DNA from: Allacma fusca
Taxonomy: Eukaryota > Arthropoda > Collembola > Symphypleona > Sminthuridae
NCBI GenBank assembly: GCA_947179485.1
Contig: OX359246.1
Span: 54,167,632 to 54,231,631, forward strand
DNA length: 64,000 bases
Direction of reading: 5' to 3'
Part shown: positions 1-64,000 of the stretch, piece by piece
How positions within the stretch are numbered: position 1 is the first letter of the stretch
How the letters are laid out: every line of letters begins with the position of its first letter
Program-made: the position numbers and the translations under genes
The notes under the pieces: model-generated
What the model was told of the DNA's origin: nothing
Database searches by the model: none
Seen by the model: the letters and a program-made list of their open reading frames with translations, nothing else

Positions 1-35
1 GACAATTGAAGTTAAATGATCCCAATTTTTCGTAG

Positions 36-352
36 ATCTTAGAGTCAACACAACAACAGAAGAGCTGAAATTCCTTACTAAGGAAGCCGTCCTTCACTAC
101 AGAGCCATACTTAAGACACTTAAAGGTAAAACGTTGGAGGACGTGGTAGCAGAGCACGAGATTATTTTACACGGTGTTGAAAAAAAATTCCGGGAAGCAT
201 ATGAAGAGCGTTGTATTGATGGGGAGAGCTCATTGCCCCAATTAAGAAAAATTATTGGAAGCGTGCTCAACAACATTTTATTGACGCATCAACAGAAACA
301 GGTACTGCGATGGTATGATGACAAATACCTTCAAGTTATGCCAGCGAAGTAA
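36..352 (+). CDS. P0: 3' terminal exon of a helical-module gene (5' part outside window)
   Basis: An open frame runs from a splice acceptor (pyrimidine tract ending in AG at 34-35) to a TAA stop at 350-352 and encodes about 105 residues. The codon is split after its first base, so the intron is phase 1, as in the other array genes. The peptide is alpha-helical and charged. It shows the half-module pattern of the neighbouring family: an Ala/Tyr-containing helix (EAVLHYRAILKTL), then a helix with a conserved His (VVAEHEIIL), a Phe (KKFREAY) and a Leu-rich end (VLNNILL). I infer it is the C-terminus of another family member whose upstream exons lie outside the window. Similarity is weaker than between P1 and P9, so it could be an unrelated helical protein. 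Confidence 0.55.
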
Positions 353-1613
353 TAGGTTAAGTAAACAAAATTAACACAAATAAAATTTACAATTTACTCG
401 TTAAGGAAGTAGGTATTTATATACTTACATTTCCTCATCAACCTATGGTTCATCTTGTACATATTTTTGTTTCCTTCAGGAAACAAATATATATTTACTA
501 CACAATCACACTAATTATAATTTTTCGTACTAATGTAGAGGCAAAAACATGAAAACAGTAAATGAGGAGGATATACGCTAGACAATATGTGTACGTCATA
601 ATTAATAATTCGCAATTTCCATCTAAGAGTAAGAAACACAAGTCACGACGCGAAGCTCAGGAATACAGTGAATTTACAAGCAAATGTTTGTAGATTTCAC
701 ATATGTACATAACGCTATTTTGCGTCACACAACAAATCAAAATGGTAGCACTATAAGTGCATGTAAAGGTTTATTTAGATTAATTTTTACATGTGTTTAC
801 ATAAATCTGTAAATATTGTAAGGTTTAATTAATAATAATTAATTATTAATTGTAATTAATTGTATAATAAATAATTATTATATATTTTTCATTTATTCTT
901 ATTTGCAACTACCACATTTTTATCATCTTCTCATTTAAGGAACATTTTGCACGTATGTAAGTAAACATAGTTTTCATTTTATTTAGTTTCAACAGAATCG
1001 CCCGTATTGCATACATAGATACATACATACATACGTGAAGTTATGTTAGCTATGAAGAATAGTCTTACTACTGTCACATTAAGCGTTACATTTTTTAGTT
1101 TGTCATGATTGCTACAATTGAAAAGACTTACTTTGAAGAATGGAAATTAAAGAGATAGGCTTATCAAAAAATGTAACCCTAATCAGTAGTGCCGTTCCAA
1201 AGTTTGCCTGAAAGATAATCAGATAAATTCGGGATGGGTGTATTTTCCGCTTTCTAGCTTAGCCTTTTCATATAATTCTTTAAAATGAATTCCTCTTCAA
1301 CAACTTTTAACACGAACAAAAACCATACCAAAATATTCATTCATAGCTTAATGTCTTTCAAACTTCTCATTCCTCTAGTACTTTACATTGTCAATCCTCA
1401 ACACAATGAGTGATTAAATTTGTATTCCTGTTATACTATTGCTAGGCAGTTATGAGAAGTTAACTCCATGTACCGGCTTGCTCACCCATAACTTTAACAT
1501 TTATTCCACATTTCCTACGAAGTGCTCCTACACAGCCATCAACCATTGAAGCAGATATCACTGTCAAGATAGCTACGTAAATTTATTTTTACTACAGCTA
1601 ACCTGCATTTAAA
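353..1613. other. Intergenic region between P0 and P1
   Basis: No convincing gene. It is AT-rich, with a run of TTAATTAATAAT-type short inverted repeats around 826-885 and an ATAC microsatellite at 1011-1034. The P1 promoter and untranslated leader should lie in the last few hundred bases. Confidence 0.5.
1011..1034. repeat. ATAC tetranucleotide microsatellite
   Basis: About six imperfect ATAC/ATAG units read directly from the sequence. Confidence 0.7.
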
Positions 1614-1702
1614 GTAAGTTTTGCTTTATTTCTTCTAAGCAACGAAAATAATCTCAGAATAAATATAGTTGGGTCCATTTACTCATGCATTTACTGTTTC
1701 AG
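1614..1702 (+). other. Probable 5'-UTR intron of P1
   Basis: A GTAAGT donor at 1614 and a TTTACTGTTTCAG acceptor ending at 1702 bracket 89 bases, about 90 bases before the P1 start codon. The same leader-intron arrangement recurs before several other array genes. Confidence 0.45.
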
Positions 1703-1792
1703 GCTTCCGTGATAATCCTTCACTGAAGACTTTGAAGTCTTTTAAAAAACAAACTATAAGTTTCCCGGGATAGTTTTTAAGAAGAGTACAAA

Positions 1793-4700
1793 ATGCCAAC
1801 CGTTTTCGAACAAACGACGGAACCTTCAGCTATCACAGTTATTAGGAAAATAACAACTTCAAAATCAACTGGAAGAATTGGAATTCGCTTAGAAGCCGGT
1901 AGCGTCCTGGTTGGGGATTTGACAGCCAAGAATGAACTCGGAGTATTTTTGGTATTACGGGATAACATCAACATCAACAATCACCTCAAAAATTCACCCT
2001 TGCCGAGCCAGTTCTGTGTCAATGTCCTCCTGAAACATTCAAATAAGCGATATGTCATCCATTGTAACAAAATCATTTTTCCACTTTCCGCTGAACACAT
2101 TCTCGCAATTTATTTCATTAAGATAATGTCAATGCTACAAAAATTAAATATAAATGCCACCGAGGAAATAGCTGTTATGATTCAAGAGTCCAATGCCGAA
2201 GCCTCCAATGCAATTCAAAAGTCACTCGCAATAATAAAATCTGCAGGTCCATCCCTTTTTGCGTCCCAACCTTTATATAGATTCGTTGCAACTCATAGTT
2301 CTGACGACACCTCATCGCTGGACAGTAGCTCTTCTTATTCGGTATTGGAGAGACTCTTGCAATTCCTAGATTTGACAAGTAAGTAAATTCTATCGAATAC
2401 AATGGTTACAAACCAAATTTTTCTGGTTCATTCTTTTGAAAAATTATGAAATATTATTTGAGCTATCAAGCAGAAATTGTATTTTACAGCCTATTAAATT
2501 TTTTTAGATGATGTGAAAATTGATTCTGGAGAATTTAACAATTATACTGTGAATCCTCCGAGTGAGCCTCACCTCAGTCCTGAACAATTCAAACTCATAG
2601 AACAAAGCGTGGCGAGAGCAGTGGAGGAAGGGTTAAAAACTCATAAGAAATTCATGTACTCCGTCACAGGCAGGAAGGAGCCCTTCACGGATACTCAGCT
2701 CAAGAATTTTCATGACAACAACCTCCGTAGCATTGCAGCAACTTTTGCTGAAAATTTTAAAGAACTTGCATCTTCCTACTCCAGTATCGCTTCTTGTATA
2801 AAAGAAGCTCAAGATAAACTGGAAAAGAAAACTAACCTCCAGCTAATGAGTTATTTGAAACGATACGAAACGTCTATTAAAGCACTGACAGAAAAAGTTA
2901 AGCACTGGATCATGGAGGCAGAATGCTTGTATGATGAGGAAATGGAAGAGTTCAACCCAGAGGAAAGAACTAGCCAGGAAATTAGAACTAAACATGCGGA
3001 GCTTGAGTTACAGTTTATGACTTGGTTGAAGCAAAAGTTCACTGAAAACAAACTGGAATGGCAGGAGTTCTGGAAATTCGAGCCACAAGAAAAATTATCC
3101 GAAAAGCTTGAGGAACACCTTGCTACTGCCCAAAAGGACACCTCTAATTTTGGTGACACCCTGTCGTCCTTAAGTAGTCCCATGCTTGTGTTGAAGAGTA
3201 TTCAAAGAGTTCAAAACTCCTCCTTAAGCTACGGAAATTCCATGGAGAGTTCTCCAAGAGCTCCACCAAATTCTTTGAGCAACTTTGAAGATTCGGAGTC
3301 ACTGATACCCGGTGGATTTACTAGTCGCGATGAACATTACTTAAAAGATCATGCAAATTATGAAGAGCCTACAACAGACCCATTTATTGATGAAAACTTT
3401 GAAGGGAGGGGTGATGCCGCTGATCAAGAAGAATTTAATCATGTGGAAGAAGAAGATCCACCTTTGCAATTTACACAGGAAGTGTCATACAGCTCAGATT
3501 TATCTGAAAATAATTCTATACAACTAGGTGACCTTGAAGAAAACAGCTCAAACAATCTAAAAAACTTTGAAATACAATCGGGCGGTGATATGGAAGAATT
3601 ACTCGAACCAGCCAATGAACCAGTTGAAGTGGAGACACCAAATACATTACTTTCCGAGCCAAATACCAATTCTATCGAAGGTTCAGAAATCGAAGCAACG
3701 TCCCCTCCAAACCTAGACATTTTAGAAGCAGTCACGGAAATCGAAGTTGAAACAACTTTATCTCCAAATCCAAACATTTTAGAAGCAGTCACAGAAATCG
3801 AAACAACTTTATCTCTAAATCAAAATATTTTAGAACCAGTTACGGAAATTAAAGTTGAAGCAACGTTCTCCCCAAATCCAAACATTTTAGAAGCAGTCAC
3901 AGAAACTGAGCCCATCGACGAGACAATTAAAAATATTGTTCTAGATCATGAATCCGTTGCTGGATCATGTATTCATGAAGAAAAACCTCTCGCCGAAGAG
4001 GGTCAAAATTCGACCCAAAATTCTACTTCTGAAATTGAAAGGCAACTTGAAGAAGCCGGTCGAGATACGTGTACTCCAATCGAAGAACTTTCTGGTTCCT
4101 TGACCGCGAGCAGCACTAGTGTCTTAGACACTGACGTAGCTACAACTTTGACGGAAATCGGGGACGATAATGTTCTTGAAAGGCAAAGAACTACCCTTGA
4201 GGGACAAAAACAAGTTCCCGAAGAGGCCTCTGTCAACAACGAAAGTGCTAATGCACAAGGTCTACAGCAATCGTCAGAGCAGGCTCTAGCATTAGAATCT
4301 GTTACAAATGATGAGTTGGATAGTCCTCGAAGAAATAGTAATTCTGGCAACAGCACAAAAGTACCTGTTTCATCAGCCAGTGGGGCTACCAATCCGTATG
4401 ATATTGAGGGTTCTGATGAGGATATTCCTACCCCAACAGCATCACCGATCTTTACGGAAAACAATCATGAAATCGGTAATACTTCCACTCAGGCCGTCAT
4501 GGATGAAATACTGGAAGAGTGCTGTGAGAAAGAAGGTGATTCATCAATCGACTCAAATAACAATCCCAGCGATGGTAGTTCGGGGCCTACAGATGACTTT
4601 GCATTCATATCTTTGCAGGACGTAGCCAGGGAGACATCAGTGTCGTACGACAATCTGGCGGGCATTGAAGTAGAAAACTCTTTGGTCAGGTCCAAGGTTT

Positions 4701-4840
4701 TAGGACACTCCAGCTCAACGCAATCTTTACCGGAGAAAACAACAACTAACACTAAGTCATTCCGTTCAGGCAAGAAGAAGTTTGAGCCCAAGTCAAAAAG
4801 AGTTATTTATGAAAGTACCTTAACTATCAATACATTGTAA
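1793..4840 (+). CDS. P1: half Hsp70-like unit, one helical module and a long acidic tail
   Basis: Two exons, 1793-2378 and 2508-4840, with a GTAAGT donor, an AG acceptor and a phase-1 junction; 972 residues. Residues about 25-195 correspond to only the first half of the family's Hsp70-like unit (RIGIRLEAGSVLVG, then FPLSAEHILAIYF). The second nucleotide-binding half and the substrate-binding domain are absent, and the part that remains lacks DLGT. Residues about 215-405 are one full helical module (VEEGLKTHKKFMYSV, PFTDTQLKNFH, EAECLYDEEMEEF, EFWKFEPQEKL). The remaining 560 residues are acidic, Ser/Thr-rich and probably disordered, with four copies of a PNxxILEAVTEIE repeat (residues about 596-664). 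The last 25 residues are basic and end in VIYESTLTINTL, resembling the P4 C-terminus. ATPase activity is not expected; a scaffold role is inference. The start is the first ATG after a probable leader intron. Confidence 0.8.
3700..3912 (+). repeat. In-frame repeat in P1, four PNxxILEAVTEIE units
   Basis: Four successive units of roughly 45 to 54 bases translate to variations of PNPNILEAVTEIEVETTLS. They differ by substitutions and small in-frame length changes, so they are an expanded coding minisatellite in the acidic tail. Confidence 0.75.
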
Positions 4841-5291
4841 CAATACAATCTTACGCACAGATTTATCTAATTGTAAGTACATACATGTGCTCATTGTAAG
4901 TCCCTGCATGGAAGTAAAACAAACAATTCAATTCTTTTGTTAAAAACCAACCTATCATAATTTCCTATAGTCTGGTTCAGTACGTAAGATCTATAGGCAA
5001 TAGATTCACATATATGAGTACTGTACCTATGCATATCGCGAAATGATAAGGTAAGCTGATAAGGTGCTTCTAATTTTTTAATAAACTGTATAGTGACAGG
5101 CAAGCAAATCATAAATTCACACAAAAGTTTACAATGGACATTGTACATATAATTACTTTTCCATTGCATATTTGCACGTTATCACCCCTGCAATGCTAAA
5201 AGGGCTAGCTAGAGGACATAGAACCTCATCGTACAAGTAGCTGTACACAGATTATAAAGAGCAGAAGTAAAATGTTGCAGACAATTGAAAA
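4841..5291. other. Intergenic region between P1 and P2
   Basis: No supported gene. A possible polyadenylation signal AATAAA lies near 5080. The P2 leader probably begins toward the end of this stretch. Confidence 0.4.
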
Positions 5292-5490
5292 GTAAGTATC
5301 TCAAACTCATTAAATCACTGTTCATAAAACAAACGTGCTTTCATCTTATGATAATAAATATGCTTGATTTCACATACTCACTTTTCCGGACTTCATTCAG
5401 TGGTGTCCCATGACACTTTGTAATGTAATTAAATATTACGTTCATACAATGTTTTATCTATTAATTTCTGTCAAAAATTATTTTTTCTAG
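5292..5490 (+). other. Possible 5'-UTR intron of P2
   Basis: A GTAAGT donor at 5292 and an acceptor with a strong T tract (TTTTTTCTAG) ending at 5490 lie upstream of the P2 ATG at 5578. Confidence 0.4.
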
Positions 5491-5577
5491 TAGCAGTGTG
5501 TACTAAATAATTACTAGTAAAAAGTTATTGTAGCTTAATTGAAAAACGAGCAGCGATTTAAATTATTAGTTGCTACC

Positions 5578-6615
5578 ATGCAGAAGTGGCTTTGCTCCTC
5601 CAGTAATAAACTGACAAGTAGTGACATAACTTCAAAACACGTAGTGTGTGATTATAATAGCCATGCCGAAAACGCTTACAAAGATTTCAATGATCACATG
5701 GAGAGAATATTGGCAGTCACGCCATTACTTTTCAACGAGCTCAAAACGTTTATTGAAAAAGAGAAAAAAATTGCTGAGGTAATTTTCACGGAATTGTGCG
5801 GCAATTTCCGTACCGATCTAAGTGAAGACGAGAAAAAAGATATTGCTTATCGGTTGATCTCATTAAGGACGAAAATCAATGCAAGAGCAGATCGCTGTAA
5901 AATTGACTTTTTATGTAAGTTCCCTGAAATGTGTGTTTATAAACCGCTTTCAATTCTTACTTTAATTAAATATGATTATTACTTTTCACTGAAATTGTTG
6001 AGCTTAATAATATCATAAATAAATCTGGGCTATGTAGTTCAAAACACCGTTATGAAAGCTGTCGAGGATGCAAAGGAGTTCCACACACAGAAAATGACTG
6101 ACTTTGTACAACAAAATGTCCCTTTAACGGAATCCCAAATTAAAAAATACCACGGCGACTGCCTGGAAGCTGTAACCGACGCATTTACTTCCACCTTTCA
6201 AATAAAAATTACTCAAATTTCATCACGCATGCTGAAAACTACATTACACAAACTAACACGGAGCATTAATTCCCAATTAATTGTGCATCTCCAACGACAT
6301 GAAATCGAAGCTAACAAAATCATTAAAGAAATTCAGATGTGTACCTTGGAAGCAGAAGCTTTATACGATGCGGAAATGGATGCTTTCATCCAGAATTACG
6401 GCACCTCTGACGGGCTGAGCTACGTCGACGAAAGTTTTAAAGTTCATCATCAAAAGGTAAGACAGAAAGCAGAGCTTCTATGGCAAAATACCATTCGGAG
6501 TAGAAAACTTGAAACTTTCTTGAACGCCGATGCTGACCTCCGTAAAAAGTTAGACGAGAAATATAGTTATTTGGTAGACGATGCTGACAAATACGTAGCA
6601 GATGATTGCTCTTAA
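5578..6615 (+). CDS. P2: compact helical-module protein without a chaperone unit
   Basis: Two exons, 5578-5914 and 6038-6615 (GTAAGT donor, TATGTAG acceptor, phase 1), give 304 residues. I chose the ATG at 5578 (ACCATGC context); upstream in-frame codons are not ATG. The N-terminus MQKWLCSSSNK carries a cysteine at position 6, as in other members with possible acylation sites. Residues about 30-112 are charged and helical, weakly resembling the N-terminal helical region of P6 and P7. Exon 2 holds a recognisable helical module (AVEDAKEFHTQKM, PLTESQIKKYHGDCLEAV, EAEALYDAEMDAF, HHQKVRQKAELLW). There is no Hsp70-like unit. This is the smallest complete member and shows that the helical module can stand alone. 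Function unknown. Confidence 0.75.
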
Positions 6616-6806
6616 AAATTCTAAAATATTGGAATATTTTGTGATAATTCTTTTCCAAAAATTAAAACGCTTCATACGAAATTGTGAATTCACGTATGCA
6701 TTACGTAAATAAAAATGTTTAAAACACCTTTGCATTAGAATTTGAGGATTTATTATACCTTTATATTGACACACTTTACAAAGCACTTTTTTTCTGTGAT
6801 TTTGAC

Positions 6807-6816
6807 AATTTTATTT
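6807..6816 (-). terminator. Possible polyadenylation signal of the cuticle-type gene
   Basis: Read on the minus strand, the sequence about 60 bases past the stop contains ATAAATAAAA. It fits the position of an AATAAA signal. Confidence 0.4.
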
Positions 6817-6871
6817 ATAAAAATACATCTATACTAGTTTCAACAGCTTATAGCATACACAACAAGTGTAT

Positions 6872-7391
6872 CTATTTGCGGTAACCTCCCATGGATGGGG
6901 CAGAGTAGCTTGGCGCAGGGGCGGAGTAGCTAGGAGCGCCATAAGATGATGTTGGTGCGCTGTATGATGGAGCTGGGGCAGAGTAGCTTGAAGTTGGTGC
7001 TGATGCGCCGTTGGATGGAGCTGGAGCGGAGTAGGCAGCCTTAGGGGCAGGTGAGTGGTAGGTGTGGATGGTGTAAGTGGTCATGGTTGGGGCCGGGGCG
7101 TGGTAGACAGTTTTAGGTGCTGGTGCGCTGTAGGATGGTGCAGGAGCGTTGTAAGAAGGGGCTGGTGCACTGTAGGAAGGTGCCTGAGCGCCGTATGACT
7201 GAGAAGGTGCGGAGTATCCACCACCGTATCCGTTGGCGCTGGCAGCGGCAATTACAGCCAATAAGCAAATGAAGGCCTGAAAGATCAACCAAAATACAAT
7301 TGAATATTGAATTTAAAATACGTTAGAATTTAAAGATTATTTTTTAAAAGAACAAGATTTTTTGTCAAGGAATATTTAAGGTTACCTTCAT
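6872..7391 (-). CDS. Secreted Ala-Pro-Ser-Tyr repeat protein, cuticle type
   Basis: Minus-strand gene with a tiny first exon (7391-7386, Met-Lys), a donor GTAACC, an acceptor CTTTCAG, and a second exon 7276-6872; 136 residues. The split after Met-Lys is common in arthropod cuticle and silk-like secreted proteins. Residues 1-18 (MKAFICLLAVIAAASANG) form a clear signal peptide. The mature protein is Gly-rich at its start and then largely repeats of PSYSAPA, interrupted by a His/Thr/Tyr stretch (KTVYHAPAPTMTTYTIHTYH). Such AP-rich repeats are typical of structural extracellular proteins of cuticle or eggshell; no chitin-binding Rebers-Riddiford motif is visible. It lies between P2 and P3 on the opposite strand and is unrelated to them. 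Confidence 0.85.
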
Positions 7392-7491
7392 GTTGGGATG
7401 GATTTTTTTTGGTTTTTGAAAAATTTTGTTTGTTTGTTTGATTACTCTGAGAGCGTTCAAGTTTGAATGTACTGTCTACTCGGAAGACCCG

Positions 7492-7499
7492 TATTTATA
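7492..7499 (-). promoter_or_regulatory. TATA box of the cuticle-type gene
   Basis: Minus-strand TATAAATA lies about 100 bases upstream of the Met codon. That leaves room for a short leader of roughly 75 bases if transcription begins about 30 bases downstream. Confidence 0.65.
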
Positions 7500-9176
7500 C
7501 TCCTAGATTCAGCTTTCTCAGTCATTTGATGCCCCCAACGAACAATAGACTTCTCTGGAAAGACAAGGTTAAGATAAAATTTCATTAAAAACGTTCTTAT
7601 GTACATACATTGAGTACATAGAGTTCTGAAAGGGAAAGCGTATGCCAGTTTGGGCTTTGTTATTACTTGCTCTTACTAGAAATAGCCCATGTAAATTCTC
7701 AGGCGAAATCATAACGTTCATTCCGGATATGCTATATACTTTGATTTCCAACTATAGTCACCCAGAGAGGTACAGGAGTGGCAAAAGGTAGTCTGAACAA
7801 ATCTGGATATTTTTATTTGAAAGTGAAAGTTCTCTAATAGCAGTGAGCAGTATTTGTGTCCAGGCAGTGCCTTGACATAGTTACTTACGACACTTTCACA
7901 TGCGGCTATACATTATAATATTCCACGTATAAAGCATTTATTTGTCACGGAATAAACACTGAAGTCCTATACGTATCATATAGCAAACAATTTTAGTTTT
8001 ATTTGAATTGACCTGCGGCTGGAGGACTTAAACCAATATTTGATTTTTCTTCACCAGTACGCTACAGTTAAATGTATACATAATTATTACAATTATGAGC
8101 TGAAGCATAGTCCTCAATCTTAGCTATTTTCCTAAAAATGTGTTTTGTAAATTGCGATGTAGCAAACCTGGGGAATAAAAACCTGCATATTAGAACTGGC
8201 GTAATGACTAACAGTTAGACATAAAAGCGGAAACTCAATTTTGCTTCCTAAGAAAAGGTTGGCTGTAGAAAAGTAAATTGAGGGTCAGCCCGTTTGTAAA
8301 TTCCTTCAGAATTCCTACGTTACCCCAAAATTTATGATACTGAATGTTTTAGGTCACCAGATTGCAAAGCAGCTACAATTATCCAGCACGGCAGATTTAG
8401 TGTTTTATTGCTAGATGTGACTGTATGTGCAGTAGGTATGTACATGTTATATTCTATCAAGCTGTGATTAGGATGGGGTGATACTGAATCTGGGTTAAAA
8501 ACATGGATGCATGGAAATACTGTAAAAGCTATACAAGCACAGTTTGTATTCGAATCTAGTAAAATATATGTAAAATTAGAAGCTGCATCTTTCGGCTGAC
8601 TAGCCGTTGTGAATTTGCAAGTAAATATAAGCTGCACTTATTTCACTATGATCGTGAAATAATTTAATTTGAGGCACAACCGACTACGTTGGAATACACA
8701 TCATCTGTTTCAATGGAGCAAGGGTGGGAGATAGAGGAAGGTAAAGATAAGAGGGCACCAATTCTACAACGCACACGAAAAAAGAAACGATAAGAAGAGC
8801 ATGCATCATCAAAAAGTCCAATATCCACTTCTGCTAATGGAATCTATCTTTTGGCACTATGTACACATGACAACTGCATCACTGAAGCTTTACCTCGAAA
8901 ACCCTGTTATCAATAATATTTCGTCGTAATGTAATACTCATGCTATGAACTCAGATAATTTATTAGAAAGGATACAGAGGCCAGTCATTCCAACCTTCTT
9001 ACAAAACTTACAAAATGCAATGATTCGAAAATAAATTAAAACTATTGCTGACACTCTTGAACTTACAATCAGCTGTGCGTTTTGACTTCTACACTTTAGT
9101 TTATCTAATGTTTCTTTGAAGTCACTAATGTTTCTTTGAAGTCACTAATCCAGCTGTAATTCCTACATCATAAAAG
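7500..9176. other. Intergenic region upstream of P3
   Basis: No supported gene on either strand. A 19-base direct duplication (CTAATGTTTCTTTGAAGTC) sits at about 9107-9145. Otherwise unremarkable AT-rich sequence. Confidence 0.5.
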
Positions 9177-9259
9177 GTAAATTGAAAGTACTACAAATGT
9201 TTTTTAATTTCATAATTTGCGGTTCAATAAATCTAAAATTTTTCTTTTTTTCTTTATAG
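9177..9259 (+). other. Probable 5'-UTR intron of P3
   Basis: AAAG|GTAAAT donor at 9177 and a TTTTTTCTTTATAG acceptor ending at 9259, eleven bases before the ATG. The acceptor argues for the ATG at 9271 over an in-frame ATG at 9217 that falls inside the intron. Confidence 0.55.
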
Positions 9260-9270
9260 AACGTCAAAAA

Positions 9271-11626
9271 ATGGGCTTTCTTACATGCCTGAATTCCGAA
9301 AATTTTCATGAGCATGATTTAAGCCCGAGCTCTCATAAAATACCAGAATTGCCCTCAGTCAATATAGGCATTTATTTAGACGAGAATTCAATAACCGTAG
9401 GCACCATCGAAACTAGGAACATTCCCGAAATAATCCTTCAAATCCCAGCGGGAATAACGTTTTTCAATGAACAGATTGTTATTGGAGGGAACGTCGAGAA
9501 AAATCAGCAAGAAAGCAATTACTTTCCCCTCAAAGAACTCATCAAAGACATTTCTCAACAAACTCCAAAAATCGTACTCAACTCTGCGGAATTTTCTCTC
9601 TCCAAAGAAGAAGTGCTGGTGATATTTTTCCAAAAGCTCCTTTTCCAAATCAAGTCACGAAAAAACGTCAAATCTGTGGAGCATGTTGTTTTTTCCTCAC
9701 TTTTGGCTCTCACAAGTCTAGAGAAAGAAAGGCTGAAAATATCTTTGGAGGCAGCTGGCGTCACCTCCGTCCGAATCGTATCATCACTGTTGACAACAGC
9801 TATTGCCCATGCGGGAGAAATCAATTTTTACACAAGGACTCCAGAAATACAAAAGTCACTATTTGTTGCTCAGTACACCGAAACATCATTCTTCCTTTCG
9901 ATTGTGGACATTACTCAAGATTTCATTGCCACGAAACGTTGCTTTTCGTCCGCAAACTTGATCGAAAGTCAAGATGGCGCTTTTATGCAATACCATAAAA
10001 GTTTGTTTAACAACAGAACACTCAAGCCTACCCAAGCTCACTATGTTTTAAAAGCATACAAGAAAGCCTGCAGAGTTCTTTGTAGTGAAAAGACCCTGAA
10101 AAAAATTAATCTAAAGATTTTGAAACCCTCAGGACAAAATTGTTTTTTAGATGATATCCTGTCATCAATTTTTGACGAAGTAAATGTTCAAGAAGCTTTT
10201 GCAAAATCCGGACCGCTTACTGGAGCTTGTCTTCTGGCTTCAAAACGAACTCCTGGATCTGTCCTCCCTTCCAGCGTTAGTGTATGTGATGCTGGTTTCA
10301 CCAACTTAATTTTTTCACAGGCTCTTTCTACGACTAAAAGGTCTGTTAGGAAGATTGGCAATTTCTGTCCGAGGTTAATTTTGGATTTAAAAGTTCCCGC
10401 AGCACTTATTAAGCCCACAGACATTGTGCTCCAGGAAGAATTTTTGAAAAACAAATTATTTACAACTGTGGGAAAGTACAGTTTAAGAATAAAGAACCAA
10501 ATGAGATCCGGAGTTGCCCCGGTACGTTTAAAATGTCTAATAGATCAAGATGGGATTTTTAGAGTTGAACTTGGTGACCGTGAGCTTGATGCAATCTGGA
10601 CTAGATTAAACGATCCGAATGTTAAATTCGGAGAAGATTCTCCTGTCAATAGTATTTTGTCGTACTACCAATCCATCCAAGGTAAATACATAACCAAATG
10701 TGCTTTGTCCTTTGACTTTTTCGTGATAAGTCGAAATCTTAAAAATGTTGAAATATCCTGTGTTTACAGAAATAGCTACCACGGAAATTGCAGAAGCACC
10801 GGTAGAACTTAATGAGGTTTCGGAAGAAACTGCTGATGAAACGAGATCTCTAGCTGAATCTGGCAGTGAAAGCGAAGCTGAGTTTTATTCAGCAAACAAC
10901 ACGCAATTTACAGCACAAGGTGAGGCTATACAAGAAGATTCCGAAGTTCCTGAAGTGGCCTTTCCAAGCACACAAATTTCTAGCGTTGAGTCGGAATCGT
11001 CGGAATCTGAAGAGGAAACACTTTCTGACAGGGAATCCACGAAAGTGGAACCGAACACTGAAAAGGAGTCAACAGAAATTGAAAGTGTAAAAGAGCTAGC
11101 GGAAGTCGTAAGCGAAGAAGAGCCAGCAGAATTTGAAAGCGGCAAAGAGATAGCAGAAAAACCTTACGAGGAACTATTTTTTGAAGAATATTCCGTACCG
11201 CCTCAAATCAAAATTTTTCAAGACGAAGCTGATGTAAAAAATGTAACAGAACCAGCAGAGAATCTATCACAAATGTTCGACTCCATCAGAAGCTACAACT
11301 TTGGAACAGCGACTCTGAAAAACAAAACGGATCTTTGGTTGATTGAAGCAGAATTTCAATATGACAGTTCCATAATGGAATTCAAGCCGAAAGAAAAATC
11401 TAGAAGTGGAATTCAGCGAATTCATGAGCGACTCAAGGTTGATGCTGTTGATGATTTCAAGCTAAAGTTTAGGAAGCACGGTTTGGAGCTGAAACAAGAC
11501 TTACTGGATGATTTAGAAACAAACCTCAACAATAAATTTCAGAAACTAATTGATGGGTTAGGAGCTGGAAACACACATGACATTTTTTTCAGGGAAATGA
11601 GTGGAAGTTTAGAAAGTTCATTGTAA
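9271..11626 (+). CDS. P3: Hsp70-like unit, acidic linker and half helical module
   Basis: Exons 9271-10681 and 10770-11626 (CAAG|GTAAAT, TTTACAG acceptor, phase 1); 755 residues. The N-terminus MGFLTCLNS has Gly2 and Cys6, a possible myristoylation/palmitoylation site. Residues about 29-330 follow the Hsp70 nucleotide-binding fold (VNIGIYLDENSITVGTI; SSLLTTAIAHA where Hsp70 has NEPTAAAIAYG; GPLTGACLLAS). About 340-470 follow the beta substrate-binding domain (VCDAGFTNLIF, then LIDQDGIFRVEL, compare Hsp70 DIDANGILNV). The nucleotide-contact motifs are lost. Exon 2 opens with a Glu/Ser-rich acidic linker of about 170 residues, then only the second half of a helical module (IEAEFQYDSSIMEFKPKEKS). 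An AATAAA overlaps the stop codon. Probably a pseudo-chaperone; partner unknown. Confidence 0.85.
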
Positions 11627-12485
11627 TAAAGTGTAGATAAACATTTCCTACGTGCATCTACTGGGAACTTTGAAAGGGATTGATGATGATCATCATACCA
11701 TAAATAATTTGAACTGTGACAAAAGTAATGCCGTAAAATGTTATTGTAGAAACATTTCTTTAGCGCGCTTTTAATGTTAGCCATATATTTTGTCACCCTA
11801 TACTTTGTATCTGCATATGTACGTGCAATCTAACTTTACAAATATGTACAATTAATACCATTACTAATGCTATACAAGCTAAACAAAAATAAATGTAAAA
11901 TATTCAATAGCAGTTCATATGAGTCATAGACACTCATTACAACTTTATCTTTGTGTATTATTACACTCCATATTATGAATTACTACAGTATAGTCAGGCG
12001 CTAACTGTGTAGCTCACTTTCAATATGACAAACACCTGACAATACTCCACCTGATTGTTCCCTCTTCCATCTCTAGCTCTACTTGATCACGATAAGTTAT
12101 CAGACATAGACGGACGTGGATGAAGAATTATGCGATAAAATTCATGTGATCCAAAATTTAACAGAAAGCCTTTCACCATGTGGGGTTGGGTGACAGATGT
12201 AATTACATAATCCTATCCTTAGCATAATATCCAGAAATGAGCTAACACATCCCTCCAGGGACACGGTTCGAAGATTCTTTCGGTGAAACCATACTATTCA
12301 TTTTCTTTAATTGTTTCTGTTTCTAATCAGTTTACAACTGATTCCTAAGTTTTGTTTTCCCTTCAACAATTTTCGCGCAGCAATTGTAGCGATGGTTTTG
12401 CAACTACAGATACAACATCTCAAATGACTGTTTGACGCCACCAAGAGACCTTGCCCATATCTATTTTTCCAATTAAAACTTCCAG
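11627..12485. other. Intergenic region between P3 and P4
   Basis: No supported gene. Contains an AATAAA near 11889 that may serve P3, and the presumed promoter and leader of P4. Confidence 0.45.
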
Positions 12486-12551
12486 GTTAGTAAAAATTAT
12501 TAAAACACAGATGCTTCTATATCCAAGTGCTTTTTACTGTCCGTATTTCAG
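12486..12551 (+). other. Probable 5'-UTR intron of P4
   Basis: TTCCAG|GTTAGT donor at 12486 and a CCGTATTTCAG acceptor ending at 12551 bracket 66 bases, 75 bases before the ATG. Confidence 0.5.
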
Positions 12552-12626
12552 TTGGTAACATGAATGTATAATTCCAAGAACATTTGTGCATAGAACTGAA
12601 GTGCAGACCAATCTTGAAACCCAATC

Positions 12627-15600
12627 ATGGAGGGACTTCTCAATCTTGGAATCTTCGTCGGTGAAAGGAACGTCCTTGTGGGAGCCGTGCCACTTCCAAA
12701 TAAACTAATGTTTCCACTGGAATTTTCAGATGAAATTACATTTACGGAAAAACAAATTCAAATAGGTTGTAACAATGCTAGCAAAAACAGGCTGCGGCTA
12801 ATTCCTCTTATCAAATCTACCTCCCAATGCTGCAATGCGATTCAACTACAAAATATGATTTTTCCACTCGCTAACGAAGAGGTTCTAGCTATTTATTTCC
12901 GTAAGGTATTTGAGGCACTAAACGAATTCGGAAGATTCTCAATTAGTGCCATAGTCGTTGCATTACCGTTCATCCCCAGCAACTCAGAAAAAGAAAAGAT
13001 ACGAAATTCCTTGAAAATTGCTGGTGTTTCCAACGTCCGGGTACTATCATCCATGCTCACCACAGGGGTCTCATTTGGCCGGAAGGAATATACCAGGAAA
13101 CTGAATAAAACTAAGGTGATTTTAGTAATTCAGATACAACGGCAATCATTCTTAATGTCAGTAGTTCAGTTCGAACAGGATGGAATTTCTGTGTCAGAAA
13201 GTATCAACGAAACTTTTCCAGAGGGTCATGCTTCTATATTCAACCCCGAAGAGTTGACGAACAACATTTACTACCAAATCCTACAAGCGTACAAATCAAC
13301 AGCAGAAAAGCTTCAGGCCGAGAGAAAAATCAAGACAGTAGTTGTTGTAACTTCATTAAAAAACACTACGACTTTGACGAAACTTTTGCAAGCTGTTTTT
13401 GGTACTAGAAAAATATTGTATTCAAAAGAGGATCATCTCATAGGTGCTTGTATTTTAGCTTCACAATCCTCTGGGCTACCTCCTCACTTGAGTGTTCATG
13501 AAAAGAACGTTCATAAACTGAAACTACAGTGCGATAGTAAATTTTGGACAATTCCATTGGAAGGAACTAAATCCTTTGGAGTAATTTTTGAAGACGAAAT
13601 TTTAGTTGCACCACAAGGCTCAAATCTGATTCTTGAAGAATATATTGAAGGAGAAGAAACTCCAGCACTCGTGGGTCAATACAAAGTAATTGCTAGCACT
13701 CCTTCACAAGCAGATTCTAACATTTCTGTGGCAGTCCTGACTTGCACATTTCACGAGACTGGTCACTTCGGTGTAAACATCAGCTTCCCTAACGGCACCC
13801 ACGGTCATATGTCCAGGATGGACAACTGGCTAGTTGGTTTATCATGTGATACCATTGCTATGAAGAATATTCTGCGGTATTATGAAGTAACAGGTGAGGC
13901 GTTAATTTGTGACGTACTTATAAGAGCTCATTGTTAAATTATCAGAAATATGACACAATAAATAAATTTGTTTACAGGCAAAATTAAGTTGGACATGAAA
14001 GTAGAGAACCCAGCATTAATCCAAAGATCCCACCGTCTACTAAAAAGGGGGGTTGGGGAATGCTTGAAAAAATACACTGGCACAATGCTGCCCCTATATA
14101 ACTCAGAAGCATCGCAAGAGCAAATCCAGAAATTCCATGAAGGGATTTCGAATATTCTAATTCAGGAATTTTTACTCTCCAACCGACAGAATATGATTGC
14201 TGGACGAGGAGCGGTAAATGTTTTTCTGAAAAAACTTCACTCAAAAATTAATTATGCAAGAGCCACCTACTCTTCTCTCAGGAAGCCCAAACGAAAATCA
14301 ATTGAAAATGACACAGGCAAAATGAACCCGACCATGTTAAACCTAATTAAAGATACTCTCCAAGCACAAATTGAAGAGGCGTTAAAAACCCATAGAAACT
14401 TAATCTATAGGATCACGGATACAACGAAACCTTACACCGATCAGCAAATCAAGAAATATCATGACGATAGCCTTCAAGGCGTACTTCTTACCTTCGATCA
14501 GTCCTTCGGTCCACTCATGGGAAATTTCGATCTACTCAAAAATGAAGTATCAGTTGCAAGGGAAGCAATTCAAAAGCAAATTGACTCTCGGTTGGTAGTT
14601 TACCTCAAAAGGAATGAAGTGTCTATGGAACGTATGTCTAAGATGATAAAAGTCTGGACGATGGATGCAGAAGCATTTTATGAGGAAAAAATTGAAGAAT
14701 TCCAGACAAAGAAACATTCACAGGAAGAAGTCAAATCAAAGCATCGGGAACTGGAGCAGCAAATACTCCAGACGTTTCACCGAAATTTTGAGGAAAATGG
14801 CTATGAAATTCATGACAGCTTTAAGGCAGAGCTAAATTCAAAACTAGCTAAATGGGAAGCAGACGCATTGGTAACTGCTTTCCCGGATTTGAATACCAAC
14901 GCATTAAATCAAAACTATCATCCTTTAAGTAGTCCAGGATTAATCAAGCTTGTCACCAATTTAGCATCTAATAGTACCAACACTGACAGCAGTAGAACAT
15001 CTCCAAAATACTTGAATGAAGAATTACAAAATTTACAAGATTTTGACGACACACAGTCCTCACAGTCCTGTGAACAGGAACAAATTGAGTCCATTCAGCA
15101 AGAAATTATTGTGAAAAGCTACGAACCGGAATTGGGGGAAAATGTAAATGTTTCCACAGAAGCACTGCAACAACATCATGATTATGACTGTATGCCGGGA
15201 GGAGAAACCATGCTAAATATTTATGAAGAGCTAGAAAATAATTTACAGACAGCATGCGCAGCCTCTGATTCTCAGCTACCAACCCCTGATGATCAAGAAC
15301 AAATTCTAACGGTCAGTGATGTCGAAGTAGCAAAGCTGATAGAAAGCAGTTTTGAAAGCTCAATCAAAGAAAGCATCCTGGTTCAAAGAAAACTCATGTT
15401 CAAATTAACTGACATCAAGGAACCCTTCACAACTGCTCAGATCAACCAACATCATACGGAGAGTCTAGAAGCCATTGCAAGTATCTTCCGTGAGACATTC
15501 CAAGTTTTAGGACGACATGAGCAAGTTGTAAATACAGAGGAGAGGATCATCAAGAAAGCTAACTTTCACCTTCCAACCTACATGGAAAGGCATCAAGTAG

Positions 15601-18600
15601 TCATAAACAAGATTATAAACACAGTCAAAGAATGCTGCATTATGGCTGAGAACTTCTACGAGGAAAAAATGGAACAGATCGGGCCAAGTAGAAAAACTAG
15701 AATTGAAATAGAAGAAAAGCACCACAATATTAAAGAATTAACAATACAAGAATTCCAAAATCTAGTTCAGAATCGGAACATTGCATGGCAAGACAACTTC
15801 AAATGCCAGTTGGAGTCAAGTCTGGCGGAAAAATTACAGGAATTATTGGATGACGTTGAGGACGAAAATACAATTGAAAAAAGTGACGACGAACAACCAG
15901 AGAATAATGGAGATTCAGACTCTCCCGATGAAGTTGCTAATAATGGATACTCGGATGAATGCTTTATTACAGAACCTGAAGATTCCAATAATATTCAAGA
16001 TGAAAACGAAGAAGACTACAGCACATTGCAGGAGCAGGGAAGTACACAAGATTCATACAATGAAACTATTGAAGTACTTGAAAACAATGAGAATGTTATA
16101 ATAATGAAAGACAATGAGGATATTCTTAATGAAAGCCATCCGAGTGACCTTTATGACTACTTCAAGAGCTTCATGAACCCTAACTTGAACTTAGAAATAG
16201 TAGCATCCCCCACACTCCCTGAATTTAGTGCATCTGATCTAATGGAGCTAACTAGAGCGGCACCAATGTACAACAGATACTACCTCGGCCCAATATTTGA
16301 GGATACCTTAGGGGAGGAAATAGCAGAACTTGAAAATGAGCTGACAACGACTCCTCCACAAGAAATCGCCGATTATTTGCAAACAATAACTAACTACGGT
16401 TGTATTTCTGACCCTAATTTATCCCATTCCTCTGCTCGCTCAGCTGGAGAAAGTGATAACGAAGAAAATCCTGAAGTTGGTCATCCTGCTGAAGATCAAA
16501 ATGAAGAAAATCAAAATGAACAAAATCAAAATGAACAAAATCAAAATGAACAAAATCAAAATGAACAAAATCAAAATGAACAAAATCAAAATGAACAAAA
16601 TCAAAATGAACAAAATCAAAATGAACAAAATCAAAATGAACAAAATCAAAATGAACAAAATCAAAATGAACAAAATCAAAGTGAAGAAAATCAAAATGAA
16701 GAAAATCAAAATGAACAAAATCAAAGTGAAGAAAATCAAAATGAAGAACATCCTGCTGAAGAACATCTTGAAGAAAATCAAAATGAAGAACATCCTGCTG
16801 AAGAACATCTTGAAGAAAATCAAAATGAAGAACATCCTGCTGAAGAACATCTTGAAGAAAATCAAAATGAAGAACATCCTGCTGAAGAACATCTTGAAGA
16901 AAATCAAAATGAAGAACATCCTGCTGAAGAACATCTTGAAGAAAATCAAAATGAAGATCATCCTGAAGCACATCCTGAAGAAGATCATCCTGAAGCACAT
17001 CCTGAAGAAGATCATCCTGAAGCACATCCTGAAGAAGAGCATCCTGAAGCACATCCTGAAGCACATTTTGAAGATCATAATGAAGCAAATCATCCTAAAG
17101 ATCATAATGAAGATCATAACGAAGATCATAATGAAGATCACAATGAAGATCATAATGAAGATCATAATGAAGATCATAACGAAGATCATAATGAGGATCA
17201 TAATGAAGATCATAATGAAGATCATAATGAAGATCATAATGAAGATCATAATGAAGATCATAATGAAGATCATAATGAAGATCATAATGAAGATAATAAT
17301 GAAGCAGTTCATAATAAAGCAGAACACCCTGAAGATCATAATGAAGATAATAATGAAGCGGTTCATAATAAAGCAGAACACCCTGAAGATCATAATGAAG
17401 ATAATAATGAAGCGGTTCATAATAAAGCAGAACACCCTGAAGATCATAATGAACAAGATCAACATGAAGCAGACTATCCTGATGATAATAATGAACAAGA
17501 TCAACATGAGGCAGACTACCCTGAAGATCATAATGAACAAGACTATCATGAAGCAGACTACCCTGAAGATCATAATGAACAAGATCAACATGAGGCAGAC
17601 TACCCCGAAGATCATAATGAACAAGATCAACATGAAGCAGATCATCGTAAAAAATATTATTGTATTGTAGATCAGCCTGAAACAGATCATTCTGAAGTTC
17701 ATGAAGTCGATCATACTGAAGATAATATTGAAGTCAATCATCATGAACAATATAATAATGAAGTAGATCATAATGAACAAGCTCATCCCGAAAAAGAAAA
17801 TAATGAAGTAGCTCATAATGAAAAAGATCAACCAGAACAACATCCTTCTGAAGAAGATCATTTTGAAGAAGATCGTCCTGAAATAGATCGTACTACAGAA
17901 GATAATCTTGAAGTAGATTGTCCTACAGTAGATCATCTTGAAAAAAGTCGTCCTGAAGTAGATTGTAATACAGTAGATCATTTTGAAGAAGATTGTACTA
18001 CAGTGGGTCATCTTGAAGAAGATCGTCCTGAAATAGATAGTACTACAGTAGATCATCTTGAAGAAGATCGTCCTGAAATAGATAGTACTACAGTAGATCA
18101 TCTTGAAGAAGATCGTCCTGAAGTAGGTCATCCTGACGAAGAGCAGTCCCTTACAGAAATTGAAGAGTATGAAGATATAGAAGAAGTCAGAACTGAAGTA
18201 ATTACAAAAACGACGGAAACATACCCCGGTTTATGCACTCTTCAAAATTGTACTGGACCTACAGCTAAACCGGATTTTGCTGAATTCAACAACAAAACTG
18301 AGCCAACATATGGTATGAGCAATGGAGTAAAAAAAGAAAATAATTCAGATGAAGATGTTCGTACTGAATACGAAAATGATCCCGTAACTGAGTCCAACAA
18401 TAATAACGAAAAAATTAGTAATAACGATACATGTTCTGTCAAGTTGAAAATCCCTACTGTTGTAAATTTGACTAACTCCAATGGCCTAACGGATCATAGC
18501 TTCACTGGATTAAGCAATAGCTATAAGGATCTATCAAATCTACTGGATGAAGAAGTTGCTAATAATTTTGACGATTCCCGTAAGACGAATGGAAACATAG

Positions 18601-19049
18601 TTGGCGAGGAGGGAATAAATACAAAATCTTTTAGGATAATAGAATCCCGTAGTGAAATAACAGTTGCAGAGTATCAAAATGCGGGAAAAGAAATAATGAC
18701 TTGCGGAAAGCCAGAGCAATCAATCATATCAGGATTTGTTGGTTTCAATGGTCATAAACAAGAAACGCTAAAGGAAAATCAAACTCATATTCAATCAACC
18801 CTTGAGAACTTAATCACAGATTTGACGCCTTCCGTTGACCTTTCAATTAGCTACAATGGCGATATTCGACCCTTAGCCTTAAAACACGTCAAAACTGCAA
18901 ACTCAGGTGTCCATCAGGAAAACTCTAGAGTAGAATCCCAAGAGTCGTTTAAGTCGACTTTTAATATAAATGAATTCAAAAAAAATAAAAAGTTTCACCG
19001 CAGAGGTGCGAAAGTAATTTTAGATACGAGTTTACATGCAAAATTGTAA
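12627..19049 (+). CDS. P4: Hsp70-like unit, two and a half helical modules and a giant Asn/His/Asp/Glu repeat region
   Basis: Exons 12627-13893 and 13978-19049 (ACAG|GTGAGG, TTTACAG acceptor, phase 1); 2112 residues. Residues 1-422 are the Hsp70-like unit (LNLGIFVGERNVLVGAV, SSMLTTGVSFG, HLIGACILAS, then a degenerate substrate-binding part ending HFGVNISFPNGTHG). About 428-525 is a divergent half helical module; about 539-720 and 869-1054 are complete modules (EEALKTHRNLIYRI, PYTDQQIKKYHDDSL; KESILVQRKLMFKL, PFTTAQINQHHTESLEA). About 1262-1810 is low-complexity sequence made of several successive coding minisatellites. The last 30 residues are basic and end in GAKVILDTSLHAKL, matching the P1 tail. 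No N-terminal Cys. Likely a large, mostly disordered acidic scaffold carrying a non-catalytic chaperone head; metal or polycation binding by the His/Asp/Glu tract is speculation. Confidence 0.85.
16495..16740 (+). repeat. Coding minisatellite of P4: EQNQN units (15 bases)
   Basis: About eleven near-perfect copies of a 15-base unit GAACAAAATCAAAAT, then variants with Ser and extra Glu. Near-identity at the DNA level points to recent expansion by slippage or unequal exchange. Confidence 0.9.
16741..16956 (+). repeat. Coding minisatellite of P4: HPAEEHLEENQNE units (39 bases)
   Basis: Five almost identical 39-base units follow directly on the EQNQN block and reuse its sequence at their ends. 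Confidence 0.9.
16957..17070 (+). repeat. Coding minisatellite of P4: DHPEAHPEE units (27 bases)
   Basis: Four units of nine codons, the last with slight variation. Confidence 0.85.
17098..17290 (+). repeat. Coding minisatellite of P4: DHNE units (12 bases)
   Basis: About sixteen copies of GATCATAATGAA with a few silent changes. Confidence 0.9.
17291..17650 (+). repeat. Coding minisatellites of P4: DNNEAVHNKAEHPEDHNE and QDQHEADYPEDHNE units
   Basis: Three copies of a 54-base unit are followed by five copies of a 45-base unit. Each new unit incorporates the DHNE motif of the block before it. Confidence 0.85.
17855..18135 (+). repeat. Coding minisatellite of P4: DRPEIDSTTVDHLEE units
   Basis: Several 45-base units rich in Asp/Glu. 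The last two complete copies are essentially identical. Confidence 0.8.
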
Positions 19050-19790
19050 TATTTCTTACAAATTAATGCGCATGTAAACATGGGCTGTAGGTGAGCATTT
19101 ATTTGTTGTCGTAAATAAATTTATAATTATTACCGTTGTAAAACCTCCTAAACATAAAATCAATTTTTTCATTATCTTCTAATGTCGACATCAATGTTAA
19201 TTGCTACAAATAGTTAACAAGTGTCCAGGGCTGGAAACTTTGCACTTCAAAACTGATAAAGCATCTCGAGTGCTAGGCTTTGATAATATAAGTATTCTCG
19301 TTTTGTTTGGGTGCTAAATTTTATTAATACTTATCTGCTTTTACCTCACTTGTAATTACTTGTATACATCCAGCGTGAGCGTGACTATGTACCTCGTATT
19401 ACAATTATGTCAAACAAACTTGTATTTTGTATTTGTACAGAAATTAACCATGACTCTATATATTTAATCCTCTGCAAATGTATTATGAGCTTACTTTAAG
19501 AGGCTAATCCTGCATCACATTTTGTAATTGCATTGTTGTATGTACTGCACGTATATGCAATACTGTAATCAGTCAATGTTAGTGAACTATTTAGGTTAAA
19601 GCATTTGATACATAAAAATGCTACAAACAGTCCTTTATATAAAAATGAGGACGTTGCTTGATGTACTCTACCAATCCGAGGCTGTTTTTCCATGCAACAG
19701 TAATTTGTTTCTATTTTTCTTATCAAAGTTTGGAGCTCTCCGACTTGTAATAGCAGAGAATCTGGCTTACAAATTAAAACTACTGCTTTA
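19050..19790. other. Intergenic region between P4 and P5
   Basis: No supported gene. AATAAA near 19111 is a plausible P4 polyadenylation signal. Confidence 0.45.
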
Positions 19791-19803
19791 GTGTACAGGA
19801 AAA

Positions 19804-22190
19804 ATGGGCGGTTGTTTTGGTAAAAAGAAAAGCAAGAATAAGAAAACAAATTGGGACCAGAGCCAAGATGATCACCACACATACCAGCAGAATTTTTCTA
19901 CAGAATATCAAATTAGTTCCCGAAGCCCTCAGAAAAGTGTGCATCAAAAACATGGGCATGGAATCAAAAGTAACACAAAATCCGATAACCAGACTCAAAC
20001 CACTGACCTGAACTTCAATGTCCCCCAAGCTCATACTCCAAAAAATATTCCAAGAACAGAAAGGCAACTGGAGCCAAGTAGCCCTGAAGTTCGTCATGGT
20101 AAAACTCCCAAGACTAGCAAAACTCAAACATTAGTAAACATCGGAATTTACTTGGACGAAAGCCACATTTCTATAGGAACAACTGATCCAGAAAAAATTC
20201 AGCCTAAGTTGCTCCTTCAACATCCCGGCCAGTTAACATTGCTGCAAGATCGGACTGAAATTGGTAAAAATATAAACAGCACAGAAATTAAGTACTCCTT
20301 CAACTTGTACGACCTCCTGAAAGACGAAGCCAACTCTGTTTATGAAGTCGCATTTGAGAAAGTTGCTTTCTCCGTTTCACCTGAAGAGTTGTTAGTACTA
20401 TTTTTCAAGAATCTTCGAGCACAAATCAAGGTCAATCTCAAAGATGCGTCCGTGGGAAATGCCATAGTAAGCACAGCTTTCTTGTTGACTAGTTTCGAGA
20501 AACAAAGGCTCAAGTTTGCCATGACTTCTGCCAGCATCGTCCCAACCCGAATAGTGACATCTCTACTGACCACAGCCATTGCAGAAGCAACTTACAACCG
20601 TTGTTTGACTCGTTCCAAAATTGATCATGAGTATGTGGTAGTTGTGCATTCTGTGACCAATTCTTTCTCCATGGCAATTATTGAGGTTGGGAAGGATTAT
20701 ATTTTTATGAGACGTTGCACGGGATCCGAAAATTACGAGCTTCCTTTCAATAAAAAGAATGCAATAACTTTGTACGAACATGGTTTGAGTGACCTTCACA
20801 TTGAAGACTACGGTTGTGACAAGATACTGGAAGTATCAAAACTTGAGCCTGTACCGCTTGTGGGTAAAACTTCATACGGAGGAACAATGAACGTTTCTTC
20901 TGTTGCAGCTTTTCTAGGTCCATTTGCAGGAGCTTGCTTTTTAGCATGTAGTGCTTTCATGCCTCAGTTAAAGCTACCGTCCAATATTAATGTACAAGAT
21001 GCCAGTCGGTCCGATCTAGCTGTACACCTGGACAGCTGGGTAAATCCACGTCAAATATCCTTCAAAAATACAAGCATTATTCGAAGAACTATTTTTCAAG
21101 ATAAGGTTAGCGTTCCTGCTGAAGGGATACAAATGACATTGTTTGAGCAGTATGGTGACAGTGTTATCCAAGTGGGCCAATTCAGGATTGATAGACCGGA
21201 GTGGAGCAATGAAGCATTTTTACAAGTGCTCGTAAATCAAGACGGTATGTTCAACGTCACTTCTAAAGACGCAAATGTCATGAGATTGAGTGAGTTTGCT
21301 GGAAAGACACGTGGACAACAGATGCAAGATACCAAGATATTGGAATACTACAGTAGTCCTAGTAAAGGTATTTAATGAGAAAAGTTTGATACAGTGCACT
21401 ATTTTTATTACATCTCCCCTAAAAGTAGCAAAATAATTACTTATGTGATGACATGCTCTTATAAGGACAATTATTACATTGGTTAATGCGCCACAGTATT
21501 GTTGCACATGTAAAGGAAAATTGAACTGAAAAATCTGAGAACAAAACTAGGCTTGTGTAAAATTTTGATACAAGAAAAACAACCATCAAAAGTATACTGA
21601 AGTTCTCTTTTCCTTCCAACTAGTTATTTAAGATATGATTACGCACTTTAAATAGGGCTAATACTATTACTATTTCGGTAACTAAAACATTGATCTTATT
21701 TTCAGGTGTACCGAACAAAAATAAACTTAATGATCTTCCGAACCTACCCAACAGAATTCAGAATGCAAGCGGAAAAGTCAATCGTGGAAATTCTAAAATA
21801 CCTCAATCGAAATCGGCTCACATGGAAAGTGGTTCAAGTTTGACCACAATGTTGTCAAAAGATGTAATGACGAAAGCAGTTGAGGTAGGATTACAGCATC
21901 ACCAAGAAGTAATGCATCAAATTACTGACCAGGGTGAGCCGTTTTCAGTACGGCAGATTAACCATTACCACGAAAAGTCAAAGACAGAAGCTCTCCAAGC
22001 ATTTGAAGAGAGTTTTGGTTGTCTTCAACAAAATGCTCCTGTGGCATTTTCGTCAGCAAAGACGAACTTCGAGGCTCGAATTAATTCTCAGCTACCCACT
22101 TACATTATGAGACACGAGGTGAAAATTGAAAAGGTTGCCAAAGAGAAACATTTGCTTAATTATAATTCCCAACTTGGTTTGGAGAAATAG
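19804..22190 (+). CDS. P5: Hsp70-like unit with dual-acylation N-terminus and a shortened helical module
   Basis: Exons 19804-21367 and 21706-22190 (AAAG|GTATTT, TTATTTTCAG acceptor, phase 1; a 338-base intron, the longest in the family here); 682 residues. The ATG lies five bases past an acceptor-like GTGTACAG, suggesting a leader intron whose donor I could not place. The N-terminus MGGCFGKKKSKNKK combines Gly2, Cys4 and a basic cluster, the classic pattern of a myristoylated and palmitoylated protein. Residues about 112-400 are the nucleotide-binding-like part (VNIGIYLDESHISIGTT, SLLTTAIAEA), shortened between GSENYEL and GPFAGACFLAC. The substrate-binding part follows (VQDASRSDLAV, LVNQDGMFNV). 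Exon 2 carries the first half of a helical module (VGLQHHQEVMHQI, PFSVRQINHYHEKS) and then stops just where the second half usually starts, so the C-terminus is truncated or has diverged. Confidence 0.8.
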
Positions 22191-22590
22191 TGTAATTTAT
22201 GCAATTCACCAGAAAATATAAACAAATTGTTACCCTTAAAACAACTAATAATTACATGGCACACCTTTAAAACAGGTTTGTGTATCGAATATTAATTACA
22301 AAAAACTGTAGAGCGAGGAGTTTATTCTAATACAAGAAAGAAAACTTTCAGTAAAGAGATCAAGGGTTAAGAATTAATAAATACATTATGTTGTGATTAT
22401 GATCATGCCATCTGTGCACATGGAAATGTTAACTGATGCGATATCTAAAGATTAATCTTCATTCCAAAAAACATTTCCCTTCCTGTTTCCCAAACATAAA
22501 ACCTACAAAATTTGTGCTTGTGTTACGCTACACGGAATGGAGAAGCACACGCGTCTATTTTAGCCTTGCTTTATGCACTCGTATGTGAAG
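22191..22590. other. Intergenic sequence downstream of P5
   Basis: No gene or clear repeat seen. Confidence 0.4.
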
Positions 22591-22591
22591 A

Positions 22592-22978
22592 AATCATCGC
22601 TACGCGATGATTACTGCGCCCCCTAAAGAGGCATGGCGCGAGGGGCAGCGCACAAAAGTGGTAGGATACTGAGGGGTGTGTCATGACCGATGACCTAATG
22701 TTTGTGTATGTGTAGATGCTCCCCACTCCCTTTAAATACGTTCAGATTGGACGTACGTATGTACATGCACAGGTAGCATACCCAATCATTAAATGATCGA
22801 TTTCTGTCGATAGAACCGCTAGACCGATTTCGACCAAAATCAATTTCAGAGTTACCAATGACCTAGTATTTATGTGTGCAAAGTGTGGTTGAAATTGGTT
22901 TACCCTTTCGTGACTTATCGCGAGGACGGACACAAGGACAAATCCGGGCGTTTCATTAGGGCGCTAGCGCTGCCCTAA
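22592..22978. repeat. Unclassified interspersed repeat with a hairpin near each end
   Basis: This stretch is less AT-rich than its surroundings. It begins with a perfect hairpin (9-base stem AATCATCGC, 3-base loop, 22592-22612) and ends with another (TTAGGGC...GCCCTAA, 22956-22978). In between is a CGATTTCGACCAAAATC...CTTATCGCGAGGACGGACACAAGGACAAA-like segment of a kind seen in many arthropod transposon remnants. No coding capacity. Class uncertain. Confidence 0.35.
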
Positions 22979-23433
22979 GAACAAATGTTTAGATTATGAC
23001 TACGTGATTACATTTTAATATCCATGGCGGAGATTACGGATTAGACTTTACTTTCCTAATTCTAACATTTTTGAGAAGGGGTTACGGAGAACAGATTAAA
23101 TTTCAAATATTTTAGTAGCGAGATTATGTGGGGATTACAGTTAAAATAATTCTAATAATTAACGTATATTTTTACATACATTTTATTTACCACATTTATG
23201 TGGAAACATTATTGCAGTTTCTCTTCTTTAATTGGCATTCTTCATAATTACGCATAAACTAACGTGAATAATCCCAGGAGAAAATGTGCAGTGATGGAGA
23301 GAAAACCTTTTATTCACTCTTAAAGGCCTGGACAATTATTTACCATTACAAAGCATCCCTTTTATAGCGTTTCTACATCCATTGTTTTGACTGGCTAAAA
23401 ATCACTAATTATTAATGGCGATGTAGTTTTGCT

Positions 23434-23730
23434 AACAAGTAACCTCTGCTCCATGCCCATTCGGGATCAGAATGAAACTGAAAATGAGCTTAGGTGCCTG
23501 GTTCAACGTCTGCCCCAGTGAAAAGAAATGTTCTCGCCCGGGTTTGCGCGGGAAATCGCGCCGAAGTACCTCTGTCCAACTTATATTTTCCACTATTAAA
23601 TCCGATAAGAAATTTTTATACTTAAAAGTTGGTGATTTAAGGCAATATATGCTGAATGACATATTTTCGGCATGCATTTATCATAAGTGATTCCAAGGTT
23701 CAAATACTAGTCATTGGTAATATCAGCCAA
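23434..23730 (+). repeat. Left arm of a long inverted repeat (pairs with 30576-30827)
   Basis: About 280 bases align, with many substitutions, to the reverse complement of 30576-30827. Shared blocks include GGATCAGAATGAAA, GAGCTTAGG.GCCTGG and TTTTCGGCATGCATTTATCA. Short open frames inside are not convincing as genes. Confidence 0.7.
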
Positions 23731-24202
23731 ATGGTGGTTCTCGGGTGTTAAATCTACACTTGGTTATGCAAGTGTGAGTAAAATTAGAACTAATGGCTGT
23801 AAATTAAAGCGAAAGTAGTTTATGTACTACAGCGCGAAAGCTTAAATGAAGCACAATAACAAAACATCAATTTCAAGCTTGCAAGCAACAGCATAGAAGC
23901 ACCTACAGTTCCTTTTAATTATTAGTTTTTTTCAAAATTCCAGGCATACTCAAATAAATGCTCAAAACACTGATGGTCTGACTAGAGTCCATACTGTCAA
24001 AACTGTAGATAGAATATTCAAGTGGTTATTCACGAAGCTATGCCCATCATCTATTGATCGATCTATAGATAATGGAACAATACAACCCTGTAATTAAAAT
24101 TGTATTTCAATAGGGGATGGAATGTTGCGAACCATTTGTGTTATGCAAATAATTTAAGATGTGGTCATATTTTAACAACTAAATCTAAAATGGTTAGTAG
24201 CA

Positions 24203-25841
24203 TCCTTATATAATATGGACTGAGAAAGTAATTTTGAATTTTCGCGCCAAGTCTACGAGCCAATAAAAAAGCTGCATCTAAATTTAAGCTAATTTAAAAT
24301 TATAACAACAAGTAAACGATCGGATTGTTAAAAAAGCACAAAAAATATAAAAACATCTGCTTAAATTAGTAAAAAAAATAAAAGAGCATTATTGTAAAAA
24401 GCACAATAAATAAAAAAGCATCCTTTCTATTATTTTCAAATAGTAGACAGTCACCGTCTTAGTGGATTTGATACTAAAATTTACGCGTGCTAAAAAAATG
24501 TATTATTAAAATTATTAATTTTTTTTCTTTTTTAAAATAAATTATTAAAGCTTTAAACACTAGCAATGCGGCGGCGACATTATCACGGGCAGCCATTCAC
24601 CACTAAGACGGTCTAATCTTTCAAATTAGAAGAGAGAATTATTTTTTAAAAGCAAAAAATAAATTATTAAAGCATTTACAGTAGCAAGGAGCGCGACAAT
24701 GTCACGGTCAGCCGTCCGGGGGTCTGGCGACGCGAGACCTTTGGGCTTTCTTAATAATTACTACATAATTTAAGGTATTGTGACGATTGTTTGGACAAAG
24801 TTTAAGGAGTAAAGTTAAGTAAGTAAGAGTTAAAGTTGTAAGGACAAAGTTTGCATACAGTTGATGTTTATCTATCGAAGCCAATGTTTTTACATGGTCA
24901 ACTGTATGTTGCATTTTCGAGAAATAAAAAATAAATATTAAGATCATTGTAAATGACACTGCAGGAAGGTGAAGGAACCTACACAAATAATTGTGTATTT
25001 AAAGAAGTTGTGTAATATAGATTATAATCATATGAAATTGTATTTCGGAAGCAAAAATCGTTATTTAAAAAATATTCGATACAAAAAATTGAATTTTAAT
25101 ACTTGCGGATCAATCCGTTATACTGTGTTGGTATTGTTATTGGGAAATTGAGAAATGGGGGTATCTACCGATGCTGTCAGTGGCTTGATCCGCTGAAAGA
25201 GTATTATATTCGCTAAGATTTTAACATGAAGGGCGTAAGGAAATACCATGCGTCTTCCTTAAATTGCACTAATTTCAAATGAGGGTGAATACCCGTTTGT
25301 TTTATAGGAAAGTAGGCACTAGGTTATCAAAACCTTTTTATTCATGGTCAACTCTATGTAGTATTTTTTAGAGCCGCTTCTCAATACAGTGTAAAAGTAG
25401 TTGACAAAACTGAGGATCAGGGGGAACTACAGGGTGAAGGGAATGGTACTAATACAGTTAATTGTGTGGAGCCCGAAATATTATAAACTTTGCAGAGCTA
25501 CATATAGAAGGAAAGTTAAAGTAAAAATTGTCGACACTGAGCATCAAGGCAAAACACTTACAACAAATATTGTTTTAGGGAAGTTTTTAATCGTTAAATT
25601 TACTGATTTGTAAAAATGCATGCGGGACCAACTCCCAGCCGCGGTCTAGGTATCAAACATGGGACATATGCAGGACCGTAGTCTGAATTTCCCCACTGCG
25701 CTCAACCATAATTTTTTCACGTGTTTATCGATTTTCAGCATTATTCTGTTATCTATCTAGACTATTATCATGCAGGTTTTAATTTGCTACAACAAACCAA
25801 CACGTCAAGCAAATTTCCCTGCGGAGCAGGGCTTTTACTAG
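24203..25841 (+). mobile_element. Helitron copy A, non-autonomous
   Basis: Starts with TC (TCCTTATATAATATGG) after an A. It ends with a perfect hairpin CCCTGC-GGA-GCAGGG at 25817-25831 followed ten bases later by CTAG (25838-25841), the canonical Helitron 3' end. No target-site duplication is expected. It keeps a short relic of the helicase C-terminus and an inverted pair GCGGATCAA / TTGATCCGC also seen in copies B and C. No Rep domain is present. Confidence 0.8.
25303..25460 (+). pseudogene. Relic of Helitron helicase 3' end (copy A)
   Basis: Aligns with the better-preserved relic in copy B but is interrupted and translates only in pieces. It matches the segment that in intact Helitron/PIF1-type helicases contains the SHGQLYVALSRV-like motif. 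Confidence 0.45.
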
Positions 25842-26584
25842 TCTTATATAATATGGAGTGAGTATGTTCATTTGAATTTTCGCGCCAAATCTACGAGCCA
25901 ATAAGAAAGCTGCGTCTAATTTAAAAATTAGTACAAAAAATAAAAGAGCATAATATTGTTAAAAAAGAGCAAAACATATAAAAACATCTGCGTAAAAAAG
26001 CACAAAAAATAAAAAAGCATCATCTCTATTAAATTCAAAGAGTGGACAGTCTTCGTCTTTGTCTTGGTGTAATGCGGATTTGAGATTTAAATTTAAGTGC
26101 GCTAAATGAATTATTAAAATGAATTTTTAAAAAATTATAAATAAATTTATTATTAAAGCATTATACAGTAGTAACGGCGGCGAAATTGTCACGGCCAGCC
26201 ATTTAGTACCAAGACGGCCCACTCATTCAAATTAGTATTTCTAAACAAAAAAAATAAACTATTAAAGCATTATACAGTAGCAAGGGCGGCGACAGGGGGC
26301 CGTCCTGGGGTCTTGCGACGTGAGACCTTTGGGCTTTCTTAATAATTACTATAATTTAACGTAAGCTTCGTCGTGACGATGAAAAATTCTCAAGAAAAAG
26401 TTTGGATACAGTTGATATTTGTGTATCGAAGCCAATGATTTTACATGGTCAACTGTATGTTGCATTTTCGACAAATCAAAAATAAAGATTAAGATCATTG
26501 TAAATGACACTGCAGAAAGGTGAAGGAACCTACACAAGTAATTGTGTATTTAAAGTTGTGTAATAGATTATAGTCATACGAAAT

Positions 26585-27463
26585 TAAAGGCGTGGCCCGC
26601 AGGCCGTTCCCAAACCCAACCCGATTATTACCCGCAAACACGTAACCCGAACCCGCCCGACCCGAAAGTCAACCTCTAAAATATCAGCTCGCCCCGTCCA
26701 GACCGTAATTTTTTAGGCCCGCGCCAGACCGCAGCCCGTCGCGTTTCAGTTGACACGGCCCGACCCAGCTTGCGGGCCCCCGCGGGGGCCCGCAAATGTT
26801 TAGTGAAATGTATCAGATTCGCTTCTCGGTCGGTCTTCAGTACTTGTAAGTACTTCAATTCCTGAATCACCCTCCTGTCTAAAACAGAAGTGTAAACCGT
26901 AGAAACCGAAAAATAAATATTTTCTAACCTTTTAAATATTTGTAGCTGGTTTCATTTTTTATTCATGTCATATTATGTTTGAAAAACATTTCGCAGGAAT
27001 CGTTAACTGATCGTAAGAATACTACGCTACGAAATTCTACATGCTTTTGAGTTCAAAGCAGCAACTTCAAAACGTTACGACAAGTCACATCCACAGTACG
27101 ATAAGCGAGAAACACGATAAAGCAGAAACAGTAACTATAAACAATTACAAAGGCACAACCATGTGAGCTCAGATGAACGAAAAACCATATAATTCTACTG
27201 GGAAAAATCGAAATCTGCAAATTTAAACGTTTTGCGGGTTACTTGCGGGCCCAAAGTATATTTAAGTCTAACCCGAACCCGCCCTCAACCCGTACTATGT
27301 GCATAAAGTACAACCCGACCCAGCCCGTTGAAATACTATAAAAACCCAGCCCGATCCGCAACTTGCAACATGACAAAGCACTAAACCCGAACCCGCCCAT
27401 AACCCGCACGGGCGGGTCGGGCCTAAGCCCGACCCGAAATTTTACCCGCGGGCCACGCCTTTA
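26585..27463. mobile_element. Non-autonomous hAT element inside Helitron copy B
   Basis: Perfect 16-base terminal inverted repeats TAAAGGCGTGGCCCGC (26585-26600 and 27448-27463) are flanked by an 8-base target duplication TACGAAAT (26577-26584 and 27464-27471). Copy A shows the empty site. Subterminal regions are packed with CCCGACCCG/CCCGAACCCG motifs, typical of some hAT families. The 879-base interior has no transposase. Confidence 0.9.
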
Positions 27464-27728
27464 TACGAAATTATATTTCAGAATCAAACATGATTATTTA
27501 AAAAATATTCGATAAAAAAATCACTTCAGCAATAGAACTTTAATACTAGCGGATCAAGTAGTTATACTGTTGGTGTTGTTATTGGGAAGTGGAGGTTATC
27601 TACCGACTTAGGTGGTGGCTTGATCCGCTCAAAGAGAATTATATTCGCTAGGTTTTAACAGGAAGGGCGGAAGGAGACACCATGTTTTTTCCCAAGTTAC
27701 ACTAATTTCAAATGAGGGTGATACCCGT

Positions 27729-27920
27729 TTGTTTTATAGGAAAGTAGGTATTTGGTTATCAAAACCGTTTACTCATGGTCAGATCTATGTAGAATTTTTT
27801 AGAGCGACTTCTCAAAACAAAGTAAAAGTATATGTCGACAAAACTGATGATCAGGGGAACTACAGGGTGAATGGAATGGTACTTATAGAGATTAGACTTA
27901 TAGAGCCCAAAATATTATAA
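27729..27920 (+). pseudogene. Relic of Helitron helicase C-terminal motif (copy B)
   Basis: The translated stretch reads YRKVGIWLSKPFTHGQIYVE and then FFRATSQNKVKVYV. This matches the C-terminal motif of Helitron PIF1-like helicases (roughly RVGIYLPEPVFSHGQLYVALSRV). It is only about 60 residues long and lacks the rest of the Rep-helicase protein, so the element cannot mobilise itself. Confidence 0.65.
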
Positions 27921-28300
27921 ACTTTGCAGAGCTACATATAGAAGGAAAGTTGAAGTAAAAGTTGTCAACATTTAGTATCAAGGCAAAATACTTGATGACA
28001 GAAATGAAACGTTTACAATAAATATTGTTTTAAGGACGTTTTTAATCGTTAAATTTACTGATTTGTAAAAATGTATGCGGGACCGACTCCCATCCGCGGT
28101 CTAGGGATCAAACAAGGGCCTTATTGTGAAGTTCAACAGTGCGCTCAATCATGATTTTTTCACGTGTTTATCGATTTTTTGCATTTTGATTGGCTTTTAT
28201 TCTGCTATCTATCTAGACTATTATCACGCAATTATTAATTATTAATTACAACAAACCAAGACGTCAAGCAAATCTCCCTGCGGAGCAGATCTTTTACTAG

Positions 28301-29145
28301 TAGAATTTTAAAATCAGCGGATCAAGCCGTTTGACGGTGTTGATGTTATTGGGAAATGGGGGTTATCCACCGAAGCAGGCGGTGGCTTGATCCGATCAAA
28401 GAAAATGTTATATTGGCCAAGGTTTTAACAGGAAGGACGAAAGGGGCTACCATGCTTATTCTAAAAATTACACTAACTTCAAATAATGGTGAATACCCGT
28501 TTGTTTTATAGTATAGTAGGCATTTGGTTATCAAAACCCGTTTTTGATCCCAAACCAGCGCAAACCCCGTGGTCAACGCTGTGTAGCATTTTCTAGAGCC
28601 AAAAAAGTATATGTCAACAAAACAGGATCAGGGTGACGGGAATGGTACTTATACAGTTAATTGTGTGGAGTCCGAAATATAATTATTTATTCTTATACCA
28701 CACTGTAACATTTCCGCGGACGTTAAGTATAATAAACTAATACTAGCACAGCACAGCCAGCTATTGCGTATAACTATTTACTACCTTCGATACTTACATT
28801 CGCCATCCGTAGTCAGCAATAGCAATAGGTAAAATACGTGATGACAGAAATGAAACAATTACAACAAATATAGTTTTAATGAAGTGTTTAAACGATAAAT
28901 TTAGTGATTTGTTAAAATGAATGCGGGACCGGCTCCCAGCCGCGTTCTACTGATCAAACAAGGGGCATGCAAAGGGCCTTCGTGAGAAGTTCCCGAGTTC
29001 GTTCAAACGTGATCTTTTCACGTGTTTATCGAATTTTAAACGGTTTAAATCGTACAATTACCATGCAGGTTTTAATTTTGTAGCAAATTAATTTAGCAAT
29101 CTAAGACTTAAAGCGAATCTCCCTGCGGAGCAGGGCTGTTACTAG
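28301..29145 (+). mobile_element. Helitron copy C, 5'-truncated
   Basis: Directly follows copy B's CTAG. It aligns to the copy B segment from about 27530 onward and ends with a perfect CCCTGC-GGA-GCAGGG hairpin (29121-29135) and CTAG (29142-29145). About 110 bases near 28680-28800 are unlike the other copies and look like replaced or inserted filler. Confidence 0.75.
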
Positions 29146-29640
29146 TACTATCACATTTACTGTTGAACTATCCTGTTTTGATAATTTATCATTTTCAAGA
29201 TCTTTAATGTCACGATGACGTAAGCGAGTACGAGAGGCCAAAAGAGAGAATTAAATTGATCTTTATGCACTACATGATTACCTTATTCCATGTGATTTTT
29301 ATAATAATTCTTGGATCATTTAAGTCAATTATCCCCCAAAAGCATAGCCCTTACTTCCGTCCTACCTCTAAAAATATACACGTTTCAAACCTCTTTTTAG
29401 TGGTTTTTTAACCGATTTTAGTCAATTCAGGAAATCAAAATTTTGGTCCTTCGGGCCGGATGTAAATAACACCTGCATCATTCGAAATATTCGTTGAGAA
29501 GTTTCTAATTTCATTGAAAACATGGACACTTTAATTGACAAGCAAAGCAAAGTTGTTGGGGAGGAAGTATAAGATCGATCATGAATCAGCTCACGATCGG
29601 GACAACGGGCAACTAAGTTTAGCCAATTAAGAATTCAACA
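29146..29640. other. Sequence between Helitron cluster and minisatellite arm
   Basis: Nothing recognisable as a gene; probably transposon-derived or old intergenic sequence. Confidence 0.35.
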
Positions 29641-29645
29641 GTAAA

Positions 29646-29960
29646 TATTGGTCACAGCTGGTTTCTTGGCCTTAAATTGGTTAATATCGGTCACAACTGG
29701 TTGCTGGGCCTCAAATTAGCCAATATTGATAGCAGCTGGTTTTTTGGGCTCTGATAAATCAATATTGGTGAAAATGGTTCTGTGGACACGGTTTGACTAA
29801 TTTTGGTAACAATTGATTCCTTGGCCACGCATTCTCCAATTTGGCCATAAGACATTTTTTTTGTATGTTTGATAATTAGTGACCAAAATTGGTTTCTTCG
29901 TATATGATTAGCTAATATTGGTGATAACTGGCTTCATGACATCAGATTAGTAAAAGAATT
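29646..29960 (+). repeat. Degenerate minisatellite, about 40-base units (left foldback arm)
   Basis: Repeated variants of ATTGGTCACAGCTGGTTTCT followed by TGGCCTTAAATTGG, spaced about 40 to 60 bases, on the plus strand. They diverge from one another, so the array is old. Confidence 0.7.
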
Positions 29961-30439
29961 GATAACTGCTGAAATCGCAGCTCTGTGTCTTATTGATCAC
30001 TAGTTGTAGCTTCTACACTAAATAAACTAAATATAAGTACTAAAGCTAAAGAGCAAAAGTGAAATAGTTACGAAAAGGAGCCATTTTTGGTGGATAGCTC
30101 GGCGTTTCTAAATATTTTTTGAACAGCTGCATTTGTAGCAAATGCTATAAGGACTTATATGAGTCGGATATTATCTTTCACAATTCTCAACATAGAGACG
30201 TGTGAGAGAGATGTGTTATAGTTCGATGGAAATCCTATAAAATTTCCTACAAACTGGCTTCAAAATAACTTCTGATTCTGATAAAAACGATTGTCATTGG
30301 CGCTTCTTAGCCCAGTGATCTCAAATATTGGTCACTGTCAATGAAGTAAATTTTAGAATTCTTGGAAATAAATTTGCGTGAAACCCCGGGAATTTAATAT
30401 TTTATGAGTGTATAATAATGTAATAAATTTCATAATATT

Positions 30440-30600
30440 TTATGAACAGCTGTGACTGTGACCAATATTAACATATTCAAGGCCAAGAAACCAGCTTTAA
30501 CAAATATGTACCACTCTAAGTCCAAGAAACCAGCTGTCCCGAAAGTCTGAGGCCTAGAAACCAGTGGTTATCAATAATGGTTAGTATTTGAGCCTTGGAA
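30440..30600 (-). repeat. Degenerate minisatellite in opposite orientation (right foldback arm)
   Basis: Three or more units contain GGCCAAGAAACCAGCT, the reverse complement of the motif in the left arm. Together they could form a long imperfect hairpin. Confidence 0.65.
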
Positions 30601-30827
30601 CCACTTATGATAAATGCATGCCGAAAATATGCCAAGTTGAAATTCAAGATGAACAGAGGGAAGGACCGACGAGTTAGAATTAAAAACTTCGGCGCGATTT
30701 CTCGAGCAAACCAGGGCGAGATGGCCCGAACTTTTACCCATGCTGGCGCAGACATTGGGCCAGGCGCCTAAGCTCACACAAAATTTCATTCTGATCCTCA
30801 GTGGGCATAGAGGAAGGGTAACTTGTA
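30576..30827 (-). repeat. Right arm of the long inverted repeat (pairs with 23434-23730)
   Basis: The reverse complement matches the left arm over about 250 bases and continues without a gap into the minisatellite. Confidence 0.7.
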
Positions 30828-31291
30828 AGCTCTGTACAGTAAATGGATTTACCGACCATGAAATAATCTCGATGATTTAACATCACAACCTATGTAACAT
30901 GCATATATGTGTGTACTGTATCCTTTGTAACAGTCGATAAAAATATTGCAACCTGAACTTCCTCTGGTTAGAACAGATAAGTTAAGCATTGTTTGTCATG
31001 ACAATTTCTGATAAGGTTTTTCACTCTTCAGTCCTGGCATGGATATTGGACGCCTGTGTATGTACATTAGTACAATCGAGTTCATCTTTGCTGTCAGAAC
31101 ACTATATAGATGTTTTATTTTTTTCTTTCTCCAAACTTTAGTGAAACTGTAAAACAAATTCCTGTAAATTACTAACAGGTGCACAGCTGTACTTTAACAC
31201 GCATCTTTCAATCATCATTAAGCTTGTGATATCAAGGTACGAAGAGGAACCAATAATCAATAATAATTCAGTATCCGGTTTTCAGAGGACA
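30828..31291. other. Intergenic region upstream of P6
   Basis: No gene supported. Presumed promoter and leader of P6. Confidence 0.4.
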
Positions 31292-31362
31292 GTAAGAGTG
31301 CATGTACAGATGCGATATTGCGAATTTCACGATGATGTACATTAATGATTATTATTTTGTAG
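31292..31362 (+). other. Probable 5'-UTR intron of P6
   Basis: GACA|GTAAGA donor at 31292 and a TTATTATTTTGTAG acceptor ending at 31362, nine bases before the ATG. Confidence 0.5.
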
Positions 31363-31371
31363 GAAAACAAA

Positions 31372-34268
31372 ATGGATTGTTTCAAAAATATATTCGGGAG
31401 GGGAACACGTCGCTCCCGGGTAAGACAACATCCTCCAGTTCAAGGTCAAGGGGACAATGGAGTCATATCACCCCAAAGGCCCACAATCATTCGGTCGGGT
31501 TTAAATAGCGAAATCTCCCAATTACCTTCAACTCATCAGCCACTACAAGGTCCGTCTCTGTCTCATGACTACAACCACGGCTCACCCAGATACGCCAACG
31601 AAGATATCTGGGAGAATACAGAAACTTCTTTGGAATCTTTGCTTCAACAGTTAAAGCAAAGGATTGATGAACAAACAGAAAAATACACTGTAGCTTTAGC
31701 AAAATATCCCAGCGACGCCTCCAGCCACCCAAGTATGAATTTGAAACAATTTCATTCTCAACAAAAGCAGTTAATAGTAGCAGATTTTCAAACTTCCTAT
31801 AAGACAGCCTTCCAGTCACCTTCATGGTCGACGGTGGTCAAACAAGCAGCTGAAGTATTAACAGCCAGAATGGACTCCGAATTTGCAAATTTTCACAATC
31901 CTGCTGGCGACGATGGGCTACGTAACTACGTGCTCCAGTTTTCCAAATCATCTGTGCAGATTTATGTTGACTGCATGCGTCAAGGCAACGGAAGCCCCAC
32001 AAACATGGAACGCAATCACACCGCTGCCCAAAATGAAGCAATGAACTACTACCATCGATATTTTTGCCTTTTTGGATTGAATATAACCGATGACTGGAAA
32101 CACGGCTTACTACAGCAAATTGATGCAAAGTATCAAGAACTCAAAGCGTCCCAACTACATCAACGTGGTCAGATCCAAGCCCCCCTCCACCCCTCTAATA
32201 AATCTTCAAGCATTAACATTGGAATTTATTTAAGCGAGAGCACTATTTCTATCGCAACCATTAATCAAGAATCCGAGAGTAATGTATTAGTCGAAGAAAT
32301 TCCAGCAGAAATTTCCTTTTTAAAAAAAGAGATAAAAATCGGAAAACAAACTTCAGGAGACGACACCTCATTCAAACTACTCGCATTAATCAGAAGCCCT
32401 TCCTCAACGAATTCGGTCAAAGTGGGGTCCCAGTCTTTCAATCTTACCACCGAAGAAATCCTCGGAGCATTCTTCATCCGTGTCCGAGTAATAATCGCAA
32501 AAATTACAGGGTTAGAAATCAATAAGGCTGTCCTGACTGCCTCCTTCTTCCTGTCTGCCTTGGAAAAGGAAAGAATGAAATATGCACTGAAGATTTCGGG
32601 CTTTCACAAATTTAGAATTATCACGTCTGTTTTAACAACCGCTGTGGCCTATGCCCATGAAATTCAACACTACCAAAATAATGGAGGAACAAATTCGATT
32701 CTAGTCATTCATCCAACCAGCAGATCATTCTCCATGGCAATGATTGAGCTACATCCCAATCAAATCGTCTCCGTAAGTTCTATTGGTCCCGAGAATATTC
32801 CCCAATATGAAGGCAACTTCCGACATTGCCACAACAAACTGTACAATTCTCAAGTCTTGTCCGTGGAACAAATAGATTATCTTAAAATGATGTATGACCA
32901 AGCTCTCGGCAGATTGTTTCAAGACACTCAAATCCATACGAGTCACATTGTAATGGTGAATGATCGGAAAGAAATTCCACAGCTTCAAAAATTCGTGAAC
33001 TCATTTTTCAGTGGTAACATTATAAACAAGTTAGTCCACGACGGGCCGCTCTCGGGTGCCGCAATTGTTGCATCTGAGTTTCCAATATTCCCTTCTCAAT
33101 TGAATATATACGACTCCAGCCGTTCAGATTTGCTCGTGTCATGCGGTACAACCCCTATTGGAGGATTTAAGGCATTTAAGAATTCCAGATTTGTTCCAGG
33201 GGAAGTTCTTAGCATCCCAGTGGCAATTCCACTGGAAGGAATTGACTTGAATTTCCAGGAGCTCATACGAGATTCAGCTTGCTTAGAAGTGGGACGGTAC
33301 TATTTGAAACCCAGGAACTATTCCATTACCAAAGCACAACTGGTTGTTAATGTTGACGAGGATGGTGTTTTTGCTGTTCATGCCAACTTCCCAAATGGAC
33401 TAAATGATGGATTTATGAAAAGAATATACGGAATTCAATCAGGCGATAGTCAATTGGGACTGAAAAGCCTATTCATTTATTATGGTATCAATGCATTATT
33501 ATTAATACTTACTTATTTTAATAAAAGTCAAACCAAATATATAAACATGGTTCAATCATTTTTGATATATTAAAAATTTCAGAGAAGGGAGACAATGCAA
33601 AAGAAGGTATTTATTCAAACTTGCCGCCCATAAATATTACCGAGGAAGGTAACAATTCGGAAATAAGAACGCGTAATTTCCCAGTACAACCGGAAACCTC
33701 CAAAACCACCGGAAACATTCCATATTCCATTAGTCCAGACATGTTGACACTGATAAAACAGAAATCACTAAGCGCAGTACAAGACGGTCTTAAGAAGTAT
33801 AAGTTAAAGATGACCGAATTAACAGACAGGAAGGAACCACTTAAAGACAGCGATATTAAAAATTTTCATGACAAAGTGAAAACCCAAGTGTTACTTGCGT
33901 TCACCTCAACATTCGAAAAAGTATTTTCCACGGCTCCCGCAACCCATGAAGCTCTACAATATGCTCTGACGAAATTAGAAGCAGAAATGCTTGCACTGCT
34001 TCCAGTTTTCATGAAGAGGCATGAAATAGTAATTGGGAGAGTGACAGCAAAGACTACTCTTGTAATGCTGGAAGCAGAAAATAAATTCGAGGATAAAATG
34101 ACGGAAGCTACCGACCCGAACGTCCCGGGAGGAGGTGAAGTAAGTCAAGATAGTGTGTTGAAAGAAGCAGAGGAATGGTTGAAGCAAAAACTGGAGGAAG
34201 AAGGTTTACAATGTGATGAGATCCTGCTGAAAGAACTAAGATTCAAGCTAAATCAGAAACTTCATTAG
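31372..34268 (+). CDS. P6: helical - Hsp70-like - helical protein
   Basis: Exons 31372-33484 and 33583-34268 (TATG|GTATCA, AAATTTCAG acceptor, phase 1); 932 residues. The N-terminus MDCFKNIFGRGTRRSR has Cys3 and a basic run, a possible membrane anchor. Residues about 83-260 form a divergent helical module (LKQRIDEQTEKYTVALAKY, LKQFHSQQKQL, ITDDWKHGLLQQIDAKY). About 279-570 is the nucleotide-binding-like part (INIGIYLSESTISIATI, TSVLTTAVAYA, GPLSGAAIVAS), and about 575-700 the substrate-binding-like part (YDSSRSDLLVS, VDEDGVFAVHANFPNG). About 756-931 is the C-terminal helical module (VQDGLKKYKLKMTEL, LKDSDIKNFHDKV, LEAENKFEDKM). Hsp70 nucleotide motifs are missing. Shares its full layout with P7 next door, with which it presumably arose by tandem duplication. 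Confidence 0.85.
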
Positions 34269-35099
34269 TTTTGATTTTCCTATACCAACTACATTTAACT
34301 TTTTGCAACACATTTCATTATTATTCCACGCTTGCACCTGTGTATAAAAGTTTCTCTATTTCTTACGTTTTGTGTACTCATAGAAAATATATAACATTTA
34401 TGACTGAAAAATATATTTCATGTACGGGCATATTGCAGTAAACTTCCTTTAAAAATGTATTCATACTTTCCTACATTATCCTAAAGTCATAATAAGTTCA
34501 TACACTCATAGTAAAAATATGATTCATTTGGAGTCGATAAGAATAATTGTTTATCAATACCTTCCAATGTTTTCCCAAAACATGTACAGCCATTCTAAAG
34601 GTACATACATTCTAAACCAAATATAATATACTGATATGGAATGGTTGGATATAATCAGTACTTATTAAAGCCATGTAGCTTGGGAGGAATAATACTATAA
34701 ATTGATATTGCTTCAGTATCAGAAATAGCTGCTGCTGTAACATATGCATACACGCGATTGTGGTTTGTATAGAGATAAATGTCAACTATTATAAAACTAC
34801 ATATGCCGTAAAACATACCTACACAGTTCCTGTACAGCGGTTTAAAGTTAAGCAGCAACCTACAACACCACTAGTCTCTGGGCACTGCTTTTGTAAATTG
34901 TTAGTAGCAGTAGTAGTACATTATTTCAATGTCAAAACTTTGTGAAGATAATTGACGCCTAAAATCTACATGCACGGATTGTGAGCACCCCAAGAACAAA
35001 AAGTTAGATACCTTCTTGTCAATACAATTTGCATGCAATTAATTACCTGTTACCATGCTTTAAGATTAAATTGTAGGCATTAATTATCCGAACATTTAC
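34269..35099. other. Intergenic region between P6 and P7
   Basis: No gene supported. Presumed P7 promoter toward the right end. Confidence 0.45.
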
Positions 35100-35107
35100 A
35101 GAATACT

Positions 35108-38100
35108 ATGAAGTCCCTCGGCTTGCGCTCAAAGAAAAGTAAATCCAAACGACAAGACCAACAGGAACGTCTGAACCAACCTGTCGTCTTAAATTTAAAT
35201 ACTGAAGCTGTTCCATACCCTCAATTCAATTACAACAATGGTGGTCAACACATTGTAATGCCAGCAGCGTCGCGAACGGTCCAACAAAATAATGTTCCCA
35301 GTCCATCAGCTGCAAGCAAACCAATCACTCCTGAAGACACCTTCAGGCAAATGAAACTGAGTATACAGAATGACCTCAAAAAGTACCAAGAAGCACTGGC
35401 CGATTTCATACTAATGCAGGGCGAGTCAGTTGACATGAACTATGATGAATTCCATGAGAATCAGAAAAAACTTTTATTAACAGCTTTCCACTCAGAAAAT
35501 CACGTCTACTTCGAATCAAGCAATGAGCAAGTGTTCAACACAGCTTTGCAAGCCCATTCAGTTCTGGAAGTTCAACTTGACTCCCACTTTGCATCATATG
35601 TGAAGCCATCTGAAAAGGACGGAATCGTAAAGATGTACTTTGTCCGTTTCGCCGACGATGCTTTAAATTATTATCGCCAAAATATGAGCAAAGTCGATAA
35701 GGATTTTGAAACCAGTGAGGAAACCAAAATTAGACATGAGGAGGAGAAGCAAAATGCAATACAGTATCTCGAAACCCATTTCAAACTTTACGGCTGGGAC
35801 ATTACTACAGATTGGAAAAATGGTTTGATTAAAAAAATTGAAGAGGAATTCCGAAGCCATAACACTCCAGTTCCATCTGCTCCTCAACAAACCCCAACTC
35901 CGTCTTTTACATTTCGGACACCCGTGCCTTCTGCCCCTCCTGCCACAGAAACACTTTTGAGAAGGTTGGACATCCCATCAAGAATTTCTAACCCTCAGCC
36001 AAATGCTATTTCTTCCATCAACATAGGTCTATATTTGGATGAAATTAGTATTACTGCCAGCGTGTTCAGTAATTCTCAGCATCGTGTTTTAATTCAGGAG
36101 ATGCCTGCCCAAATTGTATTCACGGATAAGGAAATGGCTATTGGAGGTTCCGTATCACAAGTAACACCACGAAACTATTTTTCAATTTATGCCATAATCA
36201 AGCAGATTTCATACATGCATTTTATAAGCATGAGATCAAAGTCCTTGAAAATATCGTCGGAAGAAGTGCTAGCAGCATTTTTCCAACAGTTGTTTGTAAG
36301 GATCAAGTCCTCCGCCGGAGTTCAGAATGTAACCAAAGTTGTGCTGTCTGTCCCATTTCTACTCACAGGTTTAGAAAAGGAGCGGCTCAAACATTCGTTG
36401 AAACTTGCTGGAGTTTACAACACCCGGATTTTGTCCTCACTTGTAACAACGGCTGTATCATATGCCCATCAGACTAACTACTATCCACACAAGTCAGCAG
36501 AAACAAAAACAATTCTGGCTATTCAGTACGGCGAAAGATCTTTTTCCTCTTCAATAATTGAAATCAAAGCGGAATCTATAATAGCTAAAAGTGTGACTGG
36601 ATCGGAAAACGTGGTAGGGAATGATGGAACGTTCTGGCACTGCCATAAATTCATGTTCAACAACAATCCGAGACTGAAGGTAGAACAAAGTAATTTTGTC
36701 ACAACTACGTACAGGACGGCCCTTCAACGACTCTATGCAGACGCGGCGTTACCCAAGCAACCGGATCAAATAATTTTAATCAAGAAACATCGGCAGCAAA
36801 CTCTACTTGATGACATGGTAACATCATTGTTCGCAGCTGAAATTCGCGTGCACTACATAAATGAGGGACCACTTGCAGGGGCTTCGCTTTTGGCTTCAGC
36901 AGAAATTCCAGCTTCAGTGTCGGACGCCAGTCGCTCTGATTTACTTCTGACAAGCAATGAATCCTCAACTTCAACTGTGATACCTTTTCACAACTCCGCA
37001 TTTACTCCCCGAGAGATTTTTCCAGCCTCTATGACAGTCCCTCCGCAAGGGTTTGAGTTGGTGGTTAAAGAAGAATTTTGTAAGGATAAGCTACGAGCTC
37101 TAGTCGGCGTTTACAGATTAGTCCCGCAGAATTCTGGCATTGAAGGTAAAGCCAAGTATAGCTTTATAATGGATCAGGATGGGATTTTCACAGTCGTTTC
37201 CGACGTTCCTGATGGAGTAATAAAGAAAACATTTGGAATGGAAGGAGAATGTGATGTTGGATTGCCTAGTTGGAGAGAACTGAATTCTTTCTATGGTAAT
37301 TATGTTTAACGGGGAAAATGTATAGGCATTCAATAATCATTGTTTCCAAATGAAAATGCTACAAAATGAACATAAACATATTTTTGAAGGCAGTGTGAAA
37401 ATTTCCAATTTACCTTCCGCATTGAAGGACTTGATGCCTCAAAACAGCAACAGTAAAAACCAAACAAACCGTCTTCCAGAGAATTCCTCAGGGTCAAAAC
37501 CAACACAGCAGCCACTAGCATTGACAGCATATCCTTACGATCAACGAACCCCCAACCCAATTTCCGCCTCAGAACTCTTAACAAATAAAAGTCGTGCGAG
37601 TAATGGTCAAGACATTCCAAAAATGAAAGCTTTTCCAGATTTGGAACAACCCGATCTAAATTCCGGGATTGCAACTAATCTTAACCAGCCAATTATTAAA
37701 CAACGAATAGGAGTTCCAGTATTTCCAGAAGCCATCCAAAAAAACAATGTTGCCCTCTTAAGGAACAACCTACGCCCTGTGAATCCTAATAGTAGAACAA
37801 TCGACCATGCTAATTTAACTGTTGTTACTAAAACAAATCATAAAGAATTTTCAGCAAGCAGAACCATCAGTCCTGATCAATTAGAAGTGGTGAAGAAAAT
37901 GATAGCAATTTCTGCCAAGGAAGGTGTACAGCACTATAAGGCAACCATGGTAACCTTCACAAGCATTAAACAGCCATACAGCGAGAGACAAATTGTAGAA
38001 TTTCATAAAAAATCTATGGAAGCTATTCTACAAGCCTTCACTATTACTTTCGAGGGCTTAAGGATTTTTCATCCAGGATTGGCTGATTTGGTTGAAGAAT

Positions 38101-38435
38101 TTAGGAAAAAGCAAATGAACGAAATTGAAGCCTTGCTGATTTTGTACGTAAATAGACATGAGGACACGATCGAGAATGTAACGAAAGCAATTCTCATGAG
38201 AATGTTAGAGGCGGAAGTTGAATACGATGAAAAGATGAGTCAATTTACTCAGTCATATGATGTTAACGAATTTACAGTCAAAAATTATCATTTGTATCTG
38301 TTACCTGAGTACGAAGGTACTTTAAAATCTAAATTGGGAGAAGCTCATATTGATTTTTCTGAGGTAATAAAATCCGAGTTTCATCATAGGCTGAATAAAA
38401 AATATAAGGACTTTATTTGCGAATCACAAGCTTAG
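35108..38435 (+). CDS. P7: helical - Hsp70-like - helical protein
   Basis: Exons 35108-37295 and 37390-38435 (CTATG|GTAATT, TTTTTGAAG acceptor, phase 1); 1077 residues. An acceptor-like ACATTTACAG ends six bases before the ATG. The N-terminus MKSLGLRSKKSKSKRQ is strongly basic but has no Cys. Residues about 75-248 are a helical module (NDLKKYQEALADF, YDEFHENQKKLLL, ITTDWKNGLIKKIEEEF). About 303-600 is the nucleotide-binding-like part (INIGLYLDEISITASVF, SSLVTTAVSYA, GPLAGASLLAS), and about 605-729 the substrate-binding-like part (DASRSDLLLTS, MDQDGIFTVVSDVPDG). A Pro/Gln/Asn-rich linker follows, then a helical module at about 887-1073 (KEGVQHYKATMVTF, PYSERQIVEFHKKS, LEAEVEYDEKMSQF). AATAAA near 38618 may be its polyadenylation signal. 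Confidence 0.85.
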
Positions 38436-40425
38436 CAAAATTATTAAGAATGATGTATTGAAATTACTAATGTACAGATATTTAAATCCGAATCAATACC
38501 CGTACTTGTAGCTATAGTGTAATTATGCAATTATTGTTATTAAAATATTGTTGGAAACGTTAAAATTCTGTTAGATATGGAGATTACTCAAATGATTATT
38601 AAAACGTACGGTATCAAATAAAAATGAATATGTGTAAGATTTTGATTGGTTTATAACTCTGAAATTTGTTTTCATACTATTCTGTTATTTAAGTATACAA
38701 AACGTTAGTCTGCCATGAGGAATGCTCAGTGAGAATGTTAATGAGAATGACAATTTTAGCATGCAATTAATCGCATTTTACATTACTAATTGATAATACC
38801 CTTGAAGTTAATGGCGACACGGGTGTAGTTAACCCAAGGGCGTCGTGAAGCTCAACAGTTTAAAACCAAACAAAGCCATTAACATGAAAAGATATTGTTA
38901 TACTATCCTTCAATAATTAGGCTAATCTAACAGTGCAAGGATTCATAGATGTCACCGACGATTTTATCGTTAAAGAGTAAATTGAGCTCACTCATGTTTC
39001 CAACAGATTCACTTATCCAGAATCTTACGTGCATTTACCCATACAACAATTCCCCAAAATTATGCATAACCTGGAGTCATGACGCTGAACTTGAAAACTT
39101 TTTCGGTTTAATCTGAGCTATGTATGTATGCATAATTGTTACAGAAGTAAACTTGAAATACAACGTAGCCTCTGGAGGACTTTCCAGCCCAGGAATGAAA
39201 ATTAATAATAACAAATTTAATTCATTGATTATTGTAGGAAAATCCTTAGCGATGTATCATTAAGTGTGAATAGTTACTTAAAGATTTGGGCAGACATACT
39301 ATATAGGTACACATACAATAAGTACAGTAAGTTTCATTCCATTATTCGATGTACTGTACAATAAAATGCGTATAATACCGTGGAAATGCTTTCCAGGATA
39401 GGTAACCTTAACCGGCTAAAGTACAACGTTCATTTATCAGCGTTTTCCTGCCAAGAGATAGCGATGACATAATTTCACAAAACACATCCATGATAAAAGC
39501 ACTTTAAAACTTAGTTCACGTATACAGTGATTTTCAACATCACTATTAGGTACTGCGATAATTTATATTTAAGGTAAATACAGATATCTCTACACACTGC
39601 TATGTAAACGAGACCCGTCCTATAGCTTGCCCCGATTGTGACTATAAAAGGATAAAATGAATGTGTGTCAATAATAATCCCACCTTGGAATATTAACTGT
39701 GTATTCTGATTTCTAATGACATAAATAACAGTAATCCTGTCACACAAAGATGTACGACAACCTTACAGTCGAAAGGTATGAAATGTGTATTTAATATGAG
39801 AACAAAATTCAGCTTGGAAGTACTTAACTGAATACAAGAGCAAATGATGTAGCATGAATTATTTGGGTAGACGAAATTCCACAGACCTTTGCTCTCTGAA
39901 AGTGAGAATTCACCTTGATGAATCAATATAACACAACTGCATATACCATTAACTCACGTATTTATCCATCAACAGCCGGCAGCATCAAAATATGTACCTA
40001 CTCACAATCTGTAAACCTCATGTAACGGGTAAGTTCACTCTCACTTTCTTTCAAGAACTTTACCTTTCATTTTAACTCGCATTCCTACATGTTCTAAGCG
40101 GAGTAACTTTTGTCCATTAGTTCCGAGGGTCTTAACGATGGAAACAATTGCAGCATAAGATTCATTCTTGTCTTCTCCTTTTACTTCACCCTTGGGCGAA
40201 AGTTGTCAGTGTGCATAAGAGATTTCGGGCTTACCTTGTTTCTGTTGCGTTTAAAAACCGGTAAAATTTACCACCCATTAAATCGATTACATCAACGTCT
40301 ACATATACTCATTTACTGTCAGAATTTTAGTACATTGCAATAAATATTTGTCCATTATTTGCTTGTAATTGAATGGATATTATAATTAATTATTAACCTG
40401 TAAATAATTTGAAAAAGGTCTGAAA
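38436..40425. other. Intergenic region between P7 and P8
   Basis: About 2 kb without a supported gene on either strand. A GTAAGT donor near 40028 could belong to a P8 leader exon, but no good acceptor is visible just before the P8 ATG. Confidence 0.4.
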
Positions 40426-43400
40426 ATGTGCTGCTTTTGTTGCAAATCCGAAGAAGGTCATAAGCATGATGCAGCTCCAAATCAAGATTCCAAATACTCT
40501 GCAGACCCTTCAACTCTCAACCTTGGAATCTACTTGGATGAGGATATCATCACAGTGGGTACGATCACACCTAAAGATACCAAGGAACCCGAGATAATTG
40601 TAGAAATCCCGGCAGAAATCACATTCTTCAATGAAAAAATCATGATTGGGAGTAACTCGGAAAAAAATCGAATGCATGAGAACCATTTCCGTGTGTACGA
40701 CCTAATCAAGGAAACAGCGTCACCTTCTCCAGTAATATCTTTAACCTCCGGCCAGTATCCATTAACAGAGGAAGAAATTCTAGCAATATTTCTGGAACAA
40801 TTGCTGTCAAAAATAAAGTCGACCAAGAATGTTGCCATCATTGGTAACGTTGTCATTACGCTTCCCTTCAATGTCACGAGTTTTGAAAAAGAAAGAATAG
40901 AAGTAGCATCTAAAGCTGCCGGTTTCCATAACCTCAGAATCATGTCCTCACTTTTAGCAACGGCTGTAGCCTTTGCTCGAACCAAAAAATATTATAGACA
41001 GAAGAAACAAAAAATTCATTCAATCTTCGTATCCCAGTACCTACGGCAGTCCTTTAACATGGCATTAGTGGACATTGGTCCAGATTTCATCGCAACTCGA
41101 AAGTGCACCTCGTCCATTAACCTCCACGGTGACCAAGACAAAAATTTTGAAGATTATCATACTCGAATGTTCGAAGACAAACAAATCCTTTCACAGAAGA
41201 GTCGTTATGTCTATAGCGTCTACAAGCAGGGTGTCCGGAGGTTGGAATCCTTTTGCAAACGAATCCGAAATATTGATCCTGTGGTAATCAAAACGACGTC
41301 AAAACAATCCACACTAGACAACAATTACATGGAAATTTTTCGAAAAGAAGTACAATTTACGGTTCGAACGTCAGGCCCATTGACTGGAGCTTGCCTCCTG
41401 GCATCAAGATTCCAACTTACAAATGAAATTCCAAAGAAAATAACTGTTTGCGATGCAAGCCTGACTAACTTAATAGTTACTTCGCCAATCAGTAGGAATA
41501 GGCGAGGAAAGATTCAAAACAAGAACTATTGCCCGAATGTTATCTTTAAGCCCAAGATCAAAATCTCACCTGAGAAAGAAAATATTGTGATACTTAAAGA
41601 AGAGTATTTTAAACATCGCGTTAAGTCTTCTGTTGGTCGCTACAACATAGAAATAGAAAAAGAGAATACGAGGCGTTCCCGCATTAAAATTCAGCTACGC
41701 TGTCGAGTGGACCGAGATGGGATTTTCGGAGTCAGTCCAATTTTTCCACCTGGAACTACTGGAAGCATCATGAAAATAAACGCTCCCACTGTCAACACCG
41801 AGACCTTCTCAGAATTCACTAAGCTTCGGTCTTACTACAAAGCTTTACAAAGTACGTGCACTTAATTAATAGCTTCATTCTCCGTCTTAGGCAGAAATCT
41901 ATATATAGGCAAATAATTAATAATGTATCATACTAATTTAACAGCTGGTAGTTACTCACCGCCGTATCCAAGATTTTATCGTCTCACCTCAATTCCTGAA
42001 GGAAGTAAAGAAGATTTGTTGGAACCTTCAGAAACTGAGAAATTAATTTCAACGGACCTGTCCGTAGAAATTCCAGAAGACGATGACGATGAGCTAGAAC
42101 CGGATGACCGACAAAAATATTCTCCTTTGGAAAAAAGCTTTCTTGCTGTAGGAGAAGGTGTGAACTCTCAAGAAAACGGTGACCAAATACTGTGGCAACC
42201 TCAAACCGTAGCAACGAACGAAGAGGAGACAGGTGAAGATGCCGACAAAAACATTAGGAAATACATGTTGGAGGAAATTTGGTCCTATGATTTTGCCATT
42301 CAGAAGTTCAAGGGAAGAAATCCGGAGGACATAGAAGCAGAGCATAGGAGGCTAAAAGCAGAGGCTGAAGAAGAGTTTAAGCTAAAAATTGCAAGTGCTG
42401 GAATCCAAATGAAAGCTGAGTGGCTTTGTCAACTTGGGGATCAACTACTATATAAGAACTTTTGGGATGAGGTGGATTCGGATGCTGGAATTCATCAAAA
42501 TGGATCTAAGTTGATGAATGACATTACATACGAACGGGCTGATTCTGATAGAGCAGGTTTGGATGACGCGTTAAGCTATGGTAAAGATTTGAGAATACAT
42601 GAAATACTTTAATAACGAAATGTACATATACAGTAAAATTAAATAAATCTTATCAGAATAGTCCAAGCATTACCCCATATTTTTTTTTGTTTAATTTTTT
42701 ATCCTTCAGGCGTGCGTGAAAAAATAGAAAATCAACAGAAACTTGACGACAGTTTCAGTTCTAGTCACGAAGATCCGTTAGATGTTTCTCACACAGCTAG
42801 AGAAATACAGCTGAACGCGTCTGATCAAATCTTACGTGAAACAGTGAAACCCGAAGAAATCTATCCTGAACTCCAACCAGTTATTAAGGAAGCCCTGAAT
42901 AAATTTATAGAGGTCGGGTTCAAACACCACCGTGATGTCATGTACGAGATCGTAGACAAGAAAGTGCCTTTCACTGATGTTCAGATAACTCTATTTCACA
43001 AAGGCAATCTCGTAGCTGTCAAATCCGCATTTATGGACACATTCAACGATCTGTTAGCTCATCCGATTTTAAAGGAATCGGTAATATCCGCCGCCAACGA
43101 ACTTGAGAGAAAAGTCGATTTCCAGTTACTAACTTATCTGAAACGTTACGAAGTGACCATGGAAGCGCTGATGAGGAAAGTGAAAGAATACACACTACTC
43201 GCAGAATCCCAGTATGATGATCAAATGGAAAAGTTCGAGCACAAGCAAAAGACAAAAGATGAAGTTCAGGCTCAACATGATGTGGTATGCAAAACGATGC
43301 TTGCTAATTTTGAGAAAATTGTGATTGATACTGTAGGTGGATGGAATGAAATTTGGAAATTCGAGATTGAAGAAAAACTTCACGAGAAACTAGAAGAGCT

Positions 43401-44458
43401 GCTGGAAGAATCCATGCGGACCCCAGAATCCCAAGACGATGCTAGCTTGCAAATTGATGCTGAGTGTACTCATCAACTTGGGAATCAACTACATGATTCG
43501 GATACTGGGATTTATCAAAATGGAGCTAAGTTAATTTCAGACGTTACATACGAAACGGTTGATTTTGATGAGGGACAGTTGGCTGAAGTCATTTTAAGTC
43601 ATGGTAAAGATATTTGAATACTTAAAACAATTTTTACAATCAGATGTATACGTAAGGAAATGGATCTTACGAATTGTTTATTCTGCAGGTACAACAGAAA
43701 AAAAAATAGAAAACCAGTCAAACATTCATGACGATCCGTTAGATGGCGGCTTCACAGCTAAGGAAATAAATATAATCACGGCGGATGAAAACCTAAGTGA
43801 AACTAAGGAACAGGAAGAAATATATGCAGAACTACAACCAGTTATTAAGGAAGCCCTGAATAAATTTGTAGATGTCGGTTTCAAGCACCACCGTAATGTC
43901 ATTTACGGGATCATAGACAAGAAAGTTCCTTTCACTGATGGTCAGATAACTTTATTTCACAACGACAATCTCGTAGCTGTCAAATCCGCATTTATGGACA
44001 CATTCAACGATCTGTTAGCTCATCCGATTTTAAAGGAATCGGTAATATCCGCCGCCAACGAACTTGAGAGAAAAGTCGATTTCCAGTTACTAACTTATCT
44101 GAAACGTTACGAAGTGACCATGGCAGCACTGATGAAGAAAGTGAAAGAATACACGCTACTCACGGAATCCCAGTATGATGATCAAATGGAAAAGTTCGAG
44201 CACAAGCAAAAGACAAAAGATGAAGTTCAGGCTAAACATGATGTGGTATGTAAAACGGTGCTTGTGAATTTTGAGAAAATGGTGGTTGATAATGTAGGTG
44301 GATGTAATGAAATTTGGAAATTCGAGATTGAAGAAAAACTTCAAGAGAAACTAGAAGAGCTGCTGGAAGAATGCCTGAGGAACCCAGATTCACAGGACGA
44401 AGAGTTTCAATTTAAGGGAGACGTTCGGACTATCCACGACGAAGAAGCGCAAGTATAG
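40426..44458 (+). CDS. P8: Hsp70-like unit followed by one half and two near-identical helical modules
   Basis: Four exons, 40426-41851, 41945-42580, 42710-43603 and 43689-44458, all joined in phase 1; 1241 residues. The N-terminus MCCFCCKSEE is exceptionally Cys-rich, a likely palmitoylation site. Exon 1 (residues 1-475) is the Hsp70-like unit (LNLGIYLDEDIITVGTI, SSLLATAVAFA, GPLTGACLLAS, VCDASLTNLIV, VDRDGIFGVSPIFPPG). Exon 2 has an acidic linker and a half helical module. Exons 3 and 4 each encode a complete module (KFIEVGFKHHRDVMYEI and KFVDVGFKHHRNVIYGI, both followed by PFTD.QITLFH). They are recent duplicates with 158 identical consecutive bases. Exons 2 and 3 are multiples of three and bounded by phase-1 introns, so whole exons can be gained or lost in frame. 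Exons 2 and 3 also end in a similar tail (GIHQNGSKLMNDITYE / GIYQNGAKLISDVTYE). Confidence 0.85.
42710..44458 (+). repeat. Tandem exon duplication within P8 (unit about 961 bases)
   Basis: 43005-43162 and 43966-44123 are identical. A second block of about 70 identical bases lies further downstream, and the flanks differ at scattered sites. The unit includes the intron between the two exons. Confidence 0.9.
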
Positions 44459-44982
44459 TAACATGATTTGAGATTTGGAAACTTACAATTAGGGAGAAAC
44501 TGTTAGTTAACTAGCAGAAGCAATAAAAGTAAGATATGAAGTAAGTTATGAAAAAAATACAAATGTTTTCAATTAAAATGATTCATGATATTTATGAGTC
44601 CGGTGTTGTACAAAAATCGTACCCAGGTCAGAAAGGGAGAAACAAATTAAAAGCAAGTCTTACTTCACAAAATCATTTACTTGTTAGCATAATGTCGCAT
44701 GTGAAACAGTTACAAGTAATTACCACAACATAAATATACCTTCACTGCAATCTATTGATGTAAGTTACTTTAATGATGGAGGATCATTAGGACTTGCACA
44801 AAAGCCGTGCTTACATTAATCACAATTTTCGTTCCCATCAACATTTGTACATAATTTTTACTCGCGTGTGACAGCTGGTGATAAGGAATTGGAGACATTA
44901 ATATTTATGTATTAACGGTTAGTTAGGTTAGAAATTAAATGAAGATATTTATATCATTCATCATAATTTTAAAAATGTACGG
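44459..44982. other. Intergenic region between P8 and the chemoreceptor gene (convergent 3' ends)
   Basis: No supported gene. CAATAAAAG near 44520 may be the P8 polyadenylation signal. Confidence 0.45.
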
Positions 44983-46358
44983 CTAATTCGTAATGAGAAT
45001 TGTGGCAGCATTACTGAAAATCATGGACAACATGGTCAGGACCATTCCCTTGTCAGCAAAGTAATATTTGCCAATATCAACCCGTACAGGCCTAAGAGAT
45101 TTGTAAAATCTTTTGAAGTATCTGTCATTTCTTTGAAACCGCCAAGATTCCACTACAGGCACTGAAACTGCATACATTTCAGCCATCTGATTCCAGAATA
45201 TGAGTAGTATGCACGTAGCACAGCAGCCCGCAACCATCAACCGAAACTGCTGGTTTCCACTTGTGTGGATTGCAGCATAAATGCAGACAGTAACCAAATT
45301 AAGTAGACACGCCTGAATGTTTGCAAGCAAGTCCCGAAATATGAAATTGGACAGTTGCTGTAGAATTTGAATTTCCCGAAAGTACTTGCAAAATGACCTC
45401 ATCCTTTTGATAGATCCACTTTCATTGTCTGGGTGTCTACGTATAATAAATTATTTAAATTAGGCAGTTACTGTGTGACCTTTTGATTACTGTAGATACT
45501 CCTTGTCAGCATCTTCCAGAAGTGAAATTAAAATAATTAAATTTCAGAGTCTTTTACTTTAAAAGCTTGAGTATTTTCGGCATTTCCACGTAATAGCACC
45601 CGCATATTGTGTATAGCAGAAACTGAGACCACTGGAATGTCGAGAAGTTCAAATGGAGGACTGCATACAGAATGCGAAAGTAAATTGGCATGGCTTTCGG
45701 ATTTTGGTGTAACGATGAAAGAAGATGATTTTTGTCGGGGTGTCGTATTACCCCAACAAAGTTTAATGCAGTCAGTACTGCACAAAACACTATTTGCATT
45801 TTCAAAATCCTGTACGTTTGTTTGGACACAATGCTTCCCTCAGGGTTGAACCTCCCTACAATAATTAATGTAATTATTTGTGAATGATATTCTAGTTTGA
45901 AAAGATCGATTCCGTAGCGTTTTCTAGAAAAATAAATGTTGATAACCCTTATTCATACTTAGCATTCCGGCAGCGAAGCTAATGTATTGATTCCAGTAAT
46001 ATTGCAGTAATCCATAATGTTTAAAAGTGCAGTAGCCATAGATCCATGCGTAGCTGCAGATGTAAGCGATATAAACTGTAGATATCATCACTTTAAAATC
46101 TGATTTCTTCCACGCAATTATTTCAAAGCATCTCCACCAAACGAAGCAAGTATACAAGAAAAATATTCCAGCATTGAAGTATACCAGTGCCTTCCGACCT
46201 TTAGAGTCATCCAAAAGCAGTTGATTCCTACTACTGCACCATCTGTAAAGGTACTGACCTGTGAAGTAACCATAATTTATACCCCACACCCACGGCCTTC
46301 CGAACTTTTCATTTTGACTAGTTTTATTTTTGTAGTCATACCCGTGAACAGAGGGCAT
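44983..46358 (-). CDS. Seven-transmembrane chemoreceptor, gustatory-receptor type
   Basis: Minus strand, three exons: 46358-45959, 45855-45558 and 45436-44983. The junctions fit in phase 1 and phase 2 with GT-AG borders; 383 residues, the usual size for arthropod gustatory or odorant receptors. Several hydrophobic segments are visible (ALVYFNAGIFFLYTCFVWW, MISTVYIAYICSYAWIYGYC, FCAVLTALNFVGVI, GCCATCILLIFW, MVLTMLSMIFSNAATILI). The end matches the conserved C-terminal layout of this superfamily: a basic helix RFYKSLRPVRVDIGKYYFADKG before the last membrane helix. The known family acts as ligand-gated cation channels in sensory neurons with an intracellular N-terminus. The ligand cannot be inferred. 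It is the only array-interrupting minus-strand gene in this half of the window and is unrelated to P genes. Confidence 0.8.
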
Positions 46359-46581
46359 TTTCCCTATAAACTCTGGATATTTGATGAATAATTCCTACAA
46401 TTGATGGCTAGTTTTTTAGTACCTAACCTACCACTCTGCTACAGAGTGTAGTGCTATCTCCGATGGTCTGTAGCAATCTAAACTGACTAAATTGTAAGGA
46501 AATACCTTAAATCATTTGACAATTCCATGTCCGGCTGTACGGTTTAATTTCAGAGTTCAATTATTACGGCAGGTTTGTTCA
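46359..46581. other. Upstream region of the chemoreceptor gene
   Basis: Presumed promoter region; no clear TATA box. Confidence 0.35.
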
Positions 46582-46589
46582 GTACATAC

Positions 46590-47859
46590 CAGAGATGGCC
46601 ACACTACTCTACTTTTTAGTAGTGGTAGTGGAATAGTGGCAAAAAGTAGAGTAGTTGTTGAAAATGAAATAAAATAATATTTATTGGTAGTGTAGGACGA
46701 AGGAGACATGAGCAGGCAAGTAAATAGTAGTAACTACTAGTGCCCGTTCACATATTGCTCCTAAAATGTAGTGTAGAATAGTGGAACCGACGATAGTTTG
46801 GATGTAGTTTAGAAGTAGTTTACATGCATACTCAAAGTCCCATAAAAGTAGTGCTACCCGAGTAAGCACTATACTTAAACATGGAACGTGTGATTATGTC
46901 TTTTCAGAACTTTCTATACACTACACCGTTACACCGAGTTTCAATACTCGAAGTATTATTGCGCGATTGCCTGGATGGATATATGTAGTAACATCTTGTA
47001 TTTGTATTGGAGCATTGCACATTTTACTTTGTGATCATTTTTAGCAGCAGTTGAACTTGCAAAAGCAAAATCTTAGTATTGATCTCTATTTATTAGTGCT
47101 TTAATCCTCCGTTAATTAACAGTTCTGAAATTCAAGCCAAATCCAGATTATGGCAGATTCCGTACATATAATGGCAACGGACACTCCATTGACAATTGTA
47201 ATTATTTCTTGTGTCAACTTGTAACATTTTTATAAGGTATAGTCAGTGGTTCTCGTTCTCATGTATGTACTTGAGTTATACACACATGTGAATGTTTTCT
47301 AAAACAATAAACTAGTTTTTCAAAATGCCGAACCTACAATTGATACTTGTAAAGATCGGTCCTGCACGCCTCTAATTTAGCATAAACGTCTAGCTTCATC
47401 GACAGAGGATAAACTGTGTTTGCATACGATGAAACGGGATTTTTTCGCTAGGAATCATATTTATAGCATATATTTAGAAATTAGGAGCCTTTTTAGGCTT
47501 ATATTAAAATTATATGATTTTAGGCTGAGATTAAATTGCACGGCTATTCAGTGAACAGGTAGTACATTGTATAGTGTGGCTTTTTTACTGCGTAGAGTAG
47601 TGTGATAGTTGTAGTGTAGAGTAACGCTAGTTTTTAGCTTTCGGGGAGTAGTGGTAGAGTAGTGTAAAGGTGCTCTCTCAAAGTAAAACTCTACTGGAAA
47701 GTAGTGTAGTGGTAGTCTTGATTATCGATAAAATACAGTATTAATAGAGTATTTGTCAAAGATCATTCTTGTGTGGTAGTGTAGTGGTAACTAGTGGCAT
47801 TTACCCTCAATAAGTTTTTAGAGTAGTGAGTGCAGTGGAAAATTGAATGGTCACCTCTG
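46590..47859. mobile_element. Non-autonomous hAT element, GTAGTG-rich
   Basis: Terminal inverted repeats CAGAGATGGCCA and (reverse complement of the right end) CAGAGGTGACCA are flanked by a perfect 8-base target duplication GTACATAC (46582-46589 and 47860-47867). Subterminal regions carry many AGTAGTG/TAGTGTAG motifs in both ends. The 1270-base body has no transposase. The CAGAG start and 8-base duplication place it in the hAT superfamily. Confidence 0.9.
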
Positions 47860-47867
47860 GTACATAC

Positions 47868-49363
47868 GAACTCATGTGCAGAGTAAACATTAATACATTT
47901 CAGATATTTTTTAAGATTAAAAATCTACCATAGAGTCAAAAGTGTAACATAAACACTCTCTGGTCCCAAGGATTTTGTGTCAATTCAGCATACACACATT
48001 CACATGACTGTAAGCATGATGTCATCCTTTTAAATGAAACTACCTAGCAACTCGAAATGAAATTTCGTACAATTTTAAATGAACTTACTCTGTAAATGAT
48101 TGTTAATTAAGATTGATAGTTACGATTAGTGCTAATGTTTTCGAATATTTGGCCAAGCCAAAAGCATGTTTATGTACAGAAAATTACATATGCATATGTA
48201 CAATATGGTGAGTTGGCGTATTTCCACATATATTTTAATTAAATAAATCACAAAAGGAAAGCCTTAAACAGTAAGGTTTGCTAACTGAGCATATTTCTGA
48301 AAAATATAACTGGGTTTTATTTTAAATTACACTATTAAAATTGAGATGTGAATAGAAATAAATATGCTAACAAATATAATCCAGCATTTGAGTGTATGGC
48401 AAACATTACAACGTCAAAGATTACAGTAATTTCGCTTGTATGGACAATTTTATCTTTTCAGGGCAAAAAGCAATGGGACACAAGAAAAATGGGTCTACCG
48501 AGTGTTTCAAAACTATGCCAAATAGATATACATAGGTATGTAGATTTACTCAGCAAAGCTCTTTCGCTTGGACAAATACAGATATTATCTGTTTATTCAC
48601 AGTCACCCAATATAGCAAGGGTACTTCACTTTGAATAGGTATAAACTTTTACTTTGATACAAACTTCATTTTTCCTTTTAAATACATTAATTAGCAGAGT
48701 AGCCGTGTTACAACAACCTGTAAATTACTTCAATGACACTTTATAGTTGCACAATTTGCAGTATTGGGTAACTATTTTGAAATTCAGGTTAAACACGTAC
48801 TCATTACATTGCAGTTATATGATTTCCATGTATGGTTTATGTCACATTGACTTGAGGTTACAAAAATGACAATGGGTCTCCAATCTGTAAGTAATAGATA
48901 TATCTATATATAATTATAGCACATCTCTAATCTCTAAATATTGGTCAAGATGATATAATAGTGCAAAATGTTAGTACAAGAATAATAGCCGATTCACTGT
49001 GTAGACTTATTAGGGGCGAAGTTAAACGAAGTATTCTATTGTATTAAATTAACACTTAGTTTAGGTCAGGCAAAATGGAAAAAACTGATAAAAGTCAGCT
49101 TACGAGTTTTTACATAATGCAAATAAATGCACTACCTACAAATGAAACAATATTTCACTCACATGAACACAGAAACCAGAGGAAACTGTGCATGATGATA
49201 TACCTGCGAATAGAAATGATAGTTGGCATTTTATCTTATCTTTGGTTACTTGCATTTACCGAAATCATGCTATAATTTGTTCTCCAGATACGAAAGTAAC
49301 CCGTGCACGAGTGACAGGACAAGTAAATTCTACTACAAAATTTAATAGATTTACATTAAAATC
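47868..49363. other. Intergenic region
   Basis: No gene I can support. Short open frames at 48348-48638 and 49075-49275 lack similarity, splice context or codon bias to back them. Confidence 0.4.
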
Positions 49364-49920
49364 ATGTCGGGATCGACTGATTTAGTGAAATTGTCTACAA
49401 ATTATGATCCAAAGACGGACGAGCCTCTTGATGGTGAAAAGTTTAGGGAAGCATTAAAAAAAGAGGAAGATCTCAAGGTTTTCTTAGATAAACTCCTGGA
49501 CAAATTTAAATATCTCCTGGAAAAAATAGATATCCCGAAACCGGTGTCATCAGGAGGTATCTATAATTGCATAACTGTGTAGCTGTAGTAAAAACTGGAG
49601 TAGCAAATATATCCGCAGGCAAATTAACTTATGCATTTTTTATTACAGACATAACAAAAGTTCAGTTGGAGGACATGACACAAAAAATTGAAGTTTTGAA
49701 GGACGAGGTTGCTTCATTTAAGAATGGAAATCCGAAGGATGATTCCGTGTACCGGCGTTTAACTGAGACGTGTGTCAAATTTTCGATCCAACTCGATAGA
49801 ATCAATGTAATTGGGCGTGACAAAGAAAGGGATGACAGAAAGAAGATGCTCATTGAAGTTGACAAACTCTCTACCGAACTTGTGCAGATTCATGAGCAGC
49901 ATAAAAATACTAAGCACTAA
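49364..49920 (+). CDS. Small two-exon helical (coiled-coil-like) protein of unknown function
   Basis: Exons 49364-49556 and 49649-49920 (CAGGAG|GTATCT, TTTTTATTACAG acceptor, phase 1); 154 residues. No signal peptide or membrane segment. The sequence is highly charged: a Lys/Glu-rich helix (EALKKEEDLKVFLDKLLDKF), a short Pro/Ser break (IPKPVSSG), then helices with hydrophobic heptad-like spacing (DMTQKIEVLKDEVASF, KKMLIEVDKLSTELVQIHEQ). I do not recognise the family. It lacks the FH and EAE..Y signatures of the P-gene helical module, although the phase-1 intron is the same. AATAAA near 50050 is a plausible polyadenylation signal. Confidence 0.7.
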
Positions 49921-50240
49921 GGCTTCACAGGTCTTGTTCAAAGTTAACTTTCAAAATAATCGGCCACGTAATGTTATAATGGCATGTGTGCCTTGCTACA
50001 CCACATGTGAGTAATGTAAGGGCACGTATGCCGAATTTGATTGTATGAAATAAATTCAGTCAAAAATTAAGTTTTCCTGTTTTTTTTTACTTTACGGTAT
50101 TGTTACAAATCAATAATAGACAGTCATTGCATTTTCGAGAATATCGAGTTTTCAATTAAATTAAAGAAGAATTCCTTTTATTTTTTACGTATTTGTACGC
50201 AAAGACGAAACTTATGTCACATTTTTTGACTGTTACCTAC
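49921..50240. other. Intergenic region downstream of the small helical gene
   Basis: Contains the presumed polyadenylation site and nothing else recognisable. Confidence 0.4.
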
Positions 50241-51064
50241 CTAATGACATAAGATATCAAAAAATAATTCACTACAAAGGTATCCGAAGGCAAAAGTTGT
50301 TAAACGCATAAGGTATCAAAGGGCATAAGTCATTAAATGCATAAGGTATCACAAAGCATACATAAGTCTCTGAGGACATATGTAAGTCACTAAGGCATAA
50401 AGTTAAAGGTATCCTGAATGTTCCAATCTGTAAGTTTAGTAATTTTGCTTTAGAACGAACTTGTAAAGTTTGACATGACATCTGTATTTTATAATTTAAT
50501 CCTGTCTGAGTAAAATAAGAATCTCGGGGGTCTAAAAATGGAAGCATTGTAATCTAAACGGATTTTTGACTGTCAAAATAAAAACCCGAAGATTGACGTG
50601 AATGTTCAGATACAACAAATGACATACCTATACTAATATAAATTATGCATTACTAAACTATTTGATGTGCTACTAACCACTTTAGTTAACTATACTATAA
50701 GGGCGTGTAAATTTGGGCGACAGCAAAACAGCTCTTCATTATTGTAAGTAACGGATTTGCATTAAATACGCTGGGCTGTATAGAATCAATCAAATTATAC
50801 GAAAACAATACGTAATATATAATATATGTAAATACATTGTAACAAATAGTCTGTGCATCTATCAGATTCTGCCTTTCTATATACATACTTACATACTCGA
50901 ATCAGATTCATTCATGGATTCGTCTGAGATCAACATCCTCTTTTCTTCCTATAATGTGTCATGGGTTGTCTTTGGACATACGAAAGTAGAGAAATCTCAC
51001 TGGATAACAGGAACTGTGTTTATTGTAAAGTGATTCTAAAACTTCAGAGGAAACCTACAGTCAT

Positions 51065-51165
51065 GGTGGCTTGATTTAAATCACGTTGATTTTAATCTTG
51101 ATTTAAATCTAGATTTAAATCACTTGATTTTTTTCAAATAAATCATTGATTTAAATCACAACTGA
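51065..51165. repeat. GATTTAAATC palindrome cluster
   Basis: At least five copies or near-copies of the palindrome (T)GATTTAAATCA occur within 100 bases. Such clusters occur in subterminal regions of some hAT elements, but I see no matching end. Confidence 0.5.
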
Positions 51166-52024
51166 CTATAACTTTCACGTTTAGGTAATATGTAATTTTA
51201 CGTCTCGAAACGTTGTAAAACGTGCATTTTTGTGTTTTTATGAATTTTGGGCATGAGACAATTTTGGACTTTGATAATTTTCAGGATAATTTGGATGCGT
51301 TGCATATTAAATGTCTGTCAAGCTGTCACGGCCCCATCAAATTTGGATATGAGGGCTTTAAAATATTGTAATTATATTACTAGAGCTTCTGCTGGGGACA
51401 ATTGTTATGTTGTGTCCCACAGAAGATTCCGTTTCGTTTCGAAATCCAGTGACAAAAATAAGCATGTATTCCGATCCCGTCCCGAAATAACACGGGGGCA
51501 ATACTTACATATGTCCTGATATGTCTCGTCCCTAGCAGAAACTCAGTGTCTACAAAAACATCCCAACATCTAATCTTTCTAAAAGAGTACTATTTAGAGT
51601 GGTAAGATTTGACTAGGAATTTAGCATTTTTTAAATGTTATATTATCGAACGGACTCACACACTTGTTTAAACTTAATATTCTCAATTTGCAAATAATTT
51701 TTGTGCATAATGTGTATATTTATATATTGCAAAAATGATCCAAATGAGACAGCTGGTAATTGTCCTACACAGTGTTTGGCTTCAAAGACAAAACTCAATT
51801 CGAAATTGCTAGTTTTAAAAAAATAGTGTTGATATTTGGAATCGGCCTTTAACCAGCTTTTTATTTCATATTAGTTGACTTTCCTATGTAATTGTCTCAA
51901 ATGTTTTATTAATTGTTCAAGTTTCATTAGTGCTAACAGTGTACAATATTATTAGGAAAATTAAAACCGAAAAATTTGTATAGGAATTATATTCTATTGC
52001 GGTTTCTATTGCTGTAAAAATGAA

Positions 52025-53266
52025 CAGTGCTGCGGACAAGTTCAAGTAATACTTGAGTTTTCAAGTCAAGTTCAAGTTCGGGTCAAGTTCAAGTAGGCCA
52101 ACTTTTTTACTTGAATCTTTCGGGTCAAGTTCAAGTACGTACTCGTCTTGACCATGACATTCTAAGACAAGTGAGGTTCAAGTACAAGTAAGAGAAATTT
52201 ACTTGAATCTCAAGTCAAGTTCAGGGTCAAGTAATGGAAAGCAAAAACTTGAGCATGAACTTGAGATTTCATGGTCAAGTTCAAGTAATTTTAGATTGCA
52301 TATGCCATAAAGGACGGAAGCAATTCCAAAATCACAATTCAATTTCATGTCGTGTCCAGGGTATATTTTTTTTTGCACATGCCATAAATCAAAGGACAAA
52401 ATTCAAAATCAGAGACCGTTTTGTAAAGGTCTTGTTTACCAGACGTTGATCATTGTTAGTTGTTGCAACGGCCTCTTCATGAAATGAAAGAATTATCTTG
52501 ATAATTCGTATTGTTGCTTAGAATTATTAGTTTCAACTTGTGTAAATAAATTCCAATATAAATTGAGCTTGGATGGCTCTTTACAAAAAGCGTTTAATAA
52601 ATAAGTAAATACTAGTTTATTAAATTTTAAATTAAGAGTACTGGTAATGCTCAAATATATATGTACATATACATATATAAACATTAAATAAAACTTGACA
52701 CTCGTCAGATATACAGTGAAAGTCCGTTATAAGGAATGTATCCATATCAGAGATGGATTTGTTTGACCAAAACATCCATTCACACAATGCTTTAGACGTT
52801 TTGTATAAGGGAAATTCCTTTATAAATTATATAGTCCCTTATACCGAACTTTTACTGTATTCAGTGTACGCTCAGTTGTCCTCGAATGGTTTTAAATAAA
52901 AAGTAGCTGTAAAATTGTTTTCGGAATGCGTTTTGATTTTCAGTCTGAAGGAAATAATTTGCTGCAGCAAGTTCGACAAGTTATTTTGGCCATGTTAAAT
53001 TTTTTGTGATACTTAACTTGAATTATCAAGTTCAAGTCGCGTTCAAGTCATGGTCAAGTCAAGTTCAAGTCAAGTTTGGAAATATAACTACTTGATCAAG
53101 TTCGGGTCTTACAAAAGTTACTTGATTACTTGAACTTGACAAGTCAAGTAATTACACGAACGCGAGTTATCAAGTTCAGGTTGTGTCTTGAAAATTACTT
53201 GAAGTTTCGTGGTCAAGTCAAGTTTATGGTCAAGTGTTGAAATTACTTGACCCGATCGCAGCACTG
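52025..53266. mobile_element. Non-autonomous hAT element, CAAGTTCAAGTC-rich
   Basis: Inverted ends CAGTGCTGCG (52025-52034 and reverse complement at 53257-53266) sit inside a perfect 8-base target duplication AAAATGAA (52017-52024 and 53267-53274). Both ends are filled with TTCAAGTCAAG-type repeats. The interior carries no transposase and hosts a smaller element. Confidence 0.9.
52714..52857. mobile_element. Pogo/Tigger-like MITE nested in the hAT element
   Basis: 144 bases bounded by inverted ends CAGTGAAAGTCCGTTATAAGG and (reverse complement of the right end) CAGTAAAAGTTCGGTATAAGG, with TA on each side. The CAGT start, TA target and palindromic structure fit short pogo-type Tc1/mariner relatives. 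Confidence 0.7.
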
Positions 53267-53528
53267 AAAATGAATATGCATGAGTATTATTCCGTTATTC
53301 TAGACGTGAATACTTTTTTAAGTAACGTTCGCTATTAGTGGAGGTGCTCATATAGAAATAATGGAATTTGGTGCATTTCTTTTAAGACTGGGATTCTGTT
53401 CTAGACGGGACATCTGGAGGTTTTCGGTACGAGATCGGGACGGGACAGCGTCGGAACAAAAAAATTGTATCCAGTAGTAGCCCTTAAGTCTTTAGCCACT
53501 TATTCATTTTGGTACCTTATGTCATTAG

Positions 53529-55163
53529 ACAATTACGTGATTACTGTGATACACATAATTATTACAATTCCAGTACTGCAACGAAATATCGGCACAAACT
53601 AGCGGATGCATATGTTATTGCCAGAAGTGTCTCTTTGCTTGAAAAGATTATGGCAAGCCTACGATGATGAATCTGAAGTGGAAACATTTACGATGACTGT
53701 CAATGTTTGCACTTTTTTTTTATCGATTCGAATTATCTGTGCCAAATGATGGTTGTTCAAATGTTTAAATGTATAGATGAGCTGTGTAGTTGGAAATCAT
53801 TTTACAGCTTTGATGCATGTTATCTACAACGTATCCGTAAATTCCACAATTCTTTACTCGGTCGAAACAACGGATATATGCATAACAGTTAAGGTCCATG
53901 CACATGGATTCCAGAAACAGTTGCCCTCACCTTTAGTTCATATAACACAAAACCTAGTTTTTAAGATGTTTAGTTTCAGATTATTTACGTGTAACCTAAA
54001 AGGTGATTTCTTGGGATCACAAGGGACACAAGCCACAACCGTGACGTAAAGACTAAATTTGCTTAAGATTTCAACCACGTTTTATTCCCACACAAAAATT
54101 GTTAAAATGTACTGCGCGTTCACAGATGGTTATTTTATTGTGCGGGCACTAGCTGTTGTACACAAGTTTAAAAGGTTTGTAATAGGGAAATTATTTCACA
54201 CTAAATTTTTCTAGTAACTGTACAATATAATTCATACTATATAATAATAATAAGAAATGGAGTTCCAAGCGTGGAACCAAATGCAACATTTCGTTCGAAC
54301 CGTCCTGATGATTTGAAAATGTTGACCGGAAATTTTACAAAAAACCATAAATTGTTTTATATAATTACATTTTTTTGCCTGCAAAGAATCTTCTGAGACC
54401 TTGTCACCTCCTGAGAAAAAAAAGAAGAAAATTTAGAATATTCAGATTTACTCATTTTTTACCTTCGTATTACTTTCGAAAAACTGCAATAATTTATTTT
54501 AGGAAGTCAGATCACGGTCGTTATTATTGAAAATGTGTTTAATCGATCTTAGTCTAAGTCTTTTCAACTTCAAAATATTTTAGAAAAGGCAGTAAACACT
54601 AAAGTTGCAAAGTAAGGAAATTAAATATATATTATGAGTAATTTTCTTAGTCCCATTTGAGGAGCTACTGGGGGGCAAATATTTCTGGGAACCTTGTAAC
54701 TGTATAGCTAAGCAAGCTACACTGGCTTACATTTCTACACAAACGTATGGTTTTACACCTTCCGTTCCCTCTTACCTGCAAGTTTCATCTAAAAACTTCT
54801 ACTCCGGCACTGATGTTGTTTCTCTTATCTATACTGATATTGTCACCTCCGTGAACCACTTTTCAGCAAATAAATCGCCTATTTGTAGTTATGACATAAG
54901 TGGTTCTTGTAAACGAAATAATTATGCATTTACAGTCAACCTGAATACATAGACAAAAGTTTCCGTGGGTGATAAAGTTTCTTTACCATAATATTACGCT
55001 TTACAGTATTGCAAGAAACATGATTTTTTGTGCGTGATCCGTACTGTGTACCATCGCATTATAAAGTATAACGGACAGCAATATTTTTTTGCATAATTAG
55101 TAATGTGTTTACACGCCGGCCAGTAGTTACAAAGAATCACAAAAATAGCAACTGTGGGAAAAG
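53529..55163. other. Intergenic region upstream of P9
   Basis: About 1.6 kb with no supported gene. Presumed promoter and leader of P9 at the right end. Confidence 0.4.
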
Positions 55164-55270
55164 GTGAGTCCTGGAGAAAGTTTTCTAACATTCAGATATA
55201 TTTGGAGTAAATAGTACAATTCCCTGAACAATTCAAGAGTCTTATATTTGCCAAAATTTAATTTTTCAAG
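55164..55270 (+). other. Probable 5'-UTR intron of P9
   Basis: GGAAAAG|GTGAGT donor at 55164 and a TTTAATTTTTCAAG acceptor ending at 55270 lie 34 bases before the ATG. Confidence 0.5.
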
Positions 55271-55304
55271 GCCCGTTTGATCTAACCTTCATCTTCGTTC
55301 CAAA

Positions 55305-58300
55305 ATGAGTTTGTATTGCCTTCATAAAAACAACCAAGACAAAGAGCCAGGATACGGTACGCCCGTAGACAATTCTCACTACGGGAGCGCTTCTCCAATT
55401 AATGCTGAGGTAGGGTTATCAGTGGTCGAAACCGACGTCGAAATTCACACTTCCAGTAATCGGAAATCAGACGAAGATTCGTTGCTGGATGCTTCTTCAT
55501 CAATAAAAAGATCTAGTCACTCCAACATTCAATCTATAGGAAGTTCACGACAAACTCTACAACACAACGTTGATGAAATATTACCGGCACCAAAAGAGAA
55601 GAAATCATGGTTTAGACTAACTGGGAAACGCAAAGAAACCAAAGACAAAAAGAAAAAGGAACCCAAACTAAAACCACCAAAAAAGCAGACCAAAGGCAAT
55701 TCTCTCCAAAATTTGCAACAAGACCTACAAAGAAGCTCTGGAAAAGCTTTAAGGTCGTACAACGAAACCATGGAAAATATCCTATCTACAACACACCTAA
55801 CAGAATACCAAATCCGGAAATATCATGAAGACCACAAACAAAGGGTACTAAAATCTTTCTCGGACGAATTCCACCTCCAACTCCAATCCCTTCAAAAAGA
55901 CATTGTTGCCATGATAATTGAAGAAAATACAAAACTTGAGAAAGACATTACAGCTCTTTTCGAACAGCGCCTCAAGCAATATCAGCAGCAAGGTGGTATC
56001 TTGGCTGAAGCATTAGCCCAATCCCAAAGTTCCTTAAATAACCTCTCCCCCAGATCAACCTCCCCCACAGCATCCATAGCCAGCATAAGCACCCGCTCCA
56101 ACAATCAGTCCCCAGCGTCATCTAGGACGAGCTTGAGTGAACATGAAACTTCAAGTATAAAGAGTAAAGGCAGATTTTCTTTCATTCGAGTAGGATCAAA
56201 ATCAAAAGGAAAACCCCAGCCTCCATCTTCTAGGTCTCCTAGTCCAGCGCAAACCCAAGCAGAAGTAGAAGCCCGTGCTAAAGAAAAGTTGGAGAAACTA
56301 ACCAAAGCGGTTCAACGAAAGTCAGAGGACGCTCTCAAAAGCTACAAAGTAACTATGGACGCTTTCGTATCATCCACGCAAGAACTGAAGCATGATCAAA
56401 TCCGGACAGCTCATGCTGCCAGCACAAGGACAATTCTTTCAAAGTTTGATGAAGACTTTCAGGATTTTTTCCATTCAAGAAACCGATCTGCAGTAACAAT
56501 TGTGCAAAATGCAAGGTTAAACTTGGAAACCGATATGAATACAAAGTTGGCCTCATATTTGCAAAATCACCAGGAAAAACTATCCAGGGAGCAGGCTAAA
56601 TCCATAATAAAGCAGGCTGAGTACTTCTACCAAAAGGAGATGCTGAAATTCCAACCTAGCCTTAGAACTGAACGTGAGGTAAAAATCAAGCATTTAGACG
56701 TTGTTAAAGCATCTTTGAGCTACTTTGACGTCTTAGTGAAGAATCAAGGCTGGGTTATTCCTGCCACATGGAGAAACGAGATTCAAATTAAGCTGGATGA
56801 AAAACTACAAGAAATTCTACAGCAATTGAAACAAGAGGATGATGTGGTGATGCAAGAAGTAAGCAGCCCCGCTCCTGTTGGGACAGCTGCTGACATTATC
56901 AACAACCTGCATAAACTTTCTGAAGTACCAGTTCCACGTAAGATCATATCCATTAACGTTGGAATTTATTTCGACTCAGTTAACACCATCGTTGGAACAA
57001 TCAACCCCAAAAATTTAAGAGAGCCGGAAATTATAAAAAGTTTTCAATCCAACATTAATTTTAAAGATGATAGAATACAAGTCGGGGGCCCACAGGAAGC
57101 TGAAAATTCATTTGATATAAGCGAGCTTATACTTACTGAATCTTCCCCTAATCACTCCTTGAAGCTAAAATCACTAAAGGTCTCACTTTCCACTGAAGAA
57201 ATCATCGCAATATTTTTTGACCAGGTTCTGAACGAAGTGAAAGTACAGAAGAAAGTTGATTCTGTTGCTACCGTTGTCGTCAGCGTTCCATTTGTTATTA
57301 CAAGTCTGGAGAAAGAAAAACTTCAACATGCATTACATGCTGCAGGTGTAGCGGAAGTTAGAATCTTATCCTCATTAATTACTACAGCAATTGCGCACGC
57401 ACAAGACATCAACTACTTCGGTAACCAATTCGAACCCAAGCTGATATTTACTACTCATTCGCAAAAGAAATATTTCTCGATGGCCATCGTAGAAATAAAA
57501 CCCCGATCAATAATAACCAAACGCTGCACAGGTTCCCAGAGTTCAAAAGATGGGTTGCTGCAAACCTTTCAAAATTGTCACGGACATTTGTACTCAAATG
57601 GGAAGTTAAAACAAGATCAAGTATCCTACGTTGCTAAGGTTTACGATTCGGCGGTGAAGCAACTATTCCGAGAAAATAAAGTCGATGCTCTCATTGAAGT
57701 TAGGAACACCCCTGGAGAAACCATGATTAATCGAATAATTAATTCAGTCCTTCGAGAAAAACCGCAAACAAAATTAATTATTGAAGGTCCTCTCACAGGA
57801 GCATGTTTATTAGCTGCCAAAGGGTCAATACCAGAATCAATTATTCCCGCAAAACTTGAGGTGTATGACGCCAGCCGGAGCAATATACTCCTTGCCATTA
57901 ACTCAAAGGTTCAATTGGTAGAATATGGAAACCAGAATTATCGCCCAGATGTGATTTTTACAAAATCGTTAGTTGTACCACCAAACGGCTGCACCATAGT
58001 TCTGAGGGAAGTATACTTCAAGGATAAGTTCGTCCAAACTATTGGTCAGTATGTGCTGAATGCCAGAAGTAAGGCTAAGAAATGTGAGGTTGAATTGAGA
58101 TGCTCGGTCAAACCGGATGGAGTTATAAATTTAGAAGCTATCATGCCCAAAGATGCCACAGAGGGATCGCTGGAGAGAACAAATGCTATTACTGTTAATA
58201 AAACACCTGGAAGTGAACTGAACCAAGTTTACGCGCACTACTTTCCTCATATTTTGAAAGGTAGGATTATTTACGTCAAATTATTTTGTACAATGTCTAT

Positions 58301-61300
58301 CCGTAATTTTGTAGCGCGACAATGTATTTGAACCATAAATGCACATATAACATAATGAGACCTTTAAGTTTTAATTGTAAATACTATGCTATTATAATGT
58401 TAGATTCTAGATCCGAGGAAACGACTTCCCAAATATTGCGGGACCAAGATTTCAAACAGCCCAGAGCACAGCAAATAACACAACAGGTAAACGTACCGCA
58501 AGAAATACCACAGCAACAAATAGTGATTCAACCTGAGGTGTCTTCAACATCGAATTCCGATTCATTCCCAGAACAGCACCCAACAACTGTACCTCCAGTT
58601 CCAATCTCTGAAAAAATTGTTGAGGCAGTGCAAGAATATTTACAAAAAGCAGTACAACATGGAATACAAGCTCACAAAAATCAAATGAAGAAACTTACCG
58701 ATAATACAACACCTTTTACTGACAGCCAAATCCAGAAGTTTCACGAGAATAACCTCCAAGCTGTGATTTCAGCTTTCGATGAAACCGTCCGCATCATTCA
58801 ACAAGGTCCTGAAATAACTGCAGCAACTGCAGAGGCAAAAGAATCAATGATCAAAGAAATCAATTCACAGCTTGTGCATAGCTTGAGTAGACACGAAGTT
58901 ACAGTGTCAAGCCTTAGGAAAAAGATCAAAAGGTGGGAGCTGGAAGGAGAATGCTACTATGACGATCGAATGGAACTACTTGAGCCAAAGTCAAAATTAG
59001 CTCATCAGCTCAAATCAGAACATAAAAGCATCAAAGCAGACGTGCTAAATAAATTCGCTGCAAATATAAGAGGTGAAGGTTTGGAATGGCGAGATTTCTG
59101 GAAAGCAGAATTAGAGTGGAGACTAGAAAGTAAACTAGAAGAAGCGCTTGAAGACTGCCTTCAAGAAACGATTCTCAGCAATGTTGTTGCAACACAACTC
59201 TCAAAGAATGAAGCAGCGGTGATTCCAGTTCCTACAGTAAGAGCGAGAATGTCTGAAAAAAAAGAAGTCATTCCAAAAGACGAATTAAGGCAGACAGTAA
59301 GAGAACAAGTGGTGATAACAACGCAGAAACCCGAACAACAGAAAATCAACATGCCACACGAAAGAACAATTCCTATTGAGGGTAAAAAGTCAGATACAAA
59401 AGAGGCTCCTAAACAAATTGAGCAGCCCAAAGTAAATTCAACCGCCATTCTTAACAATAACCTGGATTTTGTAGCTAACAAAATATCACACGAAAAACCA
59501 AACGCGTCCAAACCAGTAGGATTTGTGCCCAAAGCAGGACAGAAATTAGTTTCTAACCCCAATGGTAAACCAAACTCAATACCAAACCAGATGTTTCCTG
59601 AAGTACCAAAATCAACACTGAGTCAAATATCTCCTGAAATACCAAAATTGATACCACACCAGTTGTCTTCGGAAGTACCAAAAACAATACCGTACCAGAC
59701 GTCTCCTGAGGTACCAAAACCAATATGGAATCAGGTGTCTCCTGAAATACCTAAATCAATACCGAACCAGATGTCTCCTGAAATACCAAAATCGATACCG
59801 ACACAGATGTCTCCGGGAGTACCAAAATCAATACCGACACAGATGTCACCTGGAGTACCAAAATCAATACCGACACAGATGTCTCCTGCAGTACCAAAAT
59901 CAATACCGACACAGATGTCACCTGGAGTACCAAAATCAATACCGACACAGATTTCTCCTGAAGTACCAAAATCAATACCGACACAGATTTCTCCTGAAGT
60001 ACCAAAATCAATACCGACACAGATTTCTCCTGAAGTACCAAAATCAATACCGACACAGATGTCTCCTGAAGTACCAAAATCAATACCGACACAGGTGTCT
60101 CCTGAAGTACCAAAATCAATTCCGACACAGATGTCTCCTGGAGTACCAAAGTCAATACCGAACCAGATGTCTCCTGGAGTACCAAAGTCAATACCGACAC
60201 AGAAGTCTCCTGAAGTACCAAAATCAATTCCGACACAGATGTCTCCTGGAGTACCAAAGTCAATACCGAACCAGATGTCTCCTGGAGTACCAAAATCAAT
60301 TCCGACACAGAAGTCTCCTGAAGTACCAAAATCAATTCCGACACAGAAGTCTCCTGAAGTACCAAAATCAATTCCGACACAGATGTCTCCTGGAGTACCA
60401 AAGTCAATACCGAACCAGAAGTCTCCTACAGTACCAAAATCAATACCGACACAGAAGTCTCCTGAAGTACCATATTTGCAGTCAAAGGTTCAGTTGTACA
60501 AACCGACGACAATTTTTAATAATGGCGCTCTTCAAAAGGAAGAAGTAACTGAAGTTGCTCCTCAACCGACGCAAAAATTTGAGTATAAAACTCCTTCGGC
60601 TTTTGTTATCATACAACCGTATAGTGAAAGAGGTACTAGAAAGCCAGTTACAACGAATCCTGGTTTTGTACCTATTGGTGCATTAGATAGAAATATCCCA
60701 ACGGAACATCAGAAAGTGCCTGCAGCATTGGAAAAAACTAAAATACCTCAGGTACCGAAGGTAGCATCTAGTGCCGAAAAGAAACGACTTTCCGCAGAAG
60801 GTAATGTAACTCCTACCTCCGCGGGATCGACCCCGTCCCCTCCAAGAAAGTCATCGCTGACTACTATTTCCAAACCAACCGAAGCGGTAAAAATAAAGAC
60901 ACCGAAGCCAGCTGTAAATCTGACGACTGCGTCTAATACTAGTAAGAATTATAAACCAGATGAGAAGAGACATCCAATTCCTGAAGTAAAAGACGAAACT
61001 ATCAGGCCGGCAGGACCAGTCCAACCAGCAGTAAAAGTTATAACGAAAATAATTCCAACAAATATTCCATCCCAGACAGTGAGTCCAACAAGACAAACCA
61101 AAACGTCAAGCAGTACTTCAATAGATTCTCCGAAGCAACCATCAGGATATACATACACCTATAACTTCAGAGATCCAACCATTAAACCAGTTAAGTCTCC
61201 ACTTTCAGTAAGCACAAGCAGTCAATTTCCACTAAGCAGCAAGAGAAGTAATAGCTCGTCGAGTGATGATTCCAGGAAGGCGAAACGATCTCCAAGAAGC

Positions 61301-64000
61301 AGTTATTCCAGCAAAATTCCAACTTCTGTAAAATCCAGAGGCAGCCCACCTAACAGTAAAGCCTCAGCTAACCCGAAAACATCAGCTTCCGGACCAGTGC
61401 AACCCTTGACTTCACCATCATTAATCAAGAAAGCTACAGAATCAGCCGTTCCTAAAGTTGCAACCACGACGTCTGCAATTCCAAATCAAACCAAAGGTAC
61501 CTTAGGAGTAGCCACTTCTGCAACAAGTAAGCATAACAAAACAAGCGCTAGTGTTGTAGCAAATTTAATAGGCCCACATAGTGTCAGGAATGCTGATGAC
61601 TTCCGAAAATCGATAATCAAGTCCTCCCAAAATCCCGTTGGCAAACTAACACCTGACATCGAAAAGGAGAAGCTTGAACTAATTCAGAATGCTTTGAACA
61701 AAGCAATTAAAGAAAGTATAAAATTTCATAACAAAGCTATCCAATCGGTCGCAAATAAAAAGCAACCGCACACAGAAAGAGCACTGACCGTGCATCACAA
61801 CAATCATCTCGATGCTATTTTAGAAGCCTGGAATCAAACATGTAGTCCCTTGAGTGCTTGCAGCATACCCAATTTGAACCAAGTATTGGACGAATCACAA
61901 GCTAAGCTTAAAAAATCCATCAACGCCCAATTGGTAACCAACATATTGCATTACAATACTTCGATTGAAAAGGTATCTAAGCAAGTAAAGCAGTTGACTA
62001 TTGAAGCTGACAATCACTACGATGATTTAATGGACGAATTCAATCCACAAGACAAGTCCCGCACAGAAGTGCTAAATGAGCATGCCAAAGTTAGGGAAGA
62101 GGTTACAACCATATATAAAGAGCGGGTTAATGACGCTGGATTAAAATGGGAAGACTTCTGGATATTTGAGTTGGAAGAAAGGCTACAAGAGAAATTGGAA
62201 GATTATTTGGAAGAATGTTTACCAGACAATGAACTTGATTCCTATCCACAGGATGTCATTAGTCATATGGACAGCAGTAATTCTGATTTGCAGGAATTCA
62301 CCACTAATGAAATGATGGTAGATCCCGCACCACAGCACAGAGTAAATACAGTGGACCAAAGCATGCCAAGTATGGAAATCACTAGTAAATCCGTATCCGG
62401 TTTCGATGGATACCAACCAACATCAATGTCTCCAGAAACATTTAGCGCACGTCAACACAGCCCAGCCCCTAGACCAGTATCCCCCATTTACGAAAACATC
62501 GATACGCAAAGCATGAAAGTTTTCCATTCCATTTTAAAAAAGAATGGAGCCCCGTCTCCAACCCGACAGGTCAGCTTCAAATTTCCAAGCAGTTCTCAAG
62601 GAGACCTGATGGAAAAAATGCAGTCTTTTGACAGATCCAACCATGCCATGTCCACATTTCACTTCAATAACCCAAATAATGTGACTCCTGGTCCCCCAAA
62701 AACAACACGTACCAAGTCTTGGCCGGATTTAGACAGCAATCTCGCTGCAGGACAATTCATTACAGCCGGGGTGAAGCGACCTGCAGTTGCTCCTCCGCCA
62801 GTCCCTTCTAAGCGAAACGAGCGGCTCAATGTTGGAATTTACTTGGATGAGAATTTTGCAAACGTTGGAACATTTCTGAATAATGACGTCAACGAAGTGG
62901 ACCTAATTTTACAAATGCCGGCTGAAATTGTATTCATGGACGATGAAGTAGTAGTTGGCTGGCAAGCAGAAAAGAACAGAAATTCATTAAACCACTTTTA
63001 CTTGTACCAGCTTATTAAAATCAAAGCATCTGAAGTTCATCCCGTACATTTTAAAACTATTAAGCACGCTCCGTGCACAGAAGAAATTATAGCGATGTTT
63101 TTCAAAAAATTGCATCAAAACATTTCGCTGCTGAAGACAGGTACATTTGTGAATAGTGTCATAATCACAATACCTTTCACCTTAACCAGTGCCGAGAAGG
63201 AGAGAATCAAAACAGCTGCCAGAATAGCGGGCCTTCCGAATGTACGTGTACTGTCGTCGTTGGTTACAATGGCAGTAGCATACGCAAGAGAGACACAGTT
63301 TTACTTAATGGATCGTCCCAAGGAGAAGACCATCCTCGTTGTTCACTACCTTAAGCATTCATTTTCAATGGCGGTTTTGGAAATCAGTCAAACTTCTATA
63401 ATCACAAGACGTTGTTTTGGCTCGGAGAACATGCCTGAGGGCCACCAGGTGGCTTTCCTTAGTAGCCATGCTCTAATGTTTGGAAACGGGACGCTCAACC
63501 AGAAGCAAGATATATATATCCTGAACATATACAAGAAGGCGTTACATGAGCTGTCATCAGGGACTTCCGCTTCCTGGGACCGAATTATCATAGTAAAGGA
63601 ACAACAGACGACTAAGTTAGACAAAGTCTTAGATAATCTATTCGGAAAACAAAACCAAGCTAGGGGATACCTGGATGGACCACTTCTAGGAGCGTGCTTA
63701 CTAGCGTGTAAAAGTCAGCTGAACATCCCAATAATACCAAACAATCTACAAGTACTTGATGCCAGTCGGTCCCATTTGGTTCTGGAATCTGCTACTGGTC
63801 AAGTTTGGAGAAAGCACTTTAGAAATCATGTTTTCAGACCTGAGATTGTCTTTCGATTCCCCCTGTCCGTGCCACCAGAAGGCACTGTTGTGGTTCTGGA
63901 AGAAGAATTTACACCAGAGGCGGAACCAACCAGGATTGGCCAGTACCAAGTGATGGCTCGTCGGGAGAACAACTCAAACTGTGATGTTGTCCTGGACTGT
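55305..64000 (+). CDS. P9: giant two-headed protein with two Hsp70-like units and four helical modules (3' end outside window)
   Basis: Exons 55305-58260 and 58404 to the window edge (AAAG|GTAGGA donor, TAATGTTAG acceptor, phase 1). I read the second exon through codon by codon: it stays open for about 5.6 kb, giving at least 2851 residues. Order: N-terminus MSLYCLHKN with Cys5; a basic-aromatic patch (KKSWFRLTGKRK) at about 98; helical modules at about 132-229 (partial) and 322-514, with another basic patch (KGRFSFIRVGSKSKGK) between; Hsp70-like unit 1 at about 546-985 (INVGIYFDSVNTIVGTI, SSLITTAIAHA, GPLTGACLLAA, YDASRSNILLA). Then helical module 3 at about 1057-1238 (VQHGIQAHKNQMKKL, PFTDSQIQKFHENNLQAV, EWRDFWKAELEWRLESKLEE), a 12-residue PEVPKSIPTQMS repeat array at about 1382-1677, a Ser/Pro-rich basic linker, helical module 4 at about 2068-2260, and Hsp70-like unit 2 from about 2458 (LNVGIYLDENFANVGTF, SSLVTMAVAYA, GPLLGACLLAC, LDASRSHLVL). 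Unit 2's substrate-binding part is cut by the window end. Confidence 0.85.
59590..60475 (+). repeat. Coding minisatellite of P9: PEVPKSIPTQMS units (36 bases)
   Basis: Roughly two dozen 36-base units lie in frame. The outer left ones have diverged (for example PKLIPHQLSSEV), and the central ones are nearly identical. The product is a regular Pro-rich, probably extended spacer between helical modules 3 and 4. Confidence 0.9.

Follow-up and report, generated by a model that had tools for sequence, protein, structure and literature searches.

A family of proteins that join apparently ATP-dead, Hsp70-like heads to helical modules of the atlastin/GBP type was found in tandem on chromosome 2 of the springtail Allacma fusca. 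The 64-kb stretch analysed (positions 54,167,632-54,231,631; hereafter the window) carries a degenerate head fragment, eight complete heads and their modules, and all heads lie on the + strand. Tentatively, these proteins are read as ATP-independent client-binding scaffolds, a role put forward as an inference in the original prediction for this stretch and adopted here in modified form.

Organization and extent of the family

The eight complete heads could be aligned with one another, and each is preceded or followed by a complete or partial module, in agreement with the predicted two-module grammar in varied arrangements (Table 1). At least ten paralogs had been proposed, a number that holds if the head fragment and the module-only units are counted, whereas complete heads number eight. 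HMM searches of the window gave 13 full-length and five partial matches to the helical module. The predicted tandem expansion was supported, and the family is not confined to the window: the chromosome has at least 28 matches to the head and at least 38 to the module; the first family match of the cluster starts at chromosome position 54074041. No RNA families or tRNAs were found within the window. Exons 1 and 2 of H1 correspond to the database protein P0014 (755 of 755 residues identical), the start of which is 13 residues longer. The last head (62825-64000) is open at the window edge, and the frame that contains it may either belong to H7 as its last exon or form a gene of its own, H8.

Table 1. 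Features of the family in the window
Feature	Position	Strand	Remarks
Probable last exon of upstream family gene, resembling second-bundle half module	20..349	+	Reading of frame, not an HMM match; upstream head at chromosome position 54166211
Degenerate truncated head, IGIRLEAGSVLVGDL...FPLSAEHILAIYF	1781..2386	+	HMM match 1958-2149, 23 bits
Frame: helical module 2573-3142 followed by an acidic tail with a basic KKKFEPKSKRVI motif at its end	2498..4840	+	
Helical module 6034-6588	6019..6615	+	No complete head nearby
H1 exon 1: MGFLTC... start and pseudo-Hsp70 head	9271..10681	+	Head match 9343-10707
H1 exon 2: acidic linker and second-bundle half module	10770..11626	+	
H2 exon 1: pseudo-Hsp70 head 12639-13886	12627..13893	+	Best in-frame GT-AG join 13893^13978
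H2 exon 2: partial bundle, modules 14322-14906 and 15297-15911, long acidic low-complexity repeats 16491-18142	13978..19049	+	
H3: MGGCFGKKKSKNKK start and head 20134-21357	19804..21375	+	
H3 downstream frame: first-bundle half module 21852-22157	21639..22190	+	
H4 frame: MDCFKNIFGRG start, N-terminal module 31633-32136, head 32197-33543	31372..33573	+	Head in this frame taken as 32197-33486; probable splice donor near 33484
H4 last-exon frame: C-terminal module 33720-34262	33525..34268	+	Placement of splice acceptor provisional
H5 frame: basic start, N-terminal module 35294-35908, head 35984-37306	35108..37309	+	Structure model covers residues from 35273 onward
H5 last-exon frame: C-terminal module 37866-38432	37326..38435	+	
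H6 frame: MCCFCCKSEEG start and head 40498-41862	40426..41865	+	
H6 downstream frames: half module 42220-42450, modules 42850-43395 and 43841-44356	41917..44458	+	
H7 frame: half module 55704-56009, module 56310-56810, head 56928-58241	55305..58331	+	
Single open frame: module 58586-59206, 36-bp repeat x25 (59569-60472), module 61667-62239, head 62825-	58307..64000	+	Frame ends at 64174

The two full modules of H6 are 88% identical (dS 0.105) and are a recent duplication, as had been proposed from the exon, and the predicted repeat expansions were found in H2 and in the last frame. Rapid local evolution was borne out for duplication and linker repeat growth but not for the sequences of the head pairs compared. 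The six closest head pairs had dN/dS values of 0.20-0.47, with no pairwise sign of positive selection, indicating constraint on average. A 32-row tree did not support separate clades for modules before and after the head; C-terminal modules nevertheless clustered more than shuffled labels (5 changes, as low in 1 of 500 shuffles), with row 11482985 labelled C, though scored elsewhere as N-terminal.

Database searches with one window protein gave no matches, and those with the consensus head gave four, all from Allacma; in both, scoring was limited to the 7,994 candidates with the most 5-residue words in common, which leaves room for relatives in other springtails. No description of a pseudo-Hsp70 head combined with an atlastin/GBP-type module was found in the literature searched.

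The pseudo-Hsp70 heads

The window heads are 27-39% identical to the first row of their alignment. With PF00012, five of the eight single heads scored above the curated cut-off, one scored below it (E 0.0077), and H1 and H3 gave no match; a profile built from all eight matched DnaK at 6.5e-14. The predicted fold has the Hsp70 arrangement of NBD and SBD-beta over about 400 residues, and the heads are predicted to fold like DnaK, with both parts docked. The NBD is shortened, about 280 of 380 residues being aligned by predicted fold, and in the same comparison the head stops at the first lid helix, no SBD-alpha lid being seen. In the fold ranking of the modelled head Sse1 came second, and plain Hsp70s scored as well as Hsp110. 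Sequence and predicted fold together place the heads in the Hsp70 superfamily, two of the eight having no Pfam match of their own, and the pseudo-Hsp70 head of the original prediction is supported.

Motifs of the ATP site were compared in 26 of the 28 chromosome matches, those at 54082133 and 54360435 being left out. The phosphate-1 motif was absent in all 25 readable heads, and the phosphate-2 and adenosine motifs and the catalytic Lys, Glu and Asp were absent in all 26. Among the sequences used for comparison, the lidless Hsp70s L043 and L044 have the motifs, and so does L045, which is without the phosphate-1 exon, for the motifs it covers. A derived NIGIYLDE-like motif is common to the 25 readable heads. 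At the level of sequence, the relation to Hsp70 was shown to span the NBD into the SBD-beta, with the ATP motifs gone.

Hsp70, DnaK and BiP (PF00012) share the predicted NBD and SBD-beta arrangement, but the heads differ from them by the replaced nucleotide motifs, the shortened NBD, the lid not seen and the fused bundles. Hsp110 and Grp170 (e.g. yeast Sse1) are likewise non-canonical Hsp70 relatives; Hsp110, however, keeps its ATP motifs and has an extended SBD-beta loop and lid, and here the motifs are absent and no lid was seen either. HSPA12A/B and the bivalve HSPA12 expansions are atypical, in places expanded relatives of Hsp70; we know of none with a GBP-type module. Pseudokinases and pseudo-GTPases are well known. 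To our knowledge there is no other large family in which Hsp70 gave up its nucleotide site but retained its two-domain body in many copies, and none was found in the literature searched.

The helical modules and GTPases with similar bundles

The helical unit of the original prediction proved to be separate and well defined, and it matches a named kind of domain that had not been recognised there: the module profile matched the three-helix bundle of atlastin/GBP with a probability of 95.5, and the unit appears to be this bundle, doubled. By its sequence the module is an internal duplication, which can sit in the position of the Hsp70 lid yet is unlike a lid. The first half-module is predicted to fold like the middle domain of atlastin-1; the second probably has the same fold, since it is an internal repeat. 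The bundle alignment of 11 rows took in seven of the 13 database proteins and three of the seven GBP-type loci of the same genome (L048-L054); the proteins passed over were fragments or near-copies, and the loci passed over were L048-L051.

The 13 modules did not correspond to a curated Pfam domain, showing scattered sub-threshold matches to different families among the best 25 of 43 families; GBP_C (PF02841) was not among these 25, and had no match in the Allacma genome, but none in 14 control genomes either. Against PDB sequences the module profile had no convincing match: two helical proteins of designed or de novo origin came up at E 0.008-0.009 and the atlastin chain 3x1d at 0.65. Foldseek with the module alone gave nothing at E <= 0.001; atlastin-1 ranked 30th (E 3.5), with the highest probability (0.69) among the best 50 rows.

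Atlastin, GBP and Sey1 (PF02263, PF02841) are dynamin-like GTPases that share the three-helix-bundle domain with the modules but carry a GTPase domain of their own, whereas the family described here has a pseudo-Hsp70 head beside the bundles and no GTPase. BmAtlastin-n of Bombyx mori also carries a GTPase, and the available part of its description mentions no Hsp70 part (PMC4926086); it serves as an analogy for function only. The Allacma genome has 37 PF02263 matches, none inside the window or overlapping family head or module matches. The nearest one to the cluster ends at chromosome position 54011145; this nearness is weak evidence for a functional cluster and was discounted because, on a rough estimate, chance alone would produce a pair this close about one time in six.

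Unlike atlastins proper, which have a C-terminal transmembrane hairpin, the family frames of the cluster showed no hairpin-like pair in a hydropathy scan. Peaks fell in domain cores except for one hydrophobic stretch, which opens frame 42643-43614 far ahead of its first Met and is probably intron. The membrane tether proposed earlier is weak. Some family proteins have Cys-rich or MG-type N-termini, which by motif logic may be lipidated.

Possible functions

As client-binding scaffolds, heads without a nucleotide switch would be held in one conformation and would bind peptide or protein partners at all times. The bundles, together with the long flexible linkers, might self-associate or pair with the many GBP-type GTPases of the genome, and this assembly would concentrate heads on a surface. 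Lidless Hsp70s that keep the phosphate motifs are divergent neighbours of family members at two loci, where they may act as ATP-driven partners. Copy-number turnover could adapt the set to targets that change, of which intracellular parasites or stress-damaged protein are the most plausible. A further step, which we consider unlikely, is a springtail-specific, cell-autonomous defence in which the GBP-like GTPase head has in effect been swapped for an ATP-dead Hsp70 head. Bundles would then assemble on targets or on co-expanded GBP GTPases, heads would recognise unfolded or foreign protein, and head-to-head lidless active Hsp70s would supply the ATP-driven partner; duplication of heads would diversify recognition, as in NLR or GBP arrays.

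Other explanations differ in what the heads and bundles are for. A stress-chaperone family, in which Hsp110-like nucleotide-exchange or holdase cofactors of the organism's own canonical Hsp70 multiplied to confer tolerance of desiccation or heat and the bundles are BAG-like exchange domains, is a doubtful reading: the ATP motifs that Hsp110 keeps are absent from the heads compared, plain Hsp70s match the head fold equally well, and a BAG row ranked 43rd in the module comparison, far below atlastin. Rather improbable, too, is a structural scaffold without client binding, in which the head is no more than a relic of dimerisation or folding, and a cytoskeletal or secretory matrix is built from the bundles and acidic linkers. 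Long low-complexity linkers and module-only proteins with coiled coils would suit such a matrix, but the shared NIGIYLDE-like motif and the dN/dS values of the closest head pairs argue against a relic.

Genetic conflict rather than pathogens could have shaped the family as quickly duplicated germline or reproductive decoys under paternal genome elimination, which we take to be the "peculiar reproductive strategy" of the species. That phrase appears in the genome paper (PMC10427803), and ongoing duplication and matches in one species only, in the word-limited search, also fit. However, dN/dS was below 1 in the pairs measured, and sex linkage was ruled out since chromosome 2 is an autosome, not X1 or X2, so that this origin seems very unlikely. 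Least credible, and highly improbable, is that the module is a diverged SBD-alpha lid and the whole protein a degenerate Hsp70. The C-terminal module does start after an intron, where a lid would start, but the lid is disfavoured by a profile probability of 0.3 against the organism's own lid (one sequence) compared with that for the atlastin/GBP bundle, and modules are found in front of heads and on their own as well.

If the heads of the proposed client-binding scaffolds still bind peptide, the family would offer a test of Hsp70 client binding without a nucleotide switch, and if the bundles assemble with GBP-like GTPases, a chaperone fold would be linked to dynamin-type immune coats. As heads, GBP-type bundles and the two lidless Hsp70s with phosphate motifs share one chromosome, this one genome may hold the starting material together with the derived forms.

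Heads, modules and gene structure in the window

Eight Hsp70-like heads (Hsp70-like domains with replaced ATP motifs, H1 to H8 in order) were found in the 64-kb window, and an HMM located 13 full-length and five partial copies of a helical module of about 190 residues, all of them on the + strand. The array of pseudo-Hsp70 heads and helical modules put forward in the original prediction was borne out. The heads are almost certainly Hsp70-related domains, and the module is very probably a bundle of the atlastin/guanylate-binding protein (GBP) type; the original prediction had treated it as a separate unit that was not familiar as a named partner of Hsp70 domains, and a named relative has now been matched. 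Three domain orders were observed, i.e. module-head, head-module and module-head-module.

Coordinates of heads, apparently lidless Hsp70s and family groups
Feature	Position	Strand
Head H1	window 9343-10707	+
Head H2	window 12639-13886	+
Head H3	window 20134-21357	+
Head H4	window 32197-33543	+
Head H5	window 35984-37306	+
Head H6	window 40498-41862	+
Head H7	window 56928-58241	+
Head H8	window 62825 to window end	+
Truncated extra head	window 1781-2386	+
Apparently lidless Hsp70 L043	C8:63141581-63143206	
Apparently lidless Hsp70 L044	C8:67041536-67043197	
Family groups on C8 (chromosome 2)	11.47, 39.73-39.78, 40.40, 54.07-54.58, 60.33-60.42, 63.14, 66.5, 67.04, 72.9 Mb	

The head exon of H1 ends at 10681 and a half-module exon starts at 10770. 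The same join was found in the public Allacma fusca protein record P0014 (768 residues), which is identical to H1 read from Met at 9271 in 755 of 755 residues and has 13 extra N-terminal residues. In-frame GT-AG joins of head and module frames are also present for H2 to H6, with several candidate sites each, and the intron of the family genes lies at the point at which an Hsp70 lid would start. The frame 58307-64174, comprising two modules, 25 copies of a 36-bp repeat and H8, is either the last exon of H7 or a gene of its own. Similar basic tails, KKKFEPKSKRVI (about 4766-4837) and KKFHRRGAKVI (about 18981-19046), close two of the family frames and might be a shared C-terminal signal. Long acidic repeats (NEQNQ, EDHN and DHLEEDRPE units) were observed in one frame at 16491-18142 (+), where other frames are open too. 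On the - strand, a YSAPAPSY-repeat-rich open frame with a hydrophobic start (6875-7312) resembles a secreted or cuticular protein, and neighbouring hydrophobic frames (44986-46394) gave the impression of a chemosensory-type receptor.

ATP site of the heads and apparently lidless Hsp70 neighbours

The ATP site was investigated in an alignment of 26 heads with three Hsp70s from the same genome, with residues numbered as in bovine Hsc70. The Asp10 position is occupied by Tyr in 22 and by Phe in three of the 25 readable heads, the remaining head having no such region. None of the 26 retains Glu175, Asp199, the GGGT loop or the GG[ST] motif, and in every one the Lys71-bearing segment is an alignment gap. 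The replacement sequence, a NIGIYLDE-like motif, is itself conserved among the heads, indicating a derived trait of the family rather than mere decay.

At two places on chromosome 2, 63.14 and 67.04 Mb, a pseudo-Hsp70 gene lies head-to-head with an Hsp70 gene keeping the phosphate-binding motifs IDLGTTY and DLGGGT, the open frames being separated by 733 and 354 bases, respectively. Manual reading of the latter genes (L043 and L044) past the next intron led to a stop 10-11 codons beyond the first lid helix, the splice donor of the second being weak. Both thus resemble Hsp70s lacking a lid, and their intron position corresponds to that of the family genes. They are not wholly canonical, since both have Ser at the position of the Asp of DEAVAYGAA in L045, a further Hsp70 of this genome.

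Distribution of the family

The genome searched comprised 392,743,791 bases in 91 contigs (C8, 75,608,127 bases; C12, 58,810,162 bases). In PMC10427803, assembly qeAllFusc8.1 is given as 392.8 Mb in 95 scaffolds, with chromosome 2 (75.61 Mb), which carries the window, as an autosome and chromosome 4 at 58.81 Mb. The head query yielded at least 29 matches, 28 on C8 and one on C12, the latter a canonical Hsp70 with motifs intact where read; the module query yielded at least 38, every one on C8. Some family copies are broken by in-frame stops, and dN/dS was 0.20 to 0.47 in the six closest head pairs. A stop-broken module at C8:66515771-66516390 (L022, L023) aligns piecewise with window 58586-59206 at 71-83% identity. 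In a module-protein cluster at C8:60333346-60417310 (L037-L042, L030), coiled-coil-like and Ser-rich sequence comes after most of the modules; no Hsp70 head was seen in the stretches read.

By a loose script count, 23 of the 26 full heads examined across C8 are flanked on at least one side by a module, whole or partial. The sole module of head 11484420 is the N-terminal module of the adjacent gene, and that of head 54166211 sits past a degenerate head, although window 20-349 resembles a half module on manual reading; as both are doubtful, the association is unambiguous in 21 of 26. The script assigned none to heads 39727067, 54577561 and 72908954; the first is a frame-broken copy with a partial module in the adjoining frame, and about 4.2 kb of sequence was examined for each of the others.

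When 5.77 billion proteins were searched with a consensus head, four matches were obtained, all from Allacma fusca and titled 'unnamed' or 'uncharacterized', and a protein-database search with one window protein gave no match. Each scored 7,994 candidates chosen by shared 5-residue words, so that relatives in other species may have been missed.

Possible mechanism and role

PF02263 (GBP GTPase) matched 37 times in the genome, 19 times on C8, corresponding to fewer genes because a single gene can account for several exon matches. The match closest to the family ends at C8:54011145, about 63 kb before the first family match (54074041); this proximity was given no weight, since by a rough estimate one such neighbour could arise by chance in about one of six cases. 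GBP-type GTPase open frames of 1500-1965 residues are present, mostly on C10, and two stretches taken from frames of this kind (L053 on C9, L054 on C10) run on as long helical-looking sequence.

Lacking a nucleotide site, the head would be locked in a single state and would bind partners via SBD-beta or its surface, while the bundles would assemble heads or bind GBP-like GTPases; we regard this mechanism as tentative and somewhat more doubtful than probable. A few family proteins have MGGC-, MGFLTC- or MCCFCC-type starts, which could carry lipid anchors. Hydropathy scanning of the family frames revealed no convincing transmembrane segment outside the domain cores, except for some hydrophobic sequence with which frame 42643-43614 opens and which is probably intron. 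No description of the head-bundle architecture was found: among the papers listed in literature searches, none dealt with an Hsp70-head/bundle fusion or with springtail GBPs. Sequence alone does not discriminate between roles in defence, stress and reproduction. An atlastin relative with an antiviral role provides an arthropod precedent (PMC4926086).
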